Positions 1-64,000 of a stretch of 64,000 nucleotides of DNA are shown here, piece by piece; position 1 is the stretch's first letter, and each line of letters begins with the position of its first letter. The notes below the pieces were generated by a model, which worked only from the letters and a program-made list of their open reading frames with translations, did no database searches and was not told the origin of the DNA. The DNA lies in NCBI GenBank assembly GCA_007449985.2, contig VIIQ02000146.1, forward strand, positions 158,838 to 222,837, given 5' to 3'. A program made the position numbers and the translations under genes. The DNA comes from Desmodesmus armatus (lineage: Eukaryota; Chlorophyta; Chlorophyceae; Sphaeropleales; Scenedesmaceae).

Positions 1-585
1 TTATGTTTTTCACAACACCGTGTGTGTGTGTGTGGGGGGGGGGGGCGTTGCCCATTTTGGCTTTCTTGCCAGCTTCTGTTGCCCAGCTTCCGTCAAACAG
101 GGGCTGCAGCACCGTCCCCGAGCCCAAACTGCACCCCCCCCCCCCCCCCCCCCCCGCCTGGCCCCGTTGCCTCACCACCCAGTTGCTGAACAGCAGCTGC
201 CTGGTTTTGTGCTGCACCACCCCTTACTCTTGACTTCAGCACCACCCCTTACTTCTTATTTCAAACCCCAACCCCCCTTTCCACCCCGCCCCCCCCCCAA
301 AAAACATAGGTCTCTTTGCCTCACCACCCACTTGCTGAAGAGCAACTGCGTGGTCTCCTGCTGCAGCACTACCCCCAACTTCAACCCCCATCCCCCTTGC
401 TATGTGTACCACCCTATGCCGGCCTTACACACAGTAGGGAGCTCCACCCCCCTGGCCCACCCTTTGGACAACAGGTGCCTGTTCTCCTGCTGCAGCACCT
501 TTTCGAACATGCCGAACATTCAACCCCCACCTCACTTGCTGTCTATTCTCACCCACCGCCCGGCCCTCCTTCCCTCACCACCCAC
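1..585 (-). other. Intron of gene 1 made of exon-edge copies
   Basis: No coding exon is seen. On the minus strand this is the intron that follows the exon ending at 586. It contains poly-C runs (about 127-155) and three decayed direct copies of the exon end plus donor. The anchor CTGCTGCAG or its degenerate form lies at 612 in the exon and at about 487, 358 and 209 in the intron, so the steps are about 125, 129 and 149 bp. The copy at 317-375 keeps the CTCACCACCCAC core next to the donor. The rest of gene 1, including its stop codon, must lie to the left of this window. Confidence 0.6.
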
Positions 586-2418
586 CTGTTGAACAGCAGC
601 TGCCGTGTACCCTGCTGCAGCAGCACCCCCTGCTGCACTGCTGCAGCAACCATCTGGTGGATGAGAGCAGCATGCAGCAGCAGCAGCTTGTCGGTCAACT
701 CAGCCCTGCTGCTGCTGCTGCTGCTGTCACTGTAACCACTGCTGCTAGTGACACCACCGCCGCTACTGCTGCTGATGTTGGTATGGACGGCAGAGGGTGC
801 CAGTTGGCTCAGCAGCCTCAGACAAGAGTCAAATACACTAGCTGGAAACAATGGAGCCTCCGCTGCATTGCTGCCACCACAGCCGCCGCCGCCGCCGCTG
901 CTGTTGCTGAGAGCTTGAGCAGCAATGTATGCTGATGTCAGCAGCAGCAGCTGCTCATGCAGGCTAGTAGTGGGCCCTGTGGCAGCAGTCAGCCACTGCT
1001 CTATGCAAGGCAACCAGGATCCCGACAGCAGCTCTACTGCTGCTGCTGCTGCTCTTCCTGCTGCTGTCACCAGGGCGTCACTCCAGGCTGCGTCATACAC
1101 AGCCCCCTGCTGCTGCTGCTGATTGTGAAGGCGCAGCAGGGCAGGCAGCAGCTCTTCACAAGCTGCAGCCAGGCTGCTGCTGACCCGCTGCTGCTGCTGC
1201 TGCTGCTGTTGGTGTCTATCTGCTGCTGCTAGTGACTGGTGTGCTGCCACAGAGGTTACCATCCCAGCAAGCAGCCAAGCCGCTGCGGTGAGCTGCTGCT
1301 GCTGCTCTGGCGTTTTGCCACTGAGCACTTCAATCCTGTGTTGGCTGTCTGACGTTGCTGTTGCTACTGCTGATAATGCTGATGGTGGTGAGGGCTGTAG
1401 CACCTGCTGCTGTACAGCCTGCACCAGCTGCTGCTGAAGCTCCTGGTCAACATCAGATGCCAGCAGACCCAGGCTGTACAGTGCCGTGTGCCGCTGCTGC
1501 TGCTGTAGCGTTGCTGCTGCTGCTGTACTGCTTGTACCACCACATAGCAGTACTGTCCCCAGTTCACTAGTACTGCTGCTGCTGCTGCTGCTGCTGTGAC
1601 TGGGGGTCAACAGTGCTGCTTGCATCCAGGGCACAAAGCCCTCAGCGTCAAACACTGCCTTGTACTGCTGCTGCTGGCCACAGTAACCGCTGCCTGGCCC
1701 AAAACTACCGCTGCCACCAGCAGCATAGGAGACAGCAGCGGCAGCGTTTCCCAGCAGCAGCAGTACCCCGGCAGGGTCAAAGGCAGTAGGCTGCACGTTG
1801 CAAACAGCATAGCACCACACATCCCGGTTGGTCTACGGTCACAACCAACACTGTGTTTTAGCCAGGCAAGCTTACCAGAATATGCACTGCTTGTGTCTAC
1901 CTTGGAGGATACAGACATCAGAGGATCGAACAAGAGACGAGAAACATGTACAAGCTGCTTGCTGGACAATGTTGCATCATGTGCTGTTTTGTGCCCCCCC
2001 CCCCCGGCTCAAGCAGCATCTGTTGCCCCCCTCCCAGGGGCAACCCCTTGACCCCCCCCCCCACCTTCAGGCAAAGAGGCACCAGTCGCAGCACTGCTTG
2101 GCACAGTTGTGGCCGCATGTAGGATGGTTGGGCAAACTCTACATGAGCCAACACACGCAGCAGGACAGCCAACTGCTTCTCATGCCACACATCACCACAG
2201 CCACCACCGCTGCTGCTGCTGCTCAACTTACTGGCAGTCTGAGCAGCAGCAGCGGTGTTGAGTGCGTGTGTGAGTGCTGTCAGGAGGAAGAGCAGTGTGG
2301 CTGCCTTGTCCCCTGCTGCTGCTGGTGCTCCCTCAAGGTAACTCACAATCAGGTGCAGCACTGCAGGACACAACCGCTGCCGCTGCTGCTGCTGTGACGT
2401 GTCTACAGCAGCATCAAC

Positions 2419-2453
<35 letters not shown>

Positions 2454-3785
2454 GCAGCCCCATGCATCGCCCCACAAAGACGCCCAGCTGGTCCCCCAGC
2501 GCTGCCACCGCCTTTGCCTGCCTGCTGCTGCTGCTGCTGCTGCTGCTGGCTCCCACCAGCTTCCTATCAGCAAAGGCCGGCAGCAGCAGCAGCAGTAGCT
2601 CCTGCAGCGGGTCCCACCCCCCCTCTGCATTGATCCTTGATAGTGTGGGTGTGCTGAGGGTGAGTAAACCTGACAAGCCCAAACGCCTGACTCCCACATT
2701 GGTGTGGAATGCAGCTCGAAGGACCAGCACAGAACACCAGCGAACCAACTCTGCCCCACGAGCATTACTGCTGCTGCTGCTGGAGGTGGCTACTTGACAA
2801 GAGGAGGTGGTGGTGGCGGTGGGGTAAAGCGGCTGCTGTGTGCTGCTGCTGCTGCTGCTGTCCCAGAGTTGTGTGCAGCACTGCTCCCACAGGGGTTGTA
2901 TGAGGTGCAGCATGTGCTGCTCCTCAGCCCTGTATAGCAGAATATAGGAGGACCAATCAGCAGGGCTCAACACCTGCACACACCCCACAGCACGCAGCGC
3001 ACAGCACACAGCAGACAGCGCACTGGCCCTCGGAATACCATCTATCAGAGCACCCCATATGCCAAACAGGGATGCAGTTCAGAGCCAATAATTCCAGCCT
3101 AAGACACTGATCTGCCTTCAAGCTGCTGCCAGCAAGATGCACCATACACTCACCCGCAAGGACACATGTGTGCACTCCCCACAGACACAAACAAAATAAA
3201 TACACCAAACTCACCACCCTCCCTCACCCTCACCCCTGTGGCTGCTCCCCTCAGCCCCACATGCACCCAAGACACTGTCTTCTGGCACACGTTTTGAGCT
3301 CACCTTATATTCAAACCCTGCCCCCACGCTTCTAGCTGGCGCACCACCTTCGCACATGCACGCATGCACAAAAATCAAAGAGACCCCCTGCAAGAGTACA
3401 CAGTGACCACCCACCCCACCTTGGGTCCACACCCTGCCTCCACGCATGCTTCCAGCAGGTGCACTGCCCGGGTGCGACTGTGCAGGTCACGCTGCAGCAG
3501 ACCCGACAGCAGCAGACGATGCAGCAGCACACCACAGTCCTCACCCACACCACCATCCTGTTGCTGCTGCTGTTGACAAGCAGCCAGTAAGTAGGGCTGC
3601 AGCCTGCAGGTTAGAGTCAAGGCCTCAGACACCCTGCCGCTGTCACACTGGGGGTGTAACACAGCAGCAACAGCAGCAGCAGCGCTGTGTCTGTGGGTGC
3701 TGCTGCTGCTGCAGATTGCATGCAGCAGCTGCACACAAGCATTGTGGTAAGCTGTTGCCACCTCGGCTGCACCTGCATCTGGCGC

Positions 3786-3821
<36 letters not shown>

Positions 3822-5258
3822 CATGAGGGGTTCTATGAGGGTGGCTTGCAGTGCTCGACTGAGTGGGGTGCCTGCACAGTTGAACATGGGAGGGAGAGGG
3901 GAGCATTTGACTTTTGATCCAAAAGCTCCTTTACTCCTGCAAGGCAAGAGCTGAAGAATACCAGAGGCACACACATATGAGGGACATCCACATACAAGGA
4001 CGACAGAGATAAAAACAGAGGGACGGAGGGAGGGAGGGAGGGAGGGAGGGAGGAACAGACAACATGAGGGACAGAGAGAGGGAATGAGGGAGGTAGGTGC
4101 CTGCCTTGCATACATTCCCTTCAAAGGGGCGCCTGTTTCCACATAGCCAATTGGAAGTATTCTTACCTACTGCAATACAAGGCACAACACACTCCAGCAG
4201 CCTCTGCAGCAGCTGGGGCGACAGCAGCCCTGCTGCTGCTTCTGTGTCGCCTGTGTCAGTGTGCTGCTGCCTGTCTGCTGAGTGGGTCGGCGGCTGCTGC
4301 TGCTCCTGTTGTGCTGGCTGGCGGGTCTCGTCAGCCACACCATTGGGTGGCGACTGCAGCAGGGCTGCAAGCAGCTGCAGGCACGACTGCTGACCCAGAG
4401 TCAGGCCTGTGGTGTATGCACGTGCTGCCGGTGCTGCTGTGGCGGCGGCTGCTACTGCTGCTGTTGATGACGACGATGACTCCAGCAGATCAACGCAGGC
4501 CACTGCCAGCTGCTGTGCTGCTGGGTGGCTTCGCACATGCAGCTCTGCTGCTGTCCTACACAGCACTGGCACCCAGCCGTCGCCGCTGCTGCTGCTGCTG
4601 CTGCTGCTGTGTCCTGCAGCCATGCTGGTGTCAAAAGGCAGCTGGCACGAGAACATCTGTGGCAGTAGCTGCTGCAGCAGGTAGGTGGAGACACTGGCGT
4701 GCTGATTGGAGAGTGTGTGCAGCAGGGTTGCCAGGAGGTAACTGAGCCGCTGCTGCTGCTGCTGATCTGGTGGGCCATCAGGTCCGTCAGCAGCTCCCTG
4801 CTGCTTCTGCCCTGTAGTGCTGGCAGCATTGGCATGTGGGTTTGCGCCTGCAGCGGTTGCTGGCAGCCCCAGCTGGCCGTCTGGTGTCAGATGCACTTGG
4901 CTGGCTGCTGCCACTACCGAGTCAGCAAACCATGAGACCTGCAGGAGGCCCAGCACACCAGCAGTGTGGTGAGAGAGATATTTGCCGTGTGCGGCATGCA
5001 CGTATCCTGCATGTTGCACTGACTGTGAAGACTGTGCGAATAGCAAGGCAAGTTTAAAGGCACTGCTTCGCACTGCATTTCTCAATGATAAGGTGGAGGA
5101 AGCCTACAGAAAGCTGGGACATCAATGAATCTGCCCAATCTGTGAACCACCTTGAGCAGCGCATACAGGGCCGTGGAGGCAGCGGCAGCATTGCTGTTGC
5201 CTGCCAGCTGCTGCAGGCAACCGACAAGCTGGGCGCCAACGGAGTTGTCAGGCGCCAT
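586..5258 (-). CDS. Helical-repeat-like protein, possibly TARBP1/TRM3-like (3' partial)
   Basis: Exons on the minus strand are 5258-5151 (ATG), 5031-4167, 3936-3420, 2973-2065 and 1790-586; the gene runs off the left edge. About 1,200 residues are visible, interrupted by Gln, Ser and Ala runs. The remaining segments look like amphipathic helices. Around 2,950-2,700 there is a stretch with SPADWSSYILLYRAEEQHML, followed by WCSVLVLRAAFHTNVGVRRL. This W..yiLLY.aLEE..HL and H.N..VRRLGL pattern recalls the N-terminal helical region of TARBP1/TRM3 tRNA 2'-O-ribose methyltransferases. The SPOUT catalytic domain would be C-terminal and is not in view, so the assignment is tentative. In exon 3 the reading frame must shift once near 3890-3900 (a C-rich run) to join its two coherent halves. 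The first donor (GTGGTT) is weak. It could instead be another ARM/HEAT-type protein. Confidence 0.45.
3301..3350 (-). repeat. Decayed copy of exon 3 end of gene 1
   Basis: The plus-strand segment resembles 3416-3470, the 3' edge and donor of the minus-strand exon ending at 3420. Both begin CACCTT and then share CCCTGC..CCACGC..CT..C. The offset is 115 bp. It is in the intron, downstream of the real donor. Confidence 0.6.
4020..4056. repeat. (GGGA)n simple repeat
   Basis: A GGGA/GGGAGGGA tetranucleotide tract lies inside the intron of gene 1 between the exons ending at 4167 and starting at 3936. It is purine-rich on the plus strand. Confidence 0.85.
5081..5119 (+). repeat. Copy of the MSH1 exon 1 end inside neighbouring intron
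   Basis: The segment matches MSH1 6097-6137 over about 40 bp with only a few differences. It still reads LNDKVEEAYRKLG against LNGEVEEAYRKAG in MSH1. It lies in the first intron of the divergent minus-strand gene, about 1,016 bp upstream of the MSH1 original, and hits a stop soon after. Confidence 0.75.
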
Positions 5259-5577
5259 AATCGTTAGGACACTGGGCCTCTAGAACCAGGGCAGGGCCTT
5301 AGGCCGGGTGGCTTGGAGGTGCAACAGTGATCTGTTCGTTCCAAGGATCATGTACCCCGCAAAAACCAAAACACTTGCGGAACTTGGAATCAGTTCGGAA
5401 GCATGCTTAGCATTGCTACGACAGTCTCAAAGTAGCAAATCACCAAGCCAGCATATGCTGCTCCTTGAACTCCCTTCTCACTGCGATCGGTGCATTGCTG
5501 TTGAACAGAGCACTACTCTCGACGTGCCAAGGCTCGTATCATGACTGCTATGCACACGTCACTGATCTTGTGAACAC
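5259..5577. promoter_or_regulatory. Divergent intergenic region, gene 1 / MSH1
   Basis: About 320 bp separate the ATG of the minus-strand gene 1 from the ATG of plus-strand MSH1. It presumably holds both promoters. No TATA box or other defined element was recognised; the call rests on gene orientation only. Confidence 0.4.
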
Positions 5578-8500
5578 ATGCTGACAGCTGGGCGCACGTG
5601 GGCAGGGCTGGGCCCCGCAGTGCAGCATGTGCAATCCTGTGCTGTTGCTGTGTCGCGATGCCGGCGTGCAGCCAAGCCCGTGGCTGTGCGCACATCTCAG
5701 ACCCTGGCACATGCTTCCAAAGCACGTGTGCTGGCGGCAGCGCCTGCACCGCGCCCTGTTGCAGCTGTCAGGCCGTCCAACGGTGGGTTGTGCTGGGACA
5801 TCACGGGCAGCGCTTTCAGCAGTGACTGCAGGGCCATGCACAGTGTGGCCACGCAGTCCTGCATGCACACTCCCACTGGGCTGCCAGTGGCAGACGGCAT
5901 GCAGAGCGATCACAGCCCTGTGCGGAGCATGGGCCGCAGCAGCTGCCCCAGGCTGGTCCCCAGCACCCCACAGAGAGTCGTCTGTGTCGCCACCAACAGC
6001 AACAGCAGCAGCAGATATTCCTCTGTTTCCAGCGTGTGGGCCCCAGAGGTGGGCAGCTCCATGTCACTGCGCGGCATGCATGTCACTGCTGCAGCCCTCA
6101 ATGGTGAGGTGGAGGAAGCCTACAGGAAAGCTGGGGAGGTCGCTCTTGAAGGTGAGTGGGTCGTTGGGTGTGGCCCCAGACTCCTGTGTGTGATACTGTA
6201 TGCCACCCGTGCTCCATGTGCCTGAAAGTGTTCGTCAAGTCTTCAGGCACTGTGCTGATGTCCTGCACCTTGCAACGGTGACAGTGCCGGTGATGGGCTT
6301 GGGCGCTGATTGCTTTGTAAAAAGCCCTGTGCAGTGACTTCGATGTAAAATCACTATCGGTATCCCTCATCTCCAGCATTCCGCCCTGGTCTCCATAAGC
6401 AAAGTGCTTCTTCAGCACCAGGCAGCTTCATTGCACCCAGGTGCTGAGAGTATGCCATTTTACACCTGCACAGGGTTGTGATGCCGGGTGGCAGTTATGC
6501 ATGTTTGGCCTCCAGGACCGCGCTGACCCCAAACGCTGCCTGTCACGCAGTAGTGTAGATGTAACCTGGTGACAGTTAGGGTTGAGGGTGACGAGAAGGA
6601 CGATGGCAGGGACAGCTTCTGCAACCCTCTCCCACAGCTACTTCTCTCAACTGCTGCATGTGGCCTGTCCCGTGTCTGTACTGTTTTGCAGAGGAGATGA
6701 TCATGGAGCCTGATGAGGCCCAGTACTGGAAGGACCGGGTCGTCATGTGCAGGAAGTGAGTGGTGCCTCCTGCCATTGCAACTGCACGGTCTTGACGCAT
6801 GCACCCAGACTTTGCGCAGTCGTTGCAACCAGCTGTCTGCATAGTGCATGTTGCATGGCCCACCCCAGCTGTGCACTGTTCGCACCCTTCTGCACTGTTC
6901 GCACCCTTCTGCCCTGTTACATCTGCGTCACATGCCTTGGGCCCGTTGGGACCGCTGTGCAGACATCTATGGCCCCTGCACCAACAAGTGCCACTCCCCT
7001 GAGGGTGCCTCCTGCACGCACGGTGTTGCAAGGCACCCACCAACACACGCCACTGCCCCCAGCCGGTATCCTGCACAAGCATCTGCCACCCCGTTTGACA
7101 TGGCCTGCTCCTTGCCTGCTGCCAGGGTCTATCAGGCGCAGGACGCCATGTGGGTGCCGACTGGGGTCGCTGCATAACTTCTAGTGTGACCTGCACCAAC
7201 ACGTGCTACCCCCTCGGCCTCTCCTGCTCCCTGTCTGCTGCCCACAGTGTCAGCCAGCGGCAGGATGCCGCCCACAAGATTGCTAAGCTGGACTGGACTC
7301 ACAAGATGGGCCTCAGTCCAGTGTTTGCCTCAGGAGAGCGGCCCAACTGCTGGATGGAGATGATGGTGTCCAAGGTCAAGCATCCCTACGCCATCAGCCT
7401 TGTCAAGGTACAGGTGTAGCCAGGGGCCACACACCCTGTGTTGGTTGTTGGTGTCGGTCACATCCTGTTGTGAAACATTTGCACCGCATGGCAGGGGGCA
7501 GGAGGCACACATGTGTAGAATTGTCGGAATTGTTATTGTCCAAGCAGCATGCATTGCTCCTTGGTGTATTCTCCAGTCAACACTGACTGAGATGGATGTA
7601 TCGGCTGTCATGAAGCTTAGTGTCTTACACCCTCACACACACTTGGCAGTCTGCCTGTCCTTTGGGACTACCATTGCAGGACGCTATGGCATCTACTGCC
7701 TGTTGTGGTTTGCGGTTGCTAGCTTGTAGTGGCGGGTGATATGCCGCCATGCGCCATGCCGTGCTGACGTGTTGGCCGATGAAGGGGAACTGGAAGTCTC
7801 AGCACAATGAAGCGAACCCTCAGCAAGGCCTGCCAGCCGGGCCCGTGCTTTGCACAGCTTAGGCATGTGGTGGCTGCTGATGGCATGTCCTTCATGTCCC
7901 AGTCAGTGCGCCGTCCAGTGCCAAGCTGTCTGGCATGTCATGTCGTCTGTGCTGCGCTGTGTGGTGCTGTGCTGTGCTGTGCTCTGCTCTGCTCCGCAGA
8001 TTGGGAAGTTTTACGAGGTTGCCGGCATTGATGCCATCATCATGGCGGAGCACCTGGGCTTGGCTCTGATGGGCAAGGCGGAGGAGCGCGTGCCCAAGGC
8101 AGGGCTGCCTGAAGGGAATCTGGCCAAGTCGCTGAGGGTGCTGGTCAGGGAGCAAGGGTTTGAGGTGGTGAGTGACACGGGGACGCGAATGAGGTTCTTG
8201 TACAGGCTGCGTGTTTGCTCATATGAGCGCTGACCTGACGCTCACATGGTGGCAGAAGCAGCATTGATGCTTGTGTGCGCTAGGGATCGTCCGACAGCAA
8301 CAACATGTCCTGCCTGTTTCCAGCATGATTTGGGCTGAGCAGACAACACCGTGCTGGGATAACACCGTGGGACCACTTGCGCCTGCACACCTTGGCGTGT
8401 GGTGCTTTCACGTCAGCTGTTGTGTGCTGCAGGCCGTTACGGAAGAGGTTGGCGATAGAGGGCACCTGAAGCAGCGGCAGCTGGTGCAGCTGGTGACCCC

Positions 8501-11500
8501 AGAAAACCCGCAGTATTTGTACAAATTTGCGGAGAGCGGCGGCTCAGATGTGGATCTGGAGGCTCCCGCCATCTGCGGTAAGCAAGGATGTGAAGGTCTT
8601 TTGCAAGAGTGCGGGTGTTACCGCAGTGGGTGACATGCACAGTGCCCTTACCTGCTTGCTGTGGTTCCTGTCTCCTTGGCCAGAATCTGTGTTTGCCGTT
8701 TGGTCTCTCACATCTACGAATGTGATCATGTACATTTGTTTGACAATCTCCGGCCGTGCATCACACAGTCCAGCTGTGCCGACGGCTGGCTTTCCGCCCC
8801 AAAGCTGATCTGGCTGCCGCCCGCTCTCTCACCCCTCGCTGTGTCCAGGGCTCACACACACCAGCCGTGGCTACAGTGTGATGGCGTACAACCCGGGCAG
8901 CAACAGGATCGTGCTGCACGAGGGCCTCACACTGGATGCGGCCTGGGGGCACATCTTCACAGACAGGTCATCTAAGCCGATTGTGTACTATCACAGGCCG
9001 CTGGATGAGCCCAAGGTCAGTGCTGGTGTGACGAAGGATTGGTTCCACTTCAGTGTGGCTCCATCAACTGCACTATGACAGCACCAACTGCACTGGGCAT
9101 GAGATAGTGCAGCTCCGCAACCATCTTTGAAGAGCATCAATGGTTGATGCTCTTCTGGGACACTCCCCGTCACAGATGGTAGCGGGAAGCACTGTGAACA
9201 TCCGCTGTGCGCGGCTGACTGCGCATCAGTGCAGGGAAGTGTTTGAGTAGCGTTAGTAGGTGTATGGCGTTGTGTGATGGGCTCCTCAGCCTGTAGTTCC
9301 TTGGGCCGTGCCCTGCACTGATGCCACATGCGCTGGTGGTGTGCTTGCCCTGCTTGTTTACCTTGCACTGCAATAGGGTGCATGCTATGCTTTCTGCATG
9401 TCTAGAAAATTCTGCACACTCGTGAGGCTCTGATGTTGGTGCAGCCAACAGAGCCTGCAGGGCATCACCTAGTTATGGTGATCACCTGGTGATCACCATG
9501 CCGTACGTTGCTGTGCTGTGTTGCGCTGTGCTGTGCTGTGCAGCCCAAGGAGATCGTCACTGCAAAGAAGCACCTTGACGGTGTAATGTAAGTGGCAGGC
9601 ATCGTCGATGCTATCCTTGCTCTGGCCTGCATATTCCACTAGTCACCATGGGGCCTGGGCATTGCATGCAGCCTGAAGCAGCATTCCATCCTTGGCTGCT
9701 GCATGGCATCTGGCGTGCAGGAAAAAAGGTTGAAAACCCAACAACAAACAAAGCTGGTTTTGGCAAAAGCTGTGTTTGCCAAGGGCTCAAATCACCTTGT
9801 GTTTGAATGCTGCTGCCGTGTGCCTGCTGCAGCGCTTATGATTACTCTGCGGCTGATCCCCTGACAGGCTTCAAAGCCAAGCTGCTGCAGCGGAAGGGCC
9901 TCCCTGCTGAGACAGAGCTGCCTGTAGTGCCAGTGAGCATGCCAGGGCCTACTAGCTGCTTGCACGTGCGATTTGAAGGGCGCTCGAAGGGAGGGGTCAG
10001 TTGCACGAGCGGCCAGCATCGTTGATATTGAGAGCAGCTGCTGGCAGCCGCCTTGCGAGGCTTGTAGCTGTTTGTGACTGCCTGGTGCTGACAGATGTAC
10101 TATCTCCTGTTCCTGTCAATATTGCCAAGTCATGGGCTTCATGAGGGCGGCAGGGCTTTGCACTCGTGTGGGGTTGAGGGGTAATGTGTTAAGTGACACC
10201 TTCACCTGACAGTGGATGTGGGCAGGTTTCAGCTTGGCTCACAGCAGGCAGTATTGTGCTGGCCCTGCCTGGCACAAAGAGCGATGCGGCAACCCGACCA
10301 AGGACACAGTCTGCGTCTCCTTGTAGGACTAAGACTGTATGTGGCACTCGTGCGGCTTGCAAGCATGCCTCCCGTGTACTCAATGTGTGCAACACATGTC
10401 CTGCATGCCTGTGTCATGCAGTTTGACTGGGGCAAGTGGGGCATCCACCGCGTGCGGGCCATGTACCCCAGCACGGCAGCGCAGCTGGGTCTGCTAGCAG
10501 CCGCATTTGCTGGCAGGTTGCCGTCCCTCTTGGTAAGCCCTGGGCATGCATCAGCAGCTGCTTTGTGAGGCATGCGGGCTGTTGTGCGCGCCTGATCGCA
10601 GTGTGTCGCTGAATGCTGCGGCACTGTGTTGCAGGTGCTGTAACTGCAAGGCTGCCATGCTGCCCTGCACAAACCAAAGGTGTCCCTGGCAGCTCTTACT
10701 TGCACGATGCTGAGCATAGTGTTCCAGGCAAACATTGGATGTGGCTCCGTGAGCAGTGCGGCCTCACCACACTGCGTAAATTAGCACATGTCCTTGCGAC
10801 AACCGACGGGAGTCTGGCGGTTGTGCGGGTGCGTTCTGACGGCCAGGCCTGCTGCTGCGTTGCATGTGTTGTGCAGGACGCTGCACTGCCGGAGGGCTCC
10901 CGCAAGTTTGTGAGGAACATGCTGGGCAGCCTGCTGATGTGCCCACCGCCCTACGGAGTGGCAGCATCCACACGCCAGGCCGTCAAGCAGCTGAGTGAGT
11001 GGTGGTGGTTTCAGGGGAATGTTGTGGGGTGTTGATGGTCATTGGGAGCGGAACGGGGCGGCGACCACAGTCGCAGGCAGTGTGCTGAGTGAGAGCATAA
11101 CCCTTGTGCAGGGACCAACTTGGTGAACTGGACACATTGTTTCCCAAGAACAAACTGCCAAAGTCAGCTCTGCAGCCCCTGGACCAGCCAAATGGCAAAG
11201 TCACAATAGTGGTGCCACGTGTCTGTGTGCACGCGTGTCCCCCTGCCTGCAGTGGTGCTGGACCAGCTGCTGCCTCAGTTCTGTGAGCGCGGCGTGACGC
11301 CCCAGAAGGTGATGGTGGTGCTGCAGAGGGAGGGCAATGCAGACTTCTTCCAGGCCTTCCTGGGTGAGTGGCAGGGACAGGGTTAGCCCCAAGGGGTTGC
11401 GGTTTTACCAAAACCAATACCAATAATACCAAGCCATCAAATTTTGAAGGTTGAACTTCAACTGGCGTCAAAGTCGTTGGTGTGTTTGGAGCGGGCGTGC

Positions 11501-14500
11501 GGGCAGTGTGTGCGTGTAACTTGCCTGGATTGGTATGGGGCAGTGGGACAGTCGAAGACATATGCTCAGCCGTGTCGTGGCATCGGGTAAGGGGCCGGGT
11601 AAGGGGTACACACACGCAAGTGATACCCCCAACTGGATAATGGTAGGGGGGCTGGGGAACTTGCCTCAGCTGAGGCTGCCGCTCTTATGTGCAAGTCTGC
11701 GTGCCAGCAGTGACCACGTACACACAGTGCCCCATCTTCGTTCCCATTCGGTGCAGGCCTTTGGTTGTTGTGGAGCACTGCGGGTGCATGGGCACTGGTG
11801 TCAGCACGCAGACTGCACTAGCTGGGTCGCATTGCTGCAAAATATACAGCGGGCAGGTTCATCTGGGTCTTGCACAACTGCGTGCTGGCGTGCCTTGCTT
11901 GCTGTGGATGGCGGATGTCCAGGTCCTCGTCCTCCGGTTTCAGTCTTCATAGCGCAAATTTGTTTGCGCTCCTTTGTGAACAGAAGCGTCTGGTCGTGTG
12001 TCTGTTCACGCTGCTGCGCGGCTGTCTCCCTGTGCAGGTGACCTGCAGCATGTTGAGCAGGTGCTGCAGCCCAAGCGCTCACCCAAGGTTGCCGCGCTGG
12101 TGGAGTCGGTGTGGCCCCTGCTGATGCACACCACTGATAGGCTGACGCAGCAGGACCAGGGGGACAAAGGCAGGCTGTCACAGGAGCAGGTAGGGCGCCA
12201 CTCGACTGACAGACTGCATGAAATACATCACCCTCGCTAGCTGTGGCTTCCAACGGCGTGGGGTGGTCTAGTTGACAGTCTGCACTCTGGGCTTGGGTTG
12301 CGTTGTGCGTTCCCTGTCTTGCAGTTTTATCACAGGCTGTGCTGTGGTACATTGCGAGTCATGGTTGTACAGACAGTGGAGAAAGTGATCAGCGACCCAG
12401 GCAGCAGGCACAAATGCAGTGGCAAGTGAGTTTTGTGAAGTGAAAACCGCTGACAACTAGTTGCTTGTGCTTGTGCGTTTTTTTTTGCTGACCAGGTTCT
12501 GGCAGCTGTGCAGCAGGCGATCATCTCCATCCAGGCAGTGGTTGCAGTCCCACGCACTCCCGGCAGCAGCAACGGGTCTGCCGAGGCATCGCTCGACAGC
12601 AGCCAGGGTGAGGGTGGGGGCAAGGCGGCGCCAGCAAAGAGCGGCAGAGGACGCAGCACCGCAGCGCCGCTGGTGCTGACCCAGCGTGGTGCTTTCCAGC
12701 TGGCGGAGGGCCTGATGGACGACTTCAGCAGCGTCATGGAGGAGTGGCAAAGCAGGGTGACGCCTACGGCCATCAAGCAGTCTTTTGATGCGGTGCGTGT
12801 GCCAGACGTGTCGGCCAGCATCTGCTGCGTGTGTGATCAAAAAGTAGGCTGAACTGGGAATCAGAAACGGCTGCACAGACAGGGAGTTCTAGCCACACCA
12901 GGCATGACAGGACGTTTGGGTTGGACGTGCCTGTTGTGTGGGCAGTGTGTGGGCGACAAGGGGATAGGATGCTGCTTCGTAGGCAGCAGCAGCTGGCCTA
13001 CAGAGGAGGACAGGTGCGAAGTGGGACAGAATAAGAACAGTCCCAGGCCTGCTGCTTCCCCTACAGCCATTACCTGCAGGTGGTCCAACTCACACACATC
13101 CCGGCGCCAAAGGCACTGTTGTGCTGGGTGTGGGGAGCGCACAGCACAATGCAGCCCAGGGCAGGCTCTGCGTGAGTGAATCAGCAGGCAGCACTGGGCC
13201 GACAAGGGCAAGTCCTGCTTGTCTTGACCATACGGCGGGCCTGCTCTCCCGCACACAGTCTGGTCGACCAGAAGAATGAAGCGCTTAGGCTGGATGGGGA
13301 CCTCACCTTCCCCTGCTACTCTGTGTCCTGTGCAGGAGTACCATGCTGCCGTCGACGGTTTTGTCGCGACTGTCGCGGCGCTGCTGTTGGCGGTGCACCA
13401 GCAGGCTGCTGCGGCAGGTGTGCAGCTGACAGCCACGAACTGCCCCACCCTGGCAATGGATGCCAACAACAAGTAAGACTGCCTGCAGGGGGTCGGAGTG
13501 ACACGAGCGTGCAGGGGGCTGGTGCTGCACCTCCACGGTGCTGCCTGGAGCTTTGAGCCATGGGCAGGCGAAAATAGGTTCGCAAGCATGTGACAGCCTG
13601 ACCCGCTCTTCAGCGGCAAGTACAAGTGCAGCAGTCATGCAGCTGACAAACACAGCTGCCTCACACTCACGATGGGGACCAGTAGAAAAGCCCTTTTGCA
13701 TGCGTGCGTGGTGTTGTGCTGGGGGGGGGGCTTCTTGCCAAGAGAGACTGGCACAAGCTGTGCCCTGTGCTCAAGTTGTAGCTCGCCATGTGGTGCTGTT
13801 GTGTTGTGTTTGCTGGTTGAGTGGGCCGACGGTGCAGGCACAGACTGAGTTGCGTGCTCCTTTGCTCTGCTCACGTAGGGCCGTTCTCGTCTGAAGCTGG
13901 CACCTGGCAGCCTAGCACCACTCCCCACACCCACCATCACACAAGTTATTACACTCCTATGCTATGGACCACAGTTATCTCTCTTTCCAACCTACAGTAT
14001 TCCCATGTCAACCCAGACAGAGCCGACAGCATGCAAGGGAGTTCAGCAGCCTGCATCCTTCCCGTACTGTCGCCCTGCAGGACATTGCGCCTGAAGGTGC
14101 CGGACAATTTGAAGCGCAAGTTGGTGGGCGTGCCCCTGCACCTGCGCTACAAGCTCGAGCACGCTGTGGTGGACGCGCCTGGCCAGGTGCTGACTGCGCC
14201 TGACAAGTCAGGGCGGAAGAAGGACGTGTACTCCTGTGCCGCGCTGGACAGTGCGCTGAGCAGATACTCAGGTGAGCTCCCGCGCATGGTGAGGGTGGGA
14301 CTTGTGCTTAGGTAGGGATACGGCATGTTGGGGCTCAGGGTTGCTCATTTGCTGACCGACAAAGGGGCAGGAGACAGCGTCAGAGGCAGTGAGAGATGCC
14401 ACATGCATGGGTGATCAGCACATGGAAGTTGTTTCAGCACCAGCACAGTGTATCACTTGGCCAGCGGTTATCATGAATACTCAGCACTGAACTTATCCGC

Positions 14501-17500
14501 CACCAGCACAACAGGCATCATGCTTGACAGCTTGCCACTTGGACTTCCACGCTGCCCCTGTCTGTTGGGCGTGCTGCGCGTACCAATAATTCCCTCCTGC
14601 TCCCTGTTGTTGCTGCTCCCAGCTGCTGCGGAGGCCGCCAACGAGGCTGCTGCAGCAGCGCTGCGCCAGCTGTCCCAGGACCTGTCCGGCACAGCAGCAG
14701 AGCTGGCAGCAGCCGTGCAGCTGGGCGTTCTGCTGGTGACCCTGCAGGAGCACAGCAGGGCGGCCAAGGCAGCTGGCTGGGCCGTCCCCTGGTGGGAGGC
14801 AAGGAGCAGCAGGCAGCAGGGGCCAGCAGCAGCCAGCCACACCCTGAGCATGACGGGGTGCTGCAGCTGCGCGGCCTCTGGCCTTACTGGATGTCTGGCA
14901 GCGATGTTGGGACAGTGAAGAATGATGTGCAGCTGGACGGCTTCATGCTGCTGACGGGACCCAACATGGCTGGTGAGGATGGGGCTGCCGCAGGGAGGGG
15001 AGCGGACTCGTTGGGGCCCCCTTGATCATGCGTGGAGTGCATTTGTCATGACACTATGGGTCAAGGGTGGAGTTGCTCCAGTGGGCCTGATCTGCAGGCA
15101 GGAGCCTGTGTGTGCGTGCTGATGTGTGGATAGAGAAGCATGCAACACCACCAGCCTTGTGCTGATCCGCTGCAGCATGTGAAGCTTGCAGTCTGTGGCT
15201 TGCTTGCATATCATGAGGCTCTTGCATGAAGGTATTTGGCCACTGACTCGCTCTCCCTGCCTCCCCTGACCTCCTCCGTGCAGGCAAGTCTACGGTGCTT
15301 CGCGCTGTCGCTGCTGCTGCGCTGTGTGGCTCTGTGGGCCTGGCCATCCCTGCTGCTGCCGGCTCCCAACTGCCGCTGCTGGATGCCATCATCCTGCGCA
15401 CCTTCAGCGGCGACGCCCCCCAGGAGGGACTCAGCGCGTATGGCGTTGAGATGAAGGAAATGGCGTGAGTGGGGAGCGGAGCTCGCTGGGAGGGTTGGCA
15501 TTGCGCTGCACGTAGCAAGGCACTTATACTGCATGTTGGGTGCAGAGGGCGGGTGAGCGATGCTGCAACGGGTGTGTTCGTGTAAGACATTGGGCTTGAG
15601 TCAAGGCGATGCGTGTGTGTAGACACAGGGAGTGCATCCAGCCAATGCAACAACCACCCAAAGATGTGACATTGGGTGTTTGCACTCGCAGGACTGTGCT
15701 ATGTGATGTGCAGCCTCGCTCTCTGGTGCTGGTGGATGAGCTGGGCAAGGGCACCGAGGTGGTGTCGGGCACCGCACTTGCAGCAGGCATCCTCAGAGAA
15801 CTGGCAGCAAAGCAAGCCATGTGAGTGCAGTACACGTGCAGCAAGGGCAGTGTTGTGCCAGCACATGGGCCTCTGTTACCCCGATCTCCAGGATGTTATG
15901 GCCAGTGCACCTGGTGCAGTCCCCTGCGGGGCATCAATGACATGCGCCCTACTGTCTCTGGCCATGCTGCGTTGCTCATGACATCTGCTGATGCTGGTGC
16001 CACCCGCCTGCCGACGTTGTGCTGCCGTTGCTGCCGTGTGTCCAGCGGTGTGTTTGCCACCCACCTGCACCTGCTGGTGGACCTGTTGAAGGACACTCCC
16101 GGCATTGCTGACTACAGGATGGAGGTCGTCAAGGCAGGTGCAGAGGCGGCAGCAGCAGCAGGCACAGGTGGGTGCACACCGCCGGTGACTGTCAATCAGC
16201 CCTGCAGCAGGGCCAACAAGCCACAGCCAAGCACGCATGTGCATGCAGTTTAGTGTTGGTGAGACTTGTTGGCAGCACCTAGCTGCTGCTTGCTAGCTCT
16301 GCAGCAGCTGGTACAGCACCACCTTGCATATGTCGAGCAGCCCGGGCGTCAGGTTGGATAGAAGCAATGTGACAGGTGAATTTGGCTCGCGCACACAGCC
16401 AGCATCAACCTGTTTTGTGTGTGTATTAATGTGCGTGCGTGCGTGCTGTGCCTGCAGGTCAGTCTCCCTCAGACCCCGCCAGCTACCTGTACAGCCTGCG
16501 CCCCACCTGGCGCCTGCTGCCGGGGACATGCTTCGAGTCCTTGGCGTTTGCAGTTGCGCGCACCTGCGGCGTGCCTGAAACAGTCCTGGCTGCAGCAGCA
16601 GCCGACTACTTTGCTATCCTAGCGGGAGGCAGCAAGCGGCCTGGGTATGATGCAATTACACGAGTTGCACGCAGCAGCAGTGCAGGGCAGCACAGCCCCC
16701 CCAGCAGCAGGAGCAGGAGTCGTGGTGCAAGCAGCGGGAGGAATAGCAGCAGTGTGTGTGAGGAAGTTGGCAGCCGTGCAGACAGCACTGACGAGAGCAG
16801 GGAGGCACAGTCGGGGCCACCAGCAGCAGCGGCAAGTGATGCAGTGCTGGATAGTATAGGTGACAGTCAGCAGGGCTTTGTGAGCCGCAGTCAGGCAAGG
16901 CTGGCGCAGCTGCTGCAGGGCGGCGACAGCAGCGCAGCCGAGGAGGCAGCAGCCCGGCAGGCAGCTGGCCGGGAGGTGGCGCACAAGCTGTTTGCGCAGC
17001 TGACGGTCGCAGTGCTGGCTGCGCCTGCGGCAGAAGCAACACCAGCACAGGAGTCGACTGCAGCAGAGGCTACTCCAGCACAAGAGATGACTGCAACAGC
17101 AGCAGCAGCAGGAGCAGCAGCCGGCGTTTCCAAGCAGGGCATGGGCAGGAGGCGGCGCAGGGGTGTGAGCAGGGAGGAGCCCCAGCAGCAGCCAGTGCAG
17201 CCACAGCAGCAGCAGCAACAGGATGTGGCGGCCGCAGCAGGTGTTGAGGGCGGTGTGGAGTACGGTGTGGTGCATGAGGCTGCTCCTGGCAGCGTGCCCC
17301 CTCCTGCTCATGAGGGCCAGAGCATCGTGTACCTCCTGCAGGACCCGCTGGGCTGGTGGTACGCGGGTGAAACGCAGGTAAGGGTGGGCATTGCGCAGGC
17401 TCTCCAGCAGCAGCAGCATCACGGCTGGGCTATCAGCAGCAAGGCTGATGCTCAAGGCAGGAGCACATGTGTGCGGTTGCGCCCTGACTGACAGTGTGTG

Positions 17501-17818
17501 CGTTCATTGTGTTGTGCATGGATAAAGAAGACACATCCTGCTGTCAGGTCATACCAGTCTCTGCATGTAGCCGATCCACCATGTACCCTGCCTGCCTGCT
17601 GGCCTGCCCACTCCCTGCTGACCCTGCAGAGCATCCGGCACCGGCTCAAGACGCACCGCCAACCCGCCAAATTTGGCAAGCATCTGGTGGCGTGGTACCT
17701 GCTGCTGCAGCCCGGTGTGGACCGCAAGGTGACCCAGGGGCGGCTGATCAAGGCAGCAGACGAGATGGGCCTGCCCATGGCCTCTGTGAGGGATGCGTCT
17801 ATGGCACGCAAAAAGTAG
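5578..17818 (+). CDS. MSH1: MSH1, organellar MutS homologue with C-terminal GIY-YIG domain
   Basis: Plant-type MSH1 suppresses ectopic recombination in plastid and mitochondrial genomes. Exons: 5578-6151, 6692-6755, 7248-7407, 8000-8167, 8433-8577, 8849-9015, 9544-9587, 9833-9932, 10422-10532, 10877-10994, 11253-11363, 12038-12189, 12496-12792, 13336-13472, 14081-14271, 14623-14972, 15284-15464, 15692-15820, 16046-16167, 16458-17377, 17630-17818. The Arg/Ala-rich start suits a transit peptide. The mismatch-binding domain shows IGKFYEVAGIDA and PKAGLPEGNL. The ATPase has Walker A GPNMAGKST (split by an intron at 14972/15284), Walker B LVLVDELGKGTE and ATHLH. A Ser/Ala/Gln linker (about 16640-17300) leads to the GIY-YIG module (SIVYLL, WYAGET, HRLKTHR). 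Exons sum to 4,430 nt; one extra base at the C-run 14786-14789 restores frame and gives about 1,476 residues. The middle region is weakly conserved, so some small exons there may be wrong. Confidence 0.93.
7104..7150 (+). repeat. Upstream copy of MSH1 exon 3 acceptor region
   Basis: The segment resembles 7221-7269, which carries the acceptor and the first codons of the exon at 7248. Both contain CCTGCTCC.TG.CTGCTGCC, then CAG.C.GCGGCAGGA-like sequence with GGATGCC/GGACGCC. The offset is about 117 bp. The copy has a degraded acceptor. Confidence 0.55.
9129..9155. repeat. Perfect 12-bp hairpin in MSH1 intron
   Basis: GAAGAGCATCAA is followed by TGG and then its exact reverse complement. It would form a 12-bp stem with a 3-nt loop, inside the intron 9016-9543. 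Confidence 0.85.
9475..9499. repeat. Perfect 11-bp hairpin in the same MSH1 intron
   Basis: ATGGTGATCAC, CTG, then the exact reverse complement. This is a second short perfect inverted repeat with a 3-nt centre, 320 bp from the first and in the same intron. Confidence 0.85.
14786..14789 (+). other. MSH1: Apparent one-base deletion in MSH1 C-run
   Basis: Frame before the run reads RAAKAAGWAVP and frame after it reads LVGGKEQQ...VLQLRGLWPYW. Both halves match MSH1 in order, but they are one base out of register. A fifth C would join them. The phase arithmetic of the flanking exons independently requires one extra base here. A tiny intron is less likely because the family similarity is continuous across the junction. 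Confidence 0.7.
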
Positions 17819-17841
17819 GGCAGCCACATGTCGGTCGCAGT

Positions 17842-17907
17842 TGACTTGGGCGGGGACTGCACCAAGAGCCAAAGTGACTTGGGCGGGGACTGCACTGGGA
17901 GCCATGG
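17842..17907 (+). repeat. 33-bp tandem duplication after the MSH1 stop
   Basis: Two copies of a unit with core TGACTTGGGCGGGGACTGCA lie back to back, starting about 24 bp past the MSH1 stop codon. They are probably in the 3' UTR. Confidence 0.85.
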
Positions 17908-18344
17908 TATCTTGGCGGTTCCATTTGGTGGTGTGTGGTGAGAGCGAGTCCTGATATGTTCTGGGAGCCTTCGGGTGCCACGATTGTGTGAAAAGCCCAT
18001 GTGAAAAGTCCAACTGATAGGATAGTGATGTTGATGTCGTCAAGTTCACAGCATTGCTGTACCATGCGCAGACTGCACAAGTGGTGTCCACATGGCTGTC
18101 AGTGGCATTTGGGTAGAGGTGTCTGGCTGTATGGGAAGGCGTTGCCACGGCTATCGCACCGGGCACAGCAGCACTGTACAAGTGCCACTGGCCAAGCACA
18201 GCATGTCCTGTGCTCTGCAAGAGAGCAGCAGGCGTGCTCTTGGGAGCTGTGTGTATTGGCAGAACTTGTCTGCATGCAGCAACCTGTGTGAACTGCTTAC
18301 AGCCACAAAATGCCACAATTTTTTATGAGCTGCTTACAGTCACA

Positions 18345-18880
18345 AATGCCACAGGTACAAACAGCCGCTGTACCTAGCCTTTGTTGACGAGTGCAAGGCC
18401 TATAAACTAGTACCGTTTGGTTCCATCCTCCAAATTGTTGTTTGGCGTGTGCTATCTGCTTATCGTGTGGAACCCAAGGTTGTCGAGCTGGTAGCTGACC
18501 TGCACACAGGCACACAGGCTGCGGTCAAGCTGGCCGGCGAGCATGGCGACTGCAGTGAACAACAGACGAGCAGTCTTACAATCCAGCTGATCTGGCGTGG
18601 TGAGGTGGGCTATGTGCCCTCTCCCAAGTAATTGGGTGGTTTGGTTGACACCTCTGCAAGCTGGGGGGTTGAGGTCACTGCCTTCATCAGCAAGATATGC
18701 AGCGTGTGTGTGGGTGCTCGCAGGAGCATGAGTGTCGAGTTCAAACTGCAGTGCTTCTGTGCGTATGTGCTGCCTGTGCTACTGTTTGGCAGTGAGACCT
18801 GAGCTCTTACAGCAGCAGGCTGACCAGTTAAAATTGGTGCACCCTCCGGCGTATCCTGAATGTGCGTCGTTCTAATCGGC
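18345..18880 (+). mobile_element. Decayed LINE-type reverse transcriptase fragment
   Basis: One frame at about 18350-18400 reads QPLYLAFVDECKAY, matching the LINE RT motif QPLYLAFVDLxKAYD, except that the catalytic-core Asp after AY is Lys. It continues with VWRVLSAYRVEPKVVELVAD and LHTGTQAAVKL, the usual next RT block. At about 18728-18870 other frames give VLPVLLFGSET, then a stop, then LRRILNVRRSNRH, typical of the C-terminal part of LINE ORF2. The pieces are out of frame, carry stops and lack the middle and 5' portions, so the element is dead. A short direct repeat (GCTTACAG.CACAAA.TGCCACA, 18295-18352) lies at its left edge. Confidence 0.75.
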
Positions 18881-19669
18881 ATAGCAAGCAACAGGCCAGG
18901 GGGGCGGCTAGCCCCCTTTCCCTTGCAACTTCTGCTTGGTTTTCCAATTATGCATCGATTGCCCCCTACACATGCCGAAGTCAGACCCAACAGCACAGCA
19001 TGAAGCTGCAAGGCAGGGGGACTGATTTCTGCAGCAGTGAGTTGTCATGGTTGTCTGAGATTCAACTACACACATTCAACCACACACATTGAAAACTACA
19101 CGCATCCAACTGCACACATGCAGCTACAAACCATGGCCATGTGAGGCATGGCTGAACAACTGGCTCCATGCTACTTGGCTGCTGTGCGCACGTGCCACAC
19201 ACATAGTCAATTCGAACGCCATATGCAGAGCGATTCACACATACAGATGTACATACATGCACAAACAACGTACGCAGAGGAGCAAGACACCCCCATTGCT
19301 TTTGAAAAGCAAAGCATGCCTGCGTGTAACATTACCCCAAAGCAAAGCATGCACATACTAGCTAAACACAGCACGAGCACCTTCATTAACTACACAAAGG
19401 ACTCAAAGAGACAGTGCAAAGTGACCAGGGAACTTGGTGCTGCATCAAATGGGACCACCACATCTGCAACCAACCGCCACCTGCCACGCCACAACAGCTG
19501 TAGCTGCTGCTGCACGCCCATTGCACCAACTACTGATAGCAGCTCCCCAATGTAAGGAGGCTGCATCCACAATGTAGGCACAGCAACCAGTATCAAAGCG
19601 CCTACTGCTGCAGCATTAATCCCTGTCAGCTGCAGGGGGGGGGGGGGGGGCTACACAAATCGCCGACCT

Positions 19670-21331
19670 CTAGTGGCTCTCAGGACCCCATGCGAGGTCA
19701 AAGCCATGCATGCTTGTGAAGCTGCCCCGGATCAGCTGCTCAAGCACAGTAAACTCTGCCGCTGTCAATGAGCACGTCACCCTGTGTTGCTGCTCGTGTC
19801 CTGGGGTGTTGTCCACAGCACTAGCAGTGACAACATACCCGCTCTCTGCTGGAGACCAGCTCAATGTTTTCACCAGGGTGCCCTCTAGGCCTGGCTGGTT
19901 CACATCTGCAAGTCAGTGAAAGATGTACACAGGCAGTGGTGCAGGTGTCAATGAGCAAGTGTAGTGTGAACGACGAACTTGACGCATAAACCACACCATC
20001 TTGTTGACCTTTAGCAATTGTGCGCCCGCTAAAGCACGATTATAACACCATTGACCAAGGTAACCATGTAAGAGGCGTTCACCAACACCGTGCGTCAGGT
20101 GTGGCACATGCGTATGCGTGCGTGCGTGAGTGGGTGCGTGCACGTGGGTGGGTGCGTGGGTCGGTGAGAGGCTGAGCAACTGACATACAAACACGCGAAT
20201 GCATTGAATGCATCGTCACTTTCTCAGCCCTTGCGCTGAAAGATGACCAACAGCAGTCAAGCTGAGCTCAAGCACCACTGCATGCCTGAAGAATAATCCC
20301 ACTTACAAGGATCATGCTTGAATGTGTGCGCCTGTCCTGGCGCGGTGATGATGGTCGCCAGCTCCAGCGGGTTGACAAAGATGACCACCTTGTTGGGCCA
20401 GTCAAACCTGCGCTCACCATTGCCCACAGGGCTGGCCATCTGCCAGAAAAAACCACCCTCTCTGTGTACAGCACATCGGGACAACACGCAACACACCAGG
20501 CACACGTGAGTGCAGCATTCCTTCTAGGTTGACCTGCCATGGATGTGTTGCGCTGTCCAGGATCCGTTGCCCAGCTGCACACTGGAATGCACAACCATAT
20601 GACAAGGGTGCATCTCCCTGCAGGGTACAGTTGACCAACGTAATATTCCAGCTCCAGGACAGTACAACAAAGAGTCCCCCCACACATGCCAGTATACAGC
20701 AAGCCCACATCATCCCCCAGCTGGGAGATACAACCCATTCAGACACATGCATGAATTTGGATGCCTGGGACCGAAGACAAATCACTAGAACAGCAATGTC
20801 GCACAAAGCGTCTGCCAATGCCTGCAGAACCCAGAAGATTCACGGCTGCATGAAGACTGCATGACAAACATGGCAGCATGCAGCAGCATATGTACACACA
20901 GACGCATCAGCTGCACAGGCGCAGCATCCTCCCTCAAGCACCAACCCTATGCACTCACTTCACCAGCTTCAAGTCTCCGTTGCGCGTCCGGTCCCAGGTG
21001 GGCTGCCTGGGCTTCACCTCCAGGGCTGCTTGGTCGCTATAGACCTTCCAACTGCACACACACACACACACACACATACATGTGCACAAGTTGTACCTGA
21101 GGCACTGAAGCTCAGGAGGCTCGTCATGCAGCATGACCAGCTAGATCTTGAACTACATGCTAGCCCATTGACAATGTCACAGAAGGATAGACAATCAAGC
21201 AAAAGAAACTGATGCGCGTGAGGGACTGACGCACATGAGAGTGACAACCAGCCACTGCCCACCTGGCAAAGAAAAAGGCACTGCTGGCTGGCCCCGCTAC
21301 GCATGAATGGCATTGTTGGCGGCGACGCCAT
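19670..21331 (-). CDS. WHY: Whirly-family single-stranded-DNA-binding protein
   Basis: Whirly proteins form tetramers that bind ssDNA and protect plastid and mitochondrial genomes from illegitimate recombination. Minus-strand exons: 21331-21263 (ATG), 21140-21097, 21051-20959, 20461-20307, 19905-19670, summing to 597 nt (198 residues). The diagnostic order is present: WKVYSDQAALEVKPRQPTW (KGKAAL region), LKLVKEGGFFWQMA, RRFDWPNKVVIFVNPLELAT, HTFKHDP, a strand ending YVVTASAVDN, and AAEFTVLEQLIRGSFTSMHG near the C terminus. The split codons at each junction fit. The first two exons are inferred from splice sites and phase only; the start MASPPTMPFM would be a short transit peptide. The protein is a little shorter than plant Whirlies. 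Confidence 0.9.
21053..21075. repeat. (CA)n simple repeat
   Basis: A CA dinucleotide tract sits next to the acceptor of Whirly exon 3, on the intron side. Read on the minus strand it is (TG)n leading into the acceptor. Confidence 0.85.
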
Positions 21332-23910
21332 TGGCGCATACACCAGCAGGCAGCAGCAGTAGGGGCAGTATGGTAAGGTTAGCATGTGAAAGGGCGTGCT
21401 GGGGTGGGTGTGCCAGCCTGCCTCAAGGAAAATACCACCAAGCACCAAGCGAGTGTGTGATGTTGCACAACAGTTGGATGATGGTGCTGCGCCGGCCTTC
21501 AGACGCTCTGCAAACACGCTCTGAAACGACGCTCTGAAAACAACCTAGAACCCGACCCTTGAGACCCTGGAATTCCAGGGTAAAGTTCGAACTTTACCTG
21601 CTGCATCGATTGCCTGTGCACGCATTGACAGTAGCCTTTGTGCATGGAGCGGCTCCCTGCGACCAATTGCCGTTGCGTGGGAGGAGTCCGCAGCTGCAGC
21701 AGCATTCATGCAGGTGTGGGCACGCATGCCACAGCTGGGTTGTGCAGCGGGAGTGGGACTGTACAGTCACATGTGCCAACAGCATGTTGGCAATTCAACG
21801 CCCCGAGGAATTGTGAATGGTGCACAAACATGCCCCCACACAGCATTGACAAGCGTAGCCCTTGCCTGAGGTTGCTGAACACTCAACAAACAACAGCACG
21901 TCTGCCAGAGATCAAACACCACTGCGGCCATCGTTGTGTCGCGCCTCAAGTCCCAAGCCCCAAACTAGCCTCACCTTGTGCAACAGCGGTTTGTGCAGTC
22001 CTGCGTGGAACACAACGGGCCACACTGGCACCCGAAGTAGTCTGCAACATGAAACACTAGAGTGTCACGACGTCAACTGCGCATTCAAAACGTTGATTTA
22101 GCCGTTTGCGCTCTTGGGATACCCCTGGCAGCATCCAAACACCAACGCACCTTTCGGAGAGGATTTTGGATCAGTTCGAATTGGCTGCATTGTCTTGACG
22201 GATTGCTCCTTTGAAGCATCGTGATCACAAAACAACAACGAAAGGCTGTTGAAGCCCCTCAATAGGTGTTTCGAAGCCATATGTTTTGGATAATCACGGG
22301 CCCAGCCACCCCCAAACCCGCCCTAGGTCTGTACAGCTGCGTTTCAGGGCCCCACAGTGCCACTGTGGCACAATGGTTGTCAATCTCATGCACGTATGGT
22401 GTATAGTTGCTACACTCTCACAACTGTGCTCCAAGGTGTCTTTAGGCCTGCTTCACGAACAGTGATCTTAGGAGCGTTCAATGGTGCTTTGTATTTTGAA
22501 ACCGGCCCCAGACTGCTGTGCAGCATTGGAAAGACTTCCTTATCATACGACGATGCATGGCCGTACCTCTGCACTGCTGTACATCAAGCCCAAGCCACAT
22601 ACAGGGCCACTATCCTCGCCCACCACTCAAACTGCTGTGCTGCTGCCTTCTTGAGCGTTGGCTTTGCTTTATATGTATTGTGAGGCTACATAAAGACTGG
22701 CACTCAATAGCATGTGGTTTAGCTTCAACATGAGCCACGTACGCGGTCAACTGGGCTGCAAACAAGAAAAGTTACTTACCCTGTGCAAACAGTACAAAAA
22801 GGCCAAGTCACACCCCCCTTGAAAAAACGTATCAGTTTTTCCCCGAAGGAAGGTTAAAGTACAGCTGTTACCTTATATGACCTTATATGACCTTTCCTCC
22901 AGTCCCCGTGAATCATCTGTTGTCAACCTCAGTGAATACAAACAGTCCCCCCCCCCCCCCCTCTTTGTCCACACATTCTCTGATTCTCTGATTTCAGACA
23001 CCGAGTCCAGCACTGAATACACGAGTCAGCAGTAGGTGAGAAGTGCCACATGTACCGCTAATCATCTGATGGCAGCTATATTCATGCCATGATGGTGAAA
23101 CATAATACAGAGTCGAACGCGCTGCACACCTTGCGACGCCAGGTACACGTCCGATGCAAAGCAAGTCAAGAACCATAATAACGCAACATCCCTCCTCCTG
23201 ACAACACAACACCCCCCCTTCAAATGCATCATATCATGGTACAAGCTGGCATGTGACAACATTAATTCAAACACAAAGGCATGCACTCAATAACACAACA
23301 AGCACATGTGCCAACTAACACAGATGTGTCCCTGCAGCAGCAACACATCATCCGCTGCACTGCCAACGCTGCAGGCAATCCATGCAACGTGTCAGTCACT
23401 TGAAACCCCATCCTCAACATGGTGGCATGCGCCCACCCGGAACTACACACCTGTGAACAACTTGAGCGCTTTGCGAGCACGATCTGTGATGAAGCAGCAA
23501 CATGACGAGCCACACTTTGGTTCACTTCACCCCTTTCACACGTGCGTGTTGGCAGTGAAAGCACTTGACACGTCTTTTGCAACAAGCGTACACACAGAAA
23601 GCTAGAAGCCCCTGTGTGAAACAAGAAACACTTCAAAACCACTCCCTGTGATGTTGTATCATAGTGGCAATTGTAGAAGAGTGATGAATGCCAATGCAAG
23701 ACTGATAACTGCAACACTCACTGAGTTGCACAAGCTGCTTGACACCATACAAACACAGCACACACTCACTAACAACCGCATACACCTACACAACACAAGC
23801 ACAAAAGTGCAGCCGCATCAGTGGGGACATGCTCAACCACCAACCTGCGCCACAAGCATCCCAGCTCGGCTAAATGACACATCGAACACTGCGATATACA
23901 AACATACTCA
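21332..23910. other. Gene-poor stretch upstream of Whirly and downstream of the SRPBCC gene
   Basis: It includes the presumed Whirly promoter with two overlapping palindromes at 21565-21597, a tandem CCTTATATGA pair near 22870 and a poly-C run near 22950. Open frames here are short and resemble no family I know. No gene is supported. Confidence 0.5.
21565..21597. repeat. Two overlapping perfect palindromes
   Basis: CCCTGGAATTCCAGGG (16 bp) shares its last G with GTAAAGTTCGAACTTTAC (18 bp). Both are perfect with no loop. They lie about 235 bp upstream of the proposed Whirly start. Confidence 0.9.
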
Positions 23911-24443
23911 CAGGAGAACCTCACCCACAGGAGCAACCCACAGGAGCAACCCACAGGAGCAACCCACAGGAGAAACCCACAGGAGAAACCCACAGGAGAA
24001 ACCCACAGGAGAAACCCACAGGAGCAACCCACAGGAGCAACCCACAGGAGCAACCCACAGGAGCAACCCACAGGAGCAACCCACAGGAGCAACCCACAGG
24101 AGCAACCCACAGGAGCAACCCACAGGAGCAACCCACAGGAGCAACCCACAGGAGCAACCCACAGGAGCAACCCACAGGAGCAACCCACAGGAGCAACCCA
24201 CAGGAGCAACCCACAGGAGCAACCCACAGGAGCAACCCACAGGAGCAACCCACAGGAGCAACCCACAGGAGCAACCCACAGGAGCAACCCACAGGAGCAA
24301 CCCACAGGAGCAACCCACAGGAGCAACCCACAGGAGCAACCCACAGGAGCAACCCACAGGAGCAACCCACAGGAGCAACCCACAGGAGCAACCCACAGGA
24401 GCAACCCACAGGAGCAACCCACAGGAGCAACCCACGGGAGCAA
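23911..24443. repeat. 13-bp minisatellite, about 41 copies
   Basis: The plus-strand unit is CACAGGAGCAACC. The array is almost perfect. Four consecutive units near the left end carry GAGAAACCC instead of GAGCAACCC, and the last unit has CACGGGAG. Because 13 is not a multiple of three and the unit has no stop in any phase, every frame of a strand reads the same 13-residue peptide (THRSNPQEQPTGA on plus, LLLWVAPVGCSCG on minus). It starts about 10 bp beyond the stop codon of the minus-strand SRPBCC gene and so probably lies in its 3' UTR. Confidence 0.97.
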
Positions 24444-24452
24444 CAAAACTTC

Positions 24453-27400
24453 TCACAGCTTGATTGTGATGTCAAGAGGCACCGCAGCTGCTAGGAGGTT
24501 GCCCAATGCTTGAGCACCTGGCACAACTCCTTTGCTACTGCTGGCACCATTCCATGAACTATCGTCATCCTGCCAACCACTGCTGCACCCCCCTCGGCTG
24601 CTGCTGCTGCTGCTGCTGCTGCTGAGCGTGAGGCTTGCTACTGGCAGAGAGGGCCGCCCCGTTACTTGTCTCCGGCTGCTGCTCAGCTGGCCAATGCCAG
24701 GGTCCACACCTGCACAGCAATACGGCACAAACTGTCACACAATGCTGCATACAGTGACCTCCCCTGTGTATTGCCATCCTGCTGACAAGCATGATGTCGC
24801 ACTCCACTTTGGGCGAGTCGATACAACGAAACAAACCACTTCCGAAACAAACCACTTCACTCGCTGGCAATGCGTGACACTGATGCAACAGAGCCTCTGG
24901 CACAAGCACATCACCCTCGACTCACCTGCTCCCAGTGCGTGGCGGCGTGCCACCTCTGACCGCAAGTCCTCCATCATGTTGTGCAGCACACGCCCACACA
25001 ACCCACGCACCAAGTGTGCAACAGGACCTGTAGCAACAGCACCAGCAGCAAGCAGGGGGCAGGCGGTGCATGAGTGCAATGGAGGGAGGTCTGTCAAAAC
25101 GATTCACAGCTTGCTGCCTGCAATCAGAGCTTGCGGCAGTGTCAACATCCCTGCATAGAATGTAAAAGAAGTAACCGTACCAACTGTCCTGCACTGCACT
25201 GCTGGCTAAGCAATGATGACACTGCTGGCCTGTGTGAATGGCAGGTAACACAGGAACAAAGCACCACCGGGGAAGCGTCTGATGATGCCTACGTGTGCCA
25301 CTCCACCTCTGCATGCAACACACCCATGTTTACTGGTGCTGGACTGATGCAGATCAAATCGAGGTGGGCTGGCGGCAACAGCAGTTGAAGAGGGCACGGG
25401 AGGAGGCAATACAAGCAAGTACAATGCCCTGTGCCTGCCTGATGTTGCCTGGCAGCCTGAGGTTCAGTTCTAACACCTACACCCTGACACCTGCATTCTG
25501 AACAATGGCCTATGCGCCATGCTGTGCCTGTCTGACATTACCTGGCGGTCTCACACGAGGTGACAGGGCCTGGTTGAGAGTGACCAGGGCACTGGGGGGA
25601 GACGCCTGGGCGGTGCTGCCGCTGCTGCTGCTGCCGTGGTGAAGGATGCCTGCACACCAGCAGACACATCCACACCAGCTACAGTTGATGACACACCAAC
25701 ACGCAACCCACGCTGGAGGGAACACCATGCAGAGGTGCCAGGTGAGCAATGCATACGCAACTTTGACAGGACAGCGTGCTTCGCATGTGCTCAGGCACGA
25801 GCATTTAAAAAGGCAGTATGCCACCACTGTTGTGGCACAGCCACCTGCCAACCTGCCTGAACTTCAACCACCAACCCTCTTCCACCCCGCCCCACCCCAC
25901 CCCGCTTACCTTGGTTCTGCCACGACTGCTGATCAGCTGCTCCTGCTCCATCTTGGTGTGTGCCGTAAAAGTTGTATGTGCTGTAAGTATATCCTGCCGA
26001 AAGCGGTGCACATGCCATTCACCGCCCGCCCTCCATCCCCAAGCCCTCCTCCTCCACAGCCACCCTGCTTTACCCCCCCCACACACACACCCTGCTTACT
26101 TCCAAGCCAGTTGTGTCCCTTCTCCTGCTGCTGCTGCTGCTGACCAGTTGATGCTGTCCCTCCCCTGTATATGCTGTCCAGTGTCTGCTGTGTGAAGGGC
26201 TGCACATGCCAGGTGCCGTCAAACTGTGACATGAAGCCATCACTGCGTGCATTGGTGAAGCGGATGGTCCTAGCAATGTCGTCCTCCCACACATACAGCT
26301 CTGCGTTAAAGGGGGGGGGATTGAGACACATGGCAGCAAGAAGTCAGTCAGTGCCAGAACGGGCAGTAGCGGTAGCACGCGGTGTGGAATGTGTCGCCCT
26401 CCCAAACACGTTATGGCCCTCCCACACACACAGCGCCAGGTTGGGAAGGGAGAAGGGACACATGGGATACTACTCAATTTAAGTTTCAATTTCAGGTTCA
26501 GGGTTTGGCAGTGATAGTGGGGCAAATGATTGCTGCCAACAGTCCACCCTTATATACAGCTTTGCATTGTGGTAGGAGAAGGGAAGAGCGTGGCAGGACA
26601 CGATGCGACACACAGGCTGTTGGCCTGCAGGGTTGGGCCGCAGTGAAATAATCTGTCTTGGGGATGAGCAGACGGGTCGATCCAGAAGATATCGGCCTCT
26701 GACTACGCCGGCAGACCCCTTAGTACACGAACCCCTACCCGTCACACCTGGGCGCCCAGGGTGCGAAGGGGTTCTCAAAAGGGGGTGCTAAGCCCTGTCA
26801 AGCCCTTCACAACCCCAACCCTTCACATGTGCCATGTGACAGCGGCGTCACTCCTTGATGACTGTGGACATGGTGCCCACAGTCAACCCAAGGGGGGGGG
26901 GGCAGCACGCACGCAGGAACAGCTGTGGCCGTAATCAATTCCTGAAACAACATGACTTCATCCATTCCCAATAAGGGCTTCAGTATCCCGCACCATGCTG
27001 ACACAGCATGCTGATACAGCCACGTATACACAGCATGTGCAGACTGTGAGGCAGCGGCACGACTCACCTTGAGTGTTCTCGAGTGTCTGGCAGATATCCC
27101 GGAGCACCGTGTGCCCTGCAGTGTGCTATACAAATGCTGGCAATGACCGCTGCATGTTTGCACATATGCCAGGTGTAGCCACAGTTCCCAACCTTTGATT
27201 CAACCTTTGTTGTAATCTTCACCCTGCTTCCTAAATTCTTTCTTCACCCTGCTTCCTAAATTCTTTGTGAGTGCCCCCCCCCCCCCCCAAAATTAAACCC
27301 AACATAGCACCCTTGAACCCCTTTCAGCTCGCTCGACTGTGTCACAAGTAGCACCCATGAACCCTTCTAGCGCACTCACCTGTGTCAAAAGTAACTGATA

Positions 27401-27637
27401 TCCACAGGAGCTGTGAGTGCCGTGCACATCCCACAAAACAAAACGATACAATTCCATGTAAAACATGCAGACTGTTGCAGAGCAGCCCACCCACCTGTGT
27501 CAAAGGTTACTGATATCCACAGGAACTTAGTGAGTGCCCTGTGCCCGATCCGCATCTTGCGACGCCCTTTGCCATCATCCTCCAGCGTGGTGCGGCTCAA
27601 TGTGGCCCGAATGCCCCTGAAAATCTCATGGGATTCT

Positions 27638-27723
<86 letters not shown>

Positions 27724-28534
27724 GGGGAGGCAGATGAAGTGACGGCAGTAGCACAGTTGGTGGTTGAACGAACTGTTGACAGGGTCCGCTGTCGTCTGCA
27801 TTCCCCTCTGCCAGCACCACTGCCAGCGATGCTGCCGACGCATGGGCGTGTCCTTCGTGCATTTCAAGGCATTTACAGACATTGCCACTGATGTGTGTTG
27901 TGGCTGTGGCAATTGCCAAAGCACTTGCTGTTGTTGCAGCAGCAGCAGCAGCAGCACCTGCTGACTCATCGCTGTTGCTGCAGTTACTGCTGACGACTGG
28001 GCAGAAGCTGCCTTTAGGACTCACTAGGATCGATGAGCACATCATACACATCTGTGGGGTCGCCATCAATCTGTGATTCAGCAGGACATGTACAGCCACC
28101 AACACGCACATCCTCTCTGCTTAGCACACTCAGCAGGTACAACAGTCAGCAGGGGACGGGCAAATTGGGTGATGTATGATGATGTGTCAGCAGCACCAAG
28201 AGCATGCAGCTACAATGTCGTGGTCCACACAGCAGCTGCATGGACACATACCTTGGCCCTGAGCACCAGATCATACAGAAATCCGGCAGCGGGCTGGCTA
28301 ACCACAATTCGCTGGTCCTTATCAGACCTGTAGGCGCAGAGGCCATGAACAAAAGTGAAAAATCTGAGCGAGATGCAAGCGAGATGCCAAGCCAGCAGCT
28401 GTTGATTGCCTCCAGACAGCTGCAGTAACAGCACAAAGAGAAATAGTGTGCGTGTGTGGCCAGTGCAGGGCTCACCAACTGTCCACTGTGGGGCCCTCAC
28501 TGCTTGGAGCTTCGCCAGGCTGTTGTCCTCCCAT
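24453..28534 (-). CDS. COQ10/START-like SRPBCC lipid-binding-fold protein
   Basis: SRPBCC proteins of this type have a hydrophobic ligand pocket; plant relatives annotated polyketide cyclase/dehydrase are often plastid proteins. Minus-strand exons: 28534-28476, 28327-28252, 28070-28025, 27635-27495, 26300-26100, 25993-25910, 25649-25542, 25027-24926, 24709-24453; total 1,074 nt, 357 residues, all phases consistent. Key stretches in order: RIVVSQPAAGFLYDLVL; VYDVLIDPKSHEIFRGIRA; LTKFLWISVTFDT; ELYVWEDDIARTIRFTNARS; FMSQFDGTWHVQPFT; then SALVTLNQALSPRVRPP and a C-terminal helix VAHLVRGLCGRVLHNMMEDL. This matches the family order ending with the W.V.P strand and long helix. The tail is Ser-rich. 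The frame stays open upstream of the proposed ATG to about 28740, so a transit peptide exon could be missing. The ligand is unknown. Confidence 0.75.
26419..26565 (-). repeat. Two upstream copies of an SRPBCC acceptor region
   Basis: The exon edge at 26285-26300 (plus strand CTCCCACACATACAGCTCTGC) recurs in decayed form at about 26419 (CTCCCACACACACAGCG) and about 26549 (CTTATATACAGCTTTGC). Steps are about 134 and 131 bp. The surrounding purine-rich GGGAGAAGGG context is also shared between the two copies. Confidence 0.5.
27190..27268. repeat. Short tandem pair in SRPBCC intron
   Basis: TTCACCCTGCTTCCTAAATTCTTT occurs twice in direct succession (about 27218-27268). It is followed by a poly-C tract. 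Confidence 0.8.
27377..27425 (-). repeat. Copy of SRPBCC exon 4 end and donor
   Basis: CACCTGTGTCAAA.GT.ACTGATATCCACAGGA occurs here and at 27492-27525, the 3' edge of the exon ending at 27495. The offset is 115 bp downstream of the donor in the direction of transcription. The GTGAGTGCC that follows is shared too. Confidence 0.8.
27641..27721. repeat. (CAG)27 trinucleotide repeat at a 3' splice site
   Basis: 27 uninterrupted CAG units on the plus strand. On the transcribed minus strand this is (CTG)27 ending only about 5 nt before the acceptor CTCAG of the exon at 27635. The exon frame continued upstream would read poly-Cys, so the tract is intronic and takes the place of the polypyrimidine tract. 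Confidence 0.9.
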
Positions 28535-28972
28535 GGCCTGTGCTGTGATGCCGGCAGTAGGCAGATGTGTGCTTGGAACAGAAAGAATGCAGAAAACACA
28601 ATTGAGCCTGCTGATGACGTATGCCCTGAAGGAATGTGCAACCTTGCTTAGATCAGATGGCCCCTGGACGATGTTTCGGTAGCAGCCTTGCTCGCGAACA
28701 TGTGCACTTGTGGATGGAGTCGTGATTGGTAAGGTTGTTCAACCCTTGTCAGATGTCCTCTCACTCATGACCCATGCAGGTCACACACATTCCCAACCGA
28801 CAAATTGCAGCACTTCTGAGGCTCAGGGGGCGTCTGTGTAGTCAACTCCGTTGTTTCGTCATTTTCGTCAAGCATTCAGGGCCATGCAGTGAAAGGAGCT
28901 TCAGCAGGACCCCACACTGCCAGCAGAAGCAGTCACAGTGCTGGCCTGCAGCAGCAGCAGAACCTCCTGGTC
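28535..28972. promoter_or_regulatory. Divergent intergenic region SRPBCC gene / SPT5
   Basis: About 440 bp separate the two divergent start codons. It is inferred to hold both promoters and 5' UTRs. A frame in phase with the SRPBCC start is open through about 28740, so part may be coding. No defined promoter element was recognised. Confidence 0.4.
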
Positions 28973-31900
28973 ATGGCTCGAGGCGAGGAGGATTACGTGG
29001 AGGATGACGAGAATGAGGACTCGGACTTTGCCGCAGATGGGGACGATGAAGACCTAGATGATGAGGAGGTGGAGGAAGAGGCGCAAGCGGCCAGCAAATC
29101 CAAGAAGCGAGGCAGGAAGCCAGCAGCTGACAAGGGCAAGAAGAAGAAAAAGAAGGGGTCCCAGTACTTTGATGAGGAGGCTGATGAGGTGGGGGAGATG
29201 AGCCTGCAATGTCCGTACAAACTGCAGTGCCAGCAGGCTGGTGTAACCGGGCCGCTGCAGTTGTGTGCTGCTGGCTACGTACCATGCCAGCACACCCGTA
29301 GAGGTCTGGAGTCGTGTGTAGCAGGGCCTGGATGCCGTTTGCTGCTGCACCACATTCCAGCATTGAGCCTCTGGTGGGCTGCAGGGACCTCACACAGTGA
29401 CAGCCAACTGTGGGTCCCTGGCCAGCTGCCCCTGGCCAGCTGACTGCTGACCGTCCACCGGGTGGACGGTTGGCTTGGACGGTGTGGTTCATCCTGGCCA
29501 GCCTCATCAGCAGCAGCTATGCATACATGATCAAACCCACCTGGGTGCTTGCAGCAGGTCATGTGTTGCAATTAGTCGCGGTCGTTCCAACCATGTGGAG
29601 CGTGCCTTGCGGCGTTGTCACAGTCATGACGTGGGGTGTGGCATGTGCTGTGCTGTGCTGTGTGGGGTGTGTGCAGGACGACGATGATGAGGAAGAGGAG
29701 GAGGGCGGCAGGCGCAAGAAGTCCCGGGCGTCCAGGTTCTTTGATGAGATCGCAGCAGTTGATGATGACGAAGAAGAGGAGGAGGCAGACGTGAGTGCAT
29801 GAGAGACAGCAGCACCCAGCCGTCATGGCAGCAGCAGAGGCACACGCCCAAAGTGGCATGCAGCAATGCGAGCAGCAGGGCGGCGGCAAGGGGCTGGTCT
29901 CATCAGCACAACAATAGCTTGCATGATAAGCCAGGAGTGTCAAAGTCGGACACACACAGTGGCACAGTAGGGCAAACTCCACGGTAAATCAGTCAGCAGG
30001 GGGTAAGGTACGACCATAGCAGAGGTGCCATTGCAGCAGCTGCTGTGGTGGCTGCAGCCAGCAGCGATACAGTGAATTACAGCTGAGCACATCGCTGAGC
30101 AGTGCAGGCAGGGGTTGGGCATGAGCAAGGATCATTACACAGTCTCCCCTGTGGCTCGGGCAGCAAGGCCGGCATCGTTATTTGAGGCATGTTTTGTTCG
30201 CACCTCACAAGCCCTTGTTGATGGTGTGTGCTCTCACTGCTGGTGCTGGTCTGTCGGTGCTCCTGATCCTCCTTGCAGTAGTGGCGTTGTCTCCCTTTTT
30301 GTTCCCTGTTGCTGGTGATGCGGTGGTGTTGGTTCCTCATGTTCCCTGTCATGCATGTGTGTGGCCCTGCTGTTGGCGCTGTGCTGCAGGAGGATGCTGA
30401 CGACATCCTGGCAGACAATGCTGAGGACCTGGGCGGGGAAGACCTGGGGGGCTCAGCAGCACACTACAGGTGTGGAGGGGGTGGGGCGGAGTGGAGTGGT
30501 GGTGGTGGTGGGGGGGGGGTGCAAGGCACTGTCGGCTGCTGGGGATGTACCTGTGGGCAGCACCAGATGCAGCTGCCACTGCCCGGTGCACAAGAGCAGG
30601 TTGCTCTGGTTTTGAACCTGCAAACAGGCAGCAGCAGCGCACGTATACACGGCAGTTGTCATGTTGGACACTGCGCCATCCTCCTCAAGCATGTTTTTCA
30701 GTTGCCTGACATGTGTTGTGACCGTCACAGAATGAGAAGAGTGTAGTGCGCTCAAAGGATGATTCGCAACTGATTCATGTTGGAAAGATGAAGGGGACAG
30801 ACGAAGGGTGAATGTTGTATGCCTGCGCATGCAGGCAGACCTGCTGTGCGGTGTGACACAGTCGCGGTACCTTCACCCGCCCATGGTGTCCTCTCCCTCC
30901 GTGACTCTGCTGGTGCTGCTGCTGTAATTGCAGAGAGTTAGACCGCCAGGCTGGACGCAGGGAGGGCACAGAGGAGGACATGCTGGCCTACCTCAATGAG
31001 CGGTACAAGTGAGTACTGGAAGTGCTGGTGGTGCGGGGATTGTGGTGGTGAAAAAATGCAGTGGTGTTGATGAGCCGGGTTTGGGGGCGGGGGGGGGGGG
31101 GGGGTATGCATTGCCTTGGGGGTTTGGGTGGTACATGGGTTATGCAGGCATGCATATGCTGTATCATGAGGTGAACCACCAAATTGTCAGCCACCCTACC
31201 ACTTTTCGAATGAACGCAGCACAGCACAGGCCATTTGGTGCTTGTTGTTCCTTCTCTTCCAGTTTCTTTCATGAGCACATCGTCCATTCTGTGTGGCTTG
31301 CACATCACACGCTTGTTTGAAGATGCCGTGTACGACTGGCAACGCCAAGTCTTGTGTGCCTTGTGCCTTGTGTTTTGCAGGAACATTGATGCTGACGAGG
31401 ATGATGATGACTATGAGGCGTATGGGGAGGAGGAGGATGTGGGGCAGCAGGGGCTGCAGCCCAGCAAGGAGGACCCAGGCCTCTTCATCGTGCAGTGCAG
31501 GTATGCACTATCACTCCATTAGTATAGAGCAGGTGTGAAAACACAGGAAGCTTTGTACCTCTCGTTGTTGCCTGGACGACCCCAGGTGTTCATCTGTGGT
31601 GAAGCCAAGGGGCAGTGCTGGCGCAAAACCTTCAGGGGCACCCCTGGCTACTGTGCAATGGTGCTGTTGGGTCCTGGGCGGTGCCCTGTGAATTTTTTTG
31701 CGGGTGTGGGTTTTGGCATGTTGTGACGTCAAGGTGCTTCTAGGACATGCTGAGTGCAGCACATGTGTGTCACGTGGTCCTTTCTGCTATAGTGGCATGC
31801 TGCGGCGGCTGAAAAGGGTTGGGTGCAAGGATGAAGCCTGCCAGCATGGCAGTCTGTAGTGGCGGGGTTTGTGCAGTGCTGACTGCCTGTCATCCTGCAT

Positions 31901-34900
31901 GCTGGGTGCACCACGTGAGTATAACATTGTAGGCCCTGTCTGTTGCTGTGCCTTGTGCAGGATTGGTTGTGAGCGTGAGGCGTGCCTGCAGCTGCTGCAG
32001 AAGGTGTACAACTTCCACGAGCAGGGCAAAATGCTGGAGATCAAGTCGGCTGTGTGCCTGGATCACCTCAAGGGCTTCATTTATGTGGAGGCCTTCAAAG
32101 ACTCACATGTGAGGGGGCCCTGGCAGGACAGGACAGTAGCATTTTTATCCATGTTTGGGGACGGTCAATGCGACTAAGTCATATTATCGTGCTTGGACCA
32201 TCTCAAGGGCTGCTTAGGTAGAGGCATTCAAGGAGTCACTCGTGATGGGTTTTGTTCAGTACGGAACAGTACAGCGCAGCTCAGTACAGTACAGTACAGT
32301 GCAACGTTCACTAGAGGTCACAAGTACGCATGTTGTGGTGTGCGTTATGCATGCTGCTGGTTGGCAACAGCAGCAGTCAACGCGAGCTTTGGCGTTGTAG
32401 TTGTGCTGCATACGTGCGTGCCCTGGCCCCGATGACAAACATTTGGTGTTGTGGGGCATTCATTGCTGCATGTGGATGCTGCGAGCTGCGCAAAGCGTGA
32501 ATTCGGCTTTCCTGCCCTCAAACATCGTGACCGTGATTGTCCAGCTTCGCCTGCGCCCGCCCCGTTGGCCGAGGCGATGGTGCACAATGTGTTTTATTTA
32601 TGTGTGAAAGCTATCAGTCCTACAGGGCAATCGTGCCTTCAGTGCAAACTGTATGTTTTTCCGGCATGGGAAATTGCAACATTGGAGTTGATCTCAACAT
32701 GCAATCAACCCTTGCAGTACCTACTGGTTGCACAGCTGTGTTCCCACCCCCACGCAGTGCCTGTCTCTCGGCCATCCTTGCCCCCAACCTGTCACGTTGT
32801 CACATCACAGGTGCTTGAGGCCATCCGAGGCCTGCGCACCATCTACAGCGGCAAGGGCGCCAAGCTGGTGCCTCTCAAGGAGCGCCCGGCCGCCATCAGC
32901 GTCAACAGGCAGGCCAAGGCAGCCATCGAGCGTGACAGCTGGGTGCGCGTGCGCGGCGGACTCTACAAGGACGACCTGGCAAAGGTGCGTGTGCACATCA
33001 ATAATGTACCATCATTGCTTTGTGCTGATGGTCTTGCGACTGGATTATCCACCATTGCATTGCACCTGAGAAACAACAGTGCAGCACAGTACCGGTGTAG
33101 TTCAGTCGGGTTCTGGAGACATACAGTGAAAGCTCAAGAACTCAACACCCTCGGGGACAGGCCTGAGCTGTCGTAAGGCAACCAACTGGAATGTTGGCAC
33201 GAGCCCTGTCAGCTTGATAGCTACAGCTGCAACATTCAGCGCAACTGGTTGATTTGGACCTTATCTGGCGCTTTGTGGACAAAGAAGTATGGGGATGAGA
33301 TGTATGCATGTTTTTACTGCCCTGCATGGCTACAGGTGCTGGATGTAGACTTTGCAGCTGGCAAGGCCACCATCAAGCTGGTGCCCCGCCTGGACCTGAC
33401 AGCAATGGCCAAGGACCACAGATCAGGTGTGTATGGGGGGGGGATGGAGGGTCTGTTTGCAGGCCTGCATGTGGGTGGTCAAGTGCATAGGAATGCAGGC
33501 GGGCATGCAGGCCATGTTGTCAATTTGGTTTGCTGACACAGGCGGATGCTGGCGCGACGGCTTATATGCTTGGGGGAATGATTGTTAGTTGGGAGCCCAA
33601 CACGCCAAAGCCAGACAGGCTCATGCCTGCTGTGCTGTTGTAATCAATGGCTCATGTAATTCTTGTTGGTGCTGCAACTGATGGTTTGAGCAGGCACATC
33701 GCGGCGCATGCCGTTTGGCCGCCAGGCTGTGCGCCCCCCTCCACGGCCCTTCAAGGCGAAGGAGGCTGGAGAGTTGGGCCTGCCTGTCGGGCGGGACAAG
33801 CAGGACACCAGCGTGGTGGTGCTCAACACACACAAGTGAGAAGCAAGACTGGGGTGGTTGCAAAAAGAACATGGAGGGAGGCTCGGTTGGGTTTTCACCT
33901 TCAGGCCGATTGCGATGGCTATATGTAGACCTCCATGAGTCTGCGTCGGGGGCAAGCATTGCTGACCAACAACAAGTGTGCGACCTGTCCCCCTCATACA
34001 CCTTGGTGATGCAAGATATGATGTTCACACTGCCTTATCCTGCCGTTTTGCCCCCCCTCCCTGCCGCACTCCCGCCCCCTGCTCCCCTCCAGGTTCATTG
34101 ACGGCTACACCATCCGCACCCTCACCCTGAAGGGCCTCATCCTGCAGGACACGGCACCACCCCTGGACGAGATCAGCAGATTCAATGCAGCGGGGCAGGC
34201 AGAGGCAGACGACATGAACGTATGTAGCGCCCATGCTCACAAAGGGCCCTCCACCACTCTGTCTGCCATGTGGCTGGTGTCGTGATGCTACACAGCTGCA
34301 CCGCATCAATCCGAGGCTTCCTGGTATCGCAGCAAGCTGCTTACTCATATCACAGCGTGTTGCAGGCTGTATCTCCTTTGCTGCATCAGCATGGTGCAGA
34401 TAACGTTCGGCACTGGACACACAGCACAGCTCATTGGTATAGTGCCGGGACCTGCTTGGCGCCTGCTGTGTATATGTCGCACTAATCTGTTGTCATGTCC
34501 CCCTGACTTGTGCTGCCCTGTGCTGTGCCGTGCTGTGCTGGTGTGGCTTGCAGGACCCCACTGCCAGCCTTGAGACGCTGCTGAAGGCCCTGCCGGACGG
34601 CTCAGCGCCCAAGGCGACGTACGTCAAGGGAGACAAGGTGGAGGTCATTGCCGGAGACCTTACCTCACTCACAGGTGGGGGGGGGTGATGACCTTAGGCC
34701 CCAAGTGTATGGATGCTCCATCAACACAGACGTCGGCGCGTGTGTCCTTAGTGGGAACTGAAAGATGCATGTGTGGAAGGGTGCGTGCAGTCTCATCCTC
34801 TACCTCACATTTACAACACCACTTTCGTGGAAAGGACTATGTAGAGGAGGGGCTTTTGGCGGCACGCTCCACTGATGCTCTGTTTCAACGTTTGTACTGT

Positions 34901-37900
34901 GACCATATGTCGATGTTTCGTCGTTGTGGTGTGGTGTGTTTGCTCCCTGTGCCGCAGGTACTGTGGAAGAACACGCAGCGCAAGGGCGCAGAGCATCCGC
35001 TCATCAAGTGTAAGCCTGTTTCTGTTGCCCCTTGTTTCTCACCACCATTGTCCACCCACGGCCTTCTGCACTTCGCTGCCCTGCCCTGTACTGTGTTGCG
35101 TGTGTGTTGTGTTGCTGCTGTGTTTCAGGTGTTGTTGAGGACACGCGTCCTGATGAGGGCAAGGTGCTGGTGCGGCCAGACATGATGAAGGACCAGGTGG
35201 TGGAGCTGGAGCTGGCAGAAGTGCAGAAGCTCTTTCAGGTGAAGTTGTTTGTGCTGTTGCTGTTATATGGTTCAGTCTGTGCATGATTACGCCGCAAGGC
35301 GCCAATGAATAGCCGCAGGGAGCCTTGAGGCTCATTCTGCCGCGCAAGGACACCTTCTTGACCTTAGATTGCATGCGTCTGGTATTGATCGGCTTTACGA
35401 CAGCTCCGCTTTTTACATGCGCCCTGGGTGGGGCCCTACCTTTGGCAGTGTTTGTGTGCGGGTCTGGGATAGTGGCGACTGCCTCTATACACATTTGGGG
35501 CATGCACCTATAGGGATTTTGCAACCAGTGGACATGACCCCTGGGTGGCAGTGTATACACGATGCAATAATGATGCGCACTTGCTTCGATGCTGCTGCCC
35601 AAGTGCCGTGCCTCTGCTGACTTTGCTGCCCCTGTGCTGTCATGGATCCTGCTGCGCAGGCCGGTGACCACGTGCGTGTGCTCAATGGGCCACATGCAGG
35701 GGAGCGCGGCATGGTTGTGAGCGTTGATGGGCCGCAGTGTGTGCTGCTGCCGGACACGCGGCAGGCGGAGCTGCGGGTGTTTGTGAGGGACCTCACAGAG
35801 GCCAAGGAGAGCGGCACAGGTGGGTGGGCGGTAGGACTGGCACCAGTAGGAAGATGGCAGGAGGAATGTGCAGTAAAACATTTCCACAGGGGGGTGGATG
35901 CAATTTGGGGGGTGCAACTCGGGCCGGGGTTGGGGGGGGGGTCAGCAGGGCAGATCTTGTGTCATAGAACTGTCAGTGGTTGCTGGCCCATGTGGTTGCG
36001 GGCGGGTGAGTGGTGGCTATGCTGCTTGGGGACGCTTCTGTCATCTGCGAAGTTGGTTGTGATTGCAGGCATTGTAGGCGCGGTTTGGCCGCAAATTCAT
36101 CTCCCTGCATGTGCAACCCCAAGTGCGCCTGGCCGTCGTGATGCTATCTGGTTTGGTCATGTTGAATTATTTTCAGCATCCCTTCCGGCGCTTTTGTGCC
36201 TACTGGTGTGGCAGTGTTTCACCTAGTAAAATGCATGGGGCTGCTCTGCAGGTGTTGAGACTCTTGGTGGCAAGTATGAGCTGCATGACCTGGTGCAGCT
36301 GGATGCCCACACAGCTGGTGTCATTGTGGGCATCGACAAGGACACGGCGCGCGTGCTGACCAACCAGAGCACGCTGCAGAAGAACGATATACGCATGTGC
36401 AGGGTGAGTGGACCCAGAGCAGTTCAGTTGAGTCTTCTCCAACACTCCCCTGACCTGCTCCTTCTCTCTCTTAATCCCCCCCTTCTTCTTCCCTGTTATT
36501 GTTTGGCATGTTGCCAAGTGTAATGCACTGTGGTGACAGCGCCTGTGCTGTGGTGTGTCCTGCCGCAGGAGACTGACATCGTGCGCAAGCTGCAGGCTAA
36601 CAGGGCGTCCACCACAGACATGTCTAACAACACTGTCAACGTGGGAGACTACGTCACAGTCGTGGACACAGCAGCAGCAGCCAAGGCCGGCGCAGGCAGG
36701 AAGGAGAAGGGAGGTGAGTGCTACTGCAGCATGCTGACCGTGCAGTCCATGTCTGAAAGGAAAAGCCACGGGTATGGGACAGCTGGGGAGCATATGGTGG
36801 CTTGATAGAGATGAGTAGACGCCATGCGATCTGCACATGTGACATCGTAGTCGCCAAGTTCCATGCTTGCAGTGACAGTGTAGGCTGGGTTGGCTTGTTG
36901 CGGGTCGTACAGTGCCAGTGCTGTGATGCTTGACACAGGGCAGCTCTGTTACTAATACCTTGACGTAGCTCCTTGCGGTTCTTGCAGGAGTCGGCGGTGT
37001 GTCTTGAAGCGCTTGAGTCCGCTGGCACCCAGACTTTGTTGCTGCGTGCCCGGGTGTCCATTCACTGCTCCATTAACTGCAGGCACTGTGCACGCCATCA
37101 GCAGGGGTGTGCTGTTCATCAAGTGCATTGAGCTGATGGACAGGGGTGGCTTCCTGGTCGTGCGGAACCGGCAGGTTCGCGTGCGGGGCGGCACCGCAGG
37201 TACAGCAGGGTCCGGTGGCCTGGGCGGCCCTGTACATGCCACTGTCCTGGCCTCGCCCCAGCATGCCCCGGCGCTGGGCCGCAGAACCCCTTTGCTGCAG
37301 GAGGCAGGGGAGGGGGCGGTGGCCGGGACGGCGGGTTTGGCCGGGGTGGGGGCCGGCACGGCGGGCGCGGGGGCGGCAGTGCGCTGCTTGGGCAGGAGCT
37401 GCGGGTGCGGTCTGGAGCGTATGCTGGCTACAAGGGGCGCGTGAAGCAGGAGACTGCGACACATATGCAGGTGCGGGGGGGGGGGGAGAGAAGGGGTATG
37501 GCGTGTCTTGCGGGGTTGCAAGGGGAGGTGGCACCCACATGACTGCTGGTAAGCGCTGGCAGCTGGGGAGCGCTTGGGGCAGGGTCAAATGGCTGGCACA
37601 TCCAGTGTTGCATCGTGATGTATGTGTGTGCATGTGCAGCCACCAATATTAGTGATTGGCTAGCATGTTCATTTATGCACGTGATGTGTGTACACCCATG
37701 CATGTGGTTGCAGCTAAAGTTGGACTGCCGTTAACTGCATATTTTTCACTGTTGGTGCAGCATTCGCTACTGTGTGCAGCTATCGTCGAATGGCTGGCGT
37801 GTTCGCTCATGTGTTGTGCTTGCAAGACACTGAGCTGAAGTCAAACAGTTGCAACGTATTGACAGTCAGGCAACATCTGGTGATGATGTGATGAATGCAC

Positions 37901-40170
37901 CCTTGAATATTCCATATGCCAAGAGCGGAACCATGATGTCAGCGCTGTGTGCGTGCCTGTTTGTGCAGCTGGAGCTGGATGCCATCAACCGCATCGTCAC
38001 CGTCAAGAAGGAGGACGTCCTCGGCAAGGTCGGCCAGCCAGCTCTGGCGGGGCGGGGTGGCGGCGGCTACGGCTTCAACCCCAGCGGACCACGGCCACCT
38101 GGAGGCTACGGCTTTGTGCCCGGTGGTGTGCCGCGCACGCCGGCACACGTCACGGCGACGCCGATGCACCCGAGCATGGGCGGCAGCACTCCCATCCACC
38201 CCAGTATGGGTGGCGGCAGGGTGAGCCCGACTTGGGTTTGGTGCAGTGTCAATGCACGTGTGGGTTGGGGAAGGATGAGGGGAGGGGGGCCCTTCGCCTT
38301 CAGAACCAACAACTTGCAATTGCTGGCACTCAGCAGCTTTTCCATGACTGGTACTGTGCCGCGCACGCCGGCGCCCATCTCGAACGCCGGTGCACCCAAG
38401 CATGGGCGGCAGCACTCCTTCACCCCAGCAGGACGATTCTGCTTGCGCGCTTGCTGGTGCTACTGCTGTGCTCATCAGGGGGTGGGTGGGTGGCAGAAAG
38501 ACGCCCCTCCCCCGAATAACTCCTTGCTGTGTCCTGCCGGCCCCCATACGTCCTGGTAACATGTCTCAGCTGCACCAAGCCATGACTACCATGCACCCCA
38601 GCACAGCGGCCCCCCTGTCTTTTACATAGCCCCCCCCCCCCTCATGATGTGTATTGCAGACCCCATTGCACCCCAGCATGACGCCAATGCACCCCAGCAT
38701 GACGCCATTGCACCCAGGCATGACCCCAATGCACCCGGGCACCACCCCAGCACACCCCAGCCAGGACCCGGAGCCTGACTACTACAACACCCGGGCAGGC
38801 AGCAGCAGCAGCAGGGACAGGCAGCCGCCGCCGCCGGCAGCAGCCACGCCGGGGGGTGGCGGCTACTCAGCGCCCACGCCGGGGGGTTCTGGGGCTGGCC
38901 TGGGCAGCTACACAGCAGCACCTACACCTGGGATGGCGGAGACTCCTGGCGGTGCATTTGCGGGTGAGTCGGGGCTGTGCAGGTGCTTTCGCAATCGTGG
39001 TGGTTGTGTGACAAGGGTGCTGGTGGGCCTTTGATAACAGTGTGGGGTTCCGCCGGGGCTGTGTGTTGAGTGTCATTCATGCCATGCCTTCTTAATGACA
39101 CTTTGTACATTTACGGGTGCTAAGGGCTGCCGAATGTGGCGGCTTGGCACCAACTTTGTCAGCCCTTAGCCAGACTCCCTGTCTGCCAGAAAGGTGCAGT
39201 TCACAATCGGCAAGCCTGCGCATTTTTTCAATTGTCGCACCTGTCGACATCTGTGCCACCTGTTGTCATTCGACATTGAACATTGCCACTGTGATCCCTT
39301 CCAGAAGACTGCACTAAACCCAGGGATCGCGGCACAAGACGAGTATGGAGCACTCTCCATTGTTCTACATTTCTTCCACTGCCGTCATGGCTATCAATGA
39401 GCATCCCCGCTGCTGCTGCCCCAACGGCCACCCCCCCGCACCCCGCTTGTGGTGCAGAGCAAGGCAACGCGCGCACCCCCGGTGCCGCAGCAGCGACGCC
39501 CGGCGGCCCAGACAGCTATGCCTACACACCCGCCGGCCAAACCCCTGGGGCTTATGCCCCAGCACCCACCCCAGGGGCCCAGGACCCTGCCGCCCCTGTG
39601 GCCCCCAGCCCTGGGGGCTACTACCAGGAGCCCACACCGGGCATGGGCATCACCCCTGGGCTCACCCCAGGGCTCGGCGGCTACACCCCAGGGTTCACCC
39701 CAGGCATGGCTTATACGCCGGGCCTCGAGGGTGCTACCCCCGGCGGCCTGCCTGGCACGCCAGGGTTTGGGATGGGTGGGCCGGGTTGGGACAGCTCCGG
39801 GGTGGGCCAGGTCCCGGGTGGTCCAGGTGCATCTGGGGTCCAGGCTGGCCCACGGCGGCCGGACTACCAGGGTGTTCTCGTGAAGCTGCCGGACGGGGGG
39901 GTGGGGGTGGCGGGGGAAACAGATGGCAGTGGGAATACAGCTGCTGTGCCGCAGGGTGGTGGCGCTGTGGTGCTGTTGGATGTGGTGGAGCTGTGTGAGG
40001 CGGAGCGGAAGGACTGGGTGAAGGTTGTGTCTGGGGAGTATCAGGGCAAGGTGGGGCAGGTGCTGGCGTTTGACGGCACCGACCTGGTGCTGGAGGACGG
40101 GGATGTGGTGGATTCAAGCATTGTGGGGAAGTTGGCTGTACCTCCAGAGGGCCAGCAGCATGGGCGCTGA
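28973..40170 (+). CDS. SPT5: Transcription elongation factor SPT5
   Basis: SPT5 (with SPT4 as DSIF) clamps RNA polymerase II and controls pausing and processivity in the nucleus. Exons: 28973-29188, 29677-29790, 30390-30469, 30934-31008, 31381-31500, 31961-32108, 32811-32984, 33336-33426, 33694-33835, 34093-34219, 34554-34674, 35129-35238, 35660-35819, 36252-36403, 36569-36713, 37083-37199, 37262-37470, 37969-38220, 38660-38963, 39458-40170. They total 3,570 nt, 1,189 residues, with every phase closing. An acidic N terminus (DDDDEEEEE, FFDEIAAVDDD) precedes the NGN domain (LFIVQCRIGCEREACLQLL, HLKGFIYVEAFKDSHV) and KOW repeats (DSWVRVRGGLYKDDLAKV, GDHVRVLNGPHAGERGMVVS, GQELRVRSGAYAGYKGRVKQ). 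The C-terminal region has TPMHPSM/TPGxxP repeats, the CTD-like substrate of CDK9-type kinases, and a last KOW (DWVKVVSGEYQGKVGQVL). A possible exon at 34958-35009 was left out because it breaks frame. Confidence 0.96.
29450..29470. repeat. Perfect 10-bp inverted repeat in SPT5 intron 1
   Basis: ACCGTCCACC, G, GGTGGACGGT. A perfect stem with one central base, followed by a partial direct copy (GGACGGT at about 29479). Confidence 0.85.
32189..32249 (+). repeat. Copy of SPT5 exon 6 end and donor
   Basis: It resembles 32054-32114 across about 60 bp: both contain GTGC.TGGA.CA.CTCAAGGGCT, then T..GT.GAGGC.TTCAA.GA.TCAC and a decayed donor. The offset is 135 bp. The copy has an in-frame TAG and is not coding. 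Confidence 0.85.
38356..38428 (+). repeat. Copy of SPT5 CTR-encoding exon in the next intron
   Basis: It resembles 38127-38204, which encodes VPRTPAHVTATPMHPSMGGS. Shared words are GTGCCGCGCACGCCGGC, GCATGGGCGGCAGCACTCC and CACCCCAG. One copy lies in the exon, the other 226-230 bp downstream in the intron. A weaker third trace, ACCATGCACCCCAGCA, is at about 38589. Confidence 0.8.
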
Positions 40171-41044
40171 AGACGGGGCAGAAATGGTGCGTGTGTGTGT
40201 GGGGGGGGGGGGGGTAGTAGCACCAGCAGCTGTGTAGGCAGGCATGACCGTAAGAGAGTCGGCTGTGACGAGGCAGCTGGGATGGGGTTGGGGGAATTTA
40301 CCGCATCAGATGTTTGTGCTGCTTGCAATGTGGCTCACCCGGTGGTGAGCAGGGGTGTCTGTCGAGGGTGATTTTTTCTGGTGTGTCGTGGGGTGTGGGT
40401 AGCACACGGAAGGATGCTGTCGAGCAGCTGACACTGGCAGTGACGTGCTGACGTGTTTTGATGTACATGTTGTGCAGACTTCCTGCAGCTTCAACGGTCT
40501 GGTCTTGTGGCTTTGGACCTGTGCGTGCACAGCTGGTTTCGCAGTTCTGATTCTGATGTGTCCCACTGTGCTGTATCAGTTGCGGCCTCTGGGTCATGTT
40601 GCTGTGCCCTGGTCTGTAGCTTGATCACAAGACAGGGCTGGTTGTAATGCTGGAGGCGCATGGCAGACCACTCCTTGAACCAAGGTTCAAGACTGAAGCA
40701 AGAAACCTAGGACAATCATCCAAAAGTTGCAGACAGTTGCATTTTCCACAAAATGTTCCACTTCAACTGCGGAGTTCTCCATCTCGTACCGTGTAATCAT
40801 TTGGTCTGGGTTGCAACCTGGTGATCTTGCAAAGCTGTCGCCGTGTGCGGGCGTGGAAGGCTCTCACATTGTGACAGCACCTCAGATCCTGGATTCTGAA
40901 AGTACACATGCCTGTAGGGCCTCGCATCCGTGCAGCTGTGCTGTTGTGGTGAGGTTTACAGCAAGCAACTGTCCTGTTGCTGAATGCCAAGCACATGCAG
41001 GTGTGTGCGGCAAAACCTCCATGTTTTCGTGGCCCTCTGTGCAG
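40171..41044 (+). other. SPT5 3' flank and region upstream of EI24
   Basis: No coding exon is firmly seen. A G-run lies at about 40201-40214. The first exon(s) of the EI24 gene with its ATG should be here or just after, but I could not place them with confidence. Confidence 0.5.
40643..40647 (+). terminator. Possible TGTAA polyadenylation signal of SPT5
   Basis: TGTAA, the usual green-algal polyadenylation signal, occurs about 475 nt after the SPT5 stop. The motif is short, so this is only a candidate. Confidence 0.35.
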
Positions 41045-44000
41045 GCAGCGAGGCGTGTGGGATGCCCTGCAGCTGCAGCGCTGTGTGGTGTACTTTGTGC
41101 TGGATGAGTCAGGCCAGGTGTTGGTGAGTGTGCAGGCAGGTGCTGTCGAGTATGGCTGTCACCACTGCATGAAGGCCTGCTCCTGCCTTGAAAGGCTGGG
41201 GGGTATTTTTGCTATGCAGGCAGGCTATCCAGACCACTTTCACTTTCAAAAAGCTCATTATTGTCAAGCAGCTGAGGTTTGATGGGGCAGCAGCGCACCC
41301 AATGTGCACACCAGCAGAAGGAGGTTATGTTGTTCAAACAGGATGCATCGTGGCATGCTGCAGGCTCAGACAAGCAGGTGCTTGGTGACTAATGGTATCA
41401 TATACTTGGGGAGGTGAGGCAACTGGCTGGCGGTGACTGGGCGTGACAAGTGCAGGTGGCAGGCAGACAGCATTGCTTGGTGTGTTGATTACTGGAGTGC
41501 AACCAGCCAATTCAGCATGACCAGCCATGACATGACAGTTGACACTGTCATGAGTCGTCTGTGTGAGGGGCTGCCCTGCCTGGGGTGTACCTGCTGACTC
41601 AGCAGAAGCCACAACTCACCATGGAAGCCATAACCCACACTGAATGAGGCTGTCAGAGGAGCCATGCTGTGCTGCGTACATCCATGCTCCACATGACAGT
41701 CTGCCTTCGTGCTGGCAGCATCCCGCACTCAACAATACCTTCTTGGTGAGAAGTGGATATTACCTTATTACCTACCAAATCACCTACCATATTACATATT
41801 GCCACTCTGCTGTCTGTATGCTGCTGCCTGCAGCCTGCTGTTCTTCAAGCAGCTCACACAGCCCGCCACAGACTGGCTGCTGCAGCAGCACGCAGCACCA
41901 GCATATGGCGGCCCCACAGTAGTAGCCTGGCAGCAGCTGCTGGCTGCTCTGTTCCAGCTGCTATGGCTGCTGCCAGTCTATCTTGTCAGTCTGATGGTCA
42001 GCTGCATTTGGTGAGGATCTCGGGGGGGGGGGGAGTGTAGCTGGCATCAGGGTTGATGCTGTGTTGGTGGAGCTTCAAAAGCGCAACCCCACAACTTCAG
42101 TTCTGGCACTTGTGTAGAAGAGTGGATAAGAGAAAGTGTGTGGAGCCCCGGGGGCAGGGGGGAGGGGGCAGGCTTTCTTGCCACTGGAGGCAGATGGGAT
42201 GTGTGATGTTGGTGCTGGCAGTGGGAACTGGGCATTGTTGGTGAGCTACAAGCAAGGCAGCAGGTAGTGCATAGGGTACATTACTTGGCAAGTACAGCAG
42301 CAGAGGCCTCACCAATGTCGTGCTGGCTTGCCTGCTGTGTCACATGTTTTGTTTGCTTTGCTGTGTGACATCATCTGTTCCGTTGTGTGACATCGCCTGT
42401 ACACTGCCTATCAATCGCCTGGTGTTATGCCTGCTGTAGGTACCAGCAGATCGCAGCAGCCACCTTTGATGTTCAGCGCAAGCAACAGTACCTTAAGCAA
42501 CTCGCGGCAGAGGCAGCCAGCAGGCAGGCTGGCACCAGCTCAGCTGCTACCGCTGCCGGCGAGGTGCCATCATCCTGCCCCCTTGTACAGCCCCCCTGCG
42601 ATTCCCCAACTCAAGATCACTCAAACCAGCAGCAGCTGCAGCTGCGGCCGCGGCATCCGACGCAGCAACACGGCCCAGGTAGTGCGCCGCTGCCGAGCCA
42701 GCAGCAGCTGAATCAATTCAATCAGCAGCAGCAGCAGCTGGCAGCAGCCGTGACGCACCCGCTGGGTGGGGGTCAGGCTGCTGCCGCTGCAGGTGGTGGT
42801 GCTGCTGCTGGTGGTGGTGGTGGGATGCTGAAAGTTTTGGAGGGCACTGCACAGGAGGTGTTTCGGGTGCTGCTGTTTGTGGTGTTCACGTTGGAGGTGT
42901 ACATCATGAGCTTACTGCCGTTTGTTGGTAGGTGAGGGAGGACGTGGGTCATTGTGTGTGTTGAGATGGGGCATACATGTGTGCCATGCATGCAAGAGCT
43001 GGGCTGAATGCTCTCAAGAGAATCACACATTGCCATCTGTATCTCTCGAAAGCGTTTGTGCTCTGGGAAGGTGTGATGTGTGTGAAGTGGGGAAGCCAAC
43101 CTCAAGAGAGATGTCTCTGAAGATGCTGCACAGCACATGACTCCACCACATTTGCTGCCTGCTTATGTGTATGGGTGCGATCTGCAGGTGCTGTGTTGAA
43201 CGTGCTGTTTTTGTCTTGGCTGTATGCCTACTACTGCTTCGACTACAAGTGGGCTCTGGAGGGCATCAGGCTGCCAAACAGGCTTCACTTCTTTGAGTGC
43301 AACTGGGCCTACTTTGCAGGTTCGGGGGAGGGGGAATGCCACCACAGGGTTTTGTGTGCTTGTCCCTAGGGGGCCAGAGTCCCACCCGCCATGCTGAAGG
43401 GCATCAGACTGCCCAACAGGCCGCACTTTGCAAAGTGCAAGTAAGCTGGCTGTGCAGGCATGTGAGGGCAGAGGGGTGCCGCCCCATCATCTGGGTCCAG
43501 CAGTCAGTGTGCTGGGAGAAATCACAAGCGACTTGCATGTTATGAAAATGCACACTGCTACAGCATACTCAGAACAGCTTCCCAGTTCCTACCACATACT
43601 CGAAACGATTTCATTGCCCAGCAATCAGCATTGCAACCCAGCTGTGCACATCATATGCGCACAGCTGGGTAGAAATGGAGCACGAAGTGGAGCGTGCAGC
43701 ATAACGCATGCCGAGGCAGCAGAGTGTTCCTACAGCAGACAGCTGATTTCAATGTGCGGCGGGGTTGCTAACAACTGGACAGGCGACGTGCAGGAACTGT
43801 GCGGCAGGCAATGATAGCCCCAGCGTGTGTGAACACAGTTACCCATGCATGTGCAGTGCTGCTGTTCATTGCATGCGCGTTTGTGTACTTTACCCTGTGC
43901 AGGTTTTGGGTTCCCGTGTGTGGTGGCGACCATCTTTTGGCCTTTCCATGTTGGTGCTGCACTGGCCAACCTGCTGTTCCCACTCTTCATCATGGTTGCC

Positions 44001-44383
44001 TGTGGGGCAAAGCCACAAGAAGCAATGGGTGGGTGATGCAGACAGACTGCCAGCAGTAGCTCCGAGCTCTGTAGCCCGCAATTGATCTGGCAACTGCGGT
44101 CTACAGAGCTTTAAGTTGCGCTCAAGCTGCCATATGCTTTGGTGCTGAATGACCTTGAATGCTTCTGGTGAAACAAGATTTGTTTGTCGTGTTTGTCAGG
44201 TCTGTGTGTACTGTGTGTGCCCTGCTTGCTGCCGCTGCAGGCCTGGCGTTGGGTGCATCAGGCCGTGAGGGTGAGGAGGCGCCTGTAGGCAGCCTGCCTG
44301 TGTTCAAGCTCGCGCTGCGGCCGACATACTGGCTGGTGCGCAAGGTGTTTGCGCGGCTCACACCCACACCACCAGGACGGTAG
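41045..44383 (+). CDS. EI24: EI24-family multi-pass membrane protein (5' end unresolved)
   Basis: EI24 (etoposide-induced 2.4) homologues are ER membrane proteins tied to autophagy and ER-organelle contacts. Exons seen: 41045-41123, 41834-42010, 42440-42927, 43188-43319, 43903-44028, 44241-44383. Matching blocks in order: GVWDALQLQRCVVYFVLDES (plant WxGF.EACCLHRVV block); SLLFFKQLTQPATDWLL-type segment; ALFQLLWLLPVYLVSLMV then CIWYQQIA, the LWxLPLYxLSxxxxxxWYQDIA signature split exactly by an intron at 42010/42440; FRVLLFVVFTLEVYIMSLLP; WLYAYYCFDYKWALEGIRLP; HFFECNWAYFAGFGFPCV; HVGAALANLLFPLFIMVAC. At least five hydrophobic segments result. A Gln/Ala/Ser-rich insert (about 42520-42830) separates two of them, unlike animal EI24. 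All junction phases from 41834 onward fit; an exon between 41123 and 41834 and the start codon may be missing. Confidence 0.85.
43399..43440 (+). repeat. Copy of an EI24 exon inside the following intron
   Basis: GGGCATCAG.CTGCC.AACAGGC..CACTTT is found at 43261-43302 in the exon and again here, 138 bp downstream and in the intron after the donor at 43320. The copy ends with a GCAAGTAAG that still looks like a donor. Confidence 0.85.
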
Positions 44384-44387
44384 CGCA

Positions 44388-44566
44388 TGGCCTTGCTGCA
44401 GGAGACCCTGTACCCGGCTCTGTACATAACAGTGGAGACCTGCAAGAGCCTCTGGTGCTTGCTGGCCTCTGGTTTGCACACGAGCCTGCTGGCCCCTTCT
44501 CTTCGGGAGAGGAAAGGGGGTGCTGAGGTGCCGGCAAGGCTCCCACCCACACCACCAAGATGCTAG
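44388..44566 (+). pseudogene. Short ORF ending in a copy of the EI24 C terminus
   Basis: An ATG four bases after the EI24 stop opens a frame of about 59 codons ending VPARLPPTPPRC. EI24 itself ends VFARLTPTPPGR, and the DNA CACCCACACCACCA is shared at an offset of about 184 bp. It may be a decayed tandem copy of the last exon, or an alternative last exon. There is no sign of expression in the sequence. Confidence 0.4.
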
Positions 44567-44692
44567 GTGTGCGGTGTGTCACTGCTTGAAGGTAGATAGG
44601 GGGGTGCATTGGTGAGGTTTGTCAGGGGTTTGCTGTTGCTGCAAAGTTGTCAGGTGTTTGCTAGTGCTGCAAAAGCAACGCTGGATAGGCTG

Positions 44693-44697
44693 TGTAA
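44693..44697 (+). terminator. Possible TGTAA polyadenylation signal of EI24
   Basis: TGTAA about 310 nt after the EI24 stop, in the expected strand. Short motif, candidate only. Confidence 0.35.
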
Positions 44698-45592
44698 GCT
44701 ACGCCCAAGGTTATTGAACAGGCTTCTGCCTTCAACAAGAGCTTCATATTCGCATCTTGAGTGAATGAAGCTGTACTCTGCAGCGGCTGCCCTGCACTGC
44801 CATGCTGCACAAGCAACTGCATGGTTGCTGACAGCGTTGAATGCATCCTGTGTTTGTGGTTGACGGCTAAGGTTGTGCACGGATCGGCAACCGTGTGTCA
44901 GGGTCAGGGCAGGATGGCACTTGCAGCGACTGCGCAGGCGCTGCTGCTGGGGTGGGGTGCAGTGACGCTTCATGTGGTGTGCGTGAGTACAATGCAGGCA
45001 TGAGCTGCACGAGGGCCAAATTGGAATCACGAGCCTGAGGCTGCAAAGTTGGCCCAACCACTCATGGCACTCAAGCTTGGGGATACGACTCAGTTTTCCT
45101 TTCCCGTGATCACGGGTTGTCAACAGAGACGTTTGCACACGCTTCCAACTTTCCAGACATGCTTTCTGCACTAAGTTGCCAGCTGACTGGGCTCACCACT
45201 CCTTACTGGCAGCAATGGCTGAAAGGGCACTGTTATAAGTGAAGCAGCTGCCGAGCAACAATGGCAAAACCTCTGCATATACCAGTACTGGGTTTGTAAA
45301 CACATGAGATGCATCCGTAAAGTCAACGTCATGAGTCTTAAGAAGTGCGTTCAACAAAAGGTGCGTCAGGCTAACACGCACATGGGGGTACACAAGTCAG
45401 TGTGCGGGCGACAGCGCAGTGTACCATCTGCACCATTTCCACTTGCCCCGCAGGCCTGCAGAGAAACTCTTGTTTGTCCTGCTGCTGCGTTGTGCATACT
45501 CTGGCACCCAGTCACGCTGGACGTCCAGCGCTGGCCCTCTCAGACAACTAGAAAATTCTCGAAACTGCAATCAAATGCTGCCAAAAACGCTT

Positions 45593-47923
45593 TCACGCTG
45601 GAGTCGGCGCGGGCGCCACCTGCACTTGATTTGCCCCTTCTCCTTCGTACTCCTCAACTTCCGTAGCTGTCGACACCTGCCCCGTTTTTTCATTGCGATT
45701 CCAGGCAACCGCGGCGTGTTCGCCCGCTTGGTCAACGATGTTGATCGCGCCGTACTTGCCGACCGCGAGCGTATAGCCGTTCCTCGCACAGCTCAGGGAT
45801 GTGCCGCCATGCTTGACTGCATTCTTCTGGTAGGCGCAGGGCCTGTACTGCTGGGGCGCTTGGAAGTTGGCAAAGATGCGCTGGGTTGGCACAACTGGTG
45901 GGGTGCTGAACTTGATGAATAAGAGCGGAGCTGCAGCAGACGAAGCACAGCAGGTCGGATGCAAATGGTGGTGGCGGAACATACATCAGTAAGCACGAGG
46001 CTGATGAAGCGGGCTGATGGCTGCTCATTGAACTTATAACAAAGGTCAGGCCTGCAGAAAAGATCTAGAGCATGTTTACTGCTATGGCCTGACTCAGGTC
46101 AGTGGGCATGGGGTCACCTGTGTACTGCTGACATAAGAAGAAAGTCAGAGCCCTGCCGAGCACAGCCCTGCGCTACGCAACACGTCAACCAGAGGACCTG
46201 AACAGGCTCAGCGTCAAGCTGTCTGTCGATGTGGCCAAGGCACCCTAATGCTGACCTAGGATACCCAAGCCTGTAACAGTGATCCTACCTCGTGATGGAT
46301 GATCCCATCCCTCAGCCCGTCCTCACTCGAAACGGCTTTAGTGTAGCTTGCAGTGCACTTCCGCAAGACCAGACAAACCTATATCAAAGCACCGACCATC
46401 CCCACCGTGGGGACCCCGGCGTCAGGCATGCTGCACACACCCCTCGGGCATTGCACAGGCGGGGGCACCTACTGCTGGCTTGGAAGGCCCCCCCAAAGCA
46501 CACACAGTCCTTGCTTGGCCTAAATATCACCACAAACTCCCCATCCCGACTCACGCAGTGCGAAGCAGGCCTTGGTTGTCAGCTTCAGGTGGTTCCTTGA
46601 CAGTCTGTACTGGTCTCCAAACAGGTAGCCCCTGCCCATCAAGCCACATTTGCCATCAAAGCTGCCCAGGAACCTCATACGGGGCTCCTCCGACAAAGGG
46701 TTACTGTACGAGGCCATCAGCGACACTGGAGTCGGGGGCAACGGTACCTCCCCAGGGAAAAGGAATGACATCGCGTAATCTGCATTGCCGCATATCGCGT
46801 AGTCGAGGACCGTGCCATTACCAACAGTCGCTTGTTGAAGATAGGCGAAGATGATGGCTGGGATTCGTCCATGGGCGGCGCCCCAGGGGTTGGGAGCCTG
46901 TAGGACAATCATCTGAGTGATAGGGGCACCGTAGGGGTAGAAGTACCTGGGGTGGGGAGTGCATGCAGTCATGAAGCAGCCACGGCCAGGTCGACCCCAT
47001 TAGTTTGGGCTCTTAGATCTGCAGAGTAGGTTAGCAGTAAACCAGCTCGAGCTCTCACTCTGGATTCCACATGCATACTATTTCCTATGTATTTTTGCAG
47101 CACGTGCTGATTTAGTCCAAGCAACTCTCCTCGAGGCCAGGCACTCTCTGTTACGTATCTGCCTAGTGCTCATGACGCCCGTACAGTACACAGGACCTGC
47201 TGGCCCGAGTGCCTCCCCAGCACCACCCCTAAGCACACCTGACGTCTGCGTCCCCAGCCGCTGTCTTTGGGAAGGTGGGCCCGTCCGGCACTGACATGTC
47301 CCATGTTTGTTGCTGCCAGTCGCAAGGGGACAACCAGCACACCACCCAGCACAGCACAGCATAGCATAGGACAGCACAGCAGCAGGACGCACCACAGCAT
47401 AGCACATCACAGCGTCAGCGCAGCATGTTACATTTGAGCCCCTTCTCCTTGCTGCTGATGCATTGGTGCGTCCAATGGCCAAGGACTGAGCCCCCATGGA
47501 CGAAACAAGACAAAGCGGCCTTTCAATCGCACACTGTTCAGACTGCCAGAAGACTCCCCTTTGGTTCAGCTCCACCCTGTGTTTCCAACATCCATGTTGG
47601 AAATTACAGCAGCAGCAAGCAGGCCTCAGCTGCCATATATAACACGTATGCACTTTGGGTGAATACAATACAGCTGCATGTCTGTTTCTGCCCCTCAGCT
47701 GCAATAACCAAGCGTATAGGGGCTCCAGGGGAGCCAGCAGTTTTGTCCCTATATCCCGTGCAGTGCAAAACACGATACTACCTGTTGCTGTGCGCCCGTG
47801 TTTGTGAGGAAGGTGTTGACGCCGCCGTCTGAGCACACATCCTTAAAATTGAAGCCCTCACCATAGCTGGTGCCAATCCCTGCAACGAAGCCGCTGCGCA
47901 CATCACGGGTGCAGCGCAGGGCC
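45593..47923 (-). CDS. Unrecognised Cys-containing protein (5' end unresolved)
   Basis: Three coding exons are convincing on the minus strand: 47923-47782, 46946-46555 and 45930-45593 (stop). The last two join in phase, through a codon split C|CT. Between the first and second the phase is off by two bases, so another exon is missing in 46947-47781. Visible protein: CTRDVRSGFVAGIGTSYGEG, VCSDGGVNTFLTNTG; then YFYPYGAPITQMIVLQAPN, YAICGNADYAMSF, DGKCGLMGRGYLFGDQYRLS, HLKLTTKACF; then RPCAYQKNAVKHGGTSLSCA and an acidic Val/Pro/Ala tail. Spaced cysteines and Gly/Tyr-rich strands suggest a secreted or lumenal beta-rich domain, but I do not recognise the family. Upstream exons with the start codon were not found. 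Confidence 0.6.
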
Positions 47924-48178
47924 CTGTGGGGGTGGCAGCAGCAGCAGCGGCGGCAGCAAGGGCAGTGAAGAGGGGCCAGGGAAGAAGTTAGGGTGAAGTG
48001 GGGGTGAAGTTAGGGCTGAACAGCCCAGTGGCAGTGGCAGTGGCACTGTGTGGTGGTGGCTCTGGTTGCCAACACAGGCTGTGTTGCATGCGAGGTAAAG
48101 GTGGATGCAAAAGAAAATCAGTACTCGTAATAAAAATATCGGTACTTCAACTTGAACGATTAGGGCTATGAAAGTATG

Positions 48179-48262
48179 GGGGGGGGCTGGCCTGGGGGAA
48201 GCTGGCCTGGGGTAAGCTGGCCTGGGGTGGCCGGCCTGGGTGTAGCTGGCCTGGGCCCAGCT
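48179..48262. repeat. Tandem AGCTGGCCTGGGG repeat
   Basis: About five imperfect units of roughly 13-15 bp with core GCTGGCCTGGG. G-rich on the plus strand. Confidence 0.8.
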
Positions 48263-49413
48263 GCTAGTGCTACAGCTACAACCGGACCTTACTATAGCAT
48301 AAGCTGGCACCTTCAAGTGGCTAGCTGCCACTGCTGTTGCTGTTGCCGCTGCTGCAGCTGGTGAGCTGCTGGTGCGTCACTTGGCTGCTACTGCTGCTGC
48401 CAACCTCACCAAGGTTTTACTGTTGCTGGAATTTCTGCTGATACCCAAGGGCTGCTCTGAATTTCAACATCAGCACCAAAGGTTTCTGCTACTCCTGTTT
48501 TTGAGTCTGTTGCTGAAAGCCTCAAGTCACATCACAGATGGGCTGCTGCACGCTTTCTCGCTGTGGCACCGACTTCTGTGCCGTGATCTGTTCCAGCCAA
48601 AGCTTGCGTCTCTCCATTCCCAGTCACTTTGCGGCGCCTGCTGTGGCACTCAAGTGCAAAGTCAAGTTGTGTAACACCTTTGATGCTGCATTGTGCTGCT
48701 GCTGCTTACTGGATGGGTTGGATGCAGCTGGGTCTTCCAGTCAGGGGCCTGGGAAGGGTCGGCGCTGCAGGTGAAACAAAGCAAAGATGGGGTGAGCAGG
48801 TTGTAAGAGTGTTGGCAGCCACGACAACGAGTTTCATTGGCAGCTGTTTCATTGGCGGCTGACAACGATCATGCACATGTGTGTGGTTCATACGGTTAAC
48901 ATGGCATTCCTGTCACAGGTTGCTCTGTGGCAACCTGATGTCCAGTGGCTGGCATAAGCTGACCTGCTGGACGCAAGGTGCACTCATACTATGTTGAGTT
49001 GACATAGTATGCTGACTTGTCGTGCAACATGGTTGATGTGTTCTTACGTCTTGCCGCAGCAGCAGGTGGAAGCTGGGACACAAACACCCAGCAACCCACT
49101 GTCAGCAGCAGCAGCCACCGATGACAAGACGCTCTGTTGTGTCGGGGCATTCTACTGCTGCGCTGAACTTAACGTGCACGATGTATTCAGTATAATTGCA
49201 TTCAGCAGTATCTACACACTCGTACTAAGTCGCCAGCAGCAGTACGCACATATGCAGCTTCCTTTGATGATGGCGTTCAGGTCGATACACTGGGCTTATA
49301 ACTGCTCATGTGCACAGTGTTCATGCTGTGTAGGCGGTGCGCTCATCCACGGCGACGGTTCACAACAGCCTTGCCCAAAGTGGAGGGAAAGCTGATGCTG
49401 CGTATCGTAGGGC

Positions 49414-49653
49414 ATGTTGCTGCGAAAATGCCAGTTCCAGCTGTATTACATGCATACACGCATGATTTCCATCACCTTGAGGGTGTGGCTTGTCATCTGG
49501 GTTGCTTGGTTGCTGCTTTCTGCCTTCAATGCCTGTGCCATGCCCAGCTCACCCTATCATGCCAGTCCCTTCGGCCCGCCAGGTTACCTGAACAGCCAAA
49601 CTATATATATACCGGCATGCGTTGTGAAGTCGTCAGCACGTACTGTTATCTGA
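49414..49653 (+). CDS. Hypothetical small protein with signal-peptide-like start
   Basis: The 79-codon frame contains an internal ATG followed by ISITLRVWLVIWVAWLLLSA and then NACAMPSSPYHASPFGPPGY, which looks like a signal peptide and a Pro/Tyr-rich mature part. It may be the first exon of a longer gene. There is no family match and no supporting neighbour, so it could be chance. Confidence 0.25.
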   Translation: MLLRKCQFQLYYMHTRMISITLRVWLVIWVAWLLLSAFNACAMPSSPYHASPFGPPGYLNSQTIYIPACVVKSSARTVI

Positions 49654-51558
49654 TAAGGCCAAGGTCAACCCCGGACGTGCGGAGGGATTAGAGAGTGTAG
49701 GGGGTTGTGATAGATATCCTGTAAGAAAGAGTTCTTGCCTGCCAGCGGCGTTTGACTTCCTTCTGCCTGGTTGAAGGGCTCAGAAGTTAATGATCAAGAG
49801 AGGCAGAAACAGCGGGAGTGCCAAGCACTCGGTGTTGCATGGGAACGGTATGCGTGACTGTTGGCTGGCTGCCTCAGTTGGCTACCTACAGGCACGGTGC
49901 ATTTGAAAGAGCCTGCCTCAGCGCTGCAAGCCATCATTTGATGCCACTCATGAGATCATAGCATGCGATATTTCACCCCCATCTCACATGCGCTTGTACC
50001 AGCTGAAGTCAACGCAGTGACAAAAGAAGAAGAATGAACAGAAACCAGTTTGCAAAGTATAGCCCATTCAAATGTAACCTGTGACAAGTTGGTAACTGCA
50101 ATGCACAGAACTGATGCATTGGAGGGCACAGTATCAGCAGCAATGCCATGTGCCAGATTGTCACAGCACCTTGGAGGCTGCCAAATCAGTGGGTTATGCA
50201 TGGGATTCATAAGCTGCACTCATGTTGCAGTTTCACTACTACTACCACTACTACTATCACCATTACTACCACAGCTACTGATACCCCAATTGCCACCTTC
50301 ACAACAACTTTCACCAACGCTCGTGTGTTACCCTGCCCCCACCCTAAACTGCATTGCCCCCACCCTGACTTGCTCCCCCCGCGGAGCAGCCTCTGCATTG
50401 TCTACAGGTGGCAGCAGCAATAGCTATTATAATTCTGCCGCAGCAATCCCCCTGACCCCTCAACACCTGTCTGCAAACGCAGCATCCAATGTAGTTAGAT
50501 GGACAATTATCGTAAAGTCCAAAAGAAGGAGGTACAACAGTGAAGATTGTCACTCCTCAGGCAACAGCAGTGCAGCAGCAGCTGCTTCTGCTTGCTATGT
50601 AGGGCCAGCCACAACTCATCAACACACCCCAACAGCAGCAAGCGTGTACCTACGTGCACATGCAGGGATAAACTATGCTTGGCAGCCTCTGTGCAGCTGG
50701 CTGTGTGGTGCCACACGGCCGCACCCTCCTGCTGCTGTTGGACCAGGGGCTGCAGGTGTTCACCCTGGTCAAGCGCTGGTACCTACCACCGCCACGTATG
50801 CTGTGCTTGTGCTGCAGCCACGCAAGACGTGCCCATTGATACAGCCACGCAAGACACACCCCTGCTGCAGCCACGCAGACCACCGTCCCTGCCCCTTGCT
50901 TTCCACCCCCCATAGAGGCCTCCCTTGCACCCTGACGTATCCACCCCACTTCCCAGTCTGCCCGAAGGGTCTGCGCCATGCTGGCTGCAGGGCCTGCTGT
51001 ACATACCCCCAGCATGAAGATGTTGAAGGGCATTCACTAGACAGATCCCTGCCGCACAGGCATGGCACACGTGCACACAGACCACCAGTACGCTCCAGTA
51101 CGGCAACTGTACGCAGGCACAACCATTGCAACAACTGTCGCCACAACCGCACACACGCACACACAACTGCCTGGTCATCAAGACTGATGACATGTATCTG
51201 CTGGGTGCATGGCGTGTGTCACAGTCCACCAAGTACCCCAGGATACCGCCTCTCCACATTGCTGCCCATCAAAGCACTCAATCACTAAAACTTGAAGTTT
51301 GATATTCCTGTACCCCCAAACCCTCTCCGCTCCCAGAGCACAGCAGTCCTGTCGCCCACAGGCAGCTAGCTGTTTTCAAACCGCAGCATGCTTATTCTTT
51401 GCCTCCATGCTTGCTCTTGAGCTTCAAGTGACCTTGGAGGCTGGCAGGGGTTGGGGTTGATCAACCAAACCCCAAGCCATTGCTTGAGGGGTGCTGTAAT
51501 TGCTGCTGGCACAGCTGCAAGGTGCCCTGGGCCCATCCCAGCATCTATATCACCACCA

Positions 51559-51741
51559 TCACTCGTGTTGCCTAGCAGGTTGGTTGCGCACTGAGCAGCA
51601 GTTCCGCTTTGACCCAGCTGCTGCTGCGACGATACCACCAGACCAACTGACACAATGCGCATGACACATCATCCATCAGACAGAGCAAGATCCAATACAA
51701 ACTGCCTGCTGCCTGGCAGGACGCCCAGCGGGACTTACTGC

Positions 51742-51777
<36 letters not shown>

Positions 51778-54700
51778 GCTGTCGCTGACTGCACACATTC
51801 CGTTTTGTGCGCATTTGGTGCCGTGTTTGGTGCGCACTGCAGGCACTTGGTGCTGCCGCTGGCCGCAGCAAACCTGCCCGCAGGGCACGGCACGCACCCG
51901 CCCTCCAAGAACGGCGTGCCGTCCCCACTATAAAACCCGGCCCTGCAAACACAGCCCGTCCCATCCTTTGCCACTGAGCCCTCGGGGCATGCGATGCAAG
52001 ACTGCGAGCCCAGCTCTGCGCGTTCTGCTGCATACGTGTTTCCAGGCCCGCACTTGACGCATGGAGGGGCTCCACTTGGTGATGCCCACCCAGCAGGGCA
52101 TACACAAGACCGGTGTGAAGCCGGGCAGCGGCAGCCGGTGTGTGCATCGTCTGGGACAAGGCCAGCGGGGCAGGAGAGGCACTGAGTCCCGCCGGCACCG
52201 AACTGGCCGCTGCTTTGCAAATCGATGGCCAGGGTGAATGCTGGACAGTGCTGGCAAGAGAGGGTGCTGTCGCCGGGGGAGAAGGAGCCAGGTGCACACT
52301 TAATGCAGCTGAGGGTGCTGCCGGCTGTGTTGCTGGCGCCAAAACCGGGGGCGCACACTGGGGTTGGAGGCAGCACATGGAAACAGACAGACGCACAAAT
52401 CAAGCAGGACATGAAGGGCATGAATGGCAGCGGCAGGCAGCAACAACAGTGAAAGAATAGTCAAGCTGCAGCAGTTCAGGCGTGCGCGCTGTGTGCGGGT
52501 CGCACCACCAGAACTTTACTGCCAGCACGCATGCTTGTGTCGTCCCCGAGAAAGGCAACAGACGTGCATGCTTGGCAGATGCGTCAGACAAAACAACACA
52601 CCACGCCAATGCAAACATGCAGTAGCCGGATGAGGGATCATGCAGATGGCCTGCATGCTTGTCAGCCACTTAGTTATGTGTCAAACATGCTCATGGCCCA
52701 TGGGCAGCTTGAAATGTGAAAGCACACCAACACCCCTGTGTGTTTGCTGAGCACGGATCACTGCAGCAAGCACCCAGCATAAGCAAAGGAGCACTAAGCA
52801 CTGCAGTGTTTCTACCTCCTGTTGAGCTGCATGCCATATCTTTTGCTCTTGTGACTCACAGCCAGCTGTAATGGCATCACATAAATCATCAATGGCCCAC
52901 CCTCCAGCAGCTGGCTGTAACAACTACTGAACAAGCAATAAGCAAACTTACATTGACGAACAACACTACAGAGCAAAGAGCCTCAACTCACAGTTGCACT
53001 GCACCTCGCTCCACCTGCCGGTGCCCTCTGTTGTCAGCCCCGTCCTGCACTTCTTGGCCTGGCTGCCCGTGCAGAATGATCCCTTGGGGCACAGCGTGCA
53101 CTGCTGGTCACCCTCCTTGTAGTAACCAGCCTGGCAGTACTGGCACAGCACCTGCACACACAGATGCGCACACGCAATAAGCATAACCGCATGCTTGATT
53201 GTGACATTGTCTGGGATTGCATGCTGTCCCAATTATCCGCGACTGTCTTGGCCGAAGTGTACCCAGCCTGGCAGTACTGACATAGCACCTGCACAATGTC
53301 ATGTGTCAACATTCATATGCATACACAGCGTTTGGGTGAGCTGCTTGAGGCTTTGCTGTGTGCAAACCTGTGCTGTCGTTGCCTAGCCTTGTCTGCAGGG
53401 GCAATTGTTGTCGTTCTGCTAAAGCGCCTTACATCACCCTTTCCTCACTCCGACGTGTCTCCACACGTGCTCTTGCGGATGAGATGCACTCCCACCATTA
53501 TTGTCTTGACTGTCATGTTTGGTATGCCTTCCCAGGCCTGTCTGTCACCTCAGCCATGCTGCACAATGCACAGCAATGAGGCACAGAGAAACACCGTGCC
53601 ACCACCCTTTTCCTGACTTTGTTACCCATGGAACCCACAATCCGTGCACCACGAATATACCCCGCCCGGGCTGATCGACCCAAACTCTCACCTTGCCGGT
53701 TTCTGTATCTTCGGGTGGTAGGCACACCGCGCAGTTTGGGACCGAGCCTGCCGCATCTGCTGACGAGCAATTGAAGGGACAGCCTGCACTGCCAGGGGCA
53801 CAGCTTGCAACGCTACTGGCGTCCGGTACCGCAGGTGAACCCTTGCTGGGGTGCTTCCTATCTTTCTGTGCATGCTGCCGCTGGTGTTCCTCCCCTGCCT
53901 CCTCCTCCATCTCCTCCTCCTCCTCCTGTGAGGAGGCTGCATCCGCTGTGTCAAGCAGCGCTTGTTCTACTTCCCCCTGCCCCTCTTCCTCTTCCTCCTC
54001 CTCTCCCTCATCAGTCTCAGCCTCTGCCTCTTTTGCAACAATGGAGCTTGCCTCAGGGCTGGACTCAGTAGCCGCAGCTGGAGGCTTTGGGGGGGCATCT
54101 TTAACTGCTGCTGGAGCTTTCCCAGAGGGAGACGAGGAGGCCTTGCGGCCGGCCCCTTCGGTGCTTTCACTGGAAGCGTGAGTCTCTACGGCCCCCTCTG
54201 TGGCTGCTTTCTCCTCCTCCTCGACCACCTCCTCCTCAACCCACTCCCACTCCTCATCGATTTCCTGTTGAGAGGCACTGCTGCTGTCATCCTTGCTGCT
54301 GCCGCTGCTGCTCCTGCTGCTGCTGTCGGTTGCATGCTGGGGCTCTGAGTCAGCAGCCTTGCTGTCCTTGGCTGCCTTGCTGCTCCCTGATCCTGGAGGC
54401 TGCTGTCCCCCCTGCTTCTTTCCCTTGACCTTACTCTCTGAACCCGCTGTGCTGCTGCCAGGGCTGCCCGCCTTTGCTGCGACCTGCTTGCTATCTTGGA
54501 CCCCCTTTGCACTGCTGCTGCTGCTGCTGTGGTCGGTACCGGCACCAACGGGGGTGTCCTCCTTGGCGCTTGCATCGTTGCTGCTTTGGAACCCGCTCTG
54601 GCCCTCACCGTCTGCCGTGTCGCTCGCGGGCTGACCTGCGACGTCGATGTATTCGATGCTTGTGATGACGGCGTCTTCGCTCCCGTCGCTGTCGGCATCC

Positions 54701-56668
54701 TCAGCGCCAACCTCCACCTCCTCCTCGATGTACTCGAATTCGATGTCCTCATCCGTGTCGGAAGTCACCGCCGGCTCGCCTTCCGCTGCACTCATCGTGC
54801 TGCTGCTCGCCTGGGAAGGTTTGGCTACCTCTGCTGGTGCAGGAGCTGCTGCTGCCGGTGTGAGCCCCGCGCTGGCGCTGCTGCTGCTGCTACTGTCGGT
54901 CATGACAGCTGCTGCTGCTGCTGCTGCTGGGTCCTGTGTTGCGCCAGTCTGCGGTGCTGCTTGCTCCGCAGGAATGTTTGCTGCTGCCATACTGTCTTCG
55001 CCCAAATACCCAACTGCATATCCTGCGGGGTCATCTGTGATGATGTGGGGCTGCAGTGCTGCCTGGATTTCTGCAAGTGTTGCTGCCTCCTCGCCTGTGA
55101 TCTCTGCCCCTTGGGACTTCTCACTGTCGTAGATTGCCTCCAGGATTGTCTTGATGTCCTGCACCTGCAGATGAACCAATGCACAGTCCAATCAAGGTGA
55201 GGATACTGCCCAGCGGTGGAGTGTCCCTTCAAGGGCGACACTGCTAGTTGGCAACACTTGGGCCCCGCAAGAACATGCTGGCCTGTAGCTGTGCAGCAAA
55301 GGCTCATGCCAGCTGTTGCTCTGGTTATCATCATGGATAGAGAAATGTACACCAGGACCACACCGGAACTACTCAAAATATAAAAGCGTCACACCAGAAT
55401 CACCGTGATTCTGGGCCAGAAGCATACCTCTGCAGCGTCCATGGGCTGTGCTGCCTTCTTCGTGTGGCCGGGGCGGTGGGTGGTGCGCTTTGTGGTGCCC
55501 GCAGATGCCGCCCCCGCGTGGATCTTCACTTTATGGACCTTCTTTGCCCCTGGCGTACCCTCCTTTGCTGCCAAAGAGACGTGGCCAGGGGCCCGGCGTG
55601 CCTTTGTCACCTTCTTGCTGGTGGTGTGCCCTGCGCCGTGGGTGGCCTTCCTTACAGGGGAGCCCCTGTGGGGCTGATGCACGGCATCACCACTGCTGCT
55701 GCTGCCGGTGTCTGATGAGGGGTTGGTGGTTGCTGTGGCCTTGCTGTGCTTGGGCCGCTTGGTGTGCTGCTGCTCCTGCTTTGATGCCTTGCCGGCATGC
55801 GTGGTGCTGCTGCCGCTGTCACCCGCCAGGGGTCCCAGCGGGCTGTCGGTGTAAGTGTCAATTGTCTGGTAGGCCTCGCTGTCTGGTGCTGCTGCTGCTG
55901 TTGTGTCCTCCACTGCTGCACGGGTAGCTGCTGCATGCTTGTGGGTGCGAGCAGCGCGGCTGTGGGTGTCACGGAGGTGGCCATCCGAGCGGATAGTGCC
56001 CTCGTCAACAAAGGGGGTATCACTGATGTCCCCTGCACTGTTCCTGTCGGAGGCCGCATGCTTTGCCTTCAGCTCCGACGACAACACTCGCACGATCTCC
56101 TCCACCTCTTGCCGAGTATACTTCTTGTTGCGGGCGCCGCCCCTAGCCAACGCTGGTGCCTTTGCCTTGATAGCAGCGAGCAAGGGCTTGATGCGTTTCT
56201 CTACCCAGGCTGCACCCACAGCGGCTTGAGCGCCCAGGCCGCCTCCCTTTGCGTCCTTCTGCTGCTGCTTGTTGGCTGAGCGGCGGCCGAGGACCCATGC
56301 GATGCCGTTGCCCTGCTGCATGCGGTGGTGCTGGTGCTTGTGGTGCTGTCGCTGCTGCTGCTGGGACTCCTGCTCTGCGTCAAAGGCATGCAGCAGGAGG
56401 TCTTCTTGACTAGAGCTTGGGGATGAGTCATCACTGTCGCTGGGTGACTCATCGGTATCATCTGCAGCCAACTGCCCTTCTTCACTGTCGAAGTCCTCTT
56501 CACCCTCGGCCTCTTCCTCAGCTTCAAAGCTGAGGTTGACGTTTGCTGTGGTGCCCCTGCTGCTGCTGCTGCTGTGGTGTGCCGTGTGGTCAGCAGCAGA
56601 AGGGGCCATGGTGTCCCTGAGGTGGCGATCCGAGGTGTCTATGATGGCGATGCCCACCTTGCCGCCGC

Positions 56669-56709
<41 letters not shown>

Positions 56710-57053
56710 GGAGTGCTGTCCAGGTCAATCAAGTCATCCTCAAGGTCTGCTGTATCAGTACCCGCAGGGTCGCTATTGCTGCTGCTGCTGCTGCTGCCCC
56801 CCCACATAGACCTGAGAGAAGCAACTTCCTCTCTCGCTTTGTTACTGCCGCCGCTGCTGCCAGCCTTGCCATCGCCACCCCCCAGCACAGCTGCAAGAAA
56901 GCCAGGCACCTGTGCTGCTGCTGCTGCCGCTGTGGACGAGCTGAGTTGTTGGATGTTGTAAGACATCGGTTCTGCTGACAGTGCTGCAACGAAACATCCT
57001 AACAGCAGCACTGAAAGAAGCCAGGCAGGGTTGGCACTACCCAGGCTGGCCAT
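51559..57053 (-). CDS. Large secreted Ser/acidic protein with Cys-rich repeats
   Basis: Minus-strand exons: 57053-55428 (ATG), 55164-53692, 53151-52992, 52357-51739 and a tentative last exon 51646-51559; total 3,966 nt, 1,321 residues, all phases consistent. The N terminus MASLGSANPAWLLSVLLLGC is a signal peptide. About 1,000 residues follow that are rich in Ser, Ala, Gly, Asp and Glu with poly-Ser tracts and basic His/Lys/Thr patches (HTKRPKHSK, KKVHKVKIH). A short ordered segment DIKTILEAIYDSEKSQGAEI starts exon 2. The C-terminal 270 residues hold many Cys motifs (CQYCQAGYYKEGDQQCTLCP, KGSFCTGSQAKKC, CAPGSFSPGDSTLSCQHC, CVCPAGWASPSGAPPCVKC) like the ephrin-receptor/GCC2-GCC3 or TNFR-type repeats common in algal surface proteins. 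No membrane anchor is seen. Role unknown; extracellular matrix or cell surface is likely. Confidence 0.8.
53261..53300 (-). repeat. Upstream copy of an acceptor edge in the Cys-rich gene
   Basis: ACC.AGCCTGGCAGTACTG.CA.AGCACCTGCACA occurs here and at 53125-53160, the 5' edge of the exon at 53151. The copy lies about 136 bp upstream in the direction of transcription. The read-through still gives VLCQYCQAGY and then TSAK. Confidence 0.85.
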
Positions 57054-58096
57054 GCTGCTGCGACGGCCAGTGACACGTGCAGCAGTTCGCTGAAAGTCTG
57101 AAAGGCTCTAGAAGTGGTTTGAGGGCCTATCTGAAGAGATACTCAGACGCCCTGACTGGCGTGGCACAATGCAACCGGGCCTTGGTGGATGACAGAAAGC
57201 ACGAACCAGACGTGCAGTTTCCTTAGACTACATGTACACAGCTAGCTATAATGCTGCATCGTAGGTCTGTCTCTCGCCCCTTTGTACAGACGTGTATTGC
57301 CTGCAGCAACGGACTTGATACGCAAACCAGTTGAAGAAAAAGAGACGGAATCTGGACGATAAATCCACTTGATGGCGACCAGAATGCTGTTCACCCCTTG
57401 TCCCCTGATATTCCTGCCGTGCAAGAACCGAGCAGGCAGAATTCTGCTTGCAGCGACGTAGGCTGGGGATGTCGCACAACAAACAAATGCTACGCACATA
57501 CAGCGGTCGTACTGCTGCGTCCAGGGCTCGAACACGTCACCCACCTCTAAGGGGTCCACCACAAACCTAAGACCAGGGGGGGGGGGACGCCAAATATGCT
57601 TCAACCCCTCCCCCTGTGTCAAGTTTAGGCTGTTTGGCGCACAGACCCCTCCCCCCGTGTCGGTTTTAGGCTGTTGTTAGGTACTGCTGCTTCCCCCCTG
57701 GGACAGGCCGCTGCACCCCTCCCCCCCTCCGAGAAATAGGCTCGTTCTCCGATTGACCCCTCCCCTCCTCCGAAGAGTAGGCTGTGCGTCCCCCCCCTCT
57801 CCCAGGCTCCTTCCAGGCATGCCTTGCACATGGACATGTCCCCTTGCTACAAGCAGATCAGCTACGCAGATACATCAGGAACGTAATAAAAACACTTTCA
57901 GTACTGTTACATGAAGCTTCGGTGCTGTTGGCAGTAATTTGTTGCCGCTTGAGAGCAGGTCCCTTGAGGATGGCACATCCATGGTGGGCACCAGCAGCAA
58001 GCCACACCACCTGAGCTTGTTGCAGACATAACAAATGGGTTTGCAGACATTACAAGTATACTATCACCGACTTGAGTGTTGATCGCAACTTCAGGG

Positions 58097-58277
58097 CCAA
58101 AGTTGGGCGATCTGCACACGTTTGGTTCGCGCCAGCGGCGTGTCAACATGATCTTATATGTAACAAGTACCCACAGAAGGCAGCTTGCCTGGGGACAAAA
58201 TCTGTGGGCACGACAGGCAGCAAAAGAGTGGCTCGGATCACACGTTTGCCCAAAGTTGGGCAGTCTGCACACGTTTC
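58097..58277. repeat. Direct repeat pair, 152-bp spacing
   Basis: CAAAGTTGGGCGATCTGCACACGTTT-like sequence appears twice (about 58097 and 58250) with a two-base swap. On the minus strand it reads NVCRSPNFG and NVCRLPNFG. The spacing of about 152 bp is like that of the exon-edge copies elsewhere in this window, but no exon was recognised here. Confidence 0.75.
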
Positions 58278-58840
58278 CTGACGGCCAAAGGCACATGAAA
58301 ATGCTCCTTCACATCGTGACATTGTATTCCTGCATTTTCATCTGGGGACACGCACTGTGCTGCCCACACGGATCATTGCACGGGTCAAACCCCAGGCAGC
58401 TGGGACCGCTTCAGGGGTGGTGGTGGCTTGATGCCCTGCTACTGGATCTCCTGGAGAATGCCACATGCAGCTGCTGCGGCCAACGCAGTACGCTTCAAAA
58501 CTGTGGGATCTCATCTTGGATTGCTTGTCATGCTTCTGTGCATTGCCCTGGACTCGAGGGCCTGAAGGCTCCAAGCTTTCGGCGACACGGGCAGCTCAAC
58601 CGCATGTGCTGCTGGTGACACCGCCGCAGTCGAGCGCTATATCACAATTTTGGTGTAGAACAGGCTCTGAACCAAGTCCTGCCTGCAGCAGCAGGTTGTC
58701 TTGCCTGGATACACCTGGTTGCATACATATATTCAACTGACAGCCTGGTTGCAGCTCAGTTGCCGGTAACTGCCCGATTGCTGTGCTGAGTGGGTGTGAG
58801 CTTGCTATAATGGCATGTATGTTGGCTGCGCAACCTGCTG

Positions 58841-58845
58841 TTACA
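58841..58845 (-). terminator. Possible TGTAA polyadenylation signal of phosphoglycolate phosphatase
   Basis: TTACA on the plus strand is TGTAA on the transcribed strand, about 300 nt after the stop at 59141. Candidate only. Confidence 0.35.
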
Positions 58846-59140
58846 TCAGCTAGACTGTGTGCACATGCTTTCCTGTAAAAGCAACAGCAACATACACGGT
58901 GGCTTGCAGCTTGTGAAGCTGTAGCACTGCACCCAAGCCATCTTCACTCGTAGGCCCTTGCAACCTGATTGAGCCGCATGCAAGTGCCCTTTTCAGTTTC
59001 TCCTCCCAGAAATTGATGAGAAAAGCTTGGAATCCTGAACACTCCACCAATTCAGCACGCCAGAGGCCTCCAACATCTGCGCGGCATGCTGCAGCTGCTG
59101 GTGCTGCTGGTGCTGCTGCTCACGCTGACTACCAGCCTGA

Positions 59141-60150
59141 CTATTGCTGAGCTGGTTGCACCCTGGCCTGCTGTTCCACCGCCTGCAAGTCCCCAAAGCT
59201 GTCTAGGATGTAATGCGGCTTTACATTGCTGCAGGACAGCACACAATCGTCAGTAACACCTGCACACCAATGCCAGCAGCAGCAGCAGGAGGGGAGGAGG
59301 AGGGGGTCGATGCATGTTCTGGTCCCCAAGGAGTGGGTTTTTGTGGCTGCAGGGCGGCGTGACACCATCAGGGAACCCATACAGGTGCAACAAGCATAAG
59401 CAGCTCTTGCCTCCAACTCCACCCACCACAAACAGGAATGTGGCCTGGCATGTGTACTGCCCCCAGCACCCCTCCCCCTGCTCCCCCTCACCTGTTGTGG
59501 CCCCCAGTGTCAGTAGCCAAGTCCTGTTGCCCCCCCCCACCCCCGGGTGCGCCCCTTCCCCCACTCGTCATGTGGCCTTATATGTGTTATGCAGATGTCA
59601 ATGCCCATCTCCCCCCCCCCCCCCGAGCACCCAAAGCCCTGCCCCCCCCCCACCTGTCATGACCAGCAGTGTGGCCATGCCCGTGTTCCTGCCCCACAGG
59701 ATGTCAGTGTCCAGCCTGTCACCCACCTGCACCAGCAAGCACACACACACACACACACGCACACACTGATGGTCATGGGTGTGTGTGGGTGTAGATACAG
59801 GGAGTGCATCCATCCTGCCTGTGTGTGCAGGCAGCAGCCGCTTTGTCAAAGGACGCCAGGTTTGTTTTCACACCATCAGGGTGGCACTCTCTGCATCACC
59901 CCCTGCTCTCAACACGCACCAACCAACAACAACTAGGGCAGCAATGGGGGGCAAAGGGGGAGGGAGGAGCTCGCTGACCTATTCAGCAATACCCACACAC
60001 CATGATGATTGGCCTGTCAGCCAAAACTACACACCATCAACTCCACGGGTCGATCTGATAAGCAGACCAACACCCCCTGCTTGCTGTGTCTGTAACCCAC
60101 AGTGCCAGCCCAGCCCACAGGCGCCACTAAACCCCTAACAACCCCTCACG

Positions 60151-60189
<39 letters not shown>

Positions 60190-63127
60190 CTGTGTGAAGA
60201 GAGGGACGTACCATGATCATGTTGGCGGGGACACATCCGTGTCGAGCGATAATGTCTGTCAGGAGGAACGGGGAGGGCTTGCCAGTCACTGTGGGCGCCT
60301 TCTCAACAACACCTGCAGCAGCAACAGCAGCAGGAACAACAGTTTCAAGGGGCTGGCCTTGTATGGCACCCACTGAACCTCCCAGCACCAGCACCAGCAC
60401 CCTCACTGCTTTGTTGCAGCCAGGCACAAATGCGCTATGCAGCGGTCGTTGCGTCTCCCTTTCCAACCTATGTAGACATCAGGCTCAGACTGAAGGAGGG
60501 GCCACGTCACTGTCAAAGCAACATTCACAGCTATGAATGCTGGATGATGCTTTCATGTTGCACCTTGCCCCACCTTGCATGGCTCCAGCTGGAGCTTCGG
60601 CCCCCCTTCTTGACACTACCACCAGAATCACGGCCGTCCAATGCCAAGATCAATGTCCTGCCAACAGCTGAAGCTCCTCTGATCAGTCCCATTGTGATGT
60701 GCGGCGGCCATTCCGCAGTGCCTCGCCTTGAATCCGATAACTGTTACTCCAGGCCCCCTATGTCAGCTGAAGGTTCTCCCTCTGTCAACATCAATGCCTA
60801 GCCCAAAGTTCAAAGTTCAAAGTTCCAAATCAAACCCCAACTCTGATTAGCCCTGCCATCGGTGTTCAACCCGGAATGGCCCCCCAGCTTTTCCCCAACA
60901 CACCCACCACCACCAGCACCATGCTTCTAGTGCCTGTTCACTGCCTAGGCCACACAACCACACCCCCTTGCTAGCCCTGCCTCAGTGCCTCACCTTGAAT
61001 GGCCCCCACTGTAGCTCCAGCCCCCGCCCACTCCTGGTTAGGGGTGAAGTGACCCCTCGCATCAGCATTGGTGGCTATGAACAGACAACCAGGGTTGTTG
61101 AGCAGACAAAGCGATGCATACTGGATCTGCAGCACAGCACACCACATCACATCACAGCGCATCACAGCGTGGTGCAACACATCAGCAGAGCACGACAGCG
61201 TTGGTGACTGGACATAGACAGCCCAAACTGATCAACAAGCACCACAGCACCGTGTAACTGCAGCTGCAGCACAGCACAAAATGATGCAACACATCAGACC
61301 TCAGACATCAACCCTTTATACTTGCCCCCTTTCTGTAGTACCTTAGTCTTGGGACCACCCCACACAACTGCGCCCACTGAGGGGTCCTGCTGCACTCTGT
61401 GCCCTGCATCTTGGTGCCCCGTACTCCCACAACCCAACCTCAACTTTGCCCCCCCTTCCCCTCGTACCTGCCCCCACCTTGACTGATCTCCATCCAGCCC
61501 CCCCCCCCCCCCCCACACACACATATCGCTGTTTGAAGCCAGCATTTCCTGTAGTTGGCGCCCCTACCACCCAACCGTCACCCCCCTGCAAGCCTCGACC
61601 CCGATGCGCTCCTACCTGCCCCCACCTTGTAGTAGGATAGCCCTGGGTCCACCCCACACACCACTGCCCCTACTGCTGGGTCCTGCTGCACTTCGCTGCT
61701 GAAGCTGGCCACCTTGCCGTTGTCAGCAGGACCACCGAATGACTGGATGCCCACTGCTGCCAGCTCATCAAGGATGCCACACGCACCAACAACGTACGCC
61801 TGCGCAACACGGGGGGTGGGGGGTGGGGTGGGGTGGGGTGGGGTGGGGTGGGGTGGGTGGGGTGGGGAGGGGTGGGGAGGGGAGGGGGGTGGGGGTGGGG
61901 GTGGGGGTGGGGTGGGGGTGGGGGTGGGGGTGGGGGTGGGGGTGGGGGTGGGGGTGGGGGTGGGGGTGGGGGTGGGGTGGGGTAGGGTGGGGGTGGGGGT
62001 GGGGGGGAGGTGTTTGGCATAGAAGATACATGCATAGCTAGCATACATGTGTGTGTGGGGGGAGAGGGGAGAGGAGACATGTGTGCGGAGGGGGACAATT
62101 GCGGGGACACCAAGCAAGGACCTGGACGGAACCAGCGGCAGGAGCTGGGTTGCAGGTGGTTGGGTCGTGTAGATGTTTGGTGACCTGCTGATGCCAAGTC
62201 ATGTGTGATGCCTGGGTCACACACAACTACACTTGAGTTCATGTACTGCTGTAAGGGAGGGCTGAGGGAGGGGGGGGGGGGAGCCAACGGGTGCCAGCAC
62301 CACGTGTGTGCATGATGAAGAAGCAACATACGGTGCAGGGGAGTGTGCAGGGATGGTGAGGGGTTCTTGCTAGATACATGTGGGGTGTGAGTTGTAAAAC
62401 AGCAAGCCCGAGACCGCCACAGCCCCTAAGCCAACACCGTGCTCAAGCTGCATATGGGTGTGCAGTGCATGCAGCCAGAAGTAGTTGTTTGCATCTCTTG
62501 GCTTACATTATATATCACCGGCCCCTCACCTTTTTGTTCCTGTCAAAGCCTATTGAGTCAAGATAGGCTGCTGCTGAGTAGGAGCTGCAGTATATCTCCT
62601 CCTGCACACAACAGGACACAGCAGGCAGCATATGCTGGAGGCAGACACACACGGCCGCAGCCTTGGATGGCTACACACTTTGGGGTAGCAAACTTCATCA
62701 TCATGATAATCACAACAATTGTACTATACACTTTGCAAGCAGGTTCATCATGCAGAAGCAACAAGTCTACCTAGGTGCCAAAACAGCATTACCCGACGAA
62801 TCTGGGAAAGCTTTGCAGCCTCCCACGGGACTGACTGGCATGACGAAAACAGCACGATGCCCCCCCCCCCCCGGGTTGCATTTGCTGAGATAGCCCCCTG
62901 CCCTCTCACCACCACACAGCACCTCCCCCTTGCTTCCCTTCCCCGTCCCCAGCACTCACTCACTCACTCACTCACTCACTCACTCACTCACTCACTCACT
63001 CACTCACTCCCTCCCTCACTCAGTCTCTTGCTGCCTCACTCACCACTGCTGCAGGCACCCCCAGTGCCTCAAACTTGCCAAGGTAGGCCTGCCGTGACTT
63101 CATGCTGTTGTTGGTCATGAACAGAAC
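59141..63127 (-). CDS. PGP: Phosphoglycolate phosphatase, HAD superfamily (5' partial)
   Basis: This enzyme dephosphorylates 2-phosphoglycolate made by Rubisco oxygenation, the first step of photorespiration, in the chloroplast. Minus-strand exons: 63127-63044, 62601-62530, 61799-61626, 61126-60994, 60312-60212, 59726-59654, 59259-59141, with all phases consistent (251 residues plus stop). Motif II is VLFMTNNSMKSRQAYLGKF (TNNS). Then come EEIYCSSYSAAAYLDSIGFD, AYVVGACGILDELAAVGI, VGAVVCGVDPGLSYYK, LFIATNADARGHF and NQEWAGAGATVGAI of the cap domain. GKPSPFLL supplies the motif III Lys, and VGDRLDTDILWGRNTGMATL supplies the motif IV acidic pair. The motif I DxDG Asp nucleophile and transit peptide must lie beyond 63127, to the right. 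A 4-nitrophenylphosphatase-type paralogue is possible, but the match to algal/plant PGP is close. Confidence 0.92.
60571..60920 (-). repeat. Three decayed copies of a PGP exon end
   Basis: The 3' edge of the exon ending at 60994 has CACCTTGAATGGCCCCCACTG on the plus strand. Related copies occur at 60868-60895 (GGAATGGCCCCCCAGC), 60716-60760 (CAGTGCCTCGCCTTGAATCC...ACTCCAGGCCCCC) and 60571-60605 (CACCTTGCATGGCTCCAGCT). Anchor positions 60991, 60868, 60724 and 60571 give steps of 123, 144 and 153 bp. Confidence 0.8.
61321..61500 (-). repeat. Two decayed copies of another PGP exon end
   Basis: The exon edge at 61616-61690 is copied at 61321-61395, where TGTAGTA.C.TA..CTTGGGACCACCCCACAC and GGGTCCTGCTGCACT can be followed. 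The minus-strand read is VGAVVWGGPKTKVLQKG against VGAVVCGVDPGLSYYKVG. A shorter trace, CCTGCCCCCACCTTG, is at 61467. Steps are about 149 and 146 bp. Confidence 0.85.
61812..62010. repeat. G-rich (GGGGTG)n tract in PGP intron
   Basis: About 200 bp of GGGGT/GGGTGG units on the plus strand, starting just 12 bp upstream of the PGP exon at 61799 in the transcribed direction. On the minus strand it is a C/A-rich polypyrimidine-like tract leading into the acceptor. It is very likely to form G-quadruplexes on the plus strand. Confidence 0.95.
62955..63025. repeat. (CACT)n repeat next to a PGP donor
   Basis: About 14 CACT/CACTC units. On the minus strand this is (GTGA)n or (GAGT)n directly downstream of the donor GTGAGT at 63043, so many donor-like GTGAGTGAGTGA words occur in a row. 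Confidence 0.9.
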
Positions 63128-64000
63128 CTGCTTGCCCGAGCACAGCAGCAATCACAGTGTGCAGCAGCAGCATGTTGTTTAAACCTGCAGGCGGTGGCAA
63201 CAATCACTTGCTGCCTTGTATATAATTGGCCATTACCTGGTGTAGCTGGTGCAAAACACCGATGGGGGTCGGGGTATATCCCATCTATTGTTGCAGCCGG
63301 CTCAATCCTGGTAAACATCCCACTGATGTGTGGCGACTGTGTCTACATGTACTAAATCGCCCCCTTCCCCTAATGATGCCTGGTGGCAGGTGCGGTACCC
63401 TGCACTTCTGCACTGTACGCTGTTTGCATATGCAACATCAGAGGGGTGATACAAGCTTCATGATCAGGTGAGCACTGCATCACCAGTATATACTGGGCCA
63501 CAGAACATGCCGCTGGCCTCAACCATGCACAACATCCGCACGGGCTGCTACGGCACCCCTTGACCGCAAGTCCGCCTCCCACTCACATACACGCATGCAG
63601 TCTCTCTGTCGACACACAGCCACCACTGCCCCTGTCACCATCTGTCGCAGCAGCGCCAGCACCTACACCACCTCTGAACACCAGAGCCACTCCCCCTCCC
63701 TCCCACCCACCTACCCAGCCCCCACACCAACATCACATAGCCCCCCCCCCCCCCACCCCACCCACCCCCCACACCAACATCACAGAGCCCCTCCCCCCCC
63801 CCCCCCCACCCCCCACACCAACAAGAGCCCCCCCCCCCACCCCCCCCCCCCCCACCCCCCAACCCCCAACACCCCCCACCCCAACATCACAGAGCCCCCC
63901 CCCCACCCCACCCCACACACCCCAACATCACAGAGCCCCCCCCCACCCCCCACCCCACCCCCCCACACACCACATCACAGAGCCCCCCCCCCCCCCCCCC
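63128..64000 (-). other. PGP intron at the right edge
   Basis: No coding exon was recognised. The last 270 bp are poly-C tracts punctuated by CACACCAACATCACAGAGCCCC, a unit repeated at least five times. The upstream PGP exons should lie to the right of the window. Confidence 0.55.
63719..64000. repeat. C-rich minisatellite with CACCAACATCACAGAGC units
   Basis: Units CAACATCACAGAGCCCC (or CATAGCCCC) separated by C-runs of variable length recur at about 63729, 63776, 63884, 63925 and 63971. Confidence 0.85.

Follow-up and report, generated by a model that had tools for sequence, protein, structure and literature searches.

Decayed and well-preserved intronic copies of exon edges in the green alga Desmodesmus armatus: a possible local route to longer introns

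Introduction

How introns lengthen is poorly known, transposons being the usual answer. In a 64-kb stretch of the Desmodesmus armatus genome (64,000 nucleotides, hereafter the window), several introns contain a second, imperfect version of the edge of a neighbouring exon together with its splice site, which raises the question of whether introns can grow by local duplication of exon edges and from which source such copies would be drawn. An initial annotation of the window had listed 16 offsets at which copies recur, at 115–155 bp, and had attributed them to a dedicated process. Introns growing by local exon-edge duplication would preserve a datable fossil of each event, and where copy and exon differ only silently, the source of the copy becomes directly testable, be it the same chromosome, the other allele or a sequence selected in place. 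On the practical side, gene finders may call intronic exon copies with good splice sites as exons.

Materials and Methods

The assembly comprises 115.8 Mb in 831 contigs at a GC content of 57% and is intron-rich; for Tetradesmus obliquus, a table in PMC5966456 gives a mean intron length of 462 bp and likewise 57% GC. The scan for short-range direct repeats covered the window and a further 22 stretches of the genome (14 + 8; 213 kb), 277 kb in total. The ungapped scan used a score of at least 16 and offsets of 60–399 bp with arrays and low-complexity sequence masked, and was controlled by five first-order Markov resamplings, which are not exact dinucleotide shuffles. The gapped scan employed 6070 overlapping 80-base query windows with a score of at least 16, inverted repeats serving as control. 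Arrays in the stretches L011, L012, L014 and L024 as well as window positions 38100–38800, holding a 226-bp coding-repeat pair of the SPT5-like gene, were dropped before counting, and four further satellites of the window were masked in the ungapped 277-kb count and in the gapped scan. In the ungapped scan, the low-complexity mask covered about a third of the window; as it concealed the Cys-rich pair described below, other pairs may be missed.

Repetitive sequence of other kinds was encountered as well. The window holds a 13-bp minisatellite (ACCCACAGGAGCA) with about 40 copies at 99% match (23923–24444), a long G-rich array (GGGGGT, 61811–62007) and a long C-rich one with a 46-bp unit (63698–64000). 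Outside, L024 contains a satellite with a period of about 265–290 bp in several near-identical copies (6761–8550), and L011 an open frame resembling, by eye, a reverse-transcriptase-type retroelement protein (650–1735).

Gene names in the window are those of the initial annotation; in the case of SPT5, the identity is presumed from this name and from the general character of SPT5 sequence. L019 and L021, located by tblastn with human proteins, are taken to be PIG-A-like and CPSF73-like, respectively, and L004 encodes a carrier-like protein as judged by eye.

Results

Direct repeats at short range clearly exceed all controls. In the ungapped scan of the window and the 22 other stretches, 35 direct pairs were found versus 1, 6, 3, 3 and 3 in the Markov resamplings and versus 7 inverted pairs in the same 277 kb, a count without array masking. 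Gapped alignment gave 148 direct versus 30 inverted matches among the 6070 overlapping query windows, and in the window alone 31 query windows had a direct repeat versus a single one with an inverted repeat. The excess is due neither to chance nor to base composition. A mini- or microsatellite reading was rejected, as there is no uniform short head-to-tail unit and real arrays had been masked before the counts; none of the key pairs is listed by TRF, where a 43-bp row at 27305–27393 overlaps one copy.

With respect to distance, seven of the nine ungapped window pairs lie at 100–159 bp, and the merged gapped matches of the window at offsets of at least 60 bp (n = 16) are split into eight at 115–153 and eight at 183–267 bp. 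Over all loci, 120–139 bp is the highest bin between 60 and 239 bp. Outside the window, exon-edge copies are found at 111–139, 177, 211 and 250–257 bp and, in series, up to 545 bp, the overall span being about 43 to 545 bp. The range of 115–155 bp is hence a real local concentration of the window and not a single unit, given the copies at 43, about 85, 177, 211 and 250–257 bp, and it does not hold generally, offsets being wider in the other stretches. Whether offsets are multiples of three gave a mixed and uninformative picture when checked by hand.

In the window, exon-edge copies were legible for two exons each of gene 1 and the SPT5-like gene and for the EI24-like, Cys-rich and putative SRPBCC genes; wherever the gene structure was read, copies sit within a longer intron next to the intact exon. 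SPT5-like exon 6 (31959–32116, plus strand) has an open frame, preceded by CAG and followed by GTGAGG. In the upstream intron, a copy of its start lies at an offset of 144 bp (31815–31846, plus strand; ungapped score 14) with four synonymous and four nonsynonymous codons, and downstream a frameshifted copy of its end including the 5' splice site follows at 133–135 bp (32189–32249, plus strand), matching the offset of 135 bp assigned to this exon earlier. The start of a later SPT5-like exon (real edge 37954–37994) has a frameshifted upstream intronic copy at 37699–37740 (plus strand, offset 255 bp, gapped score 18). The same gene also shows a 226–228 bp direct repeat of TPMHPSMGGST-type coding sequence at 38117–38428; its second unit is possibly either an exon of its own or a displaced copy within the intron. 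Likewise, the end of the EI24-like exon (43256–43319, plus strand; open frame YAYYCFDYKWALEGIRLPNRLHFFECNWAYFAG) recurs downstream at precisely the offset of 138 bp reported before, as a decayed copy with a stop codon (43394–43457, plus strand). Near this gene, a direct repeat pair with an offset of 183 bp is located at 44343–44566.

On the minus strand, the exon end of the SRPBCC gene (27484–27551) is followed by a frameshifted copy including the 5' splice site at 115 bp (27369–27431), for which a genome search returned the self-match only, and 43 bp further by a third, more decayed partial copy (27319–27350; ungapped score 18 at offset 43). The 115 bp given initially for exon 4 are thereby found again, and a pair at 135 bp (26283) may correspond to one of the two offsets of exon 5 (134 and 131 bp), the second of which was not recovered. 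The start of the Cys-rich exon (53122–53151, minus strand), reading VLCQYCQAGY after GTGTGCAG, has an upstream intronic copy at 53259–53288 (minus strand) that differs in three silent and no replacement changes over ten codons; its offset of 137 bp agrees with the 136 bp noted for exon 3 of this gene. In gene 1, the end of exon 3 (3420–3453, minus strand) has a downstream copy at 3304–3332 (minus strand) at 116 bp instead of the 115 bp read before. AAG|GTG is present in both, and the ungapped score of 17 is below the background maximum of 22 obtained at other offsets. The end of exon 5 (548–604, minus strand), which terminates a 427-aa open frame at 549–1832, is accompanied in C-rich surroundings by a series on the same strand, comprising copies at 424–497 (offset about 125 bp), at 321–369 (about 254 bp from the real edge and 129 bp from the previous copy) and at 183–221 (a further 149 bp), so that the initial steps of 125, 129 and 149 bp are all reproduced.

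Taken together, 10 of the 16 offsets could be recovered and six could not. Besides the second value for SRPBCC exon 5, the offset of 117 bp in MSH1 was not recovered in the window, and from the PGP region only the 153 bp remained, as a direct repeat pair at 58097–58306 that could not be placed on an exon edge; for the other PGP offsets (149, 146, 123 and 144 bp) the best matches fall in the G-rich array at 61811. The central observation stands nevertheless: intronic copies of exon edges including the splice site are real in genes of the window as well as at other loci, several are clearly decayed by frameshifts, stops and replacement codons, and some form series, as in gene 1 and a CPSF73-like exon.

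Outside the window, exon-edge copies were identified in at least four of the 22 stretches (L004, L012, L019 and L021), a lower bound since the relation to exons was worked out for part of the matches (not, for example, in L005, L014 and L025). The most extended series is that of the CPSF73-like gene, where copies of one exon end recur 129, 251, 387 and 545 bp downstream, with another three copies in front of the exon start. The frame stays open from this exon through copy c1 into copy c2. Repeat pairs with no recognised exon exist, too (L019 646 and L021 2533). In L012, the spacer between two exon-end copies (4283–4351) consists mostly of telomere-like CCCTAAA/CCCTAA units. L021 1627–1700 and L019 4504–4714 are short elements present on dozens of contigs, with about 86–95% and 77–93% identity, respectively, among the scored candidates (40 of 878 and 40 of 318), which say little on second alleles.

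The shape of a copy is characteristic. In well-preserved pairs, the exon parts agree closely as far as the splice site. Within the exon, the copied stretch breaks off abruptly; on the intron side, similarity runs on for about 6–12 nt of splice site and then ceases. The repeats are between about 30 and more than 100 bp long. In 15 of 16 pairs, of which c1, c3 and c4 belong to one exon, four to six of the first six intron bases are identical, bases 7–12 being less so, and over intron bases 13–80 the similarity is no better than in shuffles in 13 of 16. The remaining three align on through the intron: the start of CPSF73-like exon 8 (CPSF(ii)), with 70% identity over 291 gapped columns and no shuffle out of 200 reaching the match, the end of SPT5 exon 6 (1/200) and c1 (4/200).

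For analysing the codons, 17 exon–copy pairs with a readable exon frame were picked by the analyst from the matches listed, with eight gapped codons set aside and L019 4165, gene 1 and the 255-bp SPT5 pair left out. Changed codons are 70 silent versus 37 replacement or stop. The 11 best-preserved pairs, all from three of the 22 loci (L012, L019 and L021) and separated from the others after inspection of the data, show 48 synonymous versus 10 nonsynonymous or stop codons, whereas the other six, including the decayed L021 copy c2, amount to 22:27. In simulations, a copy that is dead from the outset while its exon is constrained yields a silent share of 0.38, and the observed 0.83 was reached in none of 1500 runs; it was reached in 13 of 1500 with a copy dead for 20% of the time and in 619 of 1500 with one dead for 5%. 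Accordingly, coding constraint acted on these 11 copies during some 80% or more of the time since they parted from the exon. When c1 and c4 are left out, as they share the exon's own branch with c3, the ratio is still 39:9 (p about 1e-9). Silent divergence, with Ks about 0.33, is homogeneous among these pairs (chi-square 8.5, 10 df, p 0.58), which is what one allelic divergence would give. The initial view of copies simply dead and decaying is hence not supported for the best-preserved ones, which still resemble working protein code in a way that simple decay leaves unexplained.

Most copies in the window behave differently. Window pairs and L004 together show 17:22, which fits plain decay (p 0.29 against the expected share of 0.38; p 0.11 against the 0.33 simulated for this class). 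The Cys-rich pair, absent from the simulation, adds 3:0, and with it the ratio becomes 20:22 (p 0.13 against 0.38 and p 0.03 against 0.33), so that the coding signature is seen at three loci and in this one window pair. For the older class of six pairs, the best fit has constraint over half of t = 0.254, resembling the fresh class of 11 pairs; 75% dead also fits, while with a wholly dead copy the observed share was reached in 49 of 1500 runs. The Cys-rich pair lends weight to the repeat observation and to the silent-only pattern, as does the clustering of window offsets to the earlier range, yet neither decides between the explanations.

Discussion

The pattern can tentatively be ascribed to local tandem duplication across exon–intron boundaries, with some copies originating from a diverged functional allele and decaying afterwards, although we put this at somewhat less than an even chance. 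Short DNA segments straddling the boundary would be duplicated in tandem nearby; as long as a usable splice site is kept beside the intact exon, the protein would remain unchanged and the intron would become longer. Such duplications would be tolerated, since only the intron grows, whereas a repeat within the exon would not be. Exon edges would be the visible part: the exon half of a duplicate can still be recognised against a working exon that stays nearly constant, whereas the two intron halves drift apart. Some copies might be taken from a diverged functional allele by unequal exchange or break repair between homologues matching only in exons; these would carry silent changes from birth, along with conserved splice sites and unrelated introns, and would decay subsequently. 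We infer here that tandem duplication was the event, that it was neutral and that some copies had an allelic source.

In favour of boundary duplication, exon edges have their copies on the intron side, and splice-site bases are retained in most of them; the excess over the controls, the series and the three pairs that align through the intron point the same way. PMC7955037 describes a Scenedesmus strain as likely diploid with separate haplotype contigs, and diploidy with separated haplotypes would make exchange between homologues possible, although it also keeps an assembly artefact alive. Against the proposal, the unlike intron sides in 13 of 16 pairs represent more divergence than a Ks of 0.33 suggests. 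Moreover, no second allele of PIG-A-like exon 4 or CPSF73-like exon 2 was found in the assembly, the latter search returning the exon and its local copy only, so that the diverged allele itself is not seen. Copies c1 and c3 show silent differences only, though both are intronic; their flanks, with an intron identity of 0.58 that is no higher than in other pairs, hint weakly that both have been intronic since their own duplication, which would require constraint in place. Gene conversion between copy and exon was discarded by reasoning only, as it would homogenise without favouring silent changes. In a more far-reaching and rather doubtful form, introns would grow by capturing exon edges from diverged alleles that match only in exons or, bolder still, truncated copies would be under protein-level selection in place. 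If allele capture were true, every intron would keep a record of earlier exchanges between alleles, to be read from the silent differences in the exon edges fossilised within it.

Plain intrachromosomal tandem duplication, in which copies start out identical, lose their function immediately and decay neutrally with no allele exchange, would account for most window copies and L004 with their near-balanced codon changes as well as for the decayed, frameshifted and stop-bearing copies in general. Yet it is at odds with the 11 best-preserved pairs, with or without c1 and c4, and among the non-array matches listed no whole unit of near-100% identity was seen, although young ones would be expected and masking may hide some. 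As an explanation of the whole, it appears unlikely.

Selection on the intronic copies themselves, used now or formerly as alternative exon pieces or splice sites with the protein code kept, would be in line with c1, c3 and c4 of one exon differing silently or nearly so, with AG directly before and GT after the block in c2, c3, c4, L021 3276–3326 and L012 4241 (by eye), and with the open frame from the CPSF73-like exon via c1 to c2. However, 3' copies end within the exon without GT (by eye in L021 1366–1491, L012 5969 and 4538, and L004), and truncated, donor-less copies can hardly be translated, making constraint in place hard to believe for them. Furthermore, a stop is reached when reading on from copy (ii), L012 5830 has TAA, c2 is decayed and c1 lacks an adjacent AG. 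This reading is therefore quite improbable. A mini-exon reading of the 5' copies was rejected by eye because AG positions and lengths are inconsistent.

We consider it no less improbable that, in the assembly, the two haplotypes of a diploid strain, though diverged, were joined in tandem at exons, where they are similar. The pattern does resemble orthologous exons with unrelated introns, and the likely diploid Scenedesmus strain mentioned above would provide a precedent for separate haplotypes. A series in which an exon end occurs five times in tandem, once in decayed form, and the stops and frameshifts in copies are nevertheless difficult to reconcile with such an artefact, and no second haplotype was found for the two exons searched. 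A two-arm artefact, which would place a copy of the start of the next exon before the 5' copies, was rejected, as no such copy was seen by eye at SPT5 exon 6 and PIG-A exon 7.

The dedicated process suggested by the initial annotation, duplicating nucleosome-length units at splice sites, could draw on the offset concentration in the window and on the highest bin at 120–139 bp. The exon-edge copies far outside this range and the pairs lacking a recognised exon argue against it, and a minimal intron of 70–100 nt plus an edge of 30–60 nt would probably give a similar lower end, leaving this process highly improbable. Least credible are introner-like elements or other mobile DNA that would leave long target-site duplications on insertion, to which the sharp 30–60 bp repeat edges around non-homologous spacers and one L012 spacer with telomere-like repeats might point, but the two spacer regions searched genome-wide match only themselves, making mobile introners unlikely and bearing out the initial statement that a transposon signature is absent, repeat lengths vary, and a simple insertion with a long target-site duplication, though fitting the sharp edges, explains neither silent-only differences nor pairs alignable through the intron.

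Tandem duplication across boundaries, which we thus tentatively prefer, has relatives among known systems. Patch-mediated repair of double-strand breaks yields tandem duplications with or without filler, in which the copies are identical when formed and bear no relation to splice sites, and is a plausible source of short tandem duplications like those observed here. Gao and Lynch reportedly linked internal gene duplication to intron creation, duplications within genes activating splice sites; here, in contrast, exon edges are copied and the protein is unchanged as far as can be seen. Duplicated mutually exclusive exons are tandem exon copies with silent differences, whereas the present copies are truncated, and a complete exon copy with acceptor and donor was not encountered, the 3' copies having no donor and some 5' copies having AG and GT ends. 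Introners, for which PMC9860276 names green algae among the lineages, likewise shape introns by insertion-like events but differ in that no sequence family was found for the two spacers searched here and repeat lengths are not constant. A review (PMC3443670) treats the origin of introns by tandem duplication, and for the potato RdRp a tandem duplication crossing the intron–exon boundary is described in PMC4974935. The initial statement that no system with this signature has been described was accordingly too strong, although literature titles and abstract openings yielded, besides PMC4974935, no intron–exon boundary duplication of this kind. As in the potato case, the duplicated segment carries splice signals and crosses the boundary. 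Unlike there, where by that account a new intron arises, an existing intron is lengthened and keeps a redundant exon edge, at many places and sometimes in series. Duplication across exon–intron boundaries is already known; what is new in D. armatus is how often it occurs, that copies form series, and the coding signature.
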